64,000 bases of DNA, from NCBI RefSeq assembly GCF_000425385.1, contig NZ_KE384358.1, positions 131,623 to 195,622 of the forward strand, in the 5' to 3' direction. The notes beneath the pieces are model-generated. The model was not told the DNA's origin and made no database searches. It saw only the letters and a list, made by a program, of their open reading frames with translations. How positions within the stretch are numbered: the stretch's first letter is position 1; the number at the start of each line of letters is the position of its first letter. This stretch comes from Pseudoduganella violaceinigra DSM 15887. Its GTDB lineage: Bacteria > Pseudomonadota > Gammaproteobacteria > Burkholderiales > Burkholderiaceae_D. This document shows, in pieces, positions 1 through 64,000 of this stretch. The position numbers were made by a program, and so were the translations under genes.

Positions 1-1
1 C

Positions 2-841
2 CATACGCCGACTGGCGCCTTCAAGGTACGCGGCGGCCTGGTTTATATGCACCAGCTGATGCAGCGCGAGCCGGGGCTGCCCGGAGTGATCGCCGCCACG
101 CGCGGCAACCACGGCCAGGCGGTGGCATACGCCGCCCGGCGCCATGGCGTGCGGGCCGTCATCGTGGTCCCGCACGGTAACAGCGTTGAAAAGAACGCCG
201 CCGTGCGCGCCCTCGGCGGGGAGCTGGTCGAATATGGCGACGATTTCCAGGCCAGCCACGAGTACGCCCAGGCACTGGCGCGGCGCGAAGGCTTGCATAT
301 GGTGCCGTCCTGCCACCCGGACAACGTGGCAGGCGTGGCCAGCTACTGGATGGAGCTATTCCATGCCCAGCCGGCGCTTGCCACGGTGTTCGTACCGATC
401 GGCCAGGGCTCGGGCTTTTGCGCGGCGATTGCGGCGCGCGAGGCGCTCGGCCTGCGCACCCGCGTGATCGGGGTGGTGTCCGGGCATGCCACGGCCTATC
501 TCGATTCCTACCGCAGCGGAGAGCTGCGCGAGGCGCCGTCGACCACCGAACTGGCGGACGGCATGGCTTGCCGCCGGCCACATGCCGGGTCGCTGGAAGT
601 GGTGCAGCGTTATGCGGAGGAGGTGGTTGCCGTCAGCGATGAGGAAGTGGCGCGGGCGATCCGTCTTTATTACCGGGCTACGCATAACCTGGCCGAAGGC
701 GCCGGGGCGGCCGCGCTGGCGGCGGCCTTGCGCCTGAAGCACGATCCGCGCGTGGCGGGCTGCAAGGTGGGCCTGCCGCTGACGGGCGCCAATGTCGATG
801 CGGACAAGGCGATGCGGGTGCTGTCGGAGGTGCTGCCGTGA
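2..841 (+). CDS. Threonine/serine dehydratase-like PLP enzyme (5' truncated by window)
   Basis: Fold-type II PLP enzyme related to threonine/serine dehydratases, which deaminate hydroxy amino acids to 2-oxo acids and ammonia in the cytosol. The frame is open from base 2 and reads PTGAFKVRGG at once; in this family the lysine of the S/GxFKxRG motif carries the PLP. The glycine-rich phosphate-binding loop appears as GQGSG. No C-terminal ACT regulatory domain follows, so this is the short, non-allosteric type. About 40-50 N-terminal residues should lie outside the window. The stop overlaps the GTG start of the next gene (GTGA), suggesting translational coupling. Substrate (threonine, serine or hydroxyectoine-type) cannot be decided from sequence. 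Confidence 0.85.
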   Translation, partial: HTPTGAFKVRGGLVYMHQLMQREPGLPGVIAATRGNHGQAVAYAARRHGVRAVIVVPHGNSVEKNAAVRALGGELVEYGDDFQASHEYAQALARREGLHMVPSCHPDNVAGVASYWMELFHAQPALATVFVPIGQGSGFCAAIAAREALGLRTRVIGVVSGHATAYLDSYRSGELREAPSTTELADGMACRRPHAGSLEVVQRYAEEVVAVSDEEVARAIRLYYRATHNLAEGAGAAALAAALRLKHDPRVAGCKVGLPLTGANVDADKAMRVLSEVLP

Positions 842-1860
842 CGCCGTATTCGCATGATTTTCCGCGGTGGGAGGCGAAGCGCCAAACCGGTAAACCTGGG
901 TCTGACCCGAGGGTCAGACCCGAGCTTGCGGCGGCTGAAGGTGCGGGTCTCACCCTTGGGTCAGACCCTGGTTTACCGGTTTTGGCCGGCGAATCGCAAG
1001 GCATGCTGCTCGGCTTCATCGGCGTCGCCATTTTCAGCCTGACGCTCCCTTTCACGCGCCTGGCGGTGGCCGGCCTCGACCCGCTCTTTGTGGCCATGGG
1101 CCGCGCTGTGGCGGCCGCTGTACTGGCACTGTGCTGGCTACGCTGGAAACGCGCGCCCCTGCCAACGCGCGCCCAGTTGCCAACCCTGCTGGCCGTCACC
1201 ATCGGCTGCGTGCTCGGCTTCCCATTGCTGACATCCATCGCCATGCGCACCCTGCCCGCCTCTCACGGCGCGGTCCTGGTCGGCATCCTGCCGCTGGCCA
1301 CGGCCTTGTTCGCCGCGCTGCGCGGCCATGAGCGCCCCTCGGCCGGCTTCTGGATCATGGCCGCTGCCGGCAGCGCGCTGGTGGTCGGCTTCGCGCTGAA
1401 ACAATCGGGTGGAGGACTGCACGCCGCCGACCTGGCCATTTTCGCCGCCGTGGGCCTGGCCGCCATGGGCTATGCCGAAGGCGGCCGCCTGTCGCAAAGC
1501 ATGGGCGGCGAACAGGTGATCGGCTGGGCCCTGGTGCTGTCCCTGCCGCTGGCCGGGCCGGCCGCTGCCTGGCTGCTGTGGCGCGACTGGGCCGGCATTG
1601 CCGCCGCACCGGCCAGCGCCTGGCTGGGCTTCAGCTACGTCTCCGTGTTCTCCATGTTTATCGGCTTCTTCTTCTGGTATCGCGGTATGGCGCTGGGCGG
1701 CGTGGCGCGGGTCGGCCAGGTCCAGCTGGCCCAGCCCGGATTATCGTTGGCGGCGGCCGCCCTGGTCCTGAACGAAACTTTGCATATTGAGCATATTCTG
1801 TTCACTTTTGCCGTAATTGCCGTCGTCGGCGCAGGAAAACGCATGAAAGTGGCCCGTTGA
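838..1860 (+). CDS. EamA/DMT-family exporter with repeat-derived N-terminal extension
   Basis: Inner-membrane permease of the drug/metabolite transporter superfamily: from about residue 56 it shows roughly ten hydrophobic helices in two EamA halves. GTG at 838 is preceded by GGAGG at 826-830 with a 7-base gap and overlaps the upstream stop, so this start has real support. Residues from about 17 to 50 are encoded by a palindromic repeat (884-982) and are not hydrophobic. An alternative in-frame ATG at 1003 gives 285 aa, the normal family length, but has only a weak AAGG upstream. Substrate unknown; coupling to a dehydratase hints at amino acid or metabolite efflux. Confidence 0.85.
   Translation: MTPYSHDFPRWEAKRQTGKPGSDPRVRPELAAAEGAGLTLGSDPGLPVLAGESQGMLLGFIGVAIFSLTLPFTRLAVAGLDPLFVAMGRAVAAAVLALCWLRWKRAPLPTRAQLPTLLAVTIGCVLGFPLLTSIAMRTLPASHGAVLVGILPLATALFAALRGHERPSAGFWIMAAAGSALVVGFALKQSGGGLHAADLAIFAAVGLAAMGYAEGGRLSQSMGGEQVIGWALVLSLPLAGPAAAWLLWRDWAGIAAAPASAWLGFSYVSVFSMFIGFFFWYRGMALGGVARVGQVQLAQPGLSLAAAALVLNETLHIEHILFTFAVIAVVGAGKRMKVAR
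884..982. repeat. Palindromic repeat, ACCGGTAAACC / GGGTCAGACC family, copy in EamA gene
   Basis: Imperfect inverted repeat bounded by ACCGGTAAACC at 886-896 and GGTTTACCGGT ending at 980, with GGGTCTGACCC and GGGTCAGACCC cores inside. It resembles the elements at 44017-44114 and 58532-58592 and shares the GGGTCAG core with 24288-24353. This copy lies in frame in the EamA gene with no stop codon. Confidence 0.8.
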
Positions 1861-1928
1861 CCGTGACGAATTCGGCAAGCCGCAGAGTACAATAGCGTTT
1901 TCACGGCACCCCTTTTCCTGGAAATTAC

Positions 1929-2393
1929 ATGTCTGTCTACGAAAAACTGAAGTCGCTCGATATCACCCTGGCCGCGCCGGCCGCCCCGGTCGCCGCCTAT
2001 GTGATGCATGTACAAACCGGCAACCTGGTATTCCTGTCCGGCCACATCGCAAAGAAGGCCGATGGCACCCCTTGGGTTGGCCAGCTGGGTAAGAATATCT
2101 CGACCGAAGAAGGCCAGCAGGCAGCACGCTCCATCGCCATCACCATGCTGGGCACCCTGCAGGAAGCCTGCGGCGGCGACCTGACCCGCGTCAAGCGCAT
2201 CGTCAAGGTCATGAGCCTGGTGAATTCCACTCCCGACTACACCGAACAGCACCTGGTCACCAACGGCTGCTCCGAGCTGCTGGGCGAGGTGTTCGGCGAC
2301 GCCGGCAAGCATGCGCGCTCCGCGTTCGGCGTGGCGCAGATCCCGCTTGGCTCCTGCGTGGAAATTGAACTGATCGCTGAAATCGCCGCTTAA
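1929..2393 (+). CDS. RidA (YjgF/YER057c/UK114) family protein
   Basis: A 154-residue RidA-family protein. Founding members are trimeric cytosolic deaminases that hydrolyse reactive 2-aminoacrylate and related imines made by PLP enzymes. The motif VFLSGHI and the C-terminal stretch with SAFGVAQIPLGSCVEIE match the family core. The paralogue has the slightly longer form (150-155 aa) and lacks the canonical active-site arginine context (R in R..V.V..LP) at the usual place, so it may be a RidA-like subgroup without proven imine deaminase activity. It sits 28 bases before an aminotransferase gene and after a PLP dehydratase, a sensible context for imine control. Confidence 0.88.
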   Translation: MSVYEKLKSLDITLAAPAAPVAAYVMHVQTGNLVFLSGHIAKKADGTPWVGQLGKNISTEEGQQAARSIAITMLGTLQEACGGDLTRVKRIVKVMSLVNSTPDYTEQHLVTNGCSELLGEVFGDAGKHARSAFGVAQIPLGSCVEIELIAEIAA

Positions 2394-2421
2394 TCCCGCC
2401 TCACCGCTTGAGAATTGAAAA

Positions 2422-3615
2422 ATGAAAATCGAGACCCCAAACCCGTTGCAGTGGAATTTCTCCAAGCGTGCCAAAGGCATGCAGGCTTCCTTCATCCGTG
2501 AGATCCTGAAGGTCACCCAGCAGCCTGAAATCACCTCCTTCGCCGGCGGCCTGCCATCGCCAGCCACCTTCCCGGTGGAGATCATGCAGGCAGCGTTCGA
2601 CAAGGTGCTGTCGACCCACGGCAAAGTCGCCCTGCAATACGGCCCGACCGACGGCTATATGCCGCTGCGCCAGTGGATCGCCGATTCGCTGTCCCATAAC
2701 GGCGCCAAGATCTCGCCGGAACAGGTGCTGATGGTGTCGGGCTCGCAGCAGGCGCTGGACCTGATCGGCAAGGTGCTGATCGACGAAGGCAGCAAGGTGC
2801 TGGTCGAAACCCCGTCCTACCTGGGCGCGCTGCAAGCGTTCTCGGTGTACCGTCCGGAATTCCATTCGGTGCCATCGGACGAACACGGCCTGATTCCATC
2901 GTCGCTGGACGCCATCGCCGAAGGTGCGCGCCTGCTGTACGCGCTGCCGAACTTCCAGAACCCGACCGGCCGCTCGCTGTCCGTGCAGCGCCGCCAGGAG
3001 CTGGTCGAGACCTGCGCCCGCCTGAACCTGCCGCTGATCGAAGACGATCCATACGGCGCGCTGTCGTATACCGGCCAGCCAAGCCCGAAGATGATCGCCA
3101 TGAATCCGGAAGGCGTGATCTACATGGGTTCCTTCTCCAAGGTGCTGACCCCCGGCATCCGCTTGGGCTACGTGGTGGCGCCGCTGCCGATGGTGCGCCG
3201 CCTGGAGCTGGCCAAACAGGCCGCCGACCTGCACACCGCGCAGCTGACCCAGATGGTGGTGCACGAAGTGGTGAAGGACGGCTTCCTGGACCAGCACATC
3301 CCGACCATCCGCGAACTGTACGGCAACCAGTGCAAGGCCATGCTGGACGCCATGGACCAGCACTTCCCGAAAGAAGCCACCTGGACCAAGCCGGACGGCG
3401 GCATGTTCATCTGGGTCGAGCTGCCAGCGCACATCAACGCCATGGAACTGCTGGACGAAGCGATCAAGAACAAGATTGCCTTCGTGCCGGGCGCGCCGTT
3501 CTACGCCAACGAACCGGCCACCAACACCCTGCGCCTGTCCTTCGTGACCGTGCCGCCGGAGCGTATCCACGCCGGCATCGAAGTGCTGGGCAAGCTGATC
3601 AAAGCACGCATGTAA
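2422..3615 (+). CDS. PLP-dependent aminotransferase, class I/II (LysN/2-aminoadipate type)
   Basis: Fold-type I aminotransferase of 397 aa. SFSKVLTPGIRLGY holds the Schiff-base lysine at about residue 240, and NPTGR and EDDPYG are standard cofactor-site motifs. The N-terminus (FAGGLPSPATFP) is characteristic of the 2-aminoadipate/aromatic aminotransferase subgroup related to the catalytic half of MocR regulators, but there is no DNA-binding domain here. Probably uses 2-oxoglutarate as acceptor; the amino donor is uncertain. RidA gene lies directly upstream on the same strand and may be co-transcribed. A clear intrinsic terminator follows. Confidence 0.9.
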   Translation: MKIETPNPLQWNFSKRAKGMQASFIREILKVTQQPEITSFAGGLPSPATFPVEIMQAAFDKVLSTHGKVALQYGPTDGYMPLRQWIADSLSHNGAKISPEQVLMVSGSQQALDLIGKVLIDEGSKVLVETPSYLGALQAFSVYRPEFHSVPSDEHGLIPSSLDAIAEGARLLYALPNFQNPTGRSLSVQRRQELVETCARLNLPLIEDDPYGALSYTGQPSPKMIAMNPEGVIYMGSFSKVLTPGIRLGYVVAPLPMVRRLELAKQAADLHTAQLTQMVVHEVVKDGFLDQHIPTIRELYGNQCKAMLDAMDQHFPKEATWTKPDGGMFIWVELPAHINAMELLDEAIKNKIAFVPGAPFYANEPATNTLRLSFVTVPPERIHAGIEVLGKLIKARM

Positions 3616-3633
3616 GCCTGGCTTGCTGAATCG

Positions 3634-3671
3634 AACGGGGCATGTCCTATGCAGGGCATGCCCCGTTTTTC
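3634..3671 (+). terminator. Rho-independent terminator after the aminotransferase gene
   Basis: Perfect 11-bp stem AACGGGGCATG (3634-3644) with CATGCCCCGTT (3657-3667), followed by a T run. It ends the ridA-aminotransferase unit and lies just before the lipase ribosome-binding site. Confidence 0.85.
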
Positions 3672-3684
3672 ATGGAGAAGGACA

Positions 3685-4941
3685 ATGAAAACCATAGCGC
3701 GGCTCCTCCTCGCCGCATGCCTGGCGGCCGCCGGCGGCGCGCAAGCGGCCAGCAAGCCGCCGCTGGTACTGGTGCACGGCTTCCTCGGCTTCGACCGCAG
3801 CACCATGGGCGGCAGCTTCCTGTACTGGGGCGGTTTTAACGATATCGCGCAGTACATCCGAGCTGGCAGCGGCCGGGACGTCTTCACGGCTGGCGTGGGT
3901 CCCGTCAGTTCCAACTGGGACCGCGCGATCGAGCTGTATTACCAGATCAAGGGCGGCTGCGCCGACTATGGCGAGCGCCACGCGGCTCAGCACGCGGGCG
4001 CCGGGCATATTCAGAAGCCGCTTGGAAAATGCTGGGCGGCCGACCCCACCAACAATCCGAACAACTACCCGCTCGCCCTGTATCCGCAGTGGGATGCCAA
4101 CCACCCTATCCACCTGCTCGGGCATAGCCAGGGCGGGCAAACCATCCGCACCTTGATCCAGATGCTGGACCAGGGCACCGTGGGTCAGGCCGGGGCCAGC
4201 CACTGGGTTATCAGCGCGACGTCCATCGCAACGCCGCACAATGGCACCACCCTGCGCGACGTGGTGGTTGGCTGGCTGCCCGACACGTCGACCCTGGCCG
4301 GCCTGGCCGTGCAGGCCACCGGCGCAGGCGGGTCGGGCGGCAGCGGCTTCAAGTTCCGCCTCGAGCAGTACGGCATGGCCGCCAGCACCGCCGAATCGTT
4401 CAAGGAATTTTTCGATCGCACCCGCAGCCATCCGTTCTGGAACCTGGCCAACCACGACTCCGCGCAATGGGACCTGACCCCGGATGGCGCCAGGGAATTG
4501 AATAGCTGGGTGAAAACCTCGCCCAGCGTCTACTATTTTTCCGTCAGCGCGCAAGCGACCGAGTCGCTCACCCTGTTCGGCAAGGAATTCCAGTACCCGC
4601 GCGCCGACATGTCCCTGATCCTGAAGAACACCGCCGGCGAATGGGTGGTGCCTTCCTTCGGGCAGCGCGGCATGGGCTCCTTCCAGCAAACCGCAGCGGG
4701 CCGCGTGCCCACCGACGAACGCTGGTTCCCCAACGACGGCGTGGTCAACACGATCAGCATGGCTGGCCCCGAAGGCAGCAGGATCCAGGCGCTGGACGGC
4801 AAGCCGGCCAAGGGCGTCTGGAATCACCTGGAGCTCATGAAGGGCGCCGATCACTTCGACGTGATCGGCTGGGACGGCAAGCCATCCGCCTCCCTGAAGA
4901 TGTACGACAGGCTGATGGCGATCCTGGCCGGGCTGGACTAG
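3685..4941 (+). CDS. Secreted triacylglycerol lipase, zinc-type (Geobacillus L1/BTL2-like), copy 1
   Basis: Alpha/beta-hydrolase lipase of 418 aa. The start at 3685 has GGAGAAGGA just upstream and begins a Sec signal peptide (MKTIARLLLAACLAAAGGAQA), so the longer frame from 3649 is rejected. Oxyanion loop HGFLGF near residue 31; nucleophile Ser148 in GHSQGG; Asp351 in NDGVVNT and His390 in DHFDVIG match the L1/BTL2 triad. SNWDR (Asp79), RH (His99), a following His and QWDL match the structural zinc site of that family. Expected to hydrolyse ester lipids outside the inner membrane. A paralogue follows immediately, so the pair arose by tandem duplication. The family does not normally require a Lif foldase. 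Confidence 0.9.
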   Translation: MKTIARLLLAACLAAAGGAQAASKPPLVLVHGFLGFDRSTMGGSFLYWGGFNDIAQYIRAGSGRDVFTAGVGPVSSNWDRAIELYYQIKGGCADYGERHAAQHAGAGHIQKPLGKCWAADPTNNPNNYPLALYPQWDANHPIHLLGHSQGGQTIRTLIQMLDQGTVGQAGASHWVISATSIATPHNGTTLRDVVVGWLPDTSTLAGLAVQATGAGGSGGSGFKFRLEQYGMAASTAESFKEFFDRTRSHPFWNLANHDSAQWDLTPDGARELNSWVKTSPSVYYFSVSAQATESLTLFGKEFQYPRADMSLILKNTAGEWVVPSFGQRGMGSFQQTAAGRVPTDERWFPNDGVVNTISMAGPEGSRIQALDGKPAKGVWNHLELMKGADHFDVIGWDGKPSASLKMYDRLMAILAGLD

Positions 4942-4983
4942 CGGGGCCGGATGGCTCGCCGTGCATGGCGATTGGCTCCGCAG

Positions 4984-5006
4984 GCACGGTTGTCCCGCAA
5001 CCGTGC
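4984..5006 (+). other. Stem-loop between the two lipase genes
   Basis: Perfect 9-bp stem GCACGGTTG / CAACCGTGC with a 5-base loop and no T run. It could be an mRNA-stabilising or attenuating structure rather than a full terminator. Confidence 0.5.
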
Positions 5007-5059
5007 GCACGCGCACCGTGGTGAAATGAATCACACTAAAAAACCACGGGAGACACCGC

Positions 5060-6352
5060 ATGAAAGTGCTATCCAAACTCGCGCTGGCCGCCTGCCTGGC
5101 CGCCTCCTCCGCCCATGCCGCGAACAACGATCCGGTCGTGCTGGTGCACGGCTTCCTCGGCTTCGGGCCTGACACCTTCGCCGCCACAGGATTCAAATAC
5201 TGGGGCGGCTTCAACGACATCGCCGCGCATATCCGTGCGACCCAGCGCCCGGTATTCACCGCCGGCGTCGGGCCGGTCAGCTCGAACTGGGACCGCGCGG
5301 TCGAACTGTATTACCAGATCAAGGGCGGCTGCGCCGACTATGGCGCACGCCATACGGCCGACAATGCGGCCGCCGGCCATCTCCAGAAGCCATCCGGCAA
5401 ATGCTGGGCCGCCGATCCCAACAACAACCCGAATAGCTATCCGCTGGCGCTCTACCCGCAATGGGACGCCCAGCATCCAGTGCATTTCGTCTCGCACAGC
5501 CAGGGCGGGCAAACCATCCGCACCCTGGTCCAGCTGTTGGAAAACGGCGCCCCGAACGGCGCCGGCAGCGAAGGCGGCGGCGAGTTGTATGCGGGCGGCA
5601 AAACGGGCTGGGTCAAGAGCGCCACCTCCATCTCCTCGCCCCACAACGGCACCACGCTGCGCGACGTGGTCATCGATTTTGTGCCGAAAGTCTCAGAGCT
5701 GGCTGGCAGCATCGTTCAGCTGGCGGGGCTGGGCGGATCGGGCGGCAGCGGCTACAAATTCCGCCTCGAACAATACGGACTGGCGCAGGGCCCCGCCGAA
5801 TCGATCGGCGACTTCATCGGCCGCACGCGCGGTGCGCCGTTCTGGCAGCTGTCCAACCACGACGCCGCGCAGTGGGACCTGGCGCCCGACGGCGCCGCGC
5901 AATTGAACGCCTGGGTCAAGACGTCGCCCAATGTCTATTACTTCTCCATCGGTTCGCGCGCCACCGAGCAAGGCAGCTGGTGCTGCAACAACACGGACCG
6001 CGTCATCGCCCCGTTCCAGAACAGCGACTACCAGTACGCCCGCAACGACATGATCTTCTTCCTGAAGAACACCGCCGGCGAATGGGTGGTGCCGTCCATC
6101 CTGCAGCGCGGCATGGGCTCCTACCGCGGGCCGGAATGGTATGCCAACGACGGCGTGGTGAATACCAGCTCGATGCGCGGGCCATCCGGCCAGGCGCAGC
6201 GCAACTTCGACGGCAGGCCGGTCAAAGGCAGCTGGAACTATATCGGCTACTACGACCAATACGACCACTTCGACGTGATCGGCTGGGATTCGCCGACATG
6301 GGCGGTCTACCCGATCTACGACAACCTTCTCGGCATCATCGGAGGGCTGTAA
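5060..6352 (+). CDS. Secreted triacylglycerol lipase, zinc-type, copy 2
   Basis: Paralogue of the preceding lipase (430 aa) with the same order of motifs: signal peptide ending SSAHA, HGFLGF, SNWDR, SHSQGG nucleophile (Ser147), QWDL, NDGVVNT, and DHFDVIG. Differences: GHSQGG is SHSQGG, a His in the zinc-loop region of copy 1 (His103) is Asn here, a glycine-rich insert follows ENGAPNG near residue 165, and an extra loop with vicinal cysteines (WCCNN) is present. GGGAGA lies 7 bases before the ATG. It is probably co-expressed with copy 1 and with the small downstream gene, which starts 2 bases after its stop codon. The changes suggest specialised substrate range. Confidence 0.9.
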   Translation: MKVLSKLALAACLAASSAHAANNDPVVLVHGFLGFGPDTFAATGFKYWGGFNDIAAHIRATQRPVFTAGVGPVSSNWDRAVELYYQIKGGCADYGARHTADNAAAGHLQKPSGKCWAADPNNNPNSYPLALYPQWDAQHPVHFVSHSQGGQTIRTLVQLLENGAPNGAGSEGGGELYAGGKTGWVKSATSISSPHNGTTLRDVVIDFVPKVSELAGSIVQLAGLGGSGGSGYKFRLEQYGLAQGPAESIGDFIGRTRGAPFWQLSNHDAAQWDLAPDGAAQLNAWVKTSPNVYYFSIGSRATEQGSWCCNNTDRVIAPFQNSDYQYARNDMIFFLKNTAGEWVVPSILQRGMGSYRGPEWYANDGVVNTSSMRGPSGQAQRNFDGRPVKGSWNYIGYYDQYDHFDVIGWDSPTWAVYPIYDNLLGIIGGL

Positions 6353-6354
6353 GC

Positions 6355-6810
6355 GTGCGCACCACACTGGCCCTTGCCTCGCTCGGCCTGGCGGCGGCGC
6401 TATGGCGCTCCGGCGCGGGGATAGCGCCGCCCGCGCCCGCACCAGCGGCATCCAGGGCAACCGGCGCCAACGCACCCATGCCCCGGGAGCAGGCAACGCC
6501 GCCCGCTGCGGCACCTCCCGCTGCCAGCGCCGCAGTCGGCATTGCCAGCGTCGAAGCCCGCGTGCACGATGCGCGCCGGCAGGGTAAAGGCGAACAGGAG
6601 GTCCATCGCCTGCGCGCGGCAAGCCTGACGGCGCAGCAAATGGAAGCGTTGGCTCGGATGGAGGCGGCCGAAGCAGACTGGCGCCGGCGGGTGGCTGCCT
6701 TGCAGGCGGCCTGCGCCGGCAACGCGGACTGCGGCCAGGCGCGCGCCGCTTTCACGCAGGAGGAGCTGGCGCGTGTGGCGGCCTACTCCGCGCCGACGCT
6801 GCGGCAATAA
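6355..6810 (+). CDS. Small lipase-chaperone-like (Lif C-terminal-like) protein
   Basis: GTG start at 6355, directly after the lipase 2 stop, gives 151 aa. The first 20 residues are hydrophobic (TTLALASLGLAAALW), as in the membrane anchor of lipase foldases, followed by an Ala/Pro-rich linker and a helical tail. The tail pattern (LTAQQMEALARMEAAEADW, then FTQEELARVAAY) resembles the C-terminal helices of Lif/LipB steric chaperones. The RxxxFDY/F motif and the N-terminal mini-domain of true foldases are absent, and true Lif proteins are about 300 aa or longer. It could be a remnant, a minimal foldase, or an unrelated helical protein. Position directly behind two lipases supports a link. Confidence 0.5.
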   Translation: MRTTLALASLGLAAALWRSGAGIAPPAPAPAASRATGANAPMPREQATPPAAAPPAASAAVGIASVEARVHDARRQGKGEQEVHRLRAASLTAQQMEALARMEAAEADWRRRVAALQAACAGNADCGQARAAFTQEELARVAAYSAPTLRQ

Positions 6811-6814
6811 GCCC

Positions 6815-6922
6815 TAAGAGGCCGTCTCAAAATGGCCATGGCGTTGTTGCAGCTCCTTGCCGTGCAGGCGCACTGCCTTCGTCGCTGCGCCTAGCCACGC
6901 CCATTTTGAAACAGCCTCTAAG
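6815..6922. repeat. About 106-bp element with terminal inverted repeats, copy 1
   Basis: Ends TAAGAGGCCGTCTCAAAATG (from 6815) and its near reverse complement ending at 6922 form 20-bp terminal inverted repeats. The interior includes CTTGCCGTGCAGGCGCACTG and GCGCCTAGCCACGC. Further copies lie at 29938-30044 and 56108-56213. The right end supplies the TAG stop of the minus-strand gene that ends at 6918. Non-coding; MITE-like or REP/BIME-like. Confidence 0.88.
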
Positions 6923-7727
6923 GCGCCGGCACCAGCATCTTGCCCGCCTCATCCTGCTCGGCATAACGGGCAATGAGGCGCAGCAGCGTGCCGTCGGCGC
7001 GCATCTCCTTCAGCAAGCCGCCCCAGCGCCGCGCCGCCTCGGGGCTGAACAGCTTTTTACCCATCATCATGCTGGCGGCGCCATGCGGCCTGGGCGCGCT
7101 CCAGTCCTCGACGCGCACGTCCCCGGCCGCGATTTCATCCTTCAGATAACTGGCATACACCAGCTTGGGCGCCAGCAGCGCCTGGAAGCGCCCCGCCTTG
7201 AACATGGCGTACAGGCGTTCGCCATCGTCGACATCCTCGACGCGGCCAATATTGCGCAGCTGGGTCACGAACTCCTCGTACGCCGGTCCCGCCGCATACG
7301 CGCGCCCATAGCCAAGGCGCAGGCCGGGGTCGGCAATGAACTCGGCCAGGGAGTGCACGTTGGCGCCGGCATCCTTGCGCAGGACGACCATATTCTTCAC
7401 CCACATATAAGGTTCGGCCCAGGCGAAGACCAGGCGTTCGGGCGTGACCGCGGCGGAAAAGGTCATATCGACCGAACCGCTTTGCAGGCCGGCCCAGATC
7501 AAGCGCCGCTGCATGACCTTATAGGTGAAATTGCAGCCGCTGCGCTTGCGCAGCTCCTCCGCCAGATCCTTGTCCAGGCCCGCGCCAGCGTGATAGAAGT
7601 TGCCGAATTCGTAGAGGCCCACCACGATGGGACGGGCCGGACAGGCTGGCGCCGGGATCTTTTCCGCATACGCCGGCAGGCAAGAACCTGCCAGCAGAAA
7701 TGCCACGCTGCGCCAGAAGCTCCGCAT
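6918..7727 (-). CDS. Periplasmic solute-binding protein, family 3 (amino-acid-type)
   Basis: 269 aa with a signal peptide (MRSFWRSVAFLLAGSCLPAYA) and a bacterial extracellular solute-binding family 3 fold: VVGLYEFGNFYH opens the first lobe, LAEELRKRSGCNFTY and GSVDMTFSAAVTPER follow as in polar amino acid binding proteins. No permease or ATPase is adjacent, so it is an orphan binding protein; many such proteins in this order of bacteria have unknown ligands. The stop codon lies inside the terminal inverted repeat of the 106-bp element, so the annotated C-terminus (LVPAP) was probably set by that element. Confidence 0.82.
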   Translation of the reverse strand: MRSFWRSVAFLLAGSCLPAYAEKIPAPACPARPIVVGLYEFGNFYHAGAGLDKDLAEELRKRSGCNFTYKVMQRRLIWAGLQSGSVDMTFSAAVTPERLVFAWAEPYMWVKNMVVLRKDAGANVHSLAEFIADPGLRLGYGRAYAAGPAYEEFVTQLRNIGRVEDVDDGERLYAMFKAGRFQALLAPKLVYASYLKDEIAAGDVRVEDWSAPRPHGAASMMMGKKLFSPEAARRWGGLLKEMRADGTLLRLIARYAEQDEAGKMLVPAP

Positions 7728-7791
7728 GCCGCCCTCCCCATGTCGCCAATCGCTGCTTTCGATTATGACACGGGGCAGCGGATGCGCCCAT

Positions 7792-8592
7792 TTATTTGCT
7801 CGACACGTTGACCATGCCCTTGAAGTCGTACGGGATCACGACGGTCTGCACCTTGCCCGCCGCAATGCCCTCGGCGATTTTCATCTGGGCCTGCGCCTGC
7901 ATATAGGAGATGGCGCCGGCATTGGCGTTCAGGGCCGCGATACGCTCGGCTTCCTTCTTCGCGATCTGCACCTCGACCTCCTTGGTCTTCTCCTCGTTCT
8001 TGGCGCGCACCAGATTGTCGGCGCTGGCCTTGACCGCATCGCTCGGTACCATGCTGCCCACACGCACCTGGGAAATCACGATGCCGTTCAGTTTCTCGTC
8101 GGCCAGCGTGGAAATCATGGTGGCCTGGATCTCCTGCTCGATCTGGGCCCGGTTGTCGTTCATGTTCAGCGCCTCGTACTTGCGCGCCACCTTGTACACC
8201 GCATTGCGCGCGGTCTGGTAGATGTAGGCGTGCATCAGGTAGATATCGCCGCTGGCATCGGTGGTGTGGAAAGCGCGGCTCTTGTTGACCCACAGGTCGG
8301 ACACGGCCGACGGCGTGATGTTGTAGATCACCGCCAGGTCGAAGTCCTTCATGGTCGAATTGTCAGACGCCAGCGGCATCAGGTCACGCACGTCGACGCT
8401 GACATCCTTGATCGGGAAAGTCAGGATGGAGCCGATGATGGTCTGGTTGAAACTGCCCGCCACGCGCTCCTCGGCTTCGACGGTCTTGTCGAAGTTGACG
8501 CGCAAGCCCACCTCGCCGGTGTCGATCACCTTGCAGCCGCTGAGGGCGACAGCGGTCAACAGGAGTGGCAGCAGGAGTGCAGGTTTTTTCAT
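7792..8592 (-). CDS. SPFH/Band 7 (prohibitin-like) lipoprotein
   Basis: 266 aa. Lipobox LSGC at about residues 17-20 predicts acylation of Cys20. It is followed by a prohibitin-homology domain (VIDTGEVGLRVNFDK, then DLMPLASDNSTMKDFDL) and a long alpha-helical, charged region (EEKTKEVEVQIAKKEAERI) as in SPFH proteins that assemble ring-like membrane scaffolds. Most bacterial SPFH proteins are anchored by a transmembrane helix; here a lipoprotein anchor is predicted, as in some homologues annotated prohibitin family protein. Role probably membrane organisation or protease control; no NfeD or HflC partner is adjacent. Divergent from the diguanylate cyclase gene. Confidence 0.82.
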   Translation of the reverse strand: MKKPALLLPLLLTAVALSGCKVIDTGEVGLRVNFDKTVEAEERVAGSFNQTIIGSILTFPIKDVSVDVRDLMPLASDNSTMKDFDLAVIYNITPSAVSDLWVNKSRAFHTTDASGDIYLMHAYIYQTARNAVYKVARKYEALNMNDNRAQIEQEIQATMISTLADEKLNGIVISQVRVGSMVPSDAVKASADNLVRAKNEEKTKEVEVQIAKKEAERIAALNANAGAISYMQAQAQMKIAEGIAAGKVQTVVIPYDFKGMVNVSSK

Positions 8593-8862
8593 GGTGATCT
8601 CGAAAAGTTGAATGAGCCATCATTCTATTGCTCTTCAGACAGATAAAAAACATGCAAAAGACGGGCGGATTACCGTTGCCGGAATGTCAGCAAATGTAGT
8701 CAGATATGCACACAATGTCACAAATCCCATGCAGCCGCGGAAACTATCCCGACCGAACCCCATGGGAACGTCTTTTTTCAACCAAAGCGACCTTGAATTT
8801 TGACAATTCCAATTGGCAACACGGTATTATCGTCGGCATATCCTCCACACCCCACTGTCAGC
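8593..8862. promoter_or_regulatory. Divergent intergenic region with a sigma-70-like promoter for the diguanylate cyclase
   Basis: This 270-base spacer is AT-richer than its surroundings and separates divergent genes. TTGACA at 8800-8805 and TATTAT at 8825-8830 (19-base spacer, slightly long) form a plausible promoter pointing right. The TTG of that -35 box is also the first possible start codon of the downstream frame, which argues against translation from 8800. No other structure was recognised. Confidence 0.55.
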
Positions 8863-10224
8863 ATGAACCAAGGCGGTACCAGCTTTACTCCACGGCGTGA
8901 CGCTGTGATATTGATTGTCGACGATGCGCCGGACAACCTCTCGGTCCTGCGCAAGTCGATGGTCGAGCAGGGTTACCAGACCTATGTCGCCAATTCCGGC
9001 GAGCGCGCGCTGGAGATTGCGCGCCGCGTCCATCCGCACCTGATCCTGCTCGATGTGGTCATGCCCGGCATGGACGGTTTTGAAACCTGCCGCCAGCTCA
9101 AATCGCATCCCGCCACGGAAGACATCCCGGTGCTGTTCATGAGCGCCTGCAACGCACAGGAAGACGTGGTGGCCGGCTTTGAACTGGGCGCGGTCGACTA
9201 CATCGGCAAGCCGCTGCGCATGGCCGAAGTCTGCGCGCGCGTGCGCACGCAGCTGCACATCCGCTTCGCCACCGAGACGCAGCAGGAGCAATCGGAGCGC
9301 CTGCGCACGATCGTCAACAATATGGCCGAAGGCCTGCTGATCATCGAAGCCGACGGCCGCATCCAGTTCACCAACCCGGCCTGCGACCAGTACCTGGGGT
9401 ATATGTCGCACGAACTGGCGGGCAAGACGATTTCCGACCTGCTCAACCCGCTGGTCGCCAACGAATACCTGGAATACTTCGCGCGCTACGCCGCCAACCC
9501 GGAAGCGGCGCATAGCCACGGCACGCGCGAAGTGATCATCCGCCACCGCACCGGCAAATCGGTGTGCATGGACCTGACCTTGACGCCGATGTTCCTGCGC
9601 CAGCCGCTGTTCATCGGCCTGCTGCACGACATCACGCACCACAAGCTGTCGGAAGACGCGCTGCAGCGGGCGGCCATGATCGACCCGCTGACCAAGATCG
9701 CCAATCGGCGCCACTTCGACTCCTTCCTCGAAAAGGAATGGCAGCGCGCCATGCGCACCGGCGCCCCGCTGTCGCTGGTGGTGCTCGACGTCGACCACTT
9801 CAAGCTGTACAACGACACGCTGGGCCATGCGCAAGGCGACCTGTGCCTGCAGCAGGTGGCGCAAGCGATCAGCGCGCACGCGCTGCGCGTGACCGACCTG
9901 GCGGCACGCTACGGCGGCGAAGAATTCGTGCTACTGTTTGCCGAAACCGACGCCGATTCCGCCTTCCAGATGGCCGAATCGATACGCCTGCACGTGGAAG
10001 CCTTGCGCATCCCGCATCCGCGTTCGGCGACCTCGCCGCACATCACGGTCAGCATCGGCGTGGCCACGCTATGCCCGACGCCGGCGGACAATATCGAATC
10101 GCTGTTCGTCGCCGCCGACCGCGCCATGTACGCCGCCAAGGAAGACGGCCGCAACCAGGTGCGCGCCACCCGCCCGCCCACCACCGCCATCGAAGCGGCC
10201 CGCGCCGCCCTCGCCAAACGATAA
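8863..10224 (+). CDS. Diguanylate cyclase: receiver-PAS-GGDEF response regulator
   Basis: 453 aa from ATG 8863. Domains: receiver (about 12-130; phospho-acceptor Asp64 in LLDVVMPGMDG, and the conserved Lys in IGKPL), PAS (about 148-265; NNMAEGLLIIEADGRI), GGDEF (about 285-440). The catalytic GGEEF is at 351-355 and the product-inhibition I-site RVTD at 342-345, five residues ahead, so cyclic-di-GMP synthesis with feedback control is expected. A receiver in front suggests control by an unlinked sensor kinase; none is adjacent. The upstream in-frame TTG at 8800 coincides with a -35 box and is rejected as start. Confidence 0.92.
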   Translation: MNQGGTSFTPRRDAVILIVDDAPDNLSVLRKSMVEQGYQTYVANSGERALEIARRVHPHLILLDVVMPGMDGFETCRQLKSHPATEDIPVLFMSACNAQEDVVAGFELGAVDYIGKPLRMAEVCARVRTQLHIRFATETQQEQSERLRTIVNNMAEGLLIIEADGRIQFTNPACDQYLGYMSHELAGKTISDLLNPLVANEYLEYFARYAANPEAAHSHGTREVIIRHRTGKSVCMDLTLTPMFLRQPLFIGLLHDITHHKLSEDALQRAAMIDPLTKIANRRHFDSFLEKEWQRAMRTGAPLSLVVLDVDHFKLYNDTLGHAQGDLCLQQVAQAISAHALRVTDLAARYGGEEFVLLFAETDADSAFQMAESIRLHVEALRIPHPRSATSPHITVSIGVATLCPTPADNIESLFVAADRAMYAAKEDGRNQVRATRPPTTAIEAARAALAKR

Positions 10225-10227
10225 AGT

Positions 10228-10258
10228 TGAAAGCCAGAGCTGACCCCGGCTTTCTCTT
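10228..10258 (+). terminator. Hairpin with T-rich tail, likely terminator
   Basis: GAAAGCC and GGCTTTC flank AGAGCTGACCCC, then TCTTTT. It lies between convergent genes. The same GCCAGAGCTGACCCCGGCTT segment recurs at the convergent junction 47706-47727, so this is also a repeated motif. Confidence 0.65.
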
Positions 10259-11821
10259 TTAAAGCTTCTCGGGATAGCCGGTAATGTCGGCGATTTCGGC
10301 GTACATCGGCTGCAGCCGTTTGTACATCTTCAGGTAGACCCGGTGGTAGAGCTGGTCGTAGGTCTTGCGGTGCGCCGGGTCGGGCTGGAAGACGCGGCCC
10401 TTGCGCGTCATGGCGTTGATCGCGCTGTGGAAGTCCTGGTGCAGGCCCAGGCCCGCTGCGATCGCGATGGCGGCGCCCAGGCCGCTGGTTTCGTAGACGT
10501 GGGCGCGCGCGGCCGGCAGGCCGAAGATGTCGGCCGTGAGCTGCATGGCGGCGTCGCTTTGCGAGCCGCCGCCCGCCACCCGCAGTTCCGTGATGCGCGT
10601 GCCGCTGCGCTTTTCGATGCGCTCGCGCCCTTCGCGCAGGGCGTAGGCCAGGCCTTCCAGGATGGCGCGGTACATGTGGGCGCGCGTGTGCACGTCGCCG
10701 AAGCCGATCATGGCGCCTTTGGCTTCCGGTCCCGGGACCTTGATGCCGGGGCTCCAGTAGGGCTGCAGCATCAGGCCCATCGAGCCGGGCGGCACGTCGT
10801 TCACCAGGCGGTCGAACAGCGCTTCCGGCGGCATGCCCTGCTCCATCGCCGCCGATTGTTCCAGGTGGCCGAACTGCTCCTTGAACCAGTTCACCATCCA
10901 GTAGCCGCGGAAGATCTGCACTTCGGTGCTGTAGGCGCCCGGAATGGCCGCAGGGTATGGCGGGATGAAGGGCGTGACTTCGACGTATTTGCTGGTGGTG
11001 GTGTTGATGGTGGCCGTGGTGCCGTAGCTGAGGCAGCCGATGTGCGGTTCCAGGCCGCCGGCGCCGATCACTTCGCAGGCCTTGTCGGCGGCTGCCGCCA
11101 CCAGCGGCACGCCTTCCGGGATGCCCGTGGCGGCGGCGGCGAAGGCGTTGACGGCGCCGATCACGCTGCCCGGCTGCACCAGTTCCGGCAGCTGGTCCGG
11201 CCGCACGGCCAGGGCTTGCCATTTCCAGTCGCGCGCGCCGGCCCAGGCGTGGTGCTTGTAGTCGAAGGGCATGTAGGCCACCTGCGAGCCGGTGGAGTCG
11301 GCATAGCGCCCGCTCAGGCAGTAGTTCAAGTAGCCGGATAGCAGCAGGAATTTGTGGGTACGGTCCCACAGGCCGGGCTGGTGCGCCTTGATCCAGTTCA
11401 CTTCCGCTTCGCGCCGGAAGTAGTCGATGGTGCCGTCCACGCGGGCCAGCTTGAAGGCGGCCTTCCACAGTGGGCTGATGGGCGGCACCTGTTCCGTGCG
11501 GCGCTGGTCGAGCCAGGTGATGGCGGCGCGCAGCGGCTTGCCGTCGCTGTCGACCGCCACCACGGTGCCGCGCTGGGTGGTGACGGCAACGCCGGCGATG
11601 GCCGTGCGTGGGATATCGGTCACGGTCCACAGGCGCTGGCAGGCGGCGCATACGGCGTCCCAGTAGCCTTCGGCCTTGTGTTCCGCCCAGCCGGGCTGTT
11701 CGGAATAGTAGGCCGGCTCCAGGTGCACCTGGGTCTTGGCCAGCAGATTGCCTTGCAGGTCGAACAGCAGCGCGCGCACGCTTTGCGTGCCATTGTCGAT
11801 GGAGAGAAGGTATTTGCTCAT
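10259..11821 (-). CDS. FGGY-family carbohydrate kinase
   Basis: 520 aa, two-domain sugar kinase of the glycerol/xylulose kinase superfamily, phosphorylating a polyol or sugar with ATP in the cytosol. SIDNGTQSVRALLFD near the N-terminus is the first phosphate motif; the second domain has SYGTTATINTTTS and the VAGGGSQSD adenosine motif. The ATG at 11821 overlaps the stop of the glpD-like gene (ATGA), so a much longer frame running upstream is spurious. Being coupled to a glycerol-3-phosphate dehydrogenase suggests a glycerol-like substrate, although the sequence is closer to the xylulokinase-like branch than to GlpK. Confidence 0.88.
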   Translation of the reverse strand: MSKYLLSIDNGTQSVRALLFDLQGNLLAKTQVHLEPAYYSEQPGWAEHKAEGYWDAVCAACQRLWTVTDIPRTAIAGVAVTTQRGTVVAVDSDGKPLRAAITWLDQRRTEQVPPISPLWKAAFKLARVDGTIDYFRREAEVNWIKAHQPGLWDRTHKFLLLSGYLNYCLSGRYADSTGSQVAYMPFDYKHHAWAGARDWKWQALAVRPDQLPELVQPGSVIGAVNAFAAAATGIPEGVPLVAAAADKACEVIGAGGLEPHIGCLSYGTTATINTTTSKYVEVTPFIPPYPAAIPGAYSTEVQIFRGYWMVNWFKEQFGHLEQSAAMEQGMPPEALFDRLVNDVPPGSMGLMLQPYWSPGIKVPGPEAKGAMIGFGDVHTRAHMYRAILEGLAYALREGRERIEKRSGTRITELRVAGGGSQSDAAMQLTADIFGLPAARAHVYETSGLGAAIAIAAGLGLHQDFHSAINAMTRKGRVFQPDPAHRKTYDQLYHRVYLKMYKRLQPMYAEIADITGYPEKL

Positions 11822-13419
11822 GCGCGTGCTTTCGGCAAGCTGTAATGGGATCGGCATAATGCCAGATAGGCCGCTTCTTCGGCAGCCCAGCGCTGGCCGT
11901 CCCAGCCCAGTTCCGGCTGGCAGATGGCGCGTACGCGGTCGAGGATGACCGCCCCACCCTGCGCCAGCTGGATGCCCAGCCGGCTGCGGCGCAGCATCAG
12001 GTCTTCCAGGTGCTGGACCGATTCGTGGCGCGCCGCCCAGCGCAGCTGCGCCCACAGGGTTTCGGTGCCGGGGATCGCTTCCAGTTCGCCCGCCTGCGCG
12101 GCGGCGGCCAGTGCAGCGGCTTGCGCGCCGTAGCGCCCTTGCAGGCGGCGTGCCTGGCCGGGCGGCAGGTGCGGAGTGCGGCCGCCGTCCGGCACCGGCG
12201 CCGGCGCGAAGATGGGCTGTGGATCGAAATCGGGCTGCCAGTGCGGCAGCTGCGGCGCGGCATGGCGCAGCACGTCCAGGGCGATGGCGCGGAAGGTGGT
12301 CAGCTTGCCGCCGGTGACGGTCAACAGGCCGTCCTGCTGCCACAGCACGTGGTCGCGCGCCTCTTTCGACGGGTCGGCCTTGCCGGTGTCGATCACGGGA
12401 CGCACACCGGCGTAGGTCGCCAGCACATCGCGCTCGGCCAGCGCCAGCGTCGGGAACTGGTCGTGCAGGGCCGCCATCAGGTAGTCGGTTTCTTCCTGCG
12501 TGATGGCCGCTTCCTGCTGCAGGTCGGCGCGGTGGTCGACGTCGGTGGTGCCGACGATGGTGACGCCCTCCCACGGGAAGGCGAATACCGGGCGGCCGTC
12601 TTTCGGGTGCATCAGGCTGATCGCCTGCGCCAGCGGCAGGCGCCAGGCGGGCAGCACCAGGTGGCTGCCGCGCAAGGGGCGCAGGCGCACGGCCGGCTGC
12701 GCGTGCAGCCGGTCGGCCCAGGCGCCGGTGGCGTTGACCACCAGTTTGGCGCGCACCTCGTGCGTCTGGCCGCTGATGCCGCAGCGCAGGCGTGCGCCGC
12801 GCACGCGGCCCGCCTCGCCGTCTTCGCGCAGCAGCGCCTGCACCGCGCAGTAATTGAGGGCCGCGCCCCCGAGACCCTGGGCTTCCTGCAGCACGCGCAG
12901 CACCAGGCGCGCATCGTCGGTTTTTGCATCCTGGTAGCAGATGCCGCCCTGCAGGCCGTCGGTGCGGATATGCGGTGCCATGGCCAGGAATTCCTGCGCG
13001 CGGAAGTAATGGCGCGCATGCTGGCCGGCCATGCGGTCGTAGATTGCCAGGCCAAGCAGGAAGGTCTTGCGGCCCGGCTTGCGGCCGGCATAGTCGCCGA
13101 AGGCGAAGCTTTGCGGCTCGACCAGGCCGGGTGCGTCGCGCAGCAGGGCGTCGCGTTCATGGACCGATTCGCGCGTCAGCGAAAACTGGCCCTCTTTCAG
13201 GTAGCGCAGGCCGCCGTGCACCAGCTTGGAGGAGCGGCTGGAGGTGCCCCAGGCGAAATCGCGCTGCTCGACCAGCAGTGCGCGCAGGCCGCGCCGCGCC
13301 GCTTCCAGCAGGATGCCGGCGCCGGTGATGCCGCCGCCGACCACCAGCAGGTCCCATTCCTGCGCCAGCAGGCCCGCCGCCAGCGCGCGGCCGCCGGGCG
13401 CCCAGTGCGCCGCTGTCAT
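11818..13419 (-). CDS. glpD: FAD-dependent glycerol-3-phosphate dehydrogenase/oxidase (GlpD family)
   Basis: 533 aa membrane-associated flavoprotein family oxidising sn-glycerol 3-phosphate to dihydroxyacetone phosphate. The Rossmann dinucleotide site VVGGGITGAGI and the GlpD signatures TSSRSSKLVHGGLRYL, GTTDVDH and GVRP are all present, followed by a C-terminal DAO_C domain (VQHLEDLMLRRSRLG). Start overlaps the stop of the upstream flavoprotein gene by ATGA, and its own stop overlaps the kinase start the same way: a tightly coupled three-gene operon. It may be a pathway-specific paralogue rather than the housekeeping GlpD, since no glpF or glpK of the usual kind is linked. Confidence 0.9.
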   Translation of the reverse strand: MTAAHWAPGGRALAAGLLAQEWDLLVVGGGITGAGILLEAARRGLRALLVEQRDFAWGTSSRSSKLVHGGLRYLKEGQFSLTRESVHERDALLRDAPGLVEPQSFAFGDYAGRKPGRKTFLLGLAIYDRMAGQHARHYFRAQEFLAMAPHIRTDGLQGGICYQDAKTDDARLVLRVLQEAQGLGGAALNYCAVQALLREDGEAGRVRGARLRCGISGQTHEVRAKLVVNATGAWADRLHAQPAVRLRPLRGSHLVLPAWRLPLAQAISLMHPKDGRPVFAFPWEGVTIVGTTDVDHRADLQQEAAITQEETDYLMAALHDQFPTLALAERDVLATYAGVRPVIDTGKADPSKEARDHVLWQQDGLLTVTGGKLTTFRAIALDVLRHAAPQLPHWQPDFDPQPIFAPAPVPDGGRTPHLPPGQARRLQGRYGAQAAALAAAAQAGELEAIPGTETLWAQLRWAARHESVQHLEDLMLRRSRLGIQLAQGGAVILDRVRAICQPELGWDGQRWAAEEAAYLALCRSHYSLPKARA

Positions 13420-15023
13420 GCCGCCTGCCCCGCCGGCAGCAGCTTACCCGGGTTCATGATGCCCTGCGGGTCGAAGTGGGCGAACAGCGCCTGCATGGCG
13501 GCGATACCCGCCGCGCCCTTTTCCGCCGCCAGGTATGGCGCGTGATCGCTGCCCACGCCGTGCTGGTGGCTGATGGTGCCGCCGTTGGCGACGATCGCCG
13601 AGCTGACCGCGTGCTTGAGCGCGCGCCAGCGCGCCATATCGGTGTCGTAGTCGCCGCCCAGGCGGTAGACGAAGGTGGTGTAGACGCTGGCGCCCTGCGC
13701 ATACAGGTGCGACAGGTGGGTGTAGGTATGCACTTTCTCGCCCAGGCCGCCCAGCGCATCGGTGGCCGCCGCCTCGACGGCGCGCATCATCTGCCCGACG
13801 CGCGGCCAGTCGACCGCGGTCTCCACCGTGTCGATCACATAGCCGTGCTTCCAGGCCGCGTTACGCAGGTAGACGTTGCGGAAGCGGCCCTCCTTCCACT
13901 TGTCGCCCATGCGGCGGCCGACGTGCACGCCGTTGTAGCCCTTGCAGGCCGCGATGGCGCTGCGCAGCGCGGCGCGGGCCTGGGCGCGCGGGCCGCTGGC
14001 GCCCAGCATCAGCATGCATTTGCCCTGGTCGCAGCCGCGCAGGCGCAGCCAGCCTTCCAGCAGGCCGATCAGGCGCTTGTGGCCGGCCAGCGCCAGCATG
14101 GTCACCGTTTCCAGGGGATTGGACAGGCGCAGCATGGACAGGCCGCCGCGCGCCTGCGCCAGCGCCCGCACCGCCGCTTCGGCGCGCTCCCAGTCCGGGA
14201 AGAACACGGCGTGGAAGGCTTCATACTCGGGCACGGGGCTGACGCGCACCGTCGCTTCGGTCAGGATGCCCATGCGGCCTTCGGAACCGAGCACGATTTC
14301 GCGCAGGTCGGTGCCGGCGGCCGATGCCGGGAAGGTCGGGATGTCCAGCCGCCCCTGCGGCGTTTCCACCACGCCGCCGGCGAACATCTGCTCGATGCGG
14401 CCATAGCGCAGCGACTGCTGGCCGGACGAGCGGGTGACCACCCAGCCGCCCAGCGTGGAATATTCGAACGATTGCGGGAAGTGGCCCAGCATATAGCCGT
14501 GGGCGCGCAGCTGCGCTTCCAGGTCGGGCCCCAGCACGCCCGCGCCGAAAGTGGCGAGCTGCGATTGCTTGTCCAGGTGGTGCAGGCGCCCCATGCGGGT
14601 CATGTTCACGGCCAGCACCGGCTTGTCGCCGTCCGGCGCGGTCAGGTGGCCGGCCACGCTGGTGCCGCCGCCCTGCGGGATCAAGGACAAGCCCTGGCGC
14701 TGGGCATAGTCGATCAGCTCGCGCACCTGCTGCGCGCTTTCCGGATAAGCCACGCCGTCCGGCGCCGTGCCGATGCGGCCGTAGCGCAGCTTGAGCCAGT
14801 CCGGCAGGCTCTGGCCGAGGGCGTTGCGCAGGCGCGTGGCGGGACTGGCGTCCACCTGCGGGTGCGCCGCCAGGCGCGACGGCGCCAGCGAAGCGCAGGC
14901 GGCCTCAAAGCTGGCATCCTGCACCGCCGTTCCGGGACCGACACGCTCGGCCAGGAAGGCCAGCGCCTCGCCATGCAGCGCATACTCGAATGTCTCCTCG
15001 CCCCAACCGTTCCAACGTTTCAT
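13416..15023 (-). CDS. FAD-binding oxidase, alkyldihydroxyacetonephosphate synthase-like
   Basis: 535 aa VAO/PCMH-type flavoprotein. The FAD_binding_4 domain shows IPQGGGTSVAGH and STLGGWVVTRSSGQQS; the C-terminal half has HTYTHLSHLY, YTTFVYRLGG, ISHQHGVGSDH and FDPQGIMNPGKLL. These are close to alkyl-DHAP synthase, which swaps the acyl chain of acyl-DHAP for a fatty alcohol to make ether lipids; the enzyme's HHH motif is HQH here. ATG 15023 has AAGGGA 7 bases ahead; the TTG at 15029 is adjacent to that site and is rejected. It leads the operon with GlpD and an FGGY kinase and is divergent from an AraC regulator. Ether-lipid formation or glycerol-derivative oxidation are both possible. Confidence 0.82.
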   Translation of the reverse strand: MKRWNGWGEETFEYALHGEALAFLAERVGPGTAVQDASFEAACASLAPSRLAAHPQVDASPATRLRNALGQSLPDWLKLRYGRIGTAPDGVAYPESAQQVRELIDYAQRQGLSLIPQGGGTSVAGHLTAPDGDKPVLAVNMTRMGRLHHLDKQSQLATFGAGVLGPDLEAQLRAHGYMLGHFPQSFEYSTLGGWVVTRSSGQQSLRYGRIEQMFAGGVVETPQGRLDIPTFPASAAGTDLREIVLGSEGRMGILTEATVRVSPVPEYEAFHAVFFPDWERAEAAVRALAQARGGLSMLRLSNPLETVTMLALAGHKRLIGLLEGWLRLRGCDQGKCMLMLGASGPRAQARAALRSAIAACKGYNGVHVGRRMGDKWKEGRFRNVYLRNAAWKHGYVIDTVETAVDWPRVGQMMRAVEAAATDALGGLGEKVHTYTHLSHLYAQGASVYTTFVYRLGGDYDTDMARWRALKHAVSSAIVANGGTISHQHGVGSDHAPYLAAEKGAAGIAAMQALFAHFDPQGIMNPGKLLPAGQAA

Positions 15024-15091
15024 ATGCAATCCCTTGTTATACTTTACTCAATAGAGATTAAACCATCGCCGCCCGACAGTCTTGCGTATTC

Positions 15092-16129
15092 ATGCCAGCC
15101 GAATTGTTAGATCATGCCAAGCACGCCCGCGTCGCGGGCTCCTACCTGCAACCGATGCTGGAGGCGGCCGCTGCGCGCGGCGTGAGCGCGCAAGCCCTGG
15201 CGCTGGCCGCCGGCCTGCCCGCCGGCGCCCTGGAACCCCTGCCGGAGGCGCTGCCGGCCGACACCTATGTGACGCTGCTGGAGCTGGCCGCCGACCTGGC
15301 GGGCGACCCGCATTTCGGCCTGCACGTGGGCGAACGCGTGAAACTGGGCACCTACACCGTGTACGGCCTGATCCTGCTCTCCTGCCGCGACTTCGGCCAG
15401 GCTTTCGAGCAGACCATGCGCTATGAGCAGCTGGCGCACGACCTGGGGCGCTCCACGCTGCAGGTGCACGGCGCGCTGGCCGACTATGCCTGGCATTCGA
15501 ACTACCCGGCGCACTGCCGCCACCTGGCCGACAGCGTGTTCGCCGGCATACGCGTGTTCGGCAACTGGCTGGCCGGCGCCACGCTGCCGCCGGCCAGCCT
15601 GTCGCTGGCGCACGACGGCGGCGACCCGGCCGGCCATGCCGAATACCTGCGCGTGTTCGGCGCCCTGCCCCGCTTCAACGCCCCGTCCAATGTGGCGCAA
15701 TTCGACGCCGCCATGCTGGCCTGGCCGGTGCCGAACGCCGATGTGAGCCTGTATCCGGTGCTGCAGCAGCACGCCGAGCAGCTGCTCCGGCAGCGTGCCG
15801 TGCCGGCCGCCGCGGGCATCGCGGCGCAGGTGCACCAGGCCATCGTGCGCCGCCTGGCGCAGGGCCAGGTGCGGGTGGCCAGCGTGGCCGAAGAGATGGG
15901 CATGTCGCCGCGCACCCTGCAGCGCAAGCTGGCCGACGCCGGCGCCAGCTTCCAGCAGGTGCTGGACGAGGCGCGCTTTGCGCTGGCGCGCGACTACCTG
16001 CGCCAGCCGGGCCTGTCCCTGGTCGATATCGCCTTCCTGCTGGGGTATCAGGAGCAAAGCGCCTTCACCCATGCCTTCCGCGAGTGGTCCGGCATGAACC
16101 CGGGGGCATGGCGCGCCGCCGCACGCTAG
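15092..16129 (+). CDS. AraC-family transcriptional regulator (Arabinose_bd/OruR type)
   Basis: 345 aa. The N-terminal two thirds match the AraC-like ligand domain of the OruR/GbdR-like group (GDPHFGLHVGERVKLGTYTVYGLILLS-type stretch near residues 75-105), and the C-terminus has two helix-turn-helix units (VASVAEEMGMSPRTLQRKL, then LVDIAFLLGYQEQSAFTHAF). Divergent from the flavoprotein-GlpD-kinase operon with 68 bases between starts, so it very likely controls that operon. Ligand unknown. Its stop and that of the convergent gene share the four bases CTAG at 16126-16129. Confidence 0.9.
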   Translation: MPAELLDHAKHARVAGSYLQPMLEAAAARGVSAQALALAAGLPAGALEPLPEALPADTYVTLLELAADLAGDPHFGLHVGERVKLGTYTVYGLILLSCRDFGQAFEQTMRYEQLAHDLGRSTLQVHGALADYAWHSNYPAHCRHLADSVFAGIRVFGNWLAGATLPPASLSLAHDGGDPAGHAEYLRVFGALPRFNAPSNVAQFDAAMLAWPVPNADVSLYPVLQQHAEQLLRQRAVPAAAGIAAQVHQAIVRRLAQGQVRVASVAEEMGMSPRTLQRKLADAGASFQQVLDEARFALARDYLRQPGLSLVDIAFLLGYQEQSAFTHAFREWSGMNPGAWRAAAR

Positions 16130-16551
16130 ATTTCAGTGCCGCGCACGCGGATGAAGGGCCCGATGCAGCTGGCCATATCGCGCCGCTGGCACATGAGGAA
16201 CATATTGTTCGAGGGATGGAACACGATGAAGGACTGGATTTGGTGGCCGACCGCGGTCACTTCTCCGGTGCAGTCCAGTTTGCCGTTGTCCTTGACGATC
16301 TTGTCGTTGGACCGGTAGAAGCCGTCGCCATCGGGCTGGTCGTCGATCACGAACTCCGATTCCGCGATTTCAGCGGCGCTGGTGATCAAGGCCGTGCCGT
16401 CCGAGCGGATGCGGTACATTTCGTGGCAGGAACCGTCCGGCAATTCAAAGCGCCATGTGCCGACAATCGGATGGTCGGTGCGCAGCGGGGCGGCGGCCAG
16501 TGCATTCTGGCCAGCCAGCAGGACTGCGGCAAACAACAAGGTTGGTTTCAT
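16126..16551 (-). CDS. Small exported protein of unknown function
   Basis: 141 aa from ATG 16551, with a signal peptide (MKPTLLFAAVLLAGQNALAA). Mature part begins PLRTDHPIVGTWRFELPDGS, a lipocalin-like/avidin-type opening seen in many small periplasmic proteins that begin with a GTW motif; four cysteines (SCHEMY, LDCTG, MCQR, SCIG) could form disulphides. Function not recognised. Frames extending further upstream lack the signal peptide at the N-terminus and are rejected. Confidence 0.7.
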   Translation of the reverse strand: MKPTLLFAAVLLAGQNALAAAPLRTDHPIVGTWRFELPDGSCHEMYRIRSDGTALITSAAEIAESEFVIDDQPDGDGFYRSNDKIVKDNGKLDCTGEVTAVGHQIQSFIVFHPSNNMFLMCQRRDMASCIGPFIRVRGTEI

Positions 16552-16642
16552 GGCAGCCCCCGGGGAATGATTAGGACCAGTATAGTCCTGTTGGCCCGAT
16601 TGCACCTCCCTGTTGCCGCAGCATATTATCAGACAGGCAAAG

Positions 16643-18007
16643 CTATGCCGGGGCGCGCGGCCGCAGCACGACGGGCAATGCACTGGGCGTCATGGTCAGC
16701 GTGAACAACTCCTGCACCGGCGGCGCATCGGGCACTGCCTCGATGGTGAAGCTGCGCGCCAGCATCGACATCACCGTGCGGATCTCGCACATGGCGAGGT
16801 AGCGTCCCGGGCAAAAGCGCGGGCCGCCGCCAAAGGGCACCATCTTGCGTCCGGGATCGTCGAATTTTTCCTTCATGGCGGGGTCGAGCCAGCGCTCGGG
16901 ACGGAATTGCCCGCCATCGTCGAGCGGCACTTCGCGCTCGAAGGAATGGCGCAGCAGCATGAAGACCACCACGCCGGCCGGCACCTGCACGCCGTCCAGC
17001 GCCACATCGTGCACGGCTTCGGCGCCCATGATGGGGGCCACCGGCTTGAGCCGCATCGCTTCCTGCACGCAGGCATCGAGGTAGGGCATCTGCTCCAGGC
17101 CGGGCGCTCCATCGGCCTCCTCGGCCAGCCGCGCCGCTGCCTGCGGCGCGCGCGACAAGAGATAGAGCAGCCAGCCGATGGTGTTGGCCGTGGTGTCCTC
17201 GCCCGCGAACACCATATTGATGGCGTTGGCCTGCACGATCTGGTCGCTGATGCCCGAATCGGGCCGGTCGCGCGCCACCAGCATGGCTTCCAGCAGGTTG
17301 CCCGGCTTGTCGAACAGGGCCGGGTTGGCCGCCATGCGGGCGCGCGCATCGGCGATGAATCCGTCGACCGCCGCGCGGATGCGCAGACCTGCCGCTTCGG
17401 TGGCGCGGTCCACCGGCAGCTTGACCTTGCGCCAGTAGGTCACCGGCGCCACCATGCGCCGCGCCACCTGGCCGAAGACGAACTCGATATCCCGCTGCAG
17501 CGGGTTGTCCTCGTGCGCCAGCATGTCCTGGTCCTGGCCCATGGCCATGCCGATGATGACGTCCAGCGCAAAGGCTTTCAGGTCGCGCAGCAAACGCTGG
17601 GGCTGCCCCCCTTCGGCCGCCGCCAGCCAGCGCCGGCGCAGCCGCTCGGTCATGGCCTGCAAGGTGGGATGGAAGCGGTTGATCACTTCCGGCGTCAGCG
17701 CCTGCATCACCAGCCTGCGCTGGCGGCGCCACTCATCGCCCTCGGCGGAGAAGACGCCGCGCGCCGCCGCCTCGTCGATGATGCCGGCCACGCGCCGCGA
17801 ACGGCGCCACTGCTCGGGCCGGTCGTGCAGGATTTGCGCAATATCGCTGCGCCGGCTGGTGACGACGAAGCGCCGGTCCATCATGCGGAAGCGGTAGAGC
17901 GGGCCGAATTCGCGCGCCCACTGCTCCAGCGTATGGTGAAAGGCCGAGGTATCGAGTCCGACATTACCCACCAGCGGCAAGCCGGCGGGGCCAGGCAGGT
18001 GATCCAT
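16643..18007 (-). CDS. Cytochrome P450
   Basis: 454 aa soluble-type bacterial cytochrome P450. I-helix oxygen-activation motif AGEDTTANT, K-helix ExxR in EAMRLKP, the RPERW segment, and the haem loop FGGGPRFCPGR with the proximal cysteine are all present. No N-terminal membrane anchor, so cytosolic; the general layout resembles CYP102-like/class II-like fatty-acid hydroxylases more than steroid P450s. No ferredoxin or reductase is linked. GAGGAGGTG lies 5 bases before the ATG. It lies 31 bases behind the rhodanese gene on the same strand and may be co-transcribed. Substrate unknown. Confidence 0.92.
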   Translation of the reverse strand: MDHLPGPAGLPLVGNVGLDTSAFHHTLEQWAREFGPLYRFRMMDRRFVVTSRRSDIAQILHDRPEQWRRSRRVAGIIDEAAARGVFSAEGDEWRRQRRLVMQALTPEVINRFHPTLQAMTERLRRRWLAAAEGGQPQRLLRDLKAFALDVIIGMAMGQDQDMLAHEDNPLQRDIEFVFGQVARRMVAPVTYWRKVKLPVDRATEAAGLRIRAAVDGFIADARARMAANPALFDKPGNLLEAMLVARDRPDSGISDQIVQANAINMVFAGEDTTANTIGWLLYLLSRAPQAAARLAEEADGAPGLEQMPYLDACVQEAMRLKPVAPIMGAEAVHDVALDGVQVPAGVVVFMLLRHSFEREVPLDDGGQFRPERWLDPAMKEKFDDPGRKMVPFGGGPRFCPGRYLAMCEIRTVMSMLARSFTIEAVPDAPPVQELFTLTMTPSALPVVLRPRAPA

Positions 18008-18038
18008 TGCGCACCTCCTCTTTTGTGGAAGTCCTACT

Positions 18039-18920
18039 TTAACACCGGGGGTGCAGGCGGCTCCACTCGCACCAGCCGCCGTCGTATACGCTGATACGCT
18101 CCCAGTCCATCAGCCAGGCATAGAAAAAGGCCAGCGATGCGCGCCAGCCGGTGCCGCAATAGAAGGCGGTGCGCTGGCCCGGGACGATGCCCGCCTCGCG
18201 CCACAAGGCGCTGATTTCCGCCGGCGCTTTCATGGTGCCGTCGGCATGCTGGTATTCGCTCATGCTGTGGACGTCGCCGTCCCTGCCGGCCCGGCCCCAG
18301 CGCGCGCCGGGAATGTCGCCGCGCGCATCGATATAGCTGTAGCCGGAGGTGGCGCCCACATGCTCCTGCCAGGTGCGGATGCTGACCAGGGCGCCGTCCG
18401 GCTGGCGCAGCAGCTCGCGCGCCTGGCTGGTGTCGATCAGGTAGTCGGGCCTGGCCGGGAAGGCGGCGCCGAAGGACGTTGCAGGCTGCGGCGCCGCTCC
18501 GGCGCCCTGCTCCAGGACCTGGCCGGCCCGCAGCCAGCCGTCGAAGCCGCCGTCCAGCAGGCGCACGTCGGCCACCCCGGCATACAGCATCAGGTGGGCG
18601 GCGCGGGCCGCCGCCAGCGAACTGCGGCCGTACAGGATGACGGTGGTGTCGTGGCGGATGCCGTTTTCCAGCAGCAGCGCCAGCAGGGCATGGTCGCACA
18701 CCTTGTTCCACAACGGCTGGCGCTCGAGGCGGTTGGTGTCGATATACCGCGCGCCCGGAATATGGCCGGCCGCATAGGCCGGCAGGCTGTCGCAGCCTAC
18801 CTCGAACAGGCGCCACGCCCCGCCCGGCGCCGCCGGCACGGGCGCGCCAGCGAGCAGGTGCGCCAGCCATGTCGGCGATGGCAGCTGGCGCCAGCGGGCC
18901 AGGTCGGGACGAAAATGCAT
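18039..18920 (-). CDS. Two-domain rhodanese-type sulfurtransferase
   Basis: 293 aa with tandem rhodanese domains, as in thiosulfate or 3-mercaptopyruvate sulfurtransferases. The first domain (about 35-130) has AAGHIPGARYIDTNRLE and lacks a catalytic cysteine, its loop being YGRSSLAA. The second (about 165-285) ends with the active-site loop YCGTGWRAS. CGTGWR is closer to the SseA-like CG[ST]GV type than to CRKGV. Likely cytosolic sulfur transfer. It lies between M16 peptidase and P450 genes on the same strand, 16 and 31 bases from them. Confidence 0.88.
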   Translation of the reverse strand: MHFRPDLARWRQLPSPTWLAHLLAGAPVPAAPGGAWRLFEVGCDSLPAYAAGHIPGARYIDTNRLERQPLWNKVCDHALLALLLENGIRHDTTVILYGRSSLAAARAAHLMLYAGVADVRLLDGGFDGWLRAGQVLEQGAGAAPQPATSFGAAFPARPDYLIDTSQARELLRQPDGALVSIRTWQEHVGATSGYSYIDARGDIPGARWGRAGRDGDVHSMSEYQHADGTMKAPAEISALWREAGIVPGQRTAFYCGTGWRASLAFFYAWLMDWERISVYDGGWCEWSRLHPRC

Positions 18921-18936
18921 TTATTGCAACAGGAAA

Positions 18937-21804
18937 TCAATCGGCAAGCGGCAGTTTACCAGCTTCCGCGGGCGCCTCCGCCTTTGCGCCGGACTTGCCC
19001 TCGGCCGGCTGCAGCACGACCTGCACATAATTCCCGAAGTCGAAATAGCGCCGGGCCGCCGCCTGCACGTCCGCCGCCGTCAGGCCGGCGATCAGGTCGT
19101 TCTGGCGCAGCAGCATCCTGGCATCGGTCTTGTTGACGATGGACTGCTGCAGGCCGGCCAGCCACCAGGCGTTTTCATGCAGCGCCTTGCGGTAATTGCT
19201 GGTCCAGTTTTCCTTCACCTTGGCCAGGTCGGCCGCTTCCGGCCCCTTCTCCTGCAGCTTGCGCACTTCGGCGAAGGTCGCCTCGATCGCCTTGTCCACA
19301 TTTTCCGGCGCGGTCGGCAGGCCGATCTGGATGGAGTAGCTGGCGTAAGGATGGCGGCTCATGCCGCCGCCGATGCTGGCGGCGTAGACCAGGCCGCGCT
19401 GCTCGCGCAAGGCTTCGGTGGCCTTGATCTGCATGATCTCCACCAGGGCGCGCAGGCGCATCTGCTCCAACTCGCTGAAGGCGGCCGCGCCGGTGAAGGA
19501 GATGCTGACCTGGCTCTTCTGCTCGCGGCCGCGCCGCACTTCCTTCTTCACCACCCCGCGCACCGGACGCACATTGCGGTCCCGGTACTCGGTGGCGATC
19601 TTCGGCGCCGGCAGGCCGCCCAGATAGGTCGCCAGCAGCGGCTTGATCTTCGCCGGGTCGAAGCTGCCGACAAAGATGAAGGTCATGCCGTAGGCGCTGG
19701 CGAGGCGCTCCCGGTGCAGCGCCATCACGCGCTCCAGGCGGATGCCGTCCAGTTCCTCGGGACGCGGCGTCAGGCCCACGCGCGGATGGTTGCCGTAGAT
19801 GGCGGTGCGCACCGTATCGGTCAGCACGGCGTCGGGACGGGCCAGCGCGTTGCGCGCCTGTTCCTGCTGCTTGTCGATGAAGACATCGAACAACGCCTGG
19901 TCGCGGCGCGGCTCGGTCATCTGCAGGTAGACCAGCTGCAGCAGCGTTTCCACGTCGGCGCTGCTGGAGCCGCCGCCGTAGCCTTCCGTGAAGGCGCCGA
20001 TGGCATAGGCCGAACGCACGCTGCGCCCGGCCAGGATTTTCTGCATGTCCAGCGGCGTGTAGTCCTTGACGCCCATGCTGGCCAGGATCGCGCTGGCGTA
20101 ACGCGCATTGACGATATCGGCTTCTTCCGCCAGCGACTGGCCGCCGAAGCGGGTGGACGTCATCATCACCTCGTCGTTCTTGAAATCGGTCGGCTTCAGG
20201 ATCACTTTCACGCCGTTCGACAACAGCAGCTCGGTGGTGCCGAGCGCCTTGTCGGCGCTTTCCTTGACGATGTGGCCGGGCTTGGGGGGCCGCGCCATCA
20301 GGCTGGCGGCCAGCGCTTTTTCCGCGTGCGCCGCCACGGTGGCCTTCTCGGCCTCCTCCACGGTGGCCAGCATCTGCTCCGCCTGCGGCACCACGGTGCC
20401 CGACTTATCGTTGCCCATGAAGATGATCAGCTTCTTCTGCCCCACCGGGATCGCGCTGCGCACCTGGGCGTTGACCTCCTCCAGCGTCACGCCCGGCAGC
20501 AAGTCCTTATAGTAGTTGTATTCGTTTTCGATGCCCGGCATCGATTCGCCGTCCAGGAAGTGGCGCGTGAATTCACCCACGTAAAGGGCGGATTCGGTCT
20601 TGTCGCGCTCGCTGTACAGGTTCTCGATGAAGCGCGTCATATTTTTCTTGGCGCGCTCCAATTCCGCCGCGCTGAAGCCCAGCTGGCGGGCCCGCTCGCC
20701 TTCTTCCACCAGGGCCACGATGGCCGGGAGCGCGCCGGCCTTGCCGACCACCGCGCTCGAGACGAAGGCGCGGTAGCCGTGCACCGCCGTGGCCATGCTG
20801 CTGAAGCCCTGCATGAACGGCGCATTGGTCTGCTGCGACAGTTCGGCGATGCGCTGGCTCAGCATCGCCGCCGACAGCGACTCCACCATGTTCTGCCGGT
20901 ACTCGCCGACCGTCTTCGCTTCCGAACGCTGCACGAAGGGATAGCGGATCGTCACCGCGTTGGAAGGCGCCTCGCGGTCGGTCACCACCACGGCTTCCGA
21001 TTGTTTGCGCTCCGGGATCGCCGGGTACAGGCGCGGACGCGGCTTGGCCGGATTCACCAGTTTCGAGAAATGACTGGCCACCAGGCGCTCCGCCTCGTTC
21101 GGATCGATATCGCCCACCACCATCACCGCCATCAGGTCAGGCCGGTACCAGTCCTTGTAGAAGCGGCGGATCGCCGCCGGCTTGAAGCTGGCCAGCACGT
21201 CGGCCTTGCCGATCGGCAGCCGGCTCGCATACAGGGAACCGTTGAAGAGCTTGGGCAGCAGCACCTTGTTCATGCGGTCGGTGGCGCCCTTGCCAAGGCG
21301 CAGCTCCTCCTGCACGATGCCGCGCTCGCTCTCGATATCGGCATCGTTGAAGGTCACGCCCTGGGCCCAGTCCTCCAGCACCAGCAAGCCCTTGTCCAGG
21401 TTTTCCTTGCGGTCGACCGGCAGCGGCAGCATGTAGACGGTTTCGTCGAAGCCGGTGTAGGCATTCAGGTCGGCGCCGAATTTCACGCCCACCGACTGCA
21501 GCCAGGACACCAGTTCGTGGCGCTTGAAGTGGGTCGAGCCGTTGAAGGCCATATGCTCGGTGAAGTGGGCCAGGCCGAGCTGGTCCTCATCCTCCAGCAC
21601 CGACCCGGCGCGCACCACAAGGCGCAGCTCGACGCGTTTTTCCGGACGCCGGTTCTGCTGGATGTAGTAAGTCAGGCCGTTGGCCAGCTTGCCCATCCTG
21701 ATCTGCGGGTCCAGCGGCAGCAAGGCGGCCGGATCGGGCGCGGCCGAAGCCACGAAAGAGCACGCCGCCAGGGCCGCGGCCAGGAGCAGTTTTAGTGATT
21801 TCAT
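18937..21804 (-). CDS. Secreted M16 (pitrilysin/insulinase) family zinc metallopeptidase
   Basis: 955 aa with a signal peptide (MKSLKLLLAAALAACSFVASA). The inverted zinc motif HFTEH is at residues 80-84, and the third ligand Glu lies in the ESERGIVQEEL segment about 75 residues on. Four M16-type domains are expected over this length: active N-half, inactive C-half. Probably periplasmic, degrading short peptides. ATG 21804 fits the signal peptide; another in-frame ATG at 21831 has AAGG directly adjacent. The 1252-codon frame seen further upstream crosses the divergent permease gene and is not credible. Possible operon with rhodanese and P450. Confidence 0.9.
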   Translation of the reverse strand: MKSLKLLLAAALAACSFVASAAPDPAALLPLDPQIRMGKLANGLTYYIQQNRRPEKRVELRLVVRAGSVLEDEDQLGLAHFTEHMAFNGSTHFKRHELVSWLQSVGVKFGADLNAYTGFDETVYMLPLPVDRKENLDKGLLVLEDWAQGVTFNDADIESERGIVQEELRLGKGATDRMNKVLLPKLFNGSLYASRLPIGKADVLASFKPAAIRRFYKDWYRPDLMAVMVVGDIDPNEAERLVASHFSKLVNPAKPRPRLYPAIPERKQSEAVVVTDREAPSNAVTIRYPFVQRSEAKTVGEYRQNMVESLSAAMLSQRIAELSQQTNAPFMQGFSSMATAVHGYRAFVSSAVVGKAGALPAIVALVEEGERARQLGFSAAELERAKKNMTRFIENLYSERDKTESALYVGEFTRHFLDGESMPGIENEYNYYKDLLPGVTLEEVNAQVRSAIPVGQKKLIIFMGNDKSGTVVPQAEQMLATVEEAEKATVAAHAEKALAASLMARPPKPGHIVKESADKALGTTELLLSNGVKVILKPTDFKNDEVMMTSTRFGGQSLAEEADIVNARYASAILASMGVKDYTPLDMQKILAGRSVRSAYAIGAFTEGYGGGSSSADVETLLQLVYLQMTEPRRDQALFDVFIDKQQEQARNALARPDAVLTDTVRTAIYGNHPRVGLTPRPEELDGIRLERVMALHRERLASAYGMTFIFVGSFDPAKIKPLLATYLGGLPAPKIATEYRDRNVRPVRGVVKKEVRRGREQKSQVSISFTGAAAFSELEQMRLRALVEIMQIKATEALREQRGLVYAASIGGGMSRHPYASYSIQIGLPTAPENVDKAIEATFAEVRKLQEKGPEAADLAKVKENWTSNYRKALHENAWWLAGLQQSIVNKTDARMLLRQNDLIAGLTAADVQAAARRYFDFGNYVQVVLQPAEGKSGAKAEAPAEAGKLPLAD

Positions 21805-21852
21805 AACGCTGTACGATACACCATAGGCCATCCTTAGTGCTAGTATCGCGGC

Positions 21853-22623
21853 ATGAACGCTCACCGCTCCGCAATCGCATGGCTGGGCAGCTGGTGGCAG
21901 CTGCTGCAATTCGCCGCCCTGCTGCTCACGCGCGCCATGGCGCCATCCAGCTACCGGCGCGACAACCGGCGCATGCTGTCCGAACAGATCGTGGTCGCCA
22001 CCACGGTCAACCTGGCCTGGTTTTCGGTCCTGTGCGCCCTGATCAGCCTTGTCATCATCCGCATCGTCGTGGTCACCTCGGCCAGCTACGGCCTCTCGCG
22101 CTACGCGCTGGAAATGGTGGTGCGCGTGCTGGTGCTGGAACTGGTGCCGCTGACGGCCGCCCTGTTCGTGGCGCTGCGCACCACGCTGCCGGCCGGCGTC
22201 GAATTCGCCCAGCAAAGGCTGGCCGGCAATGCCCCCGACGCCCGCGCCGCGCTGCGCACCCAGTTCTATCCGCGCGCCGCGGCCGGCGTGTTTGCCGTGT
22301 GGATGCTGGCGGCGGTCAGCTGCGCCATGACCCTGGTGCTGGCCTACCTGATGATGTACGGCTTCACCCCGTGGGCGCTGCCCGGTTACACGCGCGTGGT
22401 AGGCCAGATCTTCAATCCCGCCGTGTGCCTGATCCTGGTGCTGAAGGTGGTATTTTTCAGCATCGCGGTGGCGGTGATCCCGCTCGCATCCTCTTACTAC
22501 AGCGGGGCATCGGGCCCGCTGCTGCAACGCATGGGCGCGGCGCACGGGTTGGCCGACATGGTGCGCGTGTTCTCCGTGATCCTGGTGGTGGAAGCGGCTT
22601 CCCTGATGGGCAATTACTATTAA
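21853..22623 (+). CDS. MlaE/YrbE-type ABC transporter permease
   Basis: 256 aa integral membrane protein with about five to six hydrophobic segments and the MlaE core (VVRVLVLELVPLTAALFVALR, followed by GVEFAQQ), the permease of MCE lipid-transport systems. Divergent from the M16 gene (48 bases between starts). An MCE protein and a lipoprotein follow in the same direction. The usual ATPase gene (mlaF), normally the first or adjacent gene, is missing. Likely transports phospholipid or another hydrophobic substrate between membranes. Confidence 0.85.
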   Translation: MNAHRSAIAWLGSWWQLLQFAALLLTRAMAPSSYRRDNRRMLSEQIVVATTVNLAWFSVLCALISLVIIRIVVVTSASYGLSRYALEMVVRVLVLELVPLTAALFVALRTTLPAGVEFAQQRLAGNAPDARAALRTQFYPRAAAGVFAVWMLAAVSCAMTLVLAYLMMYGFTPWALPGYTRVVGQIFNPAVCLILVLKVVFFSIAVAVIPLASSYYSGASGPLLQRMGAAHGLADMVRVFSVILVVEAASLMGNYY

Positions 22624-22627
22624 CGAT

Positions 22628-23596
22628 ATGAGCGACGATTCAAACAAAGCGGCCAATGCGCCCGAAGCGGCCCCGGTCCACAATGCCGAAGCCAAGGCGA
22701 TGGCCCTGCTGGTCCTGCTGGTGGCCCTGGTGCTGGGCGCCGTGCTCTACCTGATGTATGCGCGCGGCGCCTTCGAACCCACCCAGCGCCTGGTGCTGAC
22801 CGCCGACGACTCGGAAGGCGTGGCGGTCGGCATGGACGTCACCTTCGCCGGCTTTCCCATCGGGCGCGTGCAGCGCATCGAACTGGCTGCGGACGGCAAG
22901 GCGCGCATCCTGGTCGATGTGCCGACCCATGACGCGCACTGGCTGCGCACCAGCAGCATCTTCACGCTGGAAAAAAGCCTGGTGGGCGGCGCCAAGCTGC
23001 GCGCCTTCACCGGCATTCCGTCCGACCCGGCGCTGCCGCCGGACGCCGAACGCGCGCTGCTGGTGGGCGATATGGCCGCTGAAATCCCGCGCCTGCTGCA
23101 AACGGCCAAGGACCTCCTGAACAACCTGGCGGCCCTGACGGCCGACGAATCGGCGCTGGGAAACAGCCTGCGCAACGTGCAGGGCGTGACGGAAAAACTG
23201 AACGGCCCGGGCGGCGCGCTTGGCGTGCTGGCCGGCGAAGACCAGAAGGCGCGCGAGCTGCTGCGCAACGCCAACGCGCTGGTGGTCAAGGCCGACAGCC
23301 TGGTGGGCAACGCCGACAAGCGCGTGTTCGGCGACAAAGGCCTGGCCAGCGACGCCCAGGCAGCGGTGCAGCAGCTGAACGCCCTGCTGGCCGACGCCCG
23401 CACCTCGCTCAAGAAACTGGACGCCGTCCTGGTGGAGGCGCAGGCGGTCGGCGCCAATACGCGCGCCGCCACCGAGGATCTCAGCGCCTTGCGCGCCGAA
23501 GTCGACGCCAACCTGCGCAAGGTCGAACAGATGATCAATGAATTGAACCGCAAATGGCCGTTCAAAGGCAGCCAGCCGGAGGTCAAACTCCCATGA
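22628..23596 (+). CDS. MlaD/MCE-domain periplasmic lipid-binding protein
   Basis: 322 aa. One N-terminal transmembrane helix (about 20-45) anchors an MCE domain (about 48-125; DSEGVAVGMDVTFAGFPIGRV is the family opening), then a long helical region with repeated NALV/NALL motifs that likely forms a needle or coiled bundle, as in longer MlaD homologues and PqiB/LetB relatives. Starts 4 bases after the permease stop; its TGA overlaps the next ATG. Works with the permease to carry lipids across the periplasm. Confidence 0.88.
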   Translation: MSDDSNKAANAPEAAPVHNAEAKAMALLVLLVALVLGAVLYLMYARGAFEPTQRLVLTADDSEGVAVGMDVTFAGFPIGRVQRIELAADGKARILVDVPTHDAHWLRTSSIFTLEKSLVGGAKLRAFTGIPSDPALPPDAERALLVGDMAAEIPRLLQTAKDLLNNLAALTADESALGNSLRNVQGVTEKLNGPGGALGVLAGEDQKARELLRNANALVVKADSLVGNADKRVFGDKGLASDAQAAVQQLNALLADARTSLKKLDAVLVEAQAVGANTRAATEDLSALRAEVDANLRKVEQMINELNRKWPFKGSQPEVKLP

Positions 23597-24252
23597 AGAA
23601 GACCCGCCTTGCCGCCATCCTGGCTTGCGCCCTGCTCACCGCCTGCGGCAGCGGCCCGCGCGTACCGGACTGGCAAATGAACGCCGCCAGCGCCACCGAG
23701 CGCGCCGGCGCCGCCTACCTGGAAGGCAGGAGCGCCATCGCCGAACGCGAATTCGCCCTGGCGCGCAGCCAGGTCGGCAGCACCGGCCAGCCCGCGCTGG
23801 CGATCCGCGTCGAACTGCTGCGCTGCGCGGTGCAGGTGGCGGCCCTGGTGTTCGACGAATGCGCAGGCTTCACCGCGCTGCAGCCCGACGCCACGCCAGC
23901 CGACCTGGCCTACGCGCGCTACCTGGCCGGCAAGGCCGCCCCGGCCGACGCCGCCCAGTTGCCGGAGCCGCAGCGCGCCGTCGCGGCGGCATCCAGCGAC
24001 ACCGGCGCGGCAACGGCGGCAGCGGCCATCGGCGAACCGCTGTCGCGCCTGGTCGCCGCTGGCGCCCTGCTGCGCGCCAACCGCGCCACCCCGGCCCTGG
24101 TGGCGATGGCGATCGACACCGCTTCCGCGCAAGGCTGGCGCCGCCCCCTGCTGGCCTGGCTGAACATCCAGCTGCAGCGCGCCGAAAAGGCCGGCGACAT
24201 GGCCGAAGCCGAACGCCTGCGCCGGCGCATCAAGCTCGCCAGCACACCCTAG
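23593..24252 (+). CDS. Lipoprotein linked to the MCE operon
   Basis: 219 aa. Signal peptide with lipobox LTAC (Cys at about 17; MKKTRLAAILACALLTAC). The mature part is Ala-rich and helical and resembles TPR-like or MlaC/PqiC-associated lipoproteins in style but without a recognisable domain. Translation is coupled to the MCE gene through an ATGA overlap at 23593-23596. It may be the outer-membrane acceptor of the transport route, in the place held by PqiC in the Pqi system. That role is inference from position. Confidence 0.7.
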   Translation: MKKTRLAAILACALLTACGSGPRVPDWQMNAASATERAGAAYLEGRSAIAEREFALARSQVGSTGQPALAIRVELLRCAVQVAALVFDECAGFTALQPDATPADLAYARYLAGKAAPADAAQLPEPQRAVAAASSDTGAATAAAAIGEPLSRLVAAGALLRANRATPALVAMAIDTASAQGWRRPLLAWLNIQLQRAEKAGDMAEAERLRRRIKLASTP

Positions 24253-24287
24253 CGCCCCCTGTACAGCCCTGTACAGCCCAGTCCGTA

Positions 24288-24353
24288 GCAACCTTGGGGT
24301 CAGGCTCTTTGATTGCCACGCGTGGCAAGCAAAGAGCCTGACCCCAAGGTTGC
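24288..24353. repeat. Perfect 24-bp inverted repeat with GGGGTCAGGC core at convergent junction
   Basis: Left arm 24288-24311 and right arm 24330-24353 are exact reverse complements: GCAACCTTGGGG starts the left arm. The loop contains a further palindrome, TTGCCACGCGTGGCAA. It lies between the convergent lipoprotein and helicase genes and could act as a two-way terminator. It belongs to the GTCAG-core palindromes found elsewhere in this window. Confidence 0.9.
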
Positions 24354-24360
24354 CACGACC

Positions 24361-25617
<1,257 letters not shown>

Positions 25618-25709
25618 GGTGTGCTTCGGTTGGATAAGCCCGCAGTATACCTTGCACGGCGTTTCATGCGACCATAAGCTGCCCATCCAACCACCAGCGC
25701 CATCGAAGC

Positions 25710-26672
25710 ATGATCAATTGGGACGCCCATTTCTGCCTGCCGCAGCACCCCCAGGCCGACTTCTCGCCGCTTGACCGGCTGCACGCCGCCGGCGTGAATT
25801 ATGTGTCGATCAATGTGGGGGCGGACATGAACCCCGTGTCCCAGGTGATGTCGGTGATCGCCGGCTACCGCGCCACCATCGCCGCCAATCCTGGACGCTT
25901 CCGCCTGGTCTCGGGAGCCGACCAGGTGATCCAGGCCGCCGCCGACGGCGTGCTGGCCCTCGGTTTCGACCTGGAAGGCGCCATGCCGCTGATGGAGCAG
26001 CCCGAAATGGCCGACGTCTACGCCCAGCTGGGCGTGCGCCAGATGCACTTCGCCTACAACCGCAATAACAGCGTGGCCGACGGCTGCCACGACACGGCGC
26101 GCGGCCTGACGCCGTTGGGCCACCAGGTCCTGCAGGCGGTCAACGACGCCGGCATCATCGTCGATTGCGCCCATAGCGGTCGCCTGTGCAGCCTGGAGAT
26201 CATGGCCGCGTCGAGCAAGCCGGTGGTGTTCAGCCACGCCAATCCGTTCGCGCTGGCGCCGCACGGGCGCAATATCACCGACGAGCAGATCCAGGCCTGC
26301 GCCGCCACCGGCGGCGTGGTGTGCATTTCCGGCCTGTCCTGGTTCCTTGGCAGCGAACAGCCCACGGCGGCCGATGTGGCGCGCCACGCGGCCTATGTGG
26401 CGGACCTGGTGGGTCCGGCCCATGTGGGCATCGGCCTGGATATCTGCATTACGCAAAAGGAGCTGGACGACACGCCGCCCGGCGGCTTCGCGCCCGCCTG
26501 GTGGTGGCCGGAAGCGGCGGGCTACCGGGCCGGCCGCGCGCCCGCCTTCGTGCCGCTCGACGCCTGGAAATCGCTGCCGCTGGAATTGCGCAAGCTGGGC
26601 ATGTCGCCCGGCGAGATCGAACAGGTCCTGGGCCGCAATATGCTGCGCGTGGCGCGCGCGACCTGGCGCTAG
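25710..26672 (+). CDS. Membrane dipeptidase, peptidase family M19
   Basis: 320 aa TIM-barrel metallopeptidase. DAH near residue 5 stands for the first metal motif (HxD type), DLEG near 90 supplies the bridging acid, HSG and SHANP carry the second set of histidines, and GIGLDI is the late aspartate motif. Family members cleave D/L- or L/L-dipeptides, sometimes D-amino-acid dipeptides. No signal peptide, so cytosolic. Stop is directly next to the stop of the convergent VOC gene. Confidence 0.88.
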   Translation: MINWDAHFCLPQHPQADFSPLDRLHAAGVNYVSINVGADMNPVSQVMSVIAGYRATIAANPGRFRLVSGADQVIQAAADGVLALGFDLEGAMPLMEQPEMADVYAQLGVRQMHFAYNRNNSVADGCHDTARGLTPLGHQVLQAVNDAGIIVDCAHSGRLCSLEIMAASSKPVVFSHANPFALAPHGRNITDEQIQACAATGGVVCISGLSWFLGSEQPTAADVARHAAYVADLVGPAHVGIGLDICITQKELDDTPPGGFAPAWWWPEAAGYRAGRAPAFVPLDAWKSLPLELRKLGMSPGEIEQVLGRNMLRVARATWR

Positions 26673-27062
26673 TCACATGCCGACGTCGCCGTAAGGCCCG
26701 GCCAGCACCACCACATAGCCCTCGGGGTCGCGCAGCCACAGCTCGCGGTGCTGGGCATTGCTGTTTTCCTTCGGCCCTTCCAGCACGGTGGCCCCGGCCG
26801 CGGCGGCGCGCTCCACCGCGTCGTCGAATTCATCGGTCCAGAACCACAGCAGCGCACCGTTGCCGTAGGGGCGCTGCTCGGGATTGCCGATATGCGGATG
26901 GTGGTGGGCGTCCCAGCGGTGCAGTTGCAGCACCATGCGTCCGTCGTGCAGCAATTGTTCGTAGTCGTTGCCGCCATGGCCGCTCTGCAGGCCGAGGGTT
27001 TTCTGGTACCAGCGGCTGGCCGCTTCGACATTGCTGACAGCAATCAGAGGTTGCGCTTGCAT
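26673..27062 (-). CDS. VOC-family (glyoxalase/bleomycin-resistance-type) protein
   Basis: 129 aa from ATG 27062, which has GGAGGGTGAT just ahead. Typical single vicinal-oxygen-chelate domain: two beta-alpha-beta-beta-beta modules (PLIAVSNVEAASRWYQKTLG, then FWTDEFDDAVERAAAAGA and RDPEGYVVVLAGP). Function unassigned; could be a dioxygenase, lyase or binding protein. It follows a small membrane protein gene by one base and is probably in the same MerR-controlled unit. Confidence 0.85.
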   Translation of the reverse strand: MQAQPLIAVSNVEAASRWYQKTLGLQSGHGGNDYEQLLHDGRMVLQLHRWDAHHHPHIGNPEQRPYGNGALLWFWTDEFDDAVERAAAAGATVLEGPKENSNAQHRELWLRDPEGYVVVLAGPYGDVGM

Positions 27063-27063
27063 A

Positions 27064-27471
27064 TCACCCTCCCTTTTTGCTCCACGGAGGAACAGCATAC
27101 CATTGCGCCACCCCCCACACGAACTCGGGCAGCAGGAACAACCACAGCAGCGGCAGGCCGCCGCCGGCCAGCGCCCAGACGAACCAGGTACTAAACAGAA
27201 AACGCGCCGCGCCGTCGTAGGTGGCGAACCGCGGCTGCGGGTCGCGCAGGCGCAACAGCGACCACACCAGCACCACGCTGCCCAGCAGGCAGGCGAACAG
27301 GATGTGCAGGGTCCCGAACGGCGGCAGCGGCGCGCCGCCCAGCGCTGCGTTGAGCGTGGAGAGATGGGCTCGCGCCACGGCGAAGGTCCACGGGGTGGCG
27401 AATGGCGCCGTCACCAGCAGGTCGTAGGCCGCGCTGGCGCGCACGAGTTTTTGTATGGTTGAAGGTTGCAT
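27064..27471 (-). CDS. Small integral membrane protein under MerR-type promoter
   Basis: 135 aa from ATG 27471, about four hydrophobic helices (DLLVTAPFATPWTFA, GTLHILFACLLGSVVLVWSL, FLFSTWFVWALAGGGLPLL and so on). No domain recognised. It is divergent from a MerR regulator, and a MerR-family operator sits in between, oriented towards this gene, so it should be induced by the same signal. Longer frames extending past 27471 would run through the operator and are rejected. Confidence 0.72.
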   Translation of the reverse strand: MQPSTIQKLVRASAAYDLLVTAPFATPWTFAVARAHLSTLNAALGGAPLPPFGTLHILFACLLGSVVLVWSLLRLRDPQPRFATYDGAARFLFSTWFVWALAGGGLPLLWLFLLPEFVWGVAQWYAVPPWSKKGG

Positions 27472-27480
27472 GCCGCGCAG

Positions 27481-27515
27481 TGTGAACCCTGGAGTACACT
27501 CCATGGTCAAGTACT
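27481..27515 (-). promoter_or_regulatory. MerR-family operator/promoter driving the membrane protein and VOC genes
   Basis: On the minus strand TTGACC is followed by ATGGAGTGTACTCCAGGGT (19 bases) and TCACACT. The palindrome TGGAGT-AC-ACTCCA is at 27490-27503. Long 19-20-base spacing with a dyad between -35 and -10 is the signature of MerR-activated promoters, and the dyad is almost the classical metal/redox-type operator sequence. Confidence 0.8.
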
Positions 27516-27532
27516 TTTTTCGGAGACGCAGC

Positions 27533-27910
27533 ATGCAGATCGGCGAACTGGCCGAGGCGACCGGCATCAGCCGCGACACCTTGCGCTTTTACGAGAAACG
27601 CGGCCTGCTGGTGGCGCGCCGCAGCGCCAACGGCTACCGCGACTACCCGCCGGAAGCGGCGGACTGGCTGCGCTATATCCGCACCGCCCAGGCGCTTGGC
27701 TTCACCTTGCAGGAAATCGAAGCGGACCTGCCGCTACTGACGGCGCCCGCTACTGACAGCGCGGCCGCCTTGCGCGCCGCGCTGCAGGGCAAGCTGGCCG
27801 AGATCGACCGCCGTATCGACGGCCTGCAATCCTTGCGCGGCGAACTGGCGCGCCGGCTCGAGGCGCAGATGGCGCCCTGCCCGCTGCGGCCCGCCGCGGC
27901 GCCAGGCTAG
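27533..27910 (+). CDS. MerR-family transcriptional regulator
   Basis: 125 aa from ATG 27533, with CGGAGA 6 bases ahead. The N-terminal winged helix is typical (IGELAEATGISRDTLRFYEKRGLL, then RSANGYRDYPPEAADWLRYI), followed by the dimerisation coiled coil. Only one cysteine lies near the C-terminus (MAPCPLR), unlike MerR, CueR or ZntR with two or three metal-binding cysteines, so the effector is uncertain. It probably binds the 27490-27503 dyad and controls itself and the divergent membrane protein gene. Its stop shares CTAG with the convergent VOC gene. Confidence 0.88.
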   Translation: MQIGELAEATGISRDTLRFYEKRGLLVARRSANGYRDYPPEAADWLRYIRTAQALGFTLQEIEADLPLLTAPATDSAAALRAALQGKLAEIDRRIDGLQSLRGELARRLEAQMAPCPLRPAAAPG

Positions 27911-28395
27911 CCGTGGTAGGCCTTGCGCAGCGCCGCCAGGTCCATTTTCTTCATGCCCATCATGGCGGTCATGGCGCGGCCGGCTTTCTCACGGTCCGGG
28001 TCCATCAGCATGTCCATGATCGCGCGCGGGAAGACCTGCCAGCTCAGGCCATACTTGTCCTTCAGCCAGCCGCACATCTGGGCCGCCGGATCGCCGCCGT
28101 TGCCCAGCTTGTCCCAGTAATAGTCGATTTCCTCCTGCGAGTCGCACGGCACTTGCAGCGACAGCGCCTCATTGAATTTGAAGGCCGGGCCGCCATTCAT
28201 GGCCGTAAACGGCTGGCCATTGAGTTCGAAAGCGACCGTCAGTACGCGGCCCGCCGGCTGGCCGTGGGTTTCCTTGCCCGCGTCGGAATAGTAGCTGGTT
28301 TCGGTGATCCGGCTGTCCTTGAAAACGCCGATGTAAAAGCGGGCCGCTTCCTCGGCCTGGCCGTCGAACCACAGGCATGGGGTGATTTTCTGCAT
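27907..28395 (-). CDS. PhnB-like VOC protein (3-demethylubiquinone methyltransferase-like fold)
   Basis: 162 aa from ATG 28395, with GGAGA just ahead. PhnB-type VOC domain: KITPCLWFDGQAEEAARFY, AFELNGQPFTAMNGGP and PCDSQEEIDYYWDKL are typical, with a C-terminal MMGMKKMDLAALRKAY helix. Often mislabelled 3-demethylubiquinone-9 methyltransferase; real function unknown. A motif identical to the ECF42 promoter consensus lies just upstream, so it is probably controlled by the sigma factor at 57.3 kb along with the VOC-YciI operon. Confidence 0.88.
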   Translation of the reverse strand: MQKITPCLWFDGQAEEAARFYIGVFKDSRITETSYYSDAGKETHGQPAGRVLTVAFELNGQPFTAMNGGPAFKFNEALSLQVPCDSQEEIDYYWDKLGNGGDPAAQMCGWLKDKYGLSWQVFPRAIMDMLMDPDREKAGRAMTAMMGMKKMDLAALRKAYHG

Positions 28396-28428
28396 GCTCG
28401 TCTCCTGAGTGGGTTGTCCTGCACCGAC

Positions 28429-28455
28429 GACGGCTGGCGCAACGCAAAATCGACA
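28429..28455 (-). promoter_or_regulatory. Predicted ECF42-type promoter (TGTCGA-N17-CGTC)
   Basis: Read on the minus strand, TGTCGA occupies 28455-28450 and CGTC 28432-28429, exactly 17 bases apart. The start codon is 34 bases beyond. The same boxes and the same spacing occur at 54394-54420. Confidence 0.7.
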
Positions 28456-28492
28456 AAGCGCGACGGCCGGCGCCGGGAATCTATACTGGCAT

Positions 28493-29254
28493 ATGGTCAG
28501 CGCCACATTCCGTTTCTACGAAGAACTAAACGACTTCCTGCCGCGCGCACGTCGCAAGGTGGCGTTCACCGTGCCCTGCGCGCGCGCCGCCACCACCAAG
28601 CACATGATCGAAGCCCTGGGCGTGCCGCATACCGAGGTGGAGCTGATCCTGGTCAACGGCGAATCGTCGGGTTTCGAGCGCCCGCTGTGCGATGGGGACC
28701 GCGTGGCAGTCTATCCCAAATTCGAGCGCTTCGACGTACGCCCGCTATTGCGCGTGCGCGGCGAACCGCTGCGCACCGTACGCTTTGTCGCCGATGCCCA
28801 CCTGGGCGGCCTGGCGCGCCTGCTGCGCATGGCCGGCTTCGATACGCTGTACGACAACCGCATCGACGATCCGACGGTGGCGTCCCTGTCGCAGGACGAG
28901 GGCCGCATCGCCCTGACCCGCGACCGCGATCTGCTGAAACGGCGCGGCATCACGCATGGCTGCTATGTGCGGGCCTTGAAACCCGCCCTGCAGTTTGCCG
29001 AGATCTTCCAGCGGCTGGACCTGGCGGCCAGCGCCCGGCCATTCACCCTATGCCTGGCATGCAACGCCCCGCTGCAGCCCGTTGCCAAGGCCGAGGTGGC
29101 GGCGCAACTGCCGCCATCGGTGCGCGCCGCCCACGATGCATTCCTGACCTGCGATGTCTGCCGCGGCGTCTTCTGGCGCGGCTCGCACTGGCGCCGCATG
29201 CAGGTGCTGCTGGCCAGCCAGGGCGTGGCTGGCGGCGAGCGGGAGTCCTGCTAG
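28493..29254 (+). CDS. Mut7-C RNase-domain protein with N-terminal ubiquitin-like domain
   Basis: 253 aa from ATG 28493. Residues 1-85 match the Mut7-C ubiquitin/ThiS-like domain (ELILVNGESSGFERPLCDGD, then VAVYPKFE). The rest is the Mut7-C PIN-like RNase domain: VADAHLGGLARLLRMAGFDT, LTRDRDLLKRR, and a C-terminal zinc ribbon with paired cysteines (CLACN and CDVCRGVFWRG). Probably a small cytosolic RNA-cleaving protein; bacterial roles are poorly known. Stand-alone gene between a VOC gene and a pseudogene. Confidence 0.88.
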   Translation: MVSATFRFYEELNDFLPRARRKVAFTVPCARAATTKHMIEALGVPHTEVELILVNGESSGFERPLCDGDRVAVYPKFERFDVRPLLRVRGEPLRTVRFVADAHLGGLARLLRMAGFDTLYDNRIDDPTVASLSQDEGRIALTRDRDLLKRRGITHGCYVRALKPALQFAEIFQRLDLAASARPFTLCLACNAPLQPVAKAEVAAQLPPSVRAAHDAFLTCDVCRGVFWRGSHWRRMQVLLASQGVAGGERESC

Positions 29255-29283
29255 AATCGCCGATTTGCATTGCTGGCAATTCC

Positions 29284-29941
29284 ATGCACCTGTCCCTGGC
29301 TTTTCTGTTCGCCCTGCTGCCGCTCGCCGCCCACGCCGCATCCAGCCAACGCATCCAGCGCGTCGAACATGGCTTGCGCGGTCCGGTAGCCTGCCTCGAC
29401 GCGGCAAATGACGACGCCCGTGCTGGGCGGTTACGGTCTGGGCATGGAGCTCGATCATGACGGACCGCAAGCGGTATTTGGGCACAGCGGTTCCAACCTG
29501 GGCTACAAGGCCATGCTGTTTGCCTATGCGGAAGCCGGCAAAGGCGCCGTCATCATGACCAACGGCGATTATGGCGGCATGCTCATTGACGAGATCCTGC
29601 GCGCCATCGCGGCCGAATATGGCTGGCCCGACTACCGCCAGCGCGAGAAGGCTGCGGTGGCTTATCCAGCCCACCTGGAACGCTATGCCGGCGACTACAG
29701 CGTGGGCGGCCTGCCGCTGCATGTCACGGCACAGGACGGCAAACTGTTTGTCGAGGCGGCGCCGCTCGGACCGCAAAAACTGGAATTGATTCCAGAGAGC
29801 GAAGAGCGCTTCTTCATGCGCGAGAAAGACTCCACCTTGACCTTTGTCCTGCATGGCGCAGCACCGGTGGCGGAAATATCGTTCTTCGATTTCGGCCGCG
29901 CCCGCCCCGGCCAGCGGATCGGCGCCCCGCCGACGCCTTAG
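29284..29941 (+). pseudogene. Serine hydrolase (class C beta-lactamase-like) gene with internal deletion
   Basis: ATG 29284 starts a convincing signal peptide (MHLSLAFLFALLPLAAHAA) and the usual opening of this family (SSQRIQRVEHGLRGPV), but after about 30 codons the frame runs out of homology. A different frame from about 29408 to 29941 encodes the C-terminal part: GYGLGMELDHDGPQAVFGHS, the HxG-type motif (FGHSGSN) and a terminal beta-rich domain. The catalytic SxxK and YxN motifs are missing, so several hundred codons were deleted and the frame shifted. The remaining C-terminus could still be expressed from ATG 29408, but catalysis is not possible. Confidence 0.75.
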
Positions 29942-30044
29942 AGGCCGTTTCAACATGGCCATGGCCTTGTCGCAGGTCCTTGCCGTGCAAGCGCACTGCC
30001 TTCGTCGCCGCGCCTAGCCACGCCCATGTTGGAACAGCCTCTTA
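29938..30044. repeat. About 106-bp element with terminal inverted repeats, copy 2
   Basis: Same orientation as copy 1. The left end TTAGAGGCCGTTTCAACATG supplies the TAG stop at 29939-29941 of the pseudogene, and the right end supplies the TAA of the convergent DUF4153 gene (30042-30044). The interior is nearly identical to copy 1. Confidence 0.88.
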
Positions 30045-31862
30045 GTGCGCGGCCGCGGGCTGGGCGCAGTCCGGCGCCGCGTCGGACGGGGCCAGCACGA
30101 TGCGCTGGCCACCGGTTTCGATATCGCGCAGATGCGGTTCGGCCAGGGTGAAGTCGCCGGCGCGCAGGCGTTGCAGGATGCCGGCGCATCCCGCCAATTG
30201 CACTGGCGGCCGCGCCACCACCTGCCAGGCGCCGCCGCGCTCGGCCAGCAGCACGGCGCCGTCGCCGCGCGTCGTCCCCACCAGCAGCACGTCCGGCCGG
30301 CCATCCCCGTCGGCATCCAGCACGAACGCATCGCATTTGCTGCCCGCCCGGCGCAGGCAGCCCGGCATCATGCCGGGAAGCTGGGCGGGCGCCCAATCCT
30401 GCCGTAGAAAGCCCGCCGGCAATTGCGCCCCGGACGGCCACACATCCAGGTTGGCGGCAATATCGGCGGGCGCGGACGATACGGCGCCTGAGGGGTCCTC
30501 ATAGCGCTGGCGCAAGGCGCTGGCGGCGCGGGTACGCACCAGGTCCGCATGCTTGCCGGCGCCGCGCGCTGCCAGTTCCTGCAGCGCCTCCATGCCGTAG
30601 CGCGCGCCGTGGAAGCGCAGGAAACCATAGTCGAATTTCTCGGCCGGGGTGGCGCCCTGCTCCAGGCGCGCCACCTGGTCGCTCACAGCGATGCGGGCCG
30701 GGTCGGCGACCGGGGTGAACAAGGCAAACGACACGGCCAGCGTCAGCAGCGCCGCGGCCTGGTTCACCCGGCGCAGGCCGTCCAGCCAGGGGTCGCCGCG
30801 GTGCGCGGCCGCCAGCGCATAGCCGCCCGCATAAAACAAGGCGAGCAGCAGGCAGGCGGCGGCCAGCACGCGATCCATGGTCCAGCCATAGTCGCCCACC
30901 CGCAGCCCGAGCGCGTGCGCGCCCAGCAGCACCAGCGGCAGCAACAGCAGGCAGGCCAGGCGGGCGGCCAGGCGCACGCTGCGCGCCAGCCCGGCCGCCG
31001 CATCGCCGGCCTGGAACGCCGCGTTCACCAGCACCACCAGCACGGCGCAGCTGGCCAGCAGCACGGCCGTGGCGTGGCGCGTTTGCCACAATGCCTGCAG
31101 GCCTGTGAACGGCAGCGCGGCCAGGAAGCCGCCCTCCAGCAGCACGGCGATCGGCAGTATCCAGGCCATCAGCACCAGCAGCAGGCTGCGGATGCCGCGC
31201 ACGATGGCGGGCCGCACGTCGGTGGTGTGCATGGCGCTGGAGAACGCCAGGCACACCAGCGGTACGGAGAACCACGATTGCCGCAGCAGCTCTTCAAGGA
31301 AATGCAGGTTCAACAGGGCGAACAGGGCCGCGCCCAGCCACATCACCAGCCACACGGCAGCGACGAACATGGCGGAAAACGACAGCTGGATGGCCAGCTT
31401 CCATGCGCTTTCGAAGCAGGTGGCGTAATGGGCGATGCGGCGCCGGTCCTGCGCGCCGGCCAGCACCAGGCTGTGGGCAATGAAGAAGAAGCCCAGGCAA
31501 AAGGGGAATACCAGCAGCGAGGGCCGCCGTTGCGGGGCCAGATCGAGCGCGCTGCGCCACGCCTCGTGCATGCCGGTGACGGCCAGCACCGCGGCCGCGG
31601 CGCCCAGCCAGCGCAGCAGCGGACGCCGCTCCAGGTGGCCCAGGCTGGAAATCAGCAGGACCGGCAGCAGGACGCCACTCAGCACCAGTGGAAAAAACAG
31701 GCCCGGATGACTGGCCGGCCAAGCCCCGGCCTGCAGGGCGTGGTACAGGAAATACAGCAGTCCGCCCTGCGCCAGGCCGACGGCGAGGCGCAACCGCCCC
31801 ACGCGTCCGGTGACGGCGGCATCGCGTACGGCAAGCTCCGTGTCGGTGAGCGAGGCGTCCAT
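30042..31862 (-). CDS. DUF4153-type polytopic membrane protein
   Basis: 606 aa from ATG 31862; a TTG 8 codons upstream is possible. About ten to twelve hydrophobic segments fill the first 400 residues, ending around FYAGGYALAAAH, and match the DUF4153 family. The last 200 residues are soluble, with FDYGFLRFHGARYGMEAL and an FG-GAP/EF-like segment DADGDGRPDVLLVGTTRGDG near residue 515. Function unknown; family members are inner-membrane proteins. The C-terminal end is set by the TIR element. Confidence 0.78.
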   Translation of the reverse strand: MDASLTDTELAVRDAAVTGRVGRLRLAVGLAQGGLLYFLYHALQAGAWPASHPGLFFPLVLSGVLLPVLLISSLGHLERRPLLRWLGAAAAVLAVTGMHEAWRSALDLAPQRRPSLLVFPFCLGFFFIAHSLVLAGAQDRRRIAHYATCFESAWKLAIQLSFSAMFVAAVWLVMWLGAALFALLNLHFLEELLRQSWFSVPLVCLAFSSAMHTTDVRPAIVRGIRSLLLVLMAWILPIAVLLEGGFLAALPFTGLQALWQTRHATAVLLASCAVLVVLVNAAFQAGDAAAGLARSVRLAARLACLLLLPLVLLGAHALGLRVGDYGWTMDRVLAAACLLLALFYAGGYALAAAHRGDPWLDGLRRVNQAAALLTLAVSFALFTPVADPARIAVSDQVARLEQGATPAEKFDYGFLRFHGARYGMEALQELAARGAGKHADLVRTRAASALRQRYEDPSGAVSSAPADIAANLDVWPSGAQLPAGFLRQDWAPAQLPGMMPGCLRRAGSKCDAFVLDADGDGRPDVLLVGTTRGDGAVLLAERGGAWQVVARPPVQLAGCAGILQRLRAGDFTLAEPHLRDIETGGQRIVLAPSDAAPDCAQPAAAH

Positions 31863-31921
31863 GGGCCGATCATAGCCCGTTGTCAATTTTGCAGCAATGC
31901 CACCGTTGCGCGGTGTCGCTA

Positions 31922-31927
31922 TATAAT
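31922..31927 (+). promoter_or_regulatory. Candidate -10 box for the dapC-dapD operon
   Basis: Perfect TATAAT in a GCTATATAATC context, 26 bases before the dapC ATG. No good -35 box at 16-18 bases was found, so support is partial. Confidence 0.45.
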
Positions 31928-31953
31928 CAATAGCTCAACCAGCCGTAAGCGCC

Positions 31954-33171
31954 ATGAATCCACATCTAGACAAGCTGCAGTCGTACCCGTTTGAGAAGCT
32001 GCGCCAACTGTTCGCCGGCAGCACGCCCAACCCCGCATTCAAGCCGATCAGCCTGGGCATGGGCGAGCCCAAACACCCCACCCCGGCCTTCATCCGCCAG
32101 GCGCTGGTGGACAACCTGGACGGACTGGCCTGCTATCCTGTGACCGCCGGTAGCGAGGCGCTGCGCAACGCCATCGCTTCCTGGCTGGAGCGCCGCTACG
32201 GCCTGCCGCCGCTGGACCGCGCCACCCAGGTGCTGCCGGTGAACGGCTCGCGCGAAGCGCTGTTCTCCTTCGCGCAAACCGTGATCGCCCCCGATACCGG
32301 CGCGCTGGTGATGTGCCCCAACCCGTTTTACCAGATCTATGAAGGCGCGGCGTTCCTGGCCGGCGCCGAACCGTATTTCGTCAATTCCGATCCGGCCCGC
32401 AATTTCGCGCCGGATTACGACAGCGTGCCGGAAGAAGTCTGGCAGCGCGTACGCCTGCTGTTCATTTGCTCGCCGGGCAACCCGACCGGCGCGGTGCTGA
32501 CGCTGACCGACTGGGAAAACCTGTTCGCCCTGTCCGAACGGTATAACTTCATCATCGCCGCCGACGAGTGCTATTCGGAGATTTACCATGGCGCTGAGCC
32601 GCCGCTGGGCGCCATGCAGGCCGCCCATATCCTGGGCCTGACCAGGGCCGGCGAGCCGTACGCGCGCCTGGTGGTGTTTTCCAGCCTGTCCAAGCGCTCC
32701 AACGTGCCGGGCATGCGCTCGGGCTTCGTGGCCGGCGACGCGCAAGTGCTCAAGCAATACCTGCTGTACCGTACCTACCACGGCAGCGCCATGGGCCCGC
32801 ATGTGCAGGCCGCCTCGGTCGCCGCCTGGGACGACGAAACCCACGTCGAGGAAAACCGCGCCCAGTACCGCGCCAAGTTCGCCGCCATCACGCCCCTGAT
32901 TCAGGAAGTGCTGGACGTGCAAATGCCGGACGCCAGCTTCTACCTGTGGGCCGACGTCAGCCGCACCGGCCTGTCCGACACCGAATTCGCCCGCCGCCTG
33001 CACGCCGAGTACAATGTCACTGTGCTGCCGGGTAGCTACCTGGCACGCGACGCCCACGGCAGCAACCCGGGCCGCAACCGCATCCGCATGGCGCTGGTTG
33101 CCGAAACCGGGGAAGGCCTGGAAGCGGCGCGCCGTATTGTCCAATTCTGCCATCAACTAAACAAACCATGA
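31954..33171 (+). CDS. dapC: N-succinyldiaminopimelate aminotransferase DapC
   Basis: 405 aa fold-type I aminotransferase converting N-succinyl-2-amino-6-oxopimelate to N-succinyl-LL-2,6-diaminopimelate in lysine and peptidoglycan synthesis. [31 protein letters not shown] and [15 protein letters not shown] (PLP lysine at about 247) fit the DapC branch. It overlaps dapD by ATGA, so the two are translationally coupled; dapE lies 10 kb away in the same direction. A TATAAT box precedes it. Confidence 0.94.
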
Positions 33172-33989
33172 GCATCCAGCAAATCATTGAAACCGCGTGG
33201 GATAACCGCGCCGAGATCAACCCGTCCAACGCCAGCGCCGACGTGCGCGACGCCGTCAGCCAGGTGCTGGCCGGCCTGGACAACGGCGCGCTGCGCGTCG
33301 CCCAGAAGGAAAACGGCGCCTGGGTCGTCAACCAGTGGATCAAGAAGGCCGTGCTGCTGTCCTTCCGCCTGGAGAACAACGTGGTCATGCCATCCGACGG
33401 CACCATGCAGTTCTACGACAAGGTTCCTACCAAGTTCGCCAACTACTCGGCGGAAGACTTCGCCAAGGGCGGCTTCCGCGTGGTGCCGCCGGCGGTGGCG
33501 CGCCGCGGCTCCTTCATCGGCAAGAACGTGGTGCTGATGCCGTCCTACGTCAATATCGGCGCCTACGTCGACGAAGGCGCGATGGTCGACACCTGGGCCA
33601 CCGTGGGCTCCTGCGCGCAGATCGGCAAGAACGTGCACCTGTCCGGCGGCGTGGGCATCGGCGGCGTGCTGGAACCGATGCAGGCCAATCCGACCATCAT
33701 CGAAGACAACTGCTTCATCGGCGCCCGCTCCGAGATCGTGGAAGGCGTGATCGTCGAGGAAAACTCGGTGATTTCGATGGGCGTGTACATCGGCCAGTCG
33801 ACCAAGATTTACGACCGCACCACCGGTGAAGTATTCTATGGCCGTGTGCCGGCAGGTTCCGTGGTGGTGTCGGGCTCCCTGCCGTCGGCCGACGGCAAGT
33901 ACAACCTGTACTGCGCCGTGATCGTCAAGCGCGTGGATGCACAGACCCGCGCCAAAACAGGCATTAACGAACTGCTGCGCGGCGTTTAA
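33168..33989 (+). CDS. dapD: Tetrahydrodipicolinate N-succinyltransferase DapD
   Basis: 273 aa left-handed beta-helix acyltransferase that succinylates tetrahydrodipicolinate, the first step of the succinylase lysine route. An N-terminal helical domain ([12 protein letters not shown], then YDKVPTKF) is followed by hexapeptide repeats from about 110 ([20 protein letters not shown], then [18 protein letters not shown]). Length and order match E. coli DapD (274 aa). Second gene of the dapC-dapD unit. Confidence 0.96.
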
Positions 33990-34002
33990 GCCCCGCAGAC
34001 CC

Positions 34003-34026
34003 GGGTCCGGCACTTGGGCCGGACCC
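34003..34026 (+). other. GC-rich stem-loop between dapD and pilU
   Basis: GGGTCCGG (34003-34010) pairs with CCGGACCC (34019-34026) around an 8-base loop; no T run follows. It resembles the cores of the GTCAG palindromes and may be a diverged member or a processing site. Confidence 0.5.
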
Positions 34027-34061
34027 TGCCCGACCGGGCTTAAAAAGGAGATACAAAAAAA

Positions 34062-35201
34062 ATGGCAATGGACCGCCTGTTCCAGCTGATGAAGGAAAAA
34101 AACGCCTCGGACATGTTTTTCGCCGTAGGCTCGCCGGTGCACCTGAAGATCAACGGCATCCTGATCCCGATCAACCAGCAAAAGCTTGAGCCCGAAAACC
34201 TGCTCGCCCTGCTGGCCGAAGTCTGCTCGCCCGAACAGATGGAAGAACTGGAAAACACCAGTGAGCTGAACATGGGTATCTCCATGGCCAACCTGGGCCG
34301 CTTCCGTCTGTCGGCGTTCCGCCAGCGCGGCAGCATTTCCGCCGTGTTCCGTTTCGTCCCGGCCGCCATTCCGCCGCTGGGCGAACTGGGCCTGCCGCCG
34401 GTACTGGCCGACCTGATCATGGAAAAACGCGGCCTGGTGCTGCTGGTCGGCGCCACCGGCTCGGGCAAGTCCACCACCATCGCCTCCATGCTGGACCACC
34501 GCAACGAACTGCGTTCGGGCCACATCCTGACGCTGGAAGACCCGATCGAATACCTGTTCCGTAACAAGAAGTCGATCGTCAACCAGCGCGAAATCGGCAG
34601 CGACGCCAAGGACTTCTACACCGCCCTGCGCAACTCGATGCGCCAGGCGCCCGATTGCATCCTGATCGGCGAAATCCGCGACCGCGAGACCATGGCCGCC
34701 GCGATGGCTTACTCGCAGTCGGGCCACCTGGTGTTGGCGACCCTGCACGCGAACAACTCCTACAATGCGCTGAACCGCATCATCTCCTTCTACCCGATCG
34801 AGAACCGCCCAGCGCTGCTGCAGGATTTGTCGTCGTCGGTGAAGGCTATCGTGTCGCAGCGATTGATCCGCTCAGCCGGCGGTGGCACACGCACGCCTGC
34901 GGTCGAGATCATGGTGAACACGCGCTACATTTCCGACCTGATCGAAAAAGGCGAAATCGGCCAGATCAAGGAAGCGCTGGAAAAGTCGCTCTCGCCGGGC
35001 TCCCAGTCCTTCGAGCAGGCCCTGTACAAGCTGGTGATGGAAGGCACGATCACCAAGGACGAAGCGCTGGCCAACGCGGATTCGGCCACCAACTTGCTGT
35101 GGCTGCTGAACCACGGCCTGGAAGCGCCGCCGCCAACCACGGAAGAAGAGCTGCAGACGCCGACCGACGCTTCTTTCACCGAGTTCACGCTGAATTCCTG
35201 A
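34062..35201 (+). CDS. pilU: Type IV pilus retraction ATPase PilU
   Basis: 379 aa PilT/PilU-type AAA-like ATPase. Walker A GATGSGKST at about 130-138, Asp box and Walker B region (DCILIGEIRDRETM), the His-box (HLVLATLHANNS). The N-terminus MDRLFQLMKEKNASDMFF and the extra C-terminal tail after SATNLLWLLN point to PilU rather than PilT. It assists retraction of type IV pili for twitching, DNA uptake or surface sensing. AAGGAG at 34045-34050 is the ribosome-binding site. The pilT partner is not in the window. Confidence 0.93.
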   Translation: MAMDRLFQLMKEKNASDMFFAVGSPVHLKINGILIPINQQKLEPENLLALLAEVCSPEQMEELENTSELNMGISMANLGRFRLSAFRQRGSISAVFRFVPAAIPPLGELGLPPVLADLIMEKRGLVLLVGATGSGKSTTIASMLDHRNELRSGHILTLEDPIEYLFRNKKSIVNQREIGSDAKDFYTALRNSMRQAPDCILIGEIRDRETMAAAMAYSQSGHLVLATLHANNSYNALNRIISFYPIENRPALLQDLSSSVKAIVSQRLIRSAGGGTRTPAVEIMVNTRYISDLIEKGEIGQIKEALEKSLSPGSQSFEQALYKLVMEGTITKDEALANADSATNLLWLLNHGLEAPPPTTEEELQTPTDASFTEFTLNS

Positions 35202-35210
35202 CCCCTCTGA

Positions 35211-35248
35211 GCCGCGGCAGGAACTTCCTGTTCCTGCCGCGGTCTTAT
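35211..35248 (+). terminator. Strong terminator after pilU
   Basis: Perfect 13-bp stem CCGCGGCAGGAAC / GTTCCTGCCGCGG with a 5-base loop, then TCTTATCT. Confidence 0.85.
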
Positions 35249-35590
35249 CTCCTGCCCTGTGGCCCGTCCTATTTAGGGCTCCTTGGCTCAAAGATGCTCA
35301 AACTTGCATAACCTTGTTTAAAGTTGCTTAAAGCTGCTTAAAGCTGCTTATTGCAGCCTCGTTTTGCCCTATTGTTGCTCGTTCCGATCATTTTCTTGCT
35401 CGTTTTTGCTCATTTCCACTCGAGTTCCCGCGCAAAAATTGTTCCATGCGCCGAGTCATTTCGAGCATAAACGAGAAGTTTCAAGAGAAATCGAGCGCGA
35501 AATAAGTCAGTTCGAGCAAGTATTTAGCAGCAATTAGCACGATTATTGCGATTCGAGCCGGTTTAAGGAGAATTTGCGAAGGAGCGCAAA
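35249..35590. other. AT-rich spacer with clusters of TTGCTCG / CGAGCAA motifs and GCTTAAA tandem repeats
   Basis: About 340 bases, clearly richer in A and T than the flanks. At 35325-35350 GCTTAAA-type units repeat in tandem with a 10-base period. TTGCTCGTT is at 35375 and 35396, TTGCTCATT at 35406; to the right the reverse form occurs as TCGAGCA (35461), TCGAGCG (35491), TCGAGCAA (35512) and TCGAGCC (35553). The layout is an inverted arrangement of sites around about 35440. No ORF, RNA gene or mobile element was recognised. Confidence 0.7.
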
Positions 35591-35998
35591 ATGGAAGGCC
35601 TGATAGGCATCTCAATACCATTCCAGGTATTTCTCGATCTCAGTGCATATCTCGACGGCAGGCGGTCAACCGAAGAATTCGCCGAAGTGGCAGGTCGCGC
35701 GATCAGCGAATGGATCGCACTCCAGCATGCCACACCGACCCATGACGGCGGCTCGTCGTTCGGCGGCTATCAATGGAAGACGCTATTCCTTCCGTCCGGC
35801 ACGCGACTGCGGCTCACCATCAGGAAGGCCACACATCATGCCAGCGTCGAGGGCGATTGCATCGTTTATGAAGGCGCCGCCGTGACGCCTGCCCAGCTGG
35901 TCAATCAAGTGGCCGGCGGCACTCGCAACGCCTGGAAACACATCTGGCTTCAACTACCTGGCGACACGCGATGGCAACGCGCTGAATCGCTACGGTGA
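35591..35998 (+). CDS. Small protein with RAMA-like C-terminal domain (function unknown)
   Basis: 135 aa. GAAGGAG lies about 7 bases ahead of the ATG. The first 45 residues (ISIPFQVFLDLSAYLDGRRS, then EEFAEVAGRAISEWI) look like a ribbon-helix-helix-type or similar helical DNA-binding start. The C-terminal half (LFLPSGTRLRLTIRKATHHA, a YEGAAVTPAQL stretch, then NAWKHIW and DTRWQRAESLR) resembles RAMA-type domains found next to DNA modification enzymes. Base composition and the AT-rich spacer before it differ from neighbours, suggesting acquisition. Family placement is from memory of similar proteins, so tentative. Confidence 0.55.
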   Translation: MEGLIGISIPFQVFLDLSAYLDGRRSTEEFAEVAGRAISEWIALQHATPTHDGGSSFGGYQWKTLFLPSGTRLRLTIRKATHHASVEGDCIVYEGAAVTPAQLVNQVAGGTRNAWKHIWLQLPGDTRWQRAESLR

Positions 35999-36059
35999 CT
36001 TACGCAGGGCATGCGATGAGGTATGATCGGAATTTCATATCAACAAGAATTCCGCCCCC

Positions 36060-37619
36060 ATGAGCACCGCCCTGCCCATCGCCAAAAGCGACACCCTCTC
36101 CCTCGACCTGCTGTCCAACCTGGTCAACCGCCACGGCTGCATCACCGGCGCCACCGGCACCGGCAAGACTGTCACGCTGCAGCGCATGGCGCAGGCCCTG
36201 TCCGATATCGGCGTGCCGGTCTTCATGGCCGACATCAAGGGCGACCTGTCCGGCATGGCCAAGCCCGGCGTGCTGGGCGAGAAGATGGCCAAGCGCCTGG
36301 AAGCGCTGAAACTGGACACCCCGCAATGGGCCGGCTGCCCCGTCACCTTCTGGGACGTGTTCGGCGAACAAGGCCACCCGGTACGCGCCACCATTTCCGA
36401 CCTCGGCCCCACCCTGTTGGCGCGCATGCTGAACCTGAACGACACCCAGGAAGGCGTGCTGCAGCTGGTGTTCAAGATCGCCGACGACAACGGCATGCTG
36501 CTGCTCGACACCAAGGACTTGCGCGCCATGCTGCAGCACGTGGGCGACAACGCGGCCGACTACAAGACCAGCTACGGCAACGTCAGCGCCGCCAGCATCG
36601 GCGCCATCCAGCGCGGGCTGCTGGCGATCGAGGAACAGGGCGGCGAGCAGTTCTTCGGCGAACCAATGCTGAACATCGACGACCTGCTGCAGACCGACGC
36701 CGCCGGCAAGGGCGTGGTCAATATCCTGGCCGCCGACAAGCTGATGAACGCGCCGCGCATCTACGCCGTGTTCCTGCTCTGGATGCTGTCCGAGCTGTTC
36801 GAGAACCTGCCCGAGGTGGGCGACCTGGATAAGCCGAAGCTGGTCTTCTTCTTCGACGAAGCCCACCTGCTGTTTGCCGAAGCGCCGAAAGCCCTGCTGC
36901 AGAAAATCGAACAGGTGGTGCGCCTGATCCGTTCCAAAGGCGTCGGCGTCTACTTCATCACCCAGAACCCGCTCGACATCCCGGAGACCGTGCTGGGCCA
37001 GCTGGGCAACCGGGTGCAGCATGCCTTGCGCGCTTACACCCCGCGCGACCAGAAGGCCGTCAAGTCGGCCGCGGAAACCTTCCGCCCCAACCCGGCGCTT
37101 GACGTCGCGCAAGTGATTACGGAACTGGGCGTGGGCGAGGCGCTCGTGTCCTTCCTGGACGAGAAAGGCACGCCGCAGATCGTGCAGCGCGCCTTCGTGC
37201 TGCCGCCCGCTTCGCAACTGGGCCCGATCACCCCCGCCGAACGCCAGGCTGCGCGCGACAACTCGGTCGTGGCCGGGGTCTACGAACAGACGGTGGACCG
37301 CGAATCGGCCTATGAGAAGCTGACCGGGCGCGTGGGCGCCGGCAACGCCAATGCGCGCGGCGGCAACGGCGGGACGTATGATGGCCGCAGCACAACTGGC
37401 GCAGCCAGCGGACGGGCGCCAGCTCCGGCGCCAGCCCCCGTCCCCGCCGACAGCGGCGGCTCCATCTTTGGCGATGTGCTGGGGGGTATCTTTGGCGGCG
37501 GCGGCAAGCGCGACTCCGCCGTGCAGGCGATGGTCAAATCCGCCGCCCGCAGCATCGGCTCGCAAGTGGGGCGCGAAATCATCCGCGGTGTACTGGGCTC
37601 GATCCTGAAGGGCCGTTGA
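36060..37619 (+). CDS. HerA-like ATPase (YjgR/DUF853 family)
   Basis: 519 aa FtsK/HerA-superfamily ATPase. Walker A GATGTGKT at 30-37, [12 protein letters not shown], Walker [13 protein letters not shown], and ITQNPLDIP after it are diagnostic of the DUF853 (YjgR) group. A glycine/alanine/proline-rich linker precedes a C-terminal helix ([20 protein letters not shown]). Cytosolic; bacterial function unknown, no NurA nuclease is linked, so a defence role is not supported. It is a single gene with a small exported-protein gene starting right after it. Confidence 0.88.
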
Positions 37620-37621
37620 CC

Positions 37622-38017
37622 GTGCGCGCGGCGATCCTGCTGCCGGCGCTGCTGTGCACATTCACGGCGCAGGCCTGCCCGGCCGACAACGCGCGTCCTA
37701 TCGCATCGCTCAGCGACTTGCCAGAGGCGGTACTCAAGCAGCTCGGCCGGTTCGAAAAGCCGCAGCCGGGCATCGCCGACATCGGCGAGAATTTCAATGG
37801 CTCCGACGTGATTTATCCCGACAGCCCACCGCAGCGCCGTCTGCTTGCCGGCACCGCGGCAAAGGACTGCATAGAATTGAAAGTGGAATTCGGCGGTTTC
37901 GCCTACCACACGGAACTGCTTGAATTCCGCGACACCTTCCGCGGTTGGATCAAGACCAAGGGCAGCTACGACGCCCCTGTCCTCATGCCTGCGCCGGCCC
38001 TGGCACCCCAGCCATGA
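37622..38017 (+). CDS. Small exported protein of unknown function
   Basis: 131 aa from GTG 37622, three bases after the upstream stop. A short signal peptide (RAAILLPALLCTFTAQA) is followed by CPADNARPIASLSDLPEAVL and a compact domain ending LEFRDTFRGWIKTKG. Homologues with SLSDLP openings are small periplasmic proteins without assigned role. Stop overlaps the ATG of the thioesterase gene (ATGA). Confidence 0.65.
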   Translation: MRAAILLPALLCTFTAQACPADNARPIASLSDLPEAVLKQLGRFEKPQPGIADIGENFNGSDVIYPDSPPQRRLLAGTAAKDCIELKVEFGGFAYHTELLEFRDTFRGWIKTKGSYDAPVLMPAPALAPQP

Positions 38018-38457
38018 TCGGTCCAAGCTGGGACAGTCCCCGTCCTTTTATCCTGCCAGTGACACCCCAGGCGGCCGATATTGATGGCCTGGACCACACC
38101 AACAACGCGGTCTACGTGCGCTGGTGCGAAGAAGCCGGCTGGGCACACTCCAACGCGCTCGGACTGACGCTGGCCGACTACAAGCGCCTCGACCGGGGCA
38201 TGGCGATCCGGCGCAGCGAGTTCGACTACATTTTCGCCACCGGGCAAGGCGAGGCGCTGCTGCTCGGCACCTGGCTGCTGCCAGGCGATAGCCCGCTATC
38301 GATGCAGCGCCGCTTCCAGCTAGTGCGCCAAAGCGACAGCACCACGGTCCTGCGCGCCCGCTGGGACCTGGTTTGCATCGAGCTTTCGAGCGGCCGTCCC
38401 AAGCGGCTGCCGCCGGAATTCAGCGGGATTTACCTGCCGGCCTTTGCAGCGCTTTAG
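38014..38457 (+). CDS. Acyl-CoA thioesterase, hot-dog fold (4HBT type)
   Basis: 147 aa from ATG 38014. The hot-dog active-site region ADIDGLDHTNNAVYVRWCEE has the Asp/His/Asn pattern of 4-hydroxybenzoyl-CoA/YbgC-type thioesterases, followed by AWAH-like helix AGWAHSNALGL. Hydrolyses an acyl-CoA thioester in the cytosol; substrate unknown. Coupled to the preceding small exported-protein gene by ATGA overlap. Confidence 0.86.
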   Translation: MIGPSWDSPRPFILPVTPQAADIDGLDHTNNAVYVRWCEEAGWAHSNALGLTLADYKRLDRGMAIRRSEFDYIFATGQGEALLLGTWLLPGDSPLSMQRRFQLVRQSDSTTVLRARWDLVCIELSSGRPKRLPPEFSGIYLPAFAAL

Positions 38458-38511
38458 CCTATTTGCAATGCACCCGGCGCGCAACCGCTGAAAGCCGCGC
38501 CACACTTTCCC

Positions 38512-38558
38512 CCCAAAAAAAACGTGCGCCGCCTGCCTTATCGGCAAGCGGCGCACGC
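38512..38558 (-). terminator. Terminator of the TonB receptor gene
   Basis: On the minus strand GTGCGCCGC and GCGGCGCAC (38548-38556 and 38524-38532) form a stem with a partly paired loop, followed by a run of eight T (plus-strand A at 38515-38522). Confidence 0.88.
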
Positions 38559-38577
38559 AGTGGTCAAGCCCTATCGA

Positions 38578-41421
38578 TTAGAACTTGTAGTTGGCGCCGA
38601 TATTGAAGAAGCGGCCAACCGCGCCTGCCTGGTGCAGCGCCGGGTTGTAGAACGTCGACGCTGCGCTGCCGTAGGTCTGGAAGTCCAGCGGCGGCTGCTT
38701 GTTGAACAGGTTCAGGATCGAGCCGTGAATGGTCCAACGGTCGGTCAGCTTGTACGACGCGTTCAGGTCAAACGAGGTGAAATGCTTCACGCGGCAGAAC
38801 TGAGCCGGCGCATTGGCAAAGGCGCCGCTACCGTTGTCGATCGCATCCTGGCAGGTCAGCGCATTGGCGTTGGAAGGATCGGTCACGCTGTAACCGCTCA
38901 CCCAGTTCACCGTGCCGGTCAGGTTCAGCGGGCCATTTTCAAATCCGAGGATCAACTGTGCGCGGTCCTTCGGATTGCCGGTATCGCCCGACACGCCGGA
39001 CGGACCGTGCGTACCAGCCAGTTCCACCGTTTCGCCGCCCTTGGTGCCTTGCTTGTAGCTGAACATGTGGGATTCGATCAGCTCGGCCGAGATCTTGCCG
39101 ACGCCTTCCACATTGAAGCGCAGGCGCATGTCAAGATCCAGGCCACGGGTGGAAGTGAACAAGGCGTTTTCATACGGATACGGCGCGAACAGCATATTGC
39201 CGACCGATGGAGTACGCGTTCCCAGCGAACCGTCAGGCAGGACGAATGGCTGTGCAACCGGATTACCGCGCACGACGTACGCCATGGCATCGTAGCCAGG
39301 ATCGCTGTAGGCGCTGATGATCTGGTTGTCGACGCGAATGTGGTAATAGTCGGCCGACAGGTTGAACATCTTGCTCGGCTCAAGGATCAGGCCCAGGGTG
39401 TACGACTTGGACTTTTCGGGCTTGAGGTTCTTGCCAGGCTGCTGCACGCCGGCCAGGCCGAGGTTGCACTGCTGCGGATAGTTGCCAGCGACGGTTTCCT
39501 TGGCGTCTCCGTCGTTGGCGCACAGGATCGGATCATCCGTTGCATTGGCGGCGAAGAAGCTGCCCGTGTTGCCGGTCTCTGCCGGGTTCGGTGCGCGGAA
39601 GCCCTTCGTGTACGTGCCGCGCAGGGTCAACTCTTTGGCAGGCACGTATTTGAAGCCGAACTTCGGCGTGGTCGAGTTGGCGACACCTTGCACGTGGTCA
39701 TAACGCAGCGAGGCATCCAGTTCGAGGTTCTTCAGCACTGGCGCCACCAACTCGGCATACGTCGCCGCGATTTTCTGGGTGCCGATGGCCCAGGCGTTGT
39801 TGCCGATCTGGGCGCCCGATGCGACGCTGTCAGGAGCCTGTGCATTCAGCTTACGGTAGGTGTATTCCGCGCCAACACCCAAGGCCAGAGCGCCGCCTTG
39901 CAGATCGGTCAGATCGCGCGAGCCGCGCAGGCTGGCGTATTCCAGCGTGCTGGTGGCCTTGGCGTGCTGGGTCGGGGCGATGAACTGGCGCAGGGTTGCC
40001 GCATTGCCGGAGGCCGCCGCACCCACCAGGTAAGGATGAACCGGATCGTTGAACGCAGCCTGGAGGTTCGCCAGGTGGAAGCTGCCATCAATCGCCTGTT
40101 TCACCGTGCTCTTGCTGTAACCCACGGACGCGGTCACGTCCCATTGGCCGAGCGTGCCGGTAACGTCGCCGACCAGGCGCACGGTGTCGGACTTCAGGCC
40201 GGTACGGCCGCCGCCCAGCTCAGGGAAGTCGTATTGCAGCAGTTGCTCGCTGCCCGTGTTATTGCCAGGGTAGGTGGATGGCACGGTCAGGAACAGGGCA
40301 CCGTCCGTTGGCGTGGAAACGGGATTCGGATAACCCGGGCCGTATTGCAGCCCGGTCAGGCCGGCGGCGCGCCTTGCGTTCGACGTGGAGAAGCGCCCGA
40401 TCTGCTCGGCCTTCGACTCGAACAAGGAGCCTTTCAGGTTCAGCTTCCAGTCTGCGCCCAGCTTCTGCACGAACGAGCCCATGACGTTGACGTTCTTGGT
40501 TTCCGGTTGCAGCTCCAGGTCCTTGTCAACATACGCGCATTGCCCGGCATTGAACATGGTCTGGTCGCAGCCCGGCAGGAAGCCCGTGATGGCCTTGGTG
40601 CTTGGGTCGAGGAAGTAGCCGGTGATCGAGGTAGGACGGCGGCTATTGCTTGCCGTCGGCACGCCACGGGTCAGGTTGCGGCCACCCAGCGCGGTCCAGT
40701 CGGCGCGGGTGAAATCTTTACCCAGGCGGTCGGTCAGCAGGATCTTGTTCTGCTTGCGGTATTCGACCGCGAGGTAGGTGTTGTGGCCATCGGCGTCCAG
40801 GTCGCCCCAGCCGTAGATGCCCGACACGTGGGCGGTTCGGCCATCACGCTTGGAGGTTTGGCCGGCTTCGGCCGAAATGCTGCCGCCGACCACGGTCTTC
40901 TTCAGAATCACGTTGACCACGCCAGCCACGGCGTCGGAGCCGTAGGTGGAGGACGCGCCGTCTTTCAGAATTTCGATGCGCTCGATGGCTTCGAACGGGA
41001 TCTGGCTGATGTCGACGAAGCTGCGCTGGCCGTCATCGGACAGCGCGTAAGGCGCCATGCGGTGGCCGTCGATCAGCACCAGGGTTGCGCCCACCGACAG
41101 GCCACGCAGCGAAATGCCGCTGGCGCCGCCAGCGAAGGCGCCGCTGAAGGACTGGGACAGGGTGCCTTGGCCGTTGGCCGTTACATTGCGCAACACCTCG
41201 GAGACCGTGGTGTAGCCGGAATTCTTCAGGTCCTGGGCAGACAACACTTGGACCGGGCTTGGCGTTTCCTTGTCGGCGCGGCGAATGGTCGAGCCCGTGA
41301 TTTCAACACGCTGGATCGGCTGTGCTTCCGATCCGGCGCTGGTTTGCGCTTGCGCCGCAGGCGCAATGGCCAACGTGGTCAAGGCCAGGTGTACTGCCAA
41401 AGGTAAGACTTTGTACTTCAT
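38578..41421 (-). CDS. TonB-dependent outer-membrane receptor
   Basis: 947 aa from ATG 41421, with GGAG 10 bases ahead. Signal peptide ending PAAQAQ, then a plug domain (EITGSTIRRADKETPSPVQV, LRGLSVGATLVLIDGHRMAP, GASSTYGSDAVAGVVNVILK) and a 22-strand barrel ending in NIGANYKF with terminal Phe for BAM recognition. This large plug-barrel type is common in Oxalobacteraceae and Xanthomonadales and usually takes up carbohydrates or peptides rather than siderophores. No partner genes are linked, so the ligand is open. Confidence 0.92.
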   Translation of the reverse strand: MKYKVLPLAVHLALTTLAIAPAAQAQTSAGSEAQPIQRVEITGSTIRRADKETPSPVQVLSAQDLKNSGYTTVSEVLRNVTANGQGTLSQSFSGAFAGGASGISLRGLSVGATLVLIDGHRMAPYALSDDGQRSFVDISQIPFEAIERIEILKDGASSTYGSDAVAGVVNVILKKTVVGGSISAEAGQTSKRDGRTAHVSGIYGWGDLDADGHNTYLAVEYRKQNKILLTDRLGKDFTRADWTALGGRNLTRGVPTASNSRRPTSITGYFLDPSTKAITGFLPGCDQTMFNAGQCAYVDKDLELQPETKNVNVMGSFVQKLGADWKLNLKGSLFESKAEQIGRFSTSNARRAAGLTGLQYGPGYPNPVSTPTDGALFLTVPSTYPGNNTGSEQLLQYDFPELGGGRTGLKSDTVRLVGDVTGTLGQWDVTASVGYSKSTVKQAIDGSFHLANLQAAFNDPVHPYLVGAAASGNAATLRQFIAPTQHAKATSTLEYASLRGSRDLTDLQGGALALGVGAEYTYRKLNAQAPDSVASGAQIGNNAWAIGTQKIAATYAELVAPVLKNLELDASLRYDHVQGVANSTTPKFGFKYVPAKELTLRGTYTKGFRAPNPAETGNTGSFFAANATDDPILCANDGDAKETVAGNYPQQCNLGLAGVQQPGKNLKPEKSKSYTLGLILEPSKMFNLSADYYHIRVDNQIISAYSDPGYDAMAYVVRGNPVAQPFVLPDGSLGTRTPSVGNMLFAPYPYENALFTSTRGLDLDMRLRFNVEGVGKISAELIESHMFSYKQGTKGGETVELAGTHGPSGVSGDTGNPKDRAQLILGFENGPLNLTGTVNWVSGYSVTDPSNANALTCQDAIDNGSGAFANAPAQFCRVKHFTSFDLNASYKLTDRWTIHGSILNLFNKQPPLDFQTYGSAASTFYNPALHQAGAVGRFFNIGANYKF

Positions 41422-41444
41422 TCCGATGTTCTCCATGAGGATGA

Positions 41445-43115
<1,671 letters not shown>

Positions 43116-43125
43116 GAAGAAGACT

Positions 43126-44016
43126 ATGGATACCACCCTGTACACCACCCCGCGCGACCTGATTCGCCACGCAGTCACCCGTTTCAACAAGGCCAAGCTG
43201 TTCTTCGGCCACGGCAGCGCCGACGCCTACGACGAAGCGGCCTACCTGACCCTGCACACCCTGGCCCTGCCGCTGGACCGCCTGGAGCCGTTCATGGACG
43301 CGCGCCTGCAGCCCGAGGAAGTGGCCGACGTGCTGGCCGTGATCGAGCGCCGCGCCAGCGAGCGCGTGCCGGCCGCCTACATCACCCGGGAAGCCTGGCT
43401 GGGCACCTACAATTTCTACGTCGACGAGCGCACCATCGTGCCGCGCTCCTATATCGCGGAACTGATTCCGAACTACTTCGCGCCGTGGGTCAACGACGCC
43501 GACAACGTGTCGGACATCCTGGAGCTGTGCACCGGTTCCGGCTGCCTGGCCATCATGATGGCGGACGCCTTCCCGGATGCGCAGGTGGATGCGGTCGATA
43601 TCTCCGGCGACGCGCTGGATGTGGCGCGCAAGAACGTCGAGACCTACAAGCTGGGCGAGCGTGTGAACCTGATCCAGTCGGACCTGTACGCGAACGTCCC
43701 GGCTGGCAAGAAGTACGACCTGATCATCACCAATCCGCCCTATGTGAATTCCTCGTCGATGGCCGCGCTGCCGCAGGAATACCTGCACGAACCGCAGATC
43801 GCCCTGGACGGCGGCGCCGACGGCATGGACCTGGTGCGCCAGATCGTGGCCGGCGCGGCCGAGCGCTTGAGCGACGACGGCCTGCTGATCGTGGAGATCG
43901 GCAACGAGAAGGAATTCGCGGAAGCGGCCTTCGGCCATCTGGGCCTGACCTGGCTGACCACCAGCCAAGGCGATGATATGGTGTTCCTGCTCACTGCCGA
44001 CCAACTGAAAATCTGA
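43126..44016 (+). CDS. prmB: Ribosomal protein L3 N5-glutamine methyltransferase PrmB
   Basis: 296 aa class I SAM-dependent methyltransferase. LELCTGSGCLAIMMA is the SAM motif, TNPPYVNSSS the catalytic NPPY that binds the glutamine side chain, and the N-terminal ERVPAAYITREAWLG segment is the PrmB-type linker. It methylates ribosomal protein L3 during large-subunit assembly. Follows dapE with a 10-base gap, the usual order in Betaproteobacteria. Confidence 0.93.
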   Translation: MDTTLYTTPRDLIRHAVTRFNKAKLFFGHGSADAYDEAAYLTLHTLALPLDRLEPFMDARLQPEEVADVLAVIERRASERVPAAYITREAWLGTYNFYVDERTIVPRSYIAELIPNYFAPWVNDADNVSDILELCTGSGCLAIMMADAFPDAQVDAVDISGDALDVARKNVETYKLGERVNLIQSDLYANVPAGKKYDLIITNPPYVNSSSMAALPQEYLHEPQIALDGGADGMDLVRQIVAGAAERLSDDGLLIVEIGNEKEFAEAAFGHLGLTWLTTSQGDDMVFLLTADQLKI

Positions 44017-44114
44017 ACCGGTAAGACGGTGTCCGACCCGCAGGGTCAGGCACCGATACGCGGCCGCCGCGGGCCCAGTGCCTGACCCTGCGGGTCAGGC
44101 ACTGGTTTACCGGT
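44017..44114. repeat. Palindromic repeat, ACCGGTAAACC / GGGTCAGGC family, between prmB and ABC-F
   Basis: About 40-nt imperfect inverted repeat: left ACCGGTAAGACGGTGTCC and right ACTGGTTTACCGGT, each with GACCCGCAGGGTCAGGCAC inside. The element starts at the prmB stop codon and ends 21 bases before the ABC-F start. Co-directional genes here, so a terminator or processing role is possible. Confidence 0.85.
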
Positions 44115-44135
44115 CTTGAAGAAAACGACCAAAAA

Positions 44136-46085
<1,950 letters not shown>

Positions 46086-46652
46086 CGCTGGCGCGCCGTG
46101 CCGCGCACCGCCATCAGGCGGTCGATATCGAGCATGATCAGGCGGCGCCCGCCCAGCTCCCCCATCCCCAGCAGGTAGTCCACCTCGCCGCCCGCCAGCG
46201 GCAGCGGGTGGACCGCCGACGCCGGCAAGCTCACCAGGTCGGTCACCCCATCCGTCACCATGCCCATCACGCAGGTCGACAGCTTCAGGATGATGACGTC
46301 GATGCGCGGATCGTGCACCGGCGGACGCGGGCCGAACGCCACGCGCATGTCGACGATGGGCATGATCACCCCGCGCGACAAAGCCACCCCCGCCACGATC
46401 TCGCCGCCCGCGGCCACCCGCTCGAGCGCGCTCAAGGGGCGCAGCTCCTGCACGCGGCGGTAGTCCAGCGCATATTCCAGGCCGCCCAGGCGGAACGTCA
46501 GGTACTGTCGCAGGTCGGCTTCCATATTGCTCCTCTGATTCCACGGATACGCTGTACCATCGTACCGTTACGCAACAGCAAGCATGTTGCGCATCCTCAA
46601 AGGAAGCCGCCTGGGCTACAATGCTTGCATAACAATTGCCGGGAATGCCTCC

Positions 46653-47687
46653 ATGTACCAATGGTTGAAGCGATTGCTCGCCAAACCTGACAACGGCCCG
46701 CAAGCGGCGGCGGCAACTGCCGCGCCGGCGCCACAACGGCCTTCCCCGCCGCCGGCCCCGGCACCGGTGCGCTCGCCCGCGCTCGAAGGCGGCCCCGATT
46801 TCGAACAGAAAGACCTGGTCAATTCCGCCTTCCAGCGCTGGCTGTTTGCCCTGCCCGAGCGCGAATTCCTGGACGCCACCGCGCCCGAAGGCCGCGTGCT
46901 GCACGAGCTGATCCTGGCCGCCCAGTCGGGCCACAACGCGGCCGACATGCTGCGCCGCATGCCCGGCGTCATCCCGCAGCTGCTGCAAAGCCTGCGCAGC
47001 GAGAATTTCGCCGGCGCCGACATCGCGCGCAAGATTTCCAACGACCTGGTGCTGGTGGGCTCGGTGCTGCGCCTGGCCAATGCGGCGATCCAGAACAGCG
47101 GCGAGCCGACCACCATCCACAGCGTCGAACACGCCGTCATCGTGGTCGGGCAGGAAGGCTTGCGCCACCTGGTCACCTCGGTCGCCTTCCGTCCGATCAT
47201 CGACCTGAACTCGGGCCACTACACCAAGCTGCTGGCGCCGCGCATCTGGACGCAGTCGGAGAAAAGCGCCGTCGCCTGCCGCATGCTGGCGCCGGAATTC
47301 GGGGTCGACCCGTTTGAAGCCTTCCTGGCGGGACTGGTGTTCAATTCGGGCCTGCTGACGGCGCTACGGGTGATGGACAGCGTCAACGCCGGCCCCGGCG
47401 ACCTGGGCTCGGCCACCTTCCGCGCCCGCCTAGCCAGCGAGGCCATTGGCATTTCCGCCGGCATCTCGGAAGCCTGGAGCTTCCCGCCCGCCGTCACCGT
47501 GGCCATCCGCGAGCAGGCCAGCACGCGCAAGGGCGGCATCGCGTCGCCGATGGGGCGCGTGCTGGCCGTGGGCGACTATCTCGCGAAAGTGCGCATGCTG
47601 CAGTCCAATAATGCGCTGAACGACACGGAACACAACCTGTTCCACGACCTGCCCATCGGCGCCATGCCCTGTTACGCTGCAATTTGA
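46653..47687 (+). CDS. HDOD-domain signalling protein
   Basis: 344 aa from ATG 46653. A proline/alanine-rich N-terminus (about 20-45) precedes a single HDOD domain (about 105-330) with SNDLVLVGSVLRLANAAIQN and HSVEHAVIVVGQEGL typical of the family. HDOD proteins lack HD metal residues and act as scaffolds in c-di-GMP, motility and stress signalling. Neighbours cheW-like and FapA-like genes agree with a role in surface signalling. Its stop codon is the first base-pair region of the following hairpin. Confidence 0.82.
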   Translation: MYQWLKRLLAKPDNGPQAAAATAAPAPQRPSPPPAPAPVRSPALEGGPDFEQKDLVNSAFQRWLFALPEREFLDATAPEGRVLHELILAAQSGHNAADMLRRMPGVIPQLLQSLRSENFAGADIARKISNDLVLVGSVLRLANAAIQNSGEPTTIHSVEHAVIVVGQEGLRHLVTSVAFRPIIDLNSGHYTKLLAPRIWTQSEKSAVACRMLAPEFGVDPFEAFLAGLVFNSGLLTALRVMDSVNAGPGDLGSATFRARLASEAIGISAGISEAWSFPPAVTVAIREQASTRKGGIASPMGRVLAVGDYLAKVRMLQSNNALNDTEHNLFHDLPIGAMPCYAAI

Positions 47688-47728
47688 AAGCGGGGAATGT
47701 CCGATTGCCAGAGCTGACCCCGGCTTTC
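47686..47728. repeat. Inverted repeat at convergent junction, shares motif with 10228-10258
   Basis: GAAAGCGGGG (47686-47695) pairs with CCCCGGCTTTC (47718-47728, one bulge). It contains GCCAGAGCTGACCCCGGCTT as at 10232-10252 and overlaps the stop codons of both convergent genes. Confidence 0.7.
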
Positions 47729-49619
47729 ATGCCGCACCCGCGCTCCAGTCGATCATGCCGGCGCTGCCGACGAACAGGGGCTGCTGCTGCCCCAGCGGGG
47801 CGCGTACGCGCAGCTTGACTTCCTTGGGCGGCAGCAGGTAGGCCGGGCCCAGGTCCGGGTTGAACACCAGTGTGCGCACCACCATGTCGCCGGCCACCTG
47901 CCGCACCGTGCAGCGCGCGCTGCCCATGACCGCCAGTTTTTGCCGGTAGACGTGCTCGCCCAGCTCCTGCTCTTTCTGCTGCGCGGCCTGGGCTTCCTTC
48001 ATCTGCACCTGCAGCCGCGCCACCATCTTCAGCGAGGGCCCGACTTTCTGCGCCATTTTCTGGAACAGCACCAGCTGCTCCTGGTTCAGCGTCACTTCCT
48101 GCTTGCGCACCTTGCTGGCCAGCTGCAGGTAGTTGCGGATCTCCTGCTCCGCCGTGATGCTGTCCATCTGCGCCTTGCAGCGCTCGGCCTGCTGTTCATG
48201 CTTGCCGGCGCGCGCCGCGCATTCGGCCAGCTTCTCGTCGTATTTGGCGGTGTCCGGCACCATCACGTGCAGCTGCATTTCGGCCTGCTTGCGCGGACCG
48301 GCGCTGTCGATCTCGATGCGCCGCGCCGCGATGGCGCAGCCGGCCGCCAGCTTGATCAGCACTTCTTCGGCCATGATCTCGCAATTGTAAGCCTCGGTTA
48401 TCACAACGCGGGTACCGGTAATCACGCAGTTCTGCGCCTTGCCCAGCACCACCTCGCCCTGCTTTGCCTGCAGCAGCGCGCCCGAGGCCACGCCCGCCAC
48501 CCGGATATCGCCGTCGGCGTTGGACGCGCTGCCGCCCATCAGGTTCTTCTGCAGCGCGATGGTGCCGCCGCGCGAGCTGATATTGCCGAAGACGTCGGCG
48601 TGCACCGTGATATTGCCGCCCTCCACGGTGCGCTGCTCCTGGATTTCGCCGAATTCCTCGTAGTCGCCGTCCAGTTTCAGGTTGCCCGTGGTGCGCGCCG
48701 ACACGCCTTCGCGGCTGATGATCTTGGGGCCGATGGAAATGCGCTGGCTCTTGCTGTCGACGTTGATGAAGCCTTCCGTCGACGACACCAGGTAATCGAT
48801 GCCGTCATGGTGTTCGACCAGCGTGCCCTCGCCGGCCACGCTGACCAGCTCGACGTCGCGCGCCGCCGGCGGCTCGAGCAGAATGCCGGACAGCTCGAAG
48901 CCGCGCGTGCCCGGCGCCGGCGGTTCGCGCCGCAGCAGGCGCATGCCCGCCTTCACCTGCGGGAAGCGGTTCTGGAAGGTGTGCATATCGAAGCGGCCGT
49001 TGGCCAGCAGACGCGGCGCGTTGGAGCGGTGAATGCTTTCGGACACCTCCACGATGGCGGCGTCGCGCCCCGGCGCCGCCGGCAGCTTGCGCGCCACCAC
49101 CAGGCGCGCCACCTTGCGGCTGGCGATGGCCTCGCGCACGACCGCGGCATCGATGCCGAAGCGCACGCCCTTGCTCCACAAGTCGGCGACGAATTCGCCG
49201 AAGTCGAGCTGGGCCGGCACCGGCGGAATCCCCACCACATCGATGAACACCGGTTCGAAGTAATATTCCGCCTCGCCGCCGACGATGCGCACCGATTTGT
49301 ACAGTTCGCGCCGGGCGGCGGGAAACGCCACGATAGCGTCGGCAAAACGCCACAGCGGCTGGCCTTTCATGCCGTCCGGCAGCTCCGGCCCGGCGCCGTA
49401 CAGGGCGCGGATGAAGACCCCGTAATCGAGGCCGCGGAAACAGGCACCGGACAGGAACACTTGGTTGGCAGCGCCCTGCAGCGAGGCCGCTGGGGCTTCC
49501 GCCTTGAAATAGACGCCATCGGCGCGCTGAACCAGCGACGATGGCAGATCGCCGGCCGCCGCGGCGGCCGTGGCAGCATCTGCAGGCACCATGTCTCCCG
49601 ATTGGTATTCTTCGGCCAT
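47727..49619 (-). CDS. FapA/DUF342 polymer-forming domain protein, copy 2
   Basis: 630 aa. Central right-handed beta-solenoid (about 270-450; repeats such as GNITVHADVFGNISSRGGTI and AYNCEIMAEEVLIKLAAGCA) typical of DUF342/FapA proteins, then a coiled-coil region (about 455-560) and a beta-rich tail. FapA proteins take part in flagellar assembly or organise surface structures, often with c-di-GMP links. The upstream gene at 49627 encodes a paralogue of almost equal length; only 7 bases separate them, so they form an operon of tandem duplicates. Confidence 0.83.
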   Translation of the reverse strand: MAEEYQSGDMVPADAATAAAAAGDLPSSLVQRADGVYFKAEAPAASLQGAANQVFLSGACFRGLDYGVFIRALYGAGPELPDGMKGQPLWRFADAIVAFPAARRELYKSVRIVGGEAEYYFEPVFIDVVGIPPVPAQLDFGEFVADLWSKGVRFGIDAAVVREAIASRKVARLVVARKLPAAPGRDAAIVEVSESIHRSNAPRLLANGRFDMHTFQNRFPQVKAGMRLLRREPPAPGTRGFELSGILLEPPAARDVELVSVAGEGTLVEHHDGIDYLVSSTEGFINVDSKSQRISIGPKIISREGVSARTTGNLKLDGDYEEFGEIQEQRTVEGGNITVHADVFGNISSRGGTIALQKNLMGGSASNADGDIRVAGVASGALLQAKQGEVVLGKAQNCVITGTRVVITEAYNCEIMAEEVLIKLAAGCAIAARRIEIDSAGPRKQAEMQLHVMVPDTAKYDEKLAECAARAGKHEQQAERCKAQMDSITAEQEIRNYLQLASKVRKQEVTLNQEQLVLFQKMAQKVGPSLKMVARLQVQMKEAQAAQQKEQELGEHVYRQKLAVMGSARCTVRQVAGDMVVRTLVFNPDLGPAYLLPPKEVKLRVRAPLGQQQPLFVGSAGMIDWSAGAA

Positions 49620-49626
49620 TGTACGG

Positions 49627-51516
49627 CTAGGCTACACCGGCCTCAACCTGGGCGGCGCCCTGCCAGTTGACGCTGCCATGGGCGCCGGCAAAGATGGCCT
49701 GGCTGTCGCCCCGCGGGCCGCGCAGCAGGGCCTTATAGTCCTTGGGCTGCCCCATGAAATGGGCGGCCGCCGCTTCGCCCAGGGGCAAGGTGCGCACCAG
49801 CACTTCGCCGTCGACCATGCTGATGCGCACCGAGGAACGGACCGCCGCCTCACGCGTCAGGGCCTCCAGCGCGTCGCGCCGGGCGCGGGCCCCGCTCAGG
49901 GCCTCCTCGCCCAGCTTGATCGATTGCAGCAGCTGGCCGAGCGCCTTGATCTGCGGCGCCACCGCGGCCGCCACCTTTTTCAGATGCGGCACCTGGGCCG
50001 GGGTCAGGTGGATCTCGCCCTTGCGCAGCTTTTCCGTCAGCGTCAGGTAACTGCGCACCTCGGCCAATCCGTTCAGGCGCGCGTGCTCGGCGCTCCAGGC
50101 GGCGATTTTCGCCGCGTGCCCGGCCACCTCGTGTTGCAGCGCCGCCAGCTCGGCCTCATGGCCGGCGACGTCGTTCACCACCACGTAGACGAACATTTCG
50201 GTGCTCTTGCGCGGGCCGGCGCTTTCAATCGCCACGCTGCGCCCGGCGACGGCGCAGCCGATGGCCAGTTCCATGACGACTTCGTCGGCAAAGATCTCGC
50301 AATTGGAGGCCTCCGCGATCACCACCCTGGGGGCGCTGATCACGCAGCTTTCGGCCCGGCCCTTGATGGTCACGGTGCCGCAGGCGGTTTGGATGGCCGC
50401 CCCCGACGCCACGCCGTCGACGCGAATATCGCCTTTGGCGTTGATCGCCTTGCCGCCCACCAGGTTGCGGCCCAGGATGATGGTGCCGCCGCTGGAGTGG
50501 ATATTGCCGAACACATCGCCGTGCACGGTGATGTCGCTGCCGTTAACGTCGCGCAGCTCCTGCACGTCGCCAAATTCCTCGAAAGCGCCCATCAGCTCCA
50601 GGTTGCCGGTGGTGCGCCCCGACACCCCTTCGCGGCTGATGATCTTGTCGCTCAGCGCCACCTGACCGCTCTTCGGGTCCACATTCAGGAAGCCTTCGCG
50701 CGCCGCCACCAGGAACTCGCCGTCCGGCTCGCGCGCGATCAGGGTACCCTCGCCGGCAAAGCGGGCGAAATCAACGTCCTTGGGCGCCAGCGCGGCCAGC
50801 GGCTGGCCAGCGATATTGCGGCCCGGCGCGCCCGGCACGCCGGGCAGCTTTTGCAGCAGGCGCATGCCCTGCTTGATCTGCGGGAAGCGGTTCTGGAAGC
50901 TGGTCAGGTCGACCGTGCCGTCGGCGCGCTGGCGCGGCGCGTCGCTGCGGTGCAGTTCGGCAGCCAGCTCCACCACGCGCGCATCCTGCGCCGGGGTCGG
51001 CTCCAGCTCGAGCGCGGCGGCCACCCGCTCGCCCTTGGGCGCGGCCAGGGCGGCGCGGATGGCCGCCACCTGCAGGCCGAAACGCACATTCTTTTGCCAC
51101 ATATCGGCGACGAACTCGTCGAAGTCGAGCTGGGCCTGGCGCTCGGGCAGCAAGGTGCCGTCCGGCAACTCCTCGGCCGGCAGGAAAATCGGTTCAAAGA
51201 AGTATTCGGCCTCGCCGTCGCGCAGCTTGACGTTGCGGTACAGGGACTTGCGCAGGGCCGGGAACGGCTCCAGCCGCTCGGCCACGCGCAGCAGCAGGTC
51301 GGCGCTGGGCGCCAGCTCCGGCCCCACGCCGTACAGGGCGCGCGCCAGCACCGGGTAATCCAGGCCGCGCAGCACCAGGCCGCCGCGGAACAGGGCATCG
51401 ACCGCGGCGGTCAGTTCGGGCGCCAGCAGGCGCGCGTCGAGAAAGACGCCATCGGGTCGCCGGACCACGCCGGCCGGCAGCGTGCCGGTGTCATCCTGTA
51501 ATGCGGTGTGGGACAA
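49627..51516 (-). CDS. FapA/DUF342 polymer-forming domain protein, copy 1 (TTG start)
   Basis: 629 aa if started at TTG 51516, which has GGAGGAGGAG at the right distance ahead; a GTG at 51558 would add 14 residues without such a site, and the chosen start makes the length equal to its 630-aa paralogue. Same order: N-terminal region with RADGTVDLTSFQNRFPQIKQ, solenoid (VNGSDITVHGDVFGNIHSSG), helical region, beta tail ending HGSVNW. First gene of the pair. Location in cytosol or at the membrane is not certain as no signal peptide is present. Confidence 0.83.
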   Translation of the reverse strand: MSHTALQDDTGTLPAGVVRRPDGVFLDARLLAPELTAAVDALFRGGLVLRGLDYPVLARALYGVGPELAPSADLLLRVAERLEPFPALRKSLYRNVKLRDGEAEYFFEPIFLPAEELPDGTLLPERQAQLDFDEFVADMWQKNVRFGLQVAAIRAALAAPKGERVAAALELEPTPAQDARVVELAAELHRSDAPRQRADGTVDLTSFQNRFPQIKQGMRLLQKLPGVPGAPGRNIAGQPLAALAPKDVDFARFAGEGTLIAREPDGEFLVAAREGFLNVDPKSGQVALSDKIISREGVSGRTTGNLELMGAFEEFGDVQELRDVNGSDITVHGDVFGNIHSSGGTIILGRNLVGGKAINAKGDIRVDGVASGAAIQTACGTVTIKGRAESCVISAPRVVIAEASNCEIFADEVVMELAIGCAVAGRSVAIESAGPRKSTEMFVYVVVNDVAGHEAELAALQHEVAGHAAKIAAWSAEHARLNGLAEVRSYLTLTEKLRKGEIHLTPAQVPHLKKVAAAVAPQIKALGQLLQSIKLGEEALSGARARRDALEALTREAAVRSSVRISMVDGEVLVRTLPLGEAAAAHFMGQPKDYKALLRGPRGDSQAIFAGAHGSVNWQGAAQVEAGVA

Positions 51517-51653
51517 AGCTCCTCCTCCAGTGCCCTGAGTATGGGCGCGCCCGGGCACATTGTCTTGCGGGCAATCAATATTACACGCAAAACATCAAAT
51601 TTCGGAGGCTTTTGGCGCCAGGCGCTTGCTTGGCGTTACGTAAATGTCACACT

Positions 51654-52001
51654 TCAGCGCCGCGGCGGCAGGGAATAGACCTGTTGGCCCGCCTCATTGA
51701 TCTGGCGGCGCAGGTCGCGGCGTTCGTCGGGGGTCATGCGGCCCATGCGGCGCGAGGCGTCGCCGTTATCGCGGTATTCTTCCATGCGGCGCCGTTCTTC
51801 CTGGCGCGCTTCGCGGGCTTCATACTGGCGCGCGTCCCGCTCTTCGGCCCAGCGGTTGTCGCGCCGCGCTTCCCTTGGCTGCGGCTGAATGTTCTGCCGT
51901 TCCGACTGCGCCTGCGCGCTGGCCGCCAGGGTGCAGCACAGGCTGGCGCACAATGCTGCCGCAGCCGCTTTGCCCAATCCCATTTTTGCACCAAGTTTCA
52001 T
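51654..52001 (-). CDS. Small secreted, highly charged protein of unknown function
   Basis: 115 aa from ATG 52001. Signal peptide (MKLGAKMGLGKAAAAALCAS onward, ending SAQAQ), then an Arg/Glu-rich helical region (EERDARQYEAREARQEERRR) and the ending MTPDERRDLRRQINEAGQQV. Small Burkholderiales proteins with this MTPDERR ending are common and probably periplasmic; function unknown. Divergent from ompR. Confidence 0.72.
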   Translation of the reverse strand: MKLGAKMGLGKAAAAALCASLCCTLAASAQAQSERQNIQPQPREARRDNRWAEERDARQYEAREARQEERRRMEEYRDNGDASRRMGRMTPDERRDLRRQINEAGQQVYSLPPRR

Positions 52002-52186
52002 CGCGGTCCTCGTCGTACTAGCCGTATCCATGCCCGCAGTGTATGCGCTCCCACTATCGATAGTAAGTGCGGCGGGGTAAAGTTTGTAAGAATTTGTAAT
52101 GAGTTTTCACCGGTATGGCGCCGGCGCTGAATATGACGTTACCATAGCGACATGCATCTGACAATTCAACAAGCTCACACTCCCCT

Positions 52187-52951
52187 ATGAATACCACCAC
52201 TACCCCTCCAGCGGCCGCCGGCGGCCAGTCGGGCCACCAGGCCAAGATCATGGTGGTGGACGACGACGTCCGCCTGCGCGACCTGTTGCGCCGCTACCTG
52301 ACCGAGCAAGGCTTCAACGTCGTCACCGCCGAAAACGCCACCGCCATGAACAAGCTGTGGCTGCGCGAGCGCTACGACCTGCTGGTGCTGGACCTGATGC
52401 TGCCCGGCGAAGACGGCCTGTCGATCTGCCGCCGCCTGCGCGGCGCCGGCGACCAGACCCCGATCATCATGCTGACCGCCAAGGGCGAGGACGTGGACCG
52501 CATCGTCGGCCTGGAAATGGGCGCCGACGACTACCTGCCCAAGCCCTTCAATCCGCGCGAGCTGGTGGCCCGCATCGGCGCCGTGCTGCGCCGCAAGCAG
52601 CCCGACGAAATCCCGGGTGCGCCGTCGGAACATCCGCAATCGTTCGAGTTCGGCCAGTTCGTGCTGGACCTGGGCACCCGCACCCTGAAAAAGAACGGCG
52701 AGACCGTGCCCCTGACCACCGGCGAATTCTCGGTGCTGAAAGTGTTTGCGCGCCATGCGCGCCAGCCGCTGTCGCGCGAAAAGCTGATGGAACTGGCGCG
52801 CGGCCGCGAGTACGAGGTGTTCGACCGCAGCCTGGACGTGCAGATTTCCCGCCTGCGCAAGCTGATCGAGCCGGACCCGTCCAGCCCGCTGTACATCCAG
52901 ACCGTGTGGGGCCTGGGCTATGTCTTCATCCCTGAGGGCCAGCCACGCTGA
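52187..52951 (+). CDS. ompR: Response regulator OmpR
   Basis: 254 aa: receiver domain (about 20-135; DDD acidic pocket at 25-27, phospho-Asp69 in LVLDLMLPGEDG, Lys in PKPFNPREL) and OmpR-type winged helix (about 155-248; LTTGEFSVLKVF, DVQISRLRKLIE, VWGLGYVF). High resemblance to OmpR itself; controls outer-membrane and envelope genes with the next kinase. Start preceded by CTCCCCT-type spacer without strong SD. Confidence 0.93.
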   Translation: MNTTTTPPAAAGGQSGHQAKIMVVDDDVRLRDLLRRYLTEQGFNVVTAENATAMNKLWLRERYDLLVLDLMLPGEDGLSICRRLRGAGDQTPIIMLTAKGEDVDRIVGLEMGADDYLPKPFNPRELVARIGAVLRRKQPDEIPGAPSEHPQSFEFGQFVLDLGTRTLKKNGETVPLTTGEFSVLKVFARHARQPLSREKLMELARGREYEVFDRSLDVQISRLRKLIEPDPSSPLYIQTVWGLGYVFIPEGQPR

Positions 52952-52964
52952 TTCCGCACCGCCG

Positions 52965-54311
52965 ATGACATTCCGCCTGCCGCGCCCGGCGTCGCTGACC
53001 AGCGGCCTGTTCTGGCGCACCTTCCTGTTGCTGAGCGTGCTGACCACGCTCTCCATGTCCGCCTGGTTCGGCATGGTCAACTACGTCCAGCGCGAACCGC
53101 TGGCGCAGCAGACCGCCGCCCAGGTGGTGTCGGTGGTCACCATCACGCGTGCCGCCCTGACCCACTCCGCCACCGACCTGCGGCGCGAGCTGCTGTTCGA
53201 GCTGGTGTCGAACGAAGGCATCCGCGTCTTCACCATGGAAGACGACGACGAGGTTGCCGCGGCGCCGAACACCGGGCTGATGGCCGATATCCAGAGCCTG
53301 GTCAAGGCCAAGCTGGGCCCGGACACCCGCTTTTCCTCGGAAGTGAACGGCGTGCCCGGCTACTGGGTCAGCTTCAAGATCGCCGATGACCGCTACTGGC
53401 TGATGCTCGAGCGCGAGCGCCTGCAGGGCCCGGTTGAGTGGCTGGGCTGGGCCGGCGTGGTATCCGTGGTGTCCCTGCTGGGCGCGGCCCTGATTTCCAG
53501 TCTGATCAACCTGCCGCTGCAACGCCTGACCGCCGCCGCCCGCGAAATCGCCCAGGGCCGCCGGCCCGAACCGCTGCCCGAAGTCGGCCCGCAGGAAGTG
53601 CGCCAGGCCAACCGCTCCTTCAACCAGATGGTGGACGACCTGCAGCAGGTCGAATCGGACCGCGCCGTGATCCTGGCCGGCATTTCGCACGACCTGCGCA
53701 CCCCGCTGGCGCGCATGCAGCTGGAAGTGGAAATGGCCAACCTGTCGCAGGAGGCGCGCGAAGGCATGCAGTCCGATATTGCGCAGATGGATGCCATCAT
53801 TGCCCAGTTCCTGGACTACGCCAAGCCGACTGAAGCGGCCAGCTTCATCAATGTGAATATGGCTGAGCTGCTATCGGACTGCGCGCATGAAGCGGGCCGG
53901 CACGCCGATGTGACGGTGACGGCGGAGCTGCCGGAACACGCCCATGTGCTGGGCAATGCCACCGACCTCAAGCGCGTAATCGCCAACCTGGTGGAAAACG
54001 CGCGGCGCTACGGCAAGACGCCCGGTTCCGACCTGGCCGAGATCGATATCAAATGCAGCGTGCGCGGCATGCATACCGCCAAGCGGGTGGTGGTGGAGGT
54101 GCAGGACCATGGCGTCGGCGTGCCAGAGGACCAGATTGCGCAGCTGCTGAAGCCGTTTACCCGGCTCGATACGGCGCGCGGGCAGGCCAATGGGGCGGGC
54201 CTGGGGCTGGCGATTGTCGACCGCGTGCTGTCACGCCATGAGGCTGAGCTGGAGGTTGCCAACCGGGAAGGTGGCGGGCTCAAATTTACGATCACCTTGC
54301 GGGCGCTTTAA
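52965..54311 (+). CDS. envZ: Osmosensing-type histidine kinase EnvZ
   Basis: 448 aa from ATG 52965; an alternative ATG at 52920 would overlap ompR by 32 bases. Two transmembrane helices (about 20-40 and 160-180) enclose a periplasmic domain, then HAMP (NLPLQRLTAAAREIAQGRRP), dimerisation box with His242 (GISHDLRTPLARMQLEVEM) and ATPase motifs N (NLVENARRYG), G1 (DHGVGVPEDQ) and G2 (GAGLGLAI). Kinase/phosphatase for the adjacent OmpR. Confidence 0.93.
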   Translation: MTFRLPRPASLTSGLFWRTFLLLSVLTTLSMSAWFGMVNYVQREPLAQQTAAQVVSVVTITRAALTHSATDLRRELLFELVSNEGIRVFTMEDDDEVAAAPNTGLMADIQSLVKAKLGPDTRFSSEVNGVPGYWVSFKIADDRYWLMLERERLQGPVEWLGWAGVVSVVSLLGAALISSLINLPLQRLTAAAREIAQGRRPEPLPEVGPQEVRQANRSFNQMVDDLQQVESDRAVILAGISHDLRTPLARMQLEVEMANLSQEAREGMQSDIAQMDAIIAQFLDYAKPTEAASFINVNMAELLSDCAHEAGRHADVTVTAELPEHAHVLGNATDLKRVIANLVENARRYGKTPGSDLAEIDIKCSVRGMHTAKRVVVEVQDHGVGVPEDQIAQLLKPFTRLDTARGQANGAGLGLAIVDRVLSRHEAELEVANREGGGLKFTITLRAL

Positions 54312-54393
54312 AACCGCCTGCCCAGCCATCGGGCTTGCCGCTTCCAGGCCTTGCCTCGACCGGAAATGGCCGGGATAAAAAATTTTGTAATCG

Positions 54394-54420
54394 TGTCGAT
54401 CTGGCGCCGCGCCGTTCGTC
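54394..54420 (+). promoter_or_regulatory. Predicted ECF42-type promoter (TGTCGA-N17-CGTC)
   Basis: TGTCGA at 54394-54399 and CGTC at 54417-54420, spacer 17. It lies 60 bases ahead of the VOC gene that opens the YciI operon. Known ECF42 promoters have TGTCGA in the -35 region and CGA/TC in the -10 region. Same motif and spacing as 28455-28429. Confidence 0.75.
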
Positions 54421-54480
54421 GTGGGAATATGGAGGCCGCAGATAGCGTCCTCTTTCCTCAACTACGAATGGAGAATGACC

Positions 54481-54963
54481 ATGACTGTCAAAGCGATCCC
54501 AGAAGGTATGCGCACGATCACCCCTCACCTCGTTTGCGAGGGCGCCGCCGCCGCCATTGATTTCTACAAGAAAGCGTTCAATGCCGTCGAAAATTCCCGC
54601 ATGCCGGCGCCGGACGGCCGCATCATGCACGCCCAGATCCAGATTGGCGACTCCGTCATCATGCTGGTCGACGATTTCCCCGACCATGGCTGCTTCGGTC
54701 CCAAGAAACTGAATGGCACGCCGGTCACGATCCATCTGTATGTGCCCGACGTGGACGCGACCTACGCCCAGGCCGTCAAGGCCGGCGCCACGGCCAAGAT
54801 GCCGCCGGCCGACATGTTCTGGGGCGACCGCTACGGCGTGCTGATCGATCCGTTCGGCCATTCCTGGTCCGTCGCCACCCACAAGCGCGACCTGACGCCC
54901 GAACAGATGGAACAGGGCATGAAGGAAATGATGAGCAACGCGCCCGACTGCGCCAAAGCGTGA
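54481..54963 (+). CDS. PhnB-like VOC protein, first gene of the YciI operon
   Basis: 160 aa from ATG 54481 with GGAG 7 bases ahead. PhnB-type VOC domain: ITPHLVCEGAAAAIDFYKKA, IGDSVIMLVDDFPDHGCFGP, HLYVPDVDATYAQAVKAGAT, and FWGDRYGVLIDPFGHSWSVA. Second PhnB-like gene of this window. Such proteins are regular companions of YciI/DGPF proteins and ECF42 sigma factors. Three genes here are closely spaced (17 and 11 bases). Confidence 0.9.
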   Translation: MTVKAIPEGMRTITPHLVCEGAAAAIDFYKKAFNAVENSRMPAPDGRIMHAQIQIGDSVIMLVDDFPDHGCFGPKKLNGTPVTIHLYVPDVDATYAQAVKAGATAKMPPADMFWGDRYGVLIDPFGHSWSVATHKRDLTPEQMEQGMKEMMSNAPDCAKA

Positions 54964-54980
54964 GGAAAGGAACAGCCACC

Positions 54981-55406
54981 ATGCGATTCATGCTCATCGT
55001 AAAAGCCACCCCGGAATCCGAGGCCGGCAAGATGCCCAAAACCGAACTGCTTGAAGCGATGGGCAAGTTCAACGAAGAACTGGTCAACGCCGGCGTGCTG
55101 CTGGCCGGCGAAGGCTTGCACCCCAGCTCGCGCGGCGCCCGCGTGCATTTCTCGGGCAGCCAGCGCACCGTGGTCGACGGCCCGTTCTCGGAAACCAAGG
55201 AACTGATCGCCGGCTTCTGGCTGATTCAGGTAAAGTCGCTGGCCGAAGCCATCGAATGGGTCAAGCGCTGCCCCAATCCGATGGAAAGCGACTCCGATAT
55301 TGAAATCCGCCAGGTCTTCGAGGCCGAGGATTTCGGCGCCGAATTCACGCCCGAACTGCGTGAACAGGAAGCGCGTATCGCCAGCAAAATCGCAGCGCCT
55401 GTTTAA
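54981..55406 (+). CDS. YciI/DGPF-domain protein
   Basis: 141 aa from ATG 54981 with GGAAAGGAA ahead. Single YCII domain, MRFMLIVKATPESEAGKMPK, with the diagnostic DGPFSETKELIAGFWLIQ (DGPF motif). Fold of dimeric alpha-beta barrels; catalytic role unknown. DGPF proteins are the main genomic partners of ECF42 sigma factors. Confidence 0.92.
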   Translation: MRFMLIVKATPESEAGKMPKTELLEAMGKFNEELVNAGVLLAGEGLHPSSRGARVHFSGSQRTVVDGPFSETKELIAGFWLIQVKSLAEAIEWVKRCPNPMESDSDIEIRQVFEAEDFGAEFTPELREQEARIASKIAAPV

Positions 55407-55417
55407 AGGAGAGTGAG

Positions 55418-56110
55418 ATGCAGTACATGGTCATCCGCAAGGCCGACGCCACGTCGGAACTGGACAGCTTCCCGTCCGCTGAACTGGTGCAGGCCGTGCC
55501 GGGGGCCAAGTGGCTGCGTCCCAGCGCCGACGGCGGCCTGCGCATGCGCCGCCGCGACGGGCAATGGCTGTACGAGGAAGGCCCGTTCGCCGACGTCAGC
55601 GTGGCCGGCTTCACCTTCATCGAGGCGGAAGACCGCCGCGCCGCCAGCGAACTGGCGGCGCGCTGGCCCTCGGCCGATGCCGAAGGCAGCGCCACGGTCG
55701 AAGTGCGCGAAGCCGGCTGTCCCGGCGGCTGCGTCGGCTTCGACACCGGCAAGGCGCCGCAGCATGGCGCCTGGGCCATCCTGCTGCGCTCGGACCCGGT
55801 GGCGGAGCAGGATCTCGAACCGCCCACCGTGGTGATCGACATCATGAACCGCGCCAACAACGCCGGCATCGCGGCCGGGATTGCGCTGTCCGGCGAGGGG
55901 CTGAAGTCCACCGCGCGCGGCGCGCGCGTCCAATTCAGCGGCGGCAAGCCCTTGATCACCGACGGTCCCTTCGCCGAAGTGAAGGAACTGATCGCCGGCT
56001 ATTGGGCGCTCGACGTGGCGACGCGCGACGCGGCGATTGCCTGGGTCAAGTCCTATCCCTACCCTCACCCGGGCGATATGGAAGTGGAGCTGCGCAAGGT
56101 CGCGCTCTAA
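55418..56110 (+). CDS. Two-domain YciI/DGPF protein
   Basis: 230 aa with AAAGGAGAG just ahead. The second half (about 112-230) is a normal YCII domain with DGPFAEVKELIAGYWALD. The first half (QYMVIRKADATSELDSFPSA, EEGPFADVSVAGFTFIEAED) is a diverged YCII domain with EGPF in place of DGPF. A fusion of this kind could form an intramolecular dimer. The TAA stop lies at the edge of the third copy of the 106-bp TIR element. Confidence 0.85.
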   Translation: MQYMVIRKADATSELDSFPSAELVQAVPGAKWLRPSADGGLRMRRRDGQWLYEEGPFADVSVAGFTFIEAEDRRAASELAARWPSADAEGSATVEVREAGCPGGCVGFDTGKAPQHGAWAILLRSDPVAEQDLEPPTVVIDIMNRANNAGIAAGIALSGEGLKSTARGARVQFSGGKPLITDGPFAEVKELIAGYWALDVATRDAAIAWVKSYPYPHPGDMEVELRKVAL

Positions 56111-56213
56111 GAGGCCGTTTCAACATGGGCGTGGCTAGGCGCAGCGACGAAGGCAGTGCGCCTGCACGGCAAGCAGCTGCCACATCGCCATGGCCGTTTT
56201 GAACGGCCTCTAA
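56108..56213. repeat. About 106-bp element with terminal inverted repeats, copy 3 (inverted)
   Basis: Same ends (TAAGAGGCCGTTTCAACATG and AACGGCCTCTAA) but the interior is in the opposite orientation to copies 1 and 2 (GCGTGGCTAGGCGCAGCGAC first). It carries the TAA of the YciI gene at 56108-56110 and the TAG of the LacI gene at 56210-56212. Confidence 0.88.
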
Positions 56214-57214
56214 GCGCGCGCCGCGGTGGAAGCGCGCAGCACCAGCTGCGCGTTGATCACCGTCAGCGCTTCGGCTTGGTTGCCCTCGATGGTGGCGATC
56301 AGTTTCCGCATCGCCGCCGCCCCCATATGCTCGCTGTGCAGGTCCACGCTGGTGAGCGCCGGCGAGGCGAAACTGCCGAACTGGATATTGTCGAAGCCGA
56401 CCACGGAGATATCTTCCGGCACGCGGAAGCCCAGCACCTGCGCGGCTTTCATGAAGCCCAGCGCCAGCAGGTCGTTGAAGCAAACCAGGGCATCGGGCGG
56501 CTGGCGGCCCAGCAGGATCGCGGAACACAGCTTCTCTCCGGCCGCGGCCGTCGGCGCTTCGGCATCGAACACATTCAGCTCCAGTCCCTGCGCATCGAGG
56601 GCCTCGCGCACGCCCGCCATGCGCTCGCGGTCGCGGCGCGAATTGGAGAATCCCATATAGGCGTAACGCTGGTGGCCTTGCGACAGCAAATGGCGCGTGA
56701 CCATGTACGCCCCCAGCTGGTCGTCGCTGGCCACGGCGGGCAGCTTGATCAGGTCCGGGCGGCCGAAAAATACCGCGGGACGATCCAGGGCCAGCAGCCA
56801 TCCCAGCTCTTCCTCCGGGGTGCGCGAGTAGACGATCATGCCATCCACCCGGCGGCTCAAGGCTTCCAGCAACTGGCGTTCGCGCTCCGGGGTTTCCTCG
56901 GTGTCGACCAGGAGCAAGGTGTAGCCATGGTCCTGCGCCACGCGGTTGGCGCCTTTCACCACGCTGGCGTAATGGGGATTCGTGATATCGAGCACCGACA
57001 GGCCGATGGCCTTGGTGCGGCCGGTGATCATCGACTGCGCCATCGGGTTGGAGCGGTAGCCCAGTTCCTCGATCACGCTGGAAATGCGGGCCTCGACGGC
57101 CGGCGAGAAGCGCTGCGTAGCGTTGACGAACTTGGAAACCGTGGCGGTGGAGACGCCTGCGGCGGCCGCCACATCCCGGATGGTCGCTACGCTCTTCTTC
57201 ATCGGACGTGTCAT
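56210..57214 (-). CDS. LacI/GalR-family transcriptional regulator
   Basis: 334 aa from ATG 57214 (or 57202). Helix-turn-helix and hinge (ATIRDVAAAAGVSTATVSKF, then IEELGYRSNPMAQS), then a periplasmic-binding-type effector domain (TKAIGLSVLDITNPHYASVV, DISVVGFDNIQFGSFASPAL). No sugar genes nearby, so target unknown; may act on the divergent sigma gene. It lies between the YciI operon and the ECF42 sigma gene, which usually stand together. Confidence 0.9.
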   Translation of the reverse strand: MTRPMKKSVATIRDVAAAAGVSTATVSKFVNATQRFSPAVEARISSVIEELGYRSNPMAQSMITGRTKAIGLSVLDITNPHYASVVKGANRVAQDHGYTLLLVDTEETPERERQLLEALSRRVDGMIVYSRTPEEELGWLLALDRPAVFFGRPDLIKLPAVASDDQLGAYMVTRHLLSQGHQRYAYMGFSNSRRDRERMAGVREALDAQGLELNVFDAEAPTAAAGEKLCSAILLGRQPPDALVCFNDLLALGFMKAAQVLGFRVPEDISVVGFDNIQFGSFASPALTSVDLHSEHMGAAAMRKLIATIEGNQAEALTVINAQLVLRASTAARA

Positions 57215-57272
57215 TATTGTAAAAGTTGTCGAGTGTATCACGCGATGCCGGCCATGGTGGTAAAGTGGCGGC

Positions 57273-58529
57273 ATGAACGACAACAGCATCCACCGCGCCA
57301 TCGACGCCGTCTGGCGCATTGAAGAAGCGAAGATCATCGCCGTCCTGACGCGCATGCTGCGCGACGTGGCGCTGGCCGAGGAAATGGCGCAGGACGCGCT
57401 GGTCAGCGCGCTGGAAACCTGGCCGGAAAACGGCACGCCCGACCGCCCGGCCGCCTGGCTGATGCAGGCGGCCAAGAACAAGGCGCTCGACTACCTGCGC
57501 CACCAGAAACTGGTGCGGGAAAAAGAACCCGAACTGACTTACGAAATTGAAGGCTTGCTGCAGGACGCCGCGCCCGACCTGGAACGCGAGCTGGACGACA
57601 ATATCGGCGACGACCTGCTGCGCCTGATCTTCATCTCCTGCCACCCGGTGCTGACCATGGAGGCGCGCGTGGCCCTGACCCTGCGCCTGCTGGGCGGCCT
57701 CACCACCGACGAAATCGCACGCGCCTTCCTCGCCTCGGAAACCACGGTGGCGCAGCGCATCGTGCGCGCAAAACGCACCCTGGGCGAGGCCAAGGTGCCG
57801 TTCGACGTGCCGCGCGGCGCCGAGCTGGAGGAGCGCCTGGGCGCCGTGCTGCAAGTGATCTACCTGGTCTACAACGAAGGCTATTCCGCCAGCGCGGGCA
57901 CCGACTTGATGCGCCCCGCCCTGTGCAACGAAGCGCTGCGTCTGGGGCGCATCCTGGCCGAACTGGCGCCGGGCGAGCCGGAGGTGCATGGACTGGTGGC
58001 GCTGATGGAAATCCAGTCGTCCCGCTTGCGCGCCCGCACCGACGCGCAAGGCAAGCCGGTGCTGCTGCTGGAGCAGGACCGCACACGCTGGGACCAGTTG
58101 CTGATCCGGCGCGGGCTGGCGGCGCTGGAACGCGCGCAGCGCCTCGGCCGCGTACCGGGGCCCTACCTGCTGCAGGCGGCCATCGCCTCCTGCCACGCGC
58201 GCGCGCGCCGCGCCGAGGATACGGACTGGCAGCAGATTGCGGACCTGTATTTGGCGCTGGCGACCCGGGCGCCCTCGCCCGTCGTGGAATTGAACCGTGC
58301 CGTGGCGCTTTCCATGGCGTATGGGCCGGAGGTTGGCCTGGAGCTGGTGGACCAGCTGGTCGATGAGCCGGCGCTGAAGCAGTACCACCTGCTGCCGAGT
58401 GTGCGGGGCGATTTCCTGTTCAAGCTGGCGCGGATGGCGGAGGCGCGCACGGAATTCGAGCGGGCCGCGGCCTTGACGCAGAATGAGCAGGAGAAGCAGT
58501 TGTTGCTGGCGCGGGCGGCAGCTTGCTAA
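57273..58529 (+). CDS. ECF42-type RNA polymerase sigma factor (DUF6596/SnoaL-like tail)
   Basis: 418 aa, about twice the usual ECF size. Sigma2 region (EMAQDALVSALETWPENGTP and RPAAWLMQAAKNKALDYLR) and sigma4 region (LTTDEIARAFLASETTVAQR) fill the first 185 residues; a large helical C-terminal domain (LQVIYLVYNEGYSAS, and TPR-like repeats) marks the ECF42 group, which has no anti-sigma factor and is regulated by that extension. Partners are DGPF (YciI) proteins, found here just upstream. TGTCGA at 57227 lies ahead but lacks the CGTC at the proper distance. Confidence 0.9.
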   Translation: MNDNSIHRAIDAVWRIEEAKIIAVLTRMLRDVALAEEMAQDALVSALETWPENGTPDRPAAWLMQAAKNKALDYLRHQKLVREKEPELTYEIEGLLQDAAPDLERELDDNIGDDLLRLIFISCHPVLTMEARVALTLRLLGGLTTDEIARAFLASETTVAQRIVRAKRTLGEAKVPFDVPRGAELEERLGAVLQVIYLVYNEGYSASAGTDLMRPALCNEALRLGRILAELAPGEPEVHGLVALMEIQSSRLRARTDAQGKPVLLLEQDRTRWDQLLIRRGLAALERAQRLGRVPGPYLLQAAIASCHARARRAEDTDWQQIADLYLALATRAPSPVVELNRAVALSMAYGPEVGLELVDQLVDEPALKQYHLLPSVRGDFLFKLARMAEARTEFERAAALTQNEQEKQLLLARAAAC

Positions 58530-58531
58530 AG

Positions 58532-58592
58532 CCGGTAAACCGGGGTCAGGCTCAAGGGTCTGACCCCGTCTGCGGCACGGCTATCGGTTTCG
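58532..58592. repeat. Palindromic repeat, GCCGGTAAACC / GGGGTCAG family, at convergent junction
   Basis: GCCGGTAAACC at 58532 then GGGGTCAG (58543-58550) and CTGACCCC (58561-58568), with a degenerate right end (ATCGGTTT). Lies directly after the sigma gene, before the convergent GFA gene. The remaining spacer up to 58638 shows nothing further. Confidence 0.75.
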
Positions 58593-58638
58593 GTTGTGCG
58601 TCTTTGATGTTGATCATTCCAACCCATACTTCCCGGTT

Positions 58639-59052
58639 CTAGGCACGCTCCAGCAGCCCATCCCCCCGCGTCCGCCGATACCGGGGCAATTCATCGCCAA
58701 TATGTTCCCAATGCAGCCGGTAATCGGCAAAGGTATGGTCTTGGGGCGGCAAGGCTTCGGGGTCATCCAGGCTGCAGGTGGTCACATCCATTTCCCATGG
58801 CGTTCGCTCATCCGCAAAACTCAGCTGCGTCCCGCACAGGCCGCACAGCTCGCGCCTCACGCCGGGACTCGAGTGAAACACCGCGGGCTGGCCCCGCACA
58901 TAGCGGAATTGCGCCAGGGGCACGCTGAACCAGGCCACCCCGGGCGCCCCGCACAAGCGGCGGCACATGGAACAATGGCACCAGGTGCAGTGCAAGGCCG
59001 GCCCACCCGCCTCATAGCGCACCGCACCGCAAAAACAGCCGCCCGTGTACAT
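58639..59052 (-). CDS. GFA-family (glutathione-dependent formaldehyde-activating-like) protein
   Basis: 137 aa, CENP-V/GFA zinc fold: TGGCFCGAVRYE, CTWCHCSMCRR and CGLCGTQL supply the conserved cysteines for two zinc ions. Role in most bacteria unknown; only a few members touch glutathione-formaldehyde chemistry. Last of three closely spaced minus-strand genes (11 bases behind Imm26). Confidence 0.88.
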   Translation of the reverse strand: MYTGGCFCGAVRYEAGGPALHCTWCHCSMCRRLCGAPGVAWFSVPLAQFRYVRGQPAVFHSSPGVRRELCGLCGTQLSFADERTPWEMDVTTCSLDDPEALPPQDHTFADYRLHWEHIGDELPRYRRTRGDGLLERA

Positions 59053-59063
59053 GGGGAATCCCC

Positions 59064-59522
59064 CTATTCCAGCATTTTGGTCATGAGCAGCTCCGCCGAG
59101 CCGTAGCCGTACAGCGAATCGCTCTCCAAGCCCTCTGTATCGTATGGCACGGACACTTCGCGTTCCGGCTTGGCCGGATCGTCGCCATACGTCGCCTGCC
59201 AGGCGCGCCGCAGCGCATCGGCGCGGCGGATGAACATCGGCACCGGCCAGTCGCCGCGCTGGAAGCCCAGCATATTGCCGATCACCGGCCAGCGGCCATT
59301 GGCCACCGCGATGTCGCCGGTGCGGATCACCTTCAGCGCATCGTTCGCCGACAACTGCTGCACGTCCGCCAAGGTCGGCAGCGTCCATTGGGTCGGCCCG
59401 AACAGGTAGGCCAGCATGACCTTGCCCTGGGGCGACAGGCGCGCCACCATGCCAGTGGCATACCCGCCATTTCTGAGCGGAATGGCAAACCAGCTGCCCT
59501 CCCGGTACGGCTGCAACCTCAT
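59064..59522 (-). CDS. Imm26-family immunity-like protein
   Basis: 152 aa from ATG 59522 with GGAAAGGAAG ahead. The opening SWFAIPLRNGGYATGMVARL with GYLFGP-type continuation (LAYLFGPTQW) is the pattern of Imm26, an immunity family of polymorphic toxin systems. No toxin gene is adjacent; here it sits between a ferritin-like and a GFA gene. It may be an orphan immunity protein or a domesticated relative. Confidence 0.7.
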   Translation of the reverse strand: MRLQPYREGSWFAIPLRNGGYATGMVARLSPQGKVMLAYLFGPTQWTLPTLADVQQLSANDALKVIRTGDIAVANGRWPVIGNMLGFQRGDWPVPMFIRRADALRRAWQATYGDDPAKPEREVSVPYDTEGLESDSLYGYGSAELLMTKMLE

Positions 59523-59539
59523 CGACTTCCTTTCCGTAG

Positions 59540-59839
59540 CTACTCGTAATGAAACTGCGCCGCGATCGGACCTGCCTTGAACAGCGCTTCCTTCATTTCC
59601 TTGTCCAGCTTCGGGTCGCGCCGGCGCACCCATTCGAGCAGCATCGCGATCTGCTTGCGCGTGGCATCGCGATGGCTGGCCATGACCAGCTTCAGCTCGG
59701 GATCGGTGCAGGTTTCGATGCGCTGGTTTTGCAGATCCAGCATCTCGATTTTTTCACTCAGCGACGTCAACGCCCGGTGCATATCCAGCACCTGGGCATT
59801 CAGGTAATCGCGCGGCTCGACCACGTGTTCTTGTGTCAT
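59540..59839 (-). CDS. Encapsulated-ferritin-like protein lacking ferroxidase ligands
   Basis: 99 aa from ATG 59839 with AAGGAGAGTGAG ahead. HRALTSLSEKIEMLDLQNQR, CTDPELKLVMASHRD and LLEWVRRRDPKLDK align well, from memory, with the EncFtn family of R. rubrum (HRAIVSVMEELEAVDWYDQR, STDPELTAILAHNRD, LEWLRR). In EncFtn, Glu62 and His65 (DEEKEHAAM) bind iron; the matching stretch here is DATRKQIAM, so both are lost, while the helix pair is intact. A localisation peptide for encapsulin is absent and no shell gene is linked. First gene of a three-gene minus-strand unit. Confidence 0.7.
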   Translation of the reverse strand: MTQEHVVEPRDYLNAQVLDMHRALTSLSEKIEMLDLQNQRIETCTDPELKLVMASHRDATRKQIAMLLEWVRRRDPKLDKEMKEALFKAGPIAAQFHYE

Positions 59840-59964
59840 CTCACTCTCCTTAGGCATGCGGGTTCACGCATTTTCAGCCTGCGGCGTGGATTTCTCAAGT
59901 GTAGCAACCGCTGCCGCGGGGTGTCGCACGGCTGGGCCCGATTTACGCGATAATGCCGGGCACT

Positions 59965-61128
59965 ATGCAAAACTTTGAATTCCACAATCCTACCCGCGTC
60001 ATCTTCGGCGTGGGCCAGATTGCCTCCTTGGCAAAACATATTCCCGCCGACGCCCGCGTGCTGATGCTCTACGGCGGCGGCAGCATCAAGACGAACGGCA
60101 CGTACGATGAGGTGCGTGCCGCCCTGGCCGGCCACACCGTGCTGGAATTCGCCGGCATCGAAGCCAATCCGCAATTCACAACGCTGATGAAAGCGGTGGA
60201 GCTGATCCAGCGCGAGCGGATCGACTTCCTGCTGGCGGTCGGCGGCGGCTCTGTTGTCGACGGCACAAAATTCGTTGCCGCCGCTGCGATGTACCAAGGC
60301 GACGCCTGGGACATCCTGAAAATCGGCGGCAAGGCCGTGCAGGCGGCCATGCCTTTCGGCGCCGTGCTGACCTTGCCGGCCACCGGCTCGGAGATGAATA
60401 GCGCCAGCGTGATCAGCCGCGCGGAAACCCAGGAAAAGCGCGGCTTCATGAGCCCCCATGTGTATCCGCGCTTCTCCGTGCTCGATCCTGCCAAGACCCT
60501 GACGCTGCCGCTGCGCCAGGTCGGCAACGGCGTGGTCGACGCCTTTGTCCACACCACCGAGCAATACCTGACCTATCCGGCCGACGCGCCGGTGCAGGAC
60601 CGCTTTGCCGAAGGCTTGCTGCAAACCCTGCTGGAACTGGGCCCGCAAGTGCTGGCGCGGCCGGACGACGTGGCGGCGCGCGCCAATATCATGTGGACCG
60701 CCACCATGGCCCTGAACGGCCTGATCGGCGTCGGCGTGCCGCAGGACTGGGCCACCCACGGCGTCGGCCACGAACTGACCGCCCTGTTCGGGCTGGACCA
60801 CGCGCAGACGCTGGCGATTGTCCTGCCGGGCATCCTGCAGATCCGCCGCGACGCCAAGCGCGGCAAACTGCTGCAGTACGCCGAGCGCGTCTGGGGCCTG
60901 CGGGGCGACCGGGCCACGGACGAGGAACGCATCGACGCCGCCATCGGCAACACGCGCGCCTTCTTCGAGCAAATGGGCGTGCCGACCCGCCTGTCCGGCT
61001 ACGGCCTGGGCCCGGAAGCGATCGACGCCGTCGTGGCCGCGCTGGAAACGGCCGGCATGACTGGACTGGGTGAGCGCCACGACATCACGCCTGCCGACGT
61101 GCGCAAGGCCCTGCAACTAAGCCTGTAG
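59965..61128 (+). CDS. yqhD: NADPH-dependent aldehyde reductase YqhD (iron-containing ADH family)
   Basis: 387 aa from ATG 59965; E. coli YqhD begins in the same way (MxNFxxHxPTR), so the ATG at 59953 is rejected. VGGGSVVDGTKF, VLTLPATGSEMNS, the metal ligands in VVDAFVHTTEQ (Asp and His) and in GVGHELTALFGLDHAQT (two His) are preserved. YqhD reduces short and medium aldehydes from lipid peroxidation and glyoxal type stress. The divergent ferritin-like unit shares the intergenic region. Confidence 0.93.
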   Translation: MQNFEFHNPTRVIFGVGQIASLAKHIPADARVLMLYGGGSIKTNGTYDEVRAALAGHTVLEFAGIEANPQFTTLMKAVELIQRERIDFLLAVGGGSVVDGTKFVAAAAMYQGDAWDILKIGGKAVQAAMPFGAVLTLPATGSEMNSASVISRAETQEKRGFMSPHVYPRFSVLDPAKTLTLPLRQVGNGVVDAFVHTTEQYLTYPADAPVQDRFAEGLLQTLLELGPQVLARPDDVAARANIMWTATMALNGLIGVGVPQDWATHGVGHELTALFGLDHAQTLAIVLPGILQIRRDAKRGKLLQYAERVWGLRGDRATDEERIDAAIGNTRAFFEQMGVPTRLSGYGLGPEAIDAVVAALETAGMTGLGERHDITPADVRKALQLSL

Positions 61129-61140
61129 TACAATACCGCC

Positions 61141-61249
61141 TCGCTAGGGGTCCTCGCGCATGTGCGCGGGGTGAGAAATACCCTCCGAACCTGATCTGGA
61201 TAATGCCAGCGAAGGAAAGCGCAGATGGATGAAGCCCCACCCGGGCTTC
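61141..61249 (+). promoter_or_regulatory. TPP riboswitch (THI element) with candidate promoter and expression platform
   Basis: P1 pairs TCGCT (61141-61145) with AGCGA (61208-61212). The conserved core AACCTGATCTGGATAATGCC and the GTGAGAAATACCC segment match the TPP riboswitch. TACAAT at 61129-61134 is a probable -10 box overlapping the end of yqhD. A hairpin GAAGCCC-CACCC-GGGCTTC (61231-61249) may be the expression platform. It lies 80 bases before the TonB receptor. Confidence 0.93.
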
Positions 61250-61292
61250 GCGTGCTCTCCCGCCGGCGCATACGCACAGCAAGAGCACATTC

Positions 61293-63380
61293 ATGAACCA
61301 TACCCGCCTCACTCTGGCCGCACTGGCCGTCGCTTCCGCCTTCGCCCCTGCCGCTTTCGCGCAGGAGCAGAAAATGACCGAAGTGGTCATCACCGCCAAC
61401 CGCGCCGCCGCCGAGCGCTCCTCGCTCGCCGGCTTCAGCGAACAGCCTTTGCTGCAGACCCCCGCCTCGGTCGGCGTGCTGACCCGCGAGCAGATGCAGG
61501 ACCTGAACATCCGCAGCACCACCGACGCGGCGAAATTCGACGCCAGCATCGGCGACGCCTACAACGCCGTCGGCTACGCGGAGCAGTTCTCGATCCGCGG
61601 CTTCAAGCTCGATAATGCAAACTCCTACCGCAAGGACGGCCACGCGATTTCCGGCGACACCCAGATCCCGCTGGAAAACAAGGAAAACATCGAAGTGCTG
61701 CGCGGCCTGGCCGGCCTGCAGATGGGCGTTGCCGCACCGGGCGGCATCGTCAACTATGTGACCAAGCGCCCGACCGACAGCAATCTGCGCTCGGTACTGC
61801 TGGAAGTGAGCGAACGCGGCTCCGTACTGGGCACCGTGGACCTGGGCGGCCGCTTCGAAGACCGCCGCTTCGGCTACCGCATCAACGCCGCCGGCGAGCG
61901 CATGCGCTCCATCATCAAAGGTGCCGACGGCCACCGCAGCTTTGTCTCCGGCGCCGTCGACTTCCGCATCAGCCCCCAGGCCCTGCTGCAGATCGATGCC
62001 GACTACCAGAAGAAATCGCAGAAGTCCGCGCCGGGCTTCCAGCTGATCGGCGGGACCAGCCTGCCGGTGGTGGACGCCGCCACCTTCCTCAACGACCAGC
62101 CATGGGCCAAGCCGGTGGAAACGACGACCAGCAACATCGGCCTGAACTTCCAGTACCAGCTCGCGCAGGAGTGGAAAGCCACCTTCAGCGCCAACCAGCA
62201 CCATTTCAAACGCGACGACTACACCGCCTTCCCTTACGGCTGCGGCAGCGAAAACCTGTGGCCGGGCTTCTGCGCCAACGGCGACTACGATGTGTACGAC
62301 TACCGCAGCCTGGGCGAAGAAAAGAAACCGCTGTCGGCCAAGGCGCAGTTGAACGGCCGCTTCGCCACCGGCGCGATCCGCCACGAGCTGACGGCCGGCC
62401 TGTCCTTCTTCAGCAACCATGAGCGCTGGGGCAACGACGTGTACGACTTCGCAGGCGTGAGCAATATCTACCATCCGGTCGCGGTGCCGATGAGCTCCGG
62501 CGAAGTGGGCCCTGTGTCCGAACGCCGCACCGATCATGAGCGCGCAGCCTACCTGCAGGACATTATCGGCCTGACCAATGAGCTGGCACTGCACGCCGGT
62601 GCGCGCTATGCCTCCGTACGCCGCTCGCAGGCGGTTGCGGCGCCGACCCGCGACAATTTCTGGCTGCCCAATGCGTCGCTCGTCTACAGCCCGACTGACA
62701 AGCTGTCTTATTACGCCTCCTACGCCCAAGGCCTGCAGCATGGCGGCGTGGCGCCGAAGAAGGCCGCCAACAGCAAAACCGCGCTGGCGCCGGGCAAGTC
62801 AAAGGAAATTGAAGTCGGCGCCAAGGCCGAGTTCAACGGCATTTCGCTGACGACCGCGCTGTACCAGATCGAACAGGGCCTGGAATTCACCGATTTTTCC
62901 AACACGTTCGTACGCGATGGCCAGGAGCGCCACCGCGGCCTGGAATTCAGCGCCCAGGGCAAGGTAACGCGCGCCCTGCTGCTGGGGGCATCGCTGGCGG
63001 CCATCCATACCGAACAGGAAGGTACCGGCCTGGCGGCCGTGGACGGCAAGCGCGTGCCCAACGTGCCGAATTTCAAGTCGACCGTTTGGGCAGACTACGC
63101 CGTGAGCGCAGTGCCTGGACTGAAGCTGACTGCCAACTGGCAGTTCGCGGGCAAGAAGGCCTTCGACAAGGAAAACACGGTCAGCGTGCCGTCCTACCAT
63201 GTGTTCAACCTGGGCGGATCCTACGCCCTGCGCATGGCCGGCTCTTCGGTGATCCTGCGCGCGCAGGTGAAGAACGCATTCGACAAGTTTTACTGGCGTG
63301 ATGTGACGCCGGATCTGGACGGCTACCTGTTCCCAGGCGCCCCGCGCACCTTCCATTTGTCGGCCCAGGTCGACTTCTAA
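61293..63380 (+). CDS. TonB-dependent receptor under TPP riboswitch control (probable thiamine uptake)
   Basis: 695 aa. Signal peptide (MNHTRLTLAALAVASAFAPA), TonB box region TEVVITANRAA, plug domain (SVGVLTREQMQDLNIRST, SIRGFKLDN, IEVLRGLAGLQMGVAAPGGI) and barrel ending HLSAQVDF. Sequence resembles FhuA/FecA-like siderophore receptors (FMN CIRCE-type plug), but the TPP riboswitch in front points to thiamine or a precursor. Under high TPP the gene should be shut down. No inner-membrane transporter follows. Its stop shares CTAA with the convergent gene. Confidence 0.9.
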   Translation: MNHTRLTLAALAVASAFAPAAFAQEQKMTEVVITANRAAAERSSLAGFSEQPLLQTPASVGVLTREQMQDLNIRSTTDAAKFDASIGDAYNAVGYAEQFSIRGFKLDNANSYRKDGHAISGDTQIPLENKENIEVLRGLAGLQMGVAAPGGIVNYVTKRPTDSNLRSVLLEVSERGSVLGTVDLGGRFEDRRFGYRINAAGERMRSIIKGADGHRSFVSGAVDFRISPQALLQIDADYQKKSQKSAPGFQLIGGTSLPVVDAATFLNDQPWAKPVETTTSNIGLNFQYQLAQEWKATFSANQHHFKRDDYTAFPYGCGSENLWPGFCANGDYDVYDYRSLGEEKKPLSAKAQLNGRFATGAIRHELTAGLSFFSNHERWGNDVYDFAGVSNIYHPVAVPMSSGEVGPVSERRTDHERAAYLQDIIGLTNELALHAGARYASVRRSQAVAAPTRDNFWLPNASLVYSPTDKLSYYASYAQGLQHGGVAPKKAANSKTALAPGKSKEIEVGAKAEFNGISLTTALYQIEQGLEFTDFSNTFVRDGQERHRGLEFSAQGKVTRALLLGASLAAIHTEQEGTGLAAVDGKRVPNVPNFKSTVWADYAVSAVPGLKLTANWQFAGKKAFDKENTVSVPSYHVFNLGGSYALRMAGSSVILRAQVKNAFDKFYWRDVTPDLDGYLFPGAPRTFHLSAQVDF

Positions 63381-64000
63381 AACAGGTACTGGGCGCGCAT
63401 CGAGAAGGAATTTGCCGCGCGCCCCGAATTCCTGCCGAACAGGTAGGCCGCTTCGTATTTGATGTGGCCTGCCTGCCCGAAGAACGCCGGCCCTGCCCGG
63501 TGCGACTGCTTTTTCGAAGGCAGCCAGTCGTTCCACTTCCCCACTTCGCCAAAGCCCTGCAGGCCGGGCGAGAACCAGCTCTTCCAGCGCTGCTTGATCT
63601 GCCACTGGTAGGCAAGCTCGGTTTCATTGTCCTCGCCGTTGTCCATCTCGCGCTGGAAGAACAGGTTGAAGTTCAGCTGCGTGCGCCAGAGCTGCGCCTG
63701 CAGCACGGGGCCGATCTCGAGCGCATATCCATCCTCGCGCCGCCGCGAGCGTTCCACCAGCGTGTGCAGCGCCACATCCACCTCGTACTGCCCCTGCGTC
63801 AGGAGGAAATCGTTCTGCCACTCGATGCCGGTATTGCGCGTGTGGCGGCCGTTGGACTGGACCCACTGTGTCGAGAGCTCGGTGTACCAGCGCGGCGTCA
63901 CGCCATAGCCGAAGCCGATCTCCGGGCTGGCCACCGTGCCGCCGTTCTTGAAATGGGCATTCCAGTATTTGTAGTCGATCGATGCCTGGCCCGCCACATC
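63377..64000 (-). CDS. Outer-membrane-like protein, N-terminus beyond window
   Basis: The frame is open through base 64000, giving 207 visible codons; a GTG at 63997 is probably not the start. Alternating polar/hydrophobic strands (NFNLFFQREMD, ELAYQWQIKQRW) and the ending SFSMRAQYLF with terminal Phe suggest a beta-barrel outer-membrane protein. Family not recognised. The stop overlaps the end of the TonB receptor. Confidence 0.6.
   Translation of the reverse strand, partial: DVAGQASIDYKYWNAHFKNGGTVASPEIGFGYGVTPRWYTELSTQWVQSNGRHTRNTGIEWQNDFLLTQGQYEVDVALHTLVERSRRREDGYALEIGPVLQAQLWRTQLNFNLFFQREMDNGEDNETELAYQWQIKQRWKSWFSPGLQGFGEVGKWNDWLPSKKQSHRAGPAFFGQAGHIKYEAAYLFGRNSGRAANSFSMRAQYLF

Follow-up and report, generated by a model that had tools for sequence, protein, structure and literature searches.

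Does the ECF sigma factor encoded in this part of the Pseudoduganella violaceinigra DSM 15887 genome read the promoter-like elements ahead of two VOC (glyoxalase-fold) genes, one heading a neighboring operon and the other remote from it? The original prediction had answered yes, proposing an ECF42 regulon that gained the remote gene as a new member by motif alone. In what follows, the window is the whole 64,000-nucleotide stretch of DNA that was analyzed (contig NZ_KE384358.1), with these features:

27907 to 28395, minus strand: remote VOC-fold gene, PhnB-like (PF06983, E 7e-46); start 31 bp past the promoter
28427 to 28455, minus strand: predicted ECF42 promoter of the remote VOC gene, TGTCGA-N17-CGTCGT (strict motif; E 0.016 in the held-out model built from sites of other genomes)
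54394 to 54422, plus strand: predicted ECF42 promoter of the VOC-YciI-YciI operon, TGTCGA-N17-CGTCGT (strict motif; E 0.0024 in the held-out model)
54481 to 54963, plus strand: VOC/glyoxalase-fold protein, operon gene 1 (PF00903, E 6e-14); start 58 bp past the promoter
54981 to 55406, plus strand: YciI/DGPF-family protein (PF03795, E 2e-18, scanned minus its first residue; start from the open reading frame)
55418 to 56110, plus strand: two-domain YciI protein, EGPF in domain 1 and DGPF in domain 2 (PF03795, two stretches)
56210 to 57208, minus strand: LacI/GalR-family regulator between operon and sigma gene, divergent from the latter (LacI-type NCBIfam models, all matching below the curated cut-off)
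57273 to 58529, plus strand: ECF42-type sigma factor, regions 2 and 4 plus a DUF6596 extension (Pfam matches)

Pfam agreed with the earlier gene descriptions, namely, a VOC gene (PF00903) followed by two genes for YCII proteins, the second with two domains, and a remote PF06983 gene. What did not stand was the view that the two-domain YciI protein and its EGPF variant are unusual. Among 15 operons that we chose, including the one studied here, every one encodes a two-domain YciI protein, the first domain of which carries EGPF in nine cases and DGPF, QGPF, HGPF or none of these in the other six.

The sigma factor itself matches PF04542 and PF08281 above cut-off and none of the models for regions 1 or 3, leaving sigma-70 regions 2 and 4 only. 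Together with the YCII genes nearby, this upholds its assignment to ECF42. Two YCII genes lie in the operon, as they do in all 14 related operons chosen, and the target promoters fit the TGTCG[AG] ... CG[AT]C form of the group, as judged by sequence only. It is the one DUF6596/ECF42 gene found in this genome. ECF42 factors have a TPR-rich C-terminal extension of about 200 residues; the extension seen here carries DUF6596 (E 5e-38, residues 188 to 288 of 418) and gave no match to a TPR model. For ECF42 factors, the available text of PMC8999054 describes a TPR-rich extension as essential for activity and proposes a YCII protein as partner, and that of PMC9023288 suggests that activity is suppressed by ligand binding to the TPR domain.

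As predicted, TGTCGA-N17-CGTC occurs with identical boxes and spacing at 28455-28429 (minus strand) and 54394-54420 (plus strand); these are the only two matches in the window, the other TGTCGA hexamers lacking CGTC at 17 bases. Both sites extend to TGTCGA-N17-CGTCGT, the strict form. A chance pair, with only the operon promoter being real, is hard to reconcile with a chance expectation of 0.12 matches in the window, where two sites were reached in none of 100 shuffles, or with the position of the remote site 31 bp before a start codon. The window also holds a further VOC gene (26673-27098, minus strand), which has no TGTCGA-N17-CGTC site.

We scanned the 6.1-Mb genome (41 contigs) for the motif, using the reversed pattern as control. 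TGTCGA-N17-CGTC was found 21 times versus 8 in the control and the strict form 7 times versus 1, so that both are enriched, the strict form more strongly. The looser scan originally proposed (N16-18, CG[AT]C) was unenriched genome-wide (199 versus 180), and allowing one mismatch in the strict form swamped the signal (23 sites versus 56). All seven strict sites lie 31 to 58 bp ahead of an ATG that scores well for a ribosome-binding site. With the downstream frames picked by third-position GC, five of these sites precede genes for two GST proteins, one YciI, one AHSA1/SRPBCC and one VOC protein; the remaining two are those of the window, before the PF06983 gene and the VOC operon. An eighth site, a CGTCGG variant, precedes another VOC gene, and six of the eight lie outside the window. 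The genome has five YCII genes, three of them downstream of a site, including the two in the window operon. Among 16 one-mismatch sites considered as members, the CGTCGG site is the only likely one; the rest fall within open frames or lack a fitting gene downstream, apart from L064, a candidate member with an AT-rich spacer and an ATG 24 bp downstream, on which we remain undecided.

When built from 42 sites, the own ones included, a sequence-only model ranked the eight own sites first. A held-out model, for which 34 sites were taken from genomes other than this one, gave 11 hits at an E cut-off of 10, and none of the eight own sites was missed; since the 34 sites had been hand-picked before fitting genes, this tests transfer between genomes rather than discovery of a motif from nothing. 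The best six hits were own sites, with the remote VOC site ranking fifth in the genome, and the other two own sites were weak (E 0.56 and 1.7), with two open-frame hits ranking between or above them. All three hits other than own sites lay inside long open frames.

Are these sites tied to the sigma factor, or merely near it? CGTC serves as the -10 box for several groups of ECF factors, and the sites might thus be ECF promoters read mainly by another CGTC-type factor, for example of the ECF41 type, the ECF42 gene being a mere neighbor. Such a promoter is known from Sinorhizobium meliloti, where that of RpoE9 (ECF41) reads TGTCAC and CGTC according to the accessible text of PMC6180224. The distribution of sites across relatives argues otherwise. 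The host's genus is represented by 74 genomes, 63 with and 11 without DUF6596. The former contain 237 strict sites versus 82 in the control, with at least one in each genome, and the latter 4 versus 11. The difference in sites per genome is significant (P = 1.7e-7), as it is after subtraction of one site per DUF6596-positive genome, which we made because an operon lost with its sigma factor would itself remove a site: the remaining 174 sites (mean, 2.76) still exceed both the control (mean, 1.30; P = 2.7e-7) and the DUF6596-negative genomes (mean, 0.36; P = 5.7e-6), bearing in mind that the genomes are related and that all P values given here therefore overstate independence. To look beyond the genus, we used a sample of 145 genomes of the family; there, the 36 with DUF6596 above cut-off have 58 sites versus 26 in the control, and the 101 without it, two of them with a match below cut-off, have 47 versus 56 (P = 0.0015 by permutation within genera, with 10 genera as strata). 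Within the genus, the sites thus nearly vanish, to below control level, along with DUF6596, and a strict site precedes the VOC gene of the ECF42-linked operon in all 14 related operons chosen. We therefore regard reading mainly by another ECF factor as very improbable and favor the ECF42 factor itself.

The genes downstream of the sites in other genomes belong to the same few families. The other 62 DUF6596-positive genomes of the genus have 230 strict sites, of which we examined 147, taken from the matches listed plus one, in G195, that came from the PF06983 search. A fitting gene follows 120 of them (82 VOC, 4 PF06983, 20 SRPBCC, 7 GST, 4 YciI and 3 RibD_C-like, with families called by BLAST clusters and Pfam scans run on cluster representatives only), and none follows the other 27. 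Among the 82 VOC genes, 40 are of the type found in the operon linked to the sigma gene; leaving these aside, the fit is 80 of 107. Outside the genus, a VOC, YciI, SRPBCC or GST gene follows 21 of 29 examined sites (from 58) and 8 are unfitting, in a sample that leans toward the ECF42 reading: the two site-richest genomes contribute 16 sites, and another five belong to loci that had been retrieved around DUF6596. In DUF6596-negative genomes, none of 24 examined sites (from 51; as a rule one per genome, those with assigned loci) precedes one of these families.

The boxes vary by lineage. No strict site was found in 12 DUF6596-positive genomes of two other genera. One of these genera has TGTCGG-N17-CGTCGT at the YciI gene beside the sigma gene in all three cases examined; in the other, two of three have TGTCGA-N17-CGAC at a distance of 15 bases past the sigma gene, the third being without it on that strand. 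More broadly, among the 80 named ECF42 loci most similar to the query, TGTCG[AG]-N17-CGTC occurs within the fetched stretch of 39, versus 2 in the control; 15 of the 39 are of Duganella/Massilia type, and without these the count is 24 of 65. Actinobacterial ECF42 loci, inspected by eye, mostly have no match. In S. meliloti, the promoters of RpoE10 (ECF42) read TGTCGG-N17-CGTC, with the spacing counted by us from Table 1 of PMC6180224. The likeness of our sites to these mapped promoters also bears on their nature. Two-box elements can be operators, and the conserved element could in principle bind a repressor or activator rather than RNA polymerase. Against this stand the fixed 17-base spacing, the single orientation, the lack of a palindrome visible by eye and the position 31 to 58 bp ahead of start codons in this genome, and we consider this reading very improbable.

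How far does this extend to the remote VOC gene? We checked 150 bases upstream of the 30 best PF06983 homologues of the genus with loci. A strict site is present in five: the gene studied here, G195 (75% identity), G177, G165 and G172. In G195, both boxes and the stretch ahead of the start codon are kept and the spacer is changed. The site is missing in the other 25, including the closest, G159 (88%), where the promoter-bearing stretch itself is absent; G148, which lacks DUF6596, retains the gene at 62% identity and has no site. Such patchiness speaks for a chance pair, yet the retention in G195 across an altered spacer, the recurrence before three other homologues and the rank in the held-out model make coincidence very improbable. 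As a regulon member, then, the remote gene is credible, poorly conserved and seemingly fast-evolving. The original proposal of its membership is supported by the genome-wide and comparative tests, with the caveat of a site in 5 of 30 homologues and with control by the sigma factor predicted from sequence.

Taken together, we consider it very likely that the ECF42 sigma factor encoded in the window uses both promoters described here, among eight predicted promoters of the TGTCGA-N17-CGTCGT type genome-wide. The predicted regulon is well supported, in that strict sites track DUF6596, sit at promoter distance and precede genes of a few families; with eight sites in all, it is larger than first claimed. 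RNA polymerase with this sigma factor would read TGTCGA (-35), 17 bases and CGTCGT (-10), and the factor would drive all eight targets. Four of these begin with a VOC gene (the VOC-YciI-YciI operon, the remote PF06983 gene and two others), two are GST genes, one is a YciI gene on its own and one an SRPBCC (AHSA1) gene. Its C-terminal extension may gate its activity, perhaps with a YciI partner as proposed for the group in the available text of PMC8999054. Judging from their families, the products may handle, that is, detoxify or sense, small reactive or toxic molecules.

A separate question is how the sigma gene itself is controlled. In 8 of the 15 operons, the VOC, YciI, two-domain YciI and sigma genes are consecutive on one strand with a single site before the VOC gene; in the other seven, including ours, an opposite-strand lacI-type gene lies between the YciI genes and the sigma gene. 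A same-strand strict site precedes DUF6596 in 41 of 43 genomes listed; it is 2.2 to 2.5 kb away in 36, as in contiguous operons, and 3.3 to 4.1 kb away in 5, all of the lacI group. A tree built from 31 sigma proteins of the genus plus an outgroup places the sigma proteins of the seven lacI-containing loci in one clade (support 100/100). The gap of ∼50 to 70 bp between lacI and the sigma gene contains a partly conserved block in an alignment of seven genomes; this gap has no strict site, and no clear palindrome that could be a LacI operator was seen in the alignment by eye.

In most relatives, the sigma gene is apparently the last of the operon, and the factor could thus activate its own synthesis. 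In our clade, with lacI between the two, the sigma gene must be transcribed from a promoter of its own. Autoregulation through the operon may have been lost, and the sigma gene may instead answer to LacI. Overexpression of the S. meliloti ECF42 factor left its own operon uninduced, as far as the accessible text of PMC6180224 goes, which speaks against general autoregulation and also against its supposed loss. A link between lacI and larger regulons was considered and is not claimed: the insertion is a single event, and a lacI-less clade (one member examined) likewise has six sites in each of four genomes. The counts are 6 to 8 (mean, 6.7) in the seven known lacI genomes and a mean of 3.4 in the other 56, not all of which were checked for lacI. 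A tentative scenario, possible though somewhat doubtful, is that in Duganella, Pseudoduganella and Massilia, ECF42 has shifted from self-activating operon regulator to dispersed regulator, its promoters coming and going before the same few families of small enzymes, and that in one clade, lacI insertion severed the sigma gene from its operon, so that positive autoregulation gave way to a separate promoter, perhaps under the control of a LacI repressor that senses a metabolite.

ECF42 factors of Streptomyces venezuelae, according to 2018 work by Liu, reportedly use TGTCGA at -35 and target mainly DGPF genes; the targets predicted here are mostly VOC genes, plus GST and SRPBCC genes, largely in trans. 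The available text of PMC8999054 lists Sven_0747, Sven_4377 and Sven_7131 of that species as ECF42 factors with a TPR-rich C-terminal extension and an adjoining YCII-type gene, and places ECF-10 of Pseudomonas putida in the same group. Within the parts of the ECF42 literature available, no ECF42 regulon is reported for the bacterial group studied here. SMb gene numbers in S. meliloti presumably denote a different replicon. In this species, RpoE10 overexpression raises SMc01149-SMc01148 and SMb20475-SMb20474 at least 2-fold, the targets including glyoxalase-like and hydrophobic-ligand-binding proteins (PMC6180224, accessible text). As in our genome, this ECF42 factor is encoded beside a YCII gene; one of its target operons lies elsewhere, so a remote glyoxalase-like operon under ECF42 is not new in kind. 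Going by the same text, the S. meliloti system comprises two operons with TGTCGG, in contrast with our eight predicted promoters with TGTCGA, the added GST and further VOC and YciI targets, and the lacI gene between our operon and sigma gene. The lacI gene in that position in one clade is the newer element here.

For the biology of these bacteria, eight predicted promoters uniting VOC, YciI, SRPBCC and GST genes point to a role in dealing with small compounds that are reactive or toxic, and they offer readouts for inducer screens. Relatives that have or lack the sigma gene, and that have or lack lacI, make the wiring testable.

Beyond the families preceded by the eight predicted promoters of the P. 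violaceinigra genome, strict ECF42-type sites (TGTCGA-N17-CGTCGT) were followed by RibD_C-like genes, a target family absent from those eight, at loci L302, L335 and L257 from three genomes of the same genus, with the Pfam scan confined to L257. In a genome of another genus (G056, locus L348), a pair of strict sites separated by about 1 kb lies upstream of an alpha/beta hydrolase gene and a SnoaL-like gene; neither family turned up among the targets within the own genus.

Around the sigma gene itself, the gap between lacI and the sigma gene (57209-57272) contains a block around AAAG...GAGTTTATCA that is partly conserved in the seven genomes with this gene arrangement and may serve either as a promoter for the sigma gene itself or as an operator for LacI. 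On its other side, lacI converges with the YciI genes on one of three copies in the window of a dispersed element with a 35-base core; this copy bears inverted arms.

Dispersed element copies in the window (core match, at most 1 mismatch)
56101-56220, copy with inverted arms
29996-30030, copy
6873-6907, copy

In genus g29, whose sampled genomes with DUF6596 sigma genes lack strict sites, a related motif starts 15 bases past the stop codon of the sigma gene at two loci.

TGTCGA-N17-CGAC in g29 (both counted on the sigma strand)
L366, 4860-4888
L368, 4900-4928

Both copies stand in the same TGTCGATT...GGTT context, and the two sigma genes show 47% identity to that of the window. In this lineage the promoter probably takes the form TGTCGA-N17-CGAC, in which CGAC is the -10 element.
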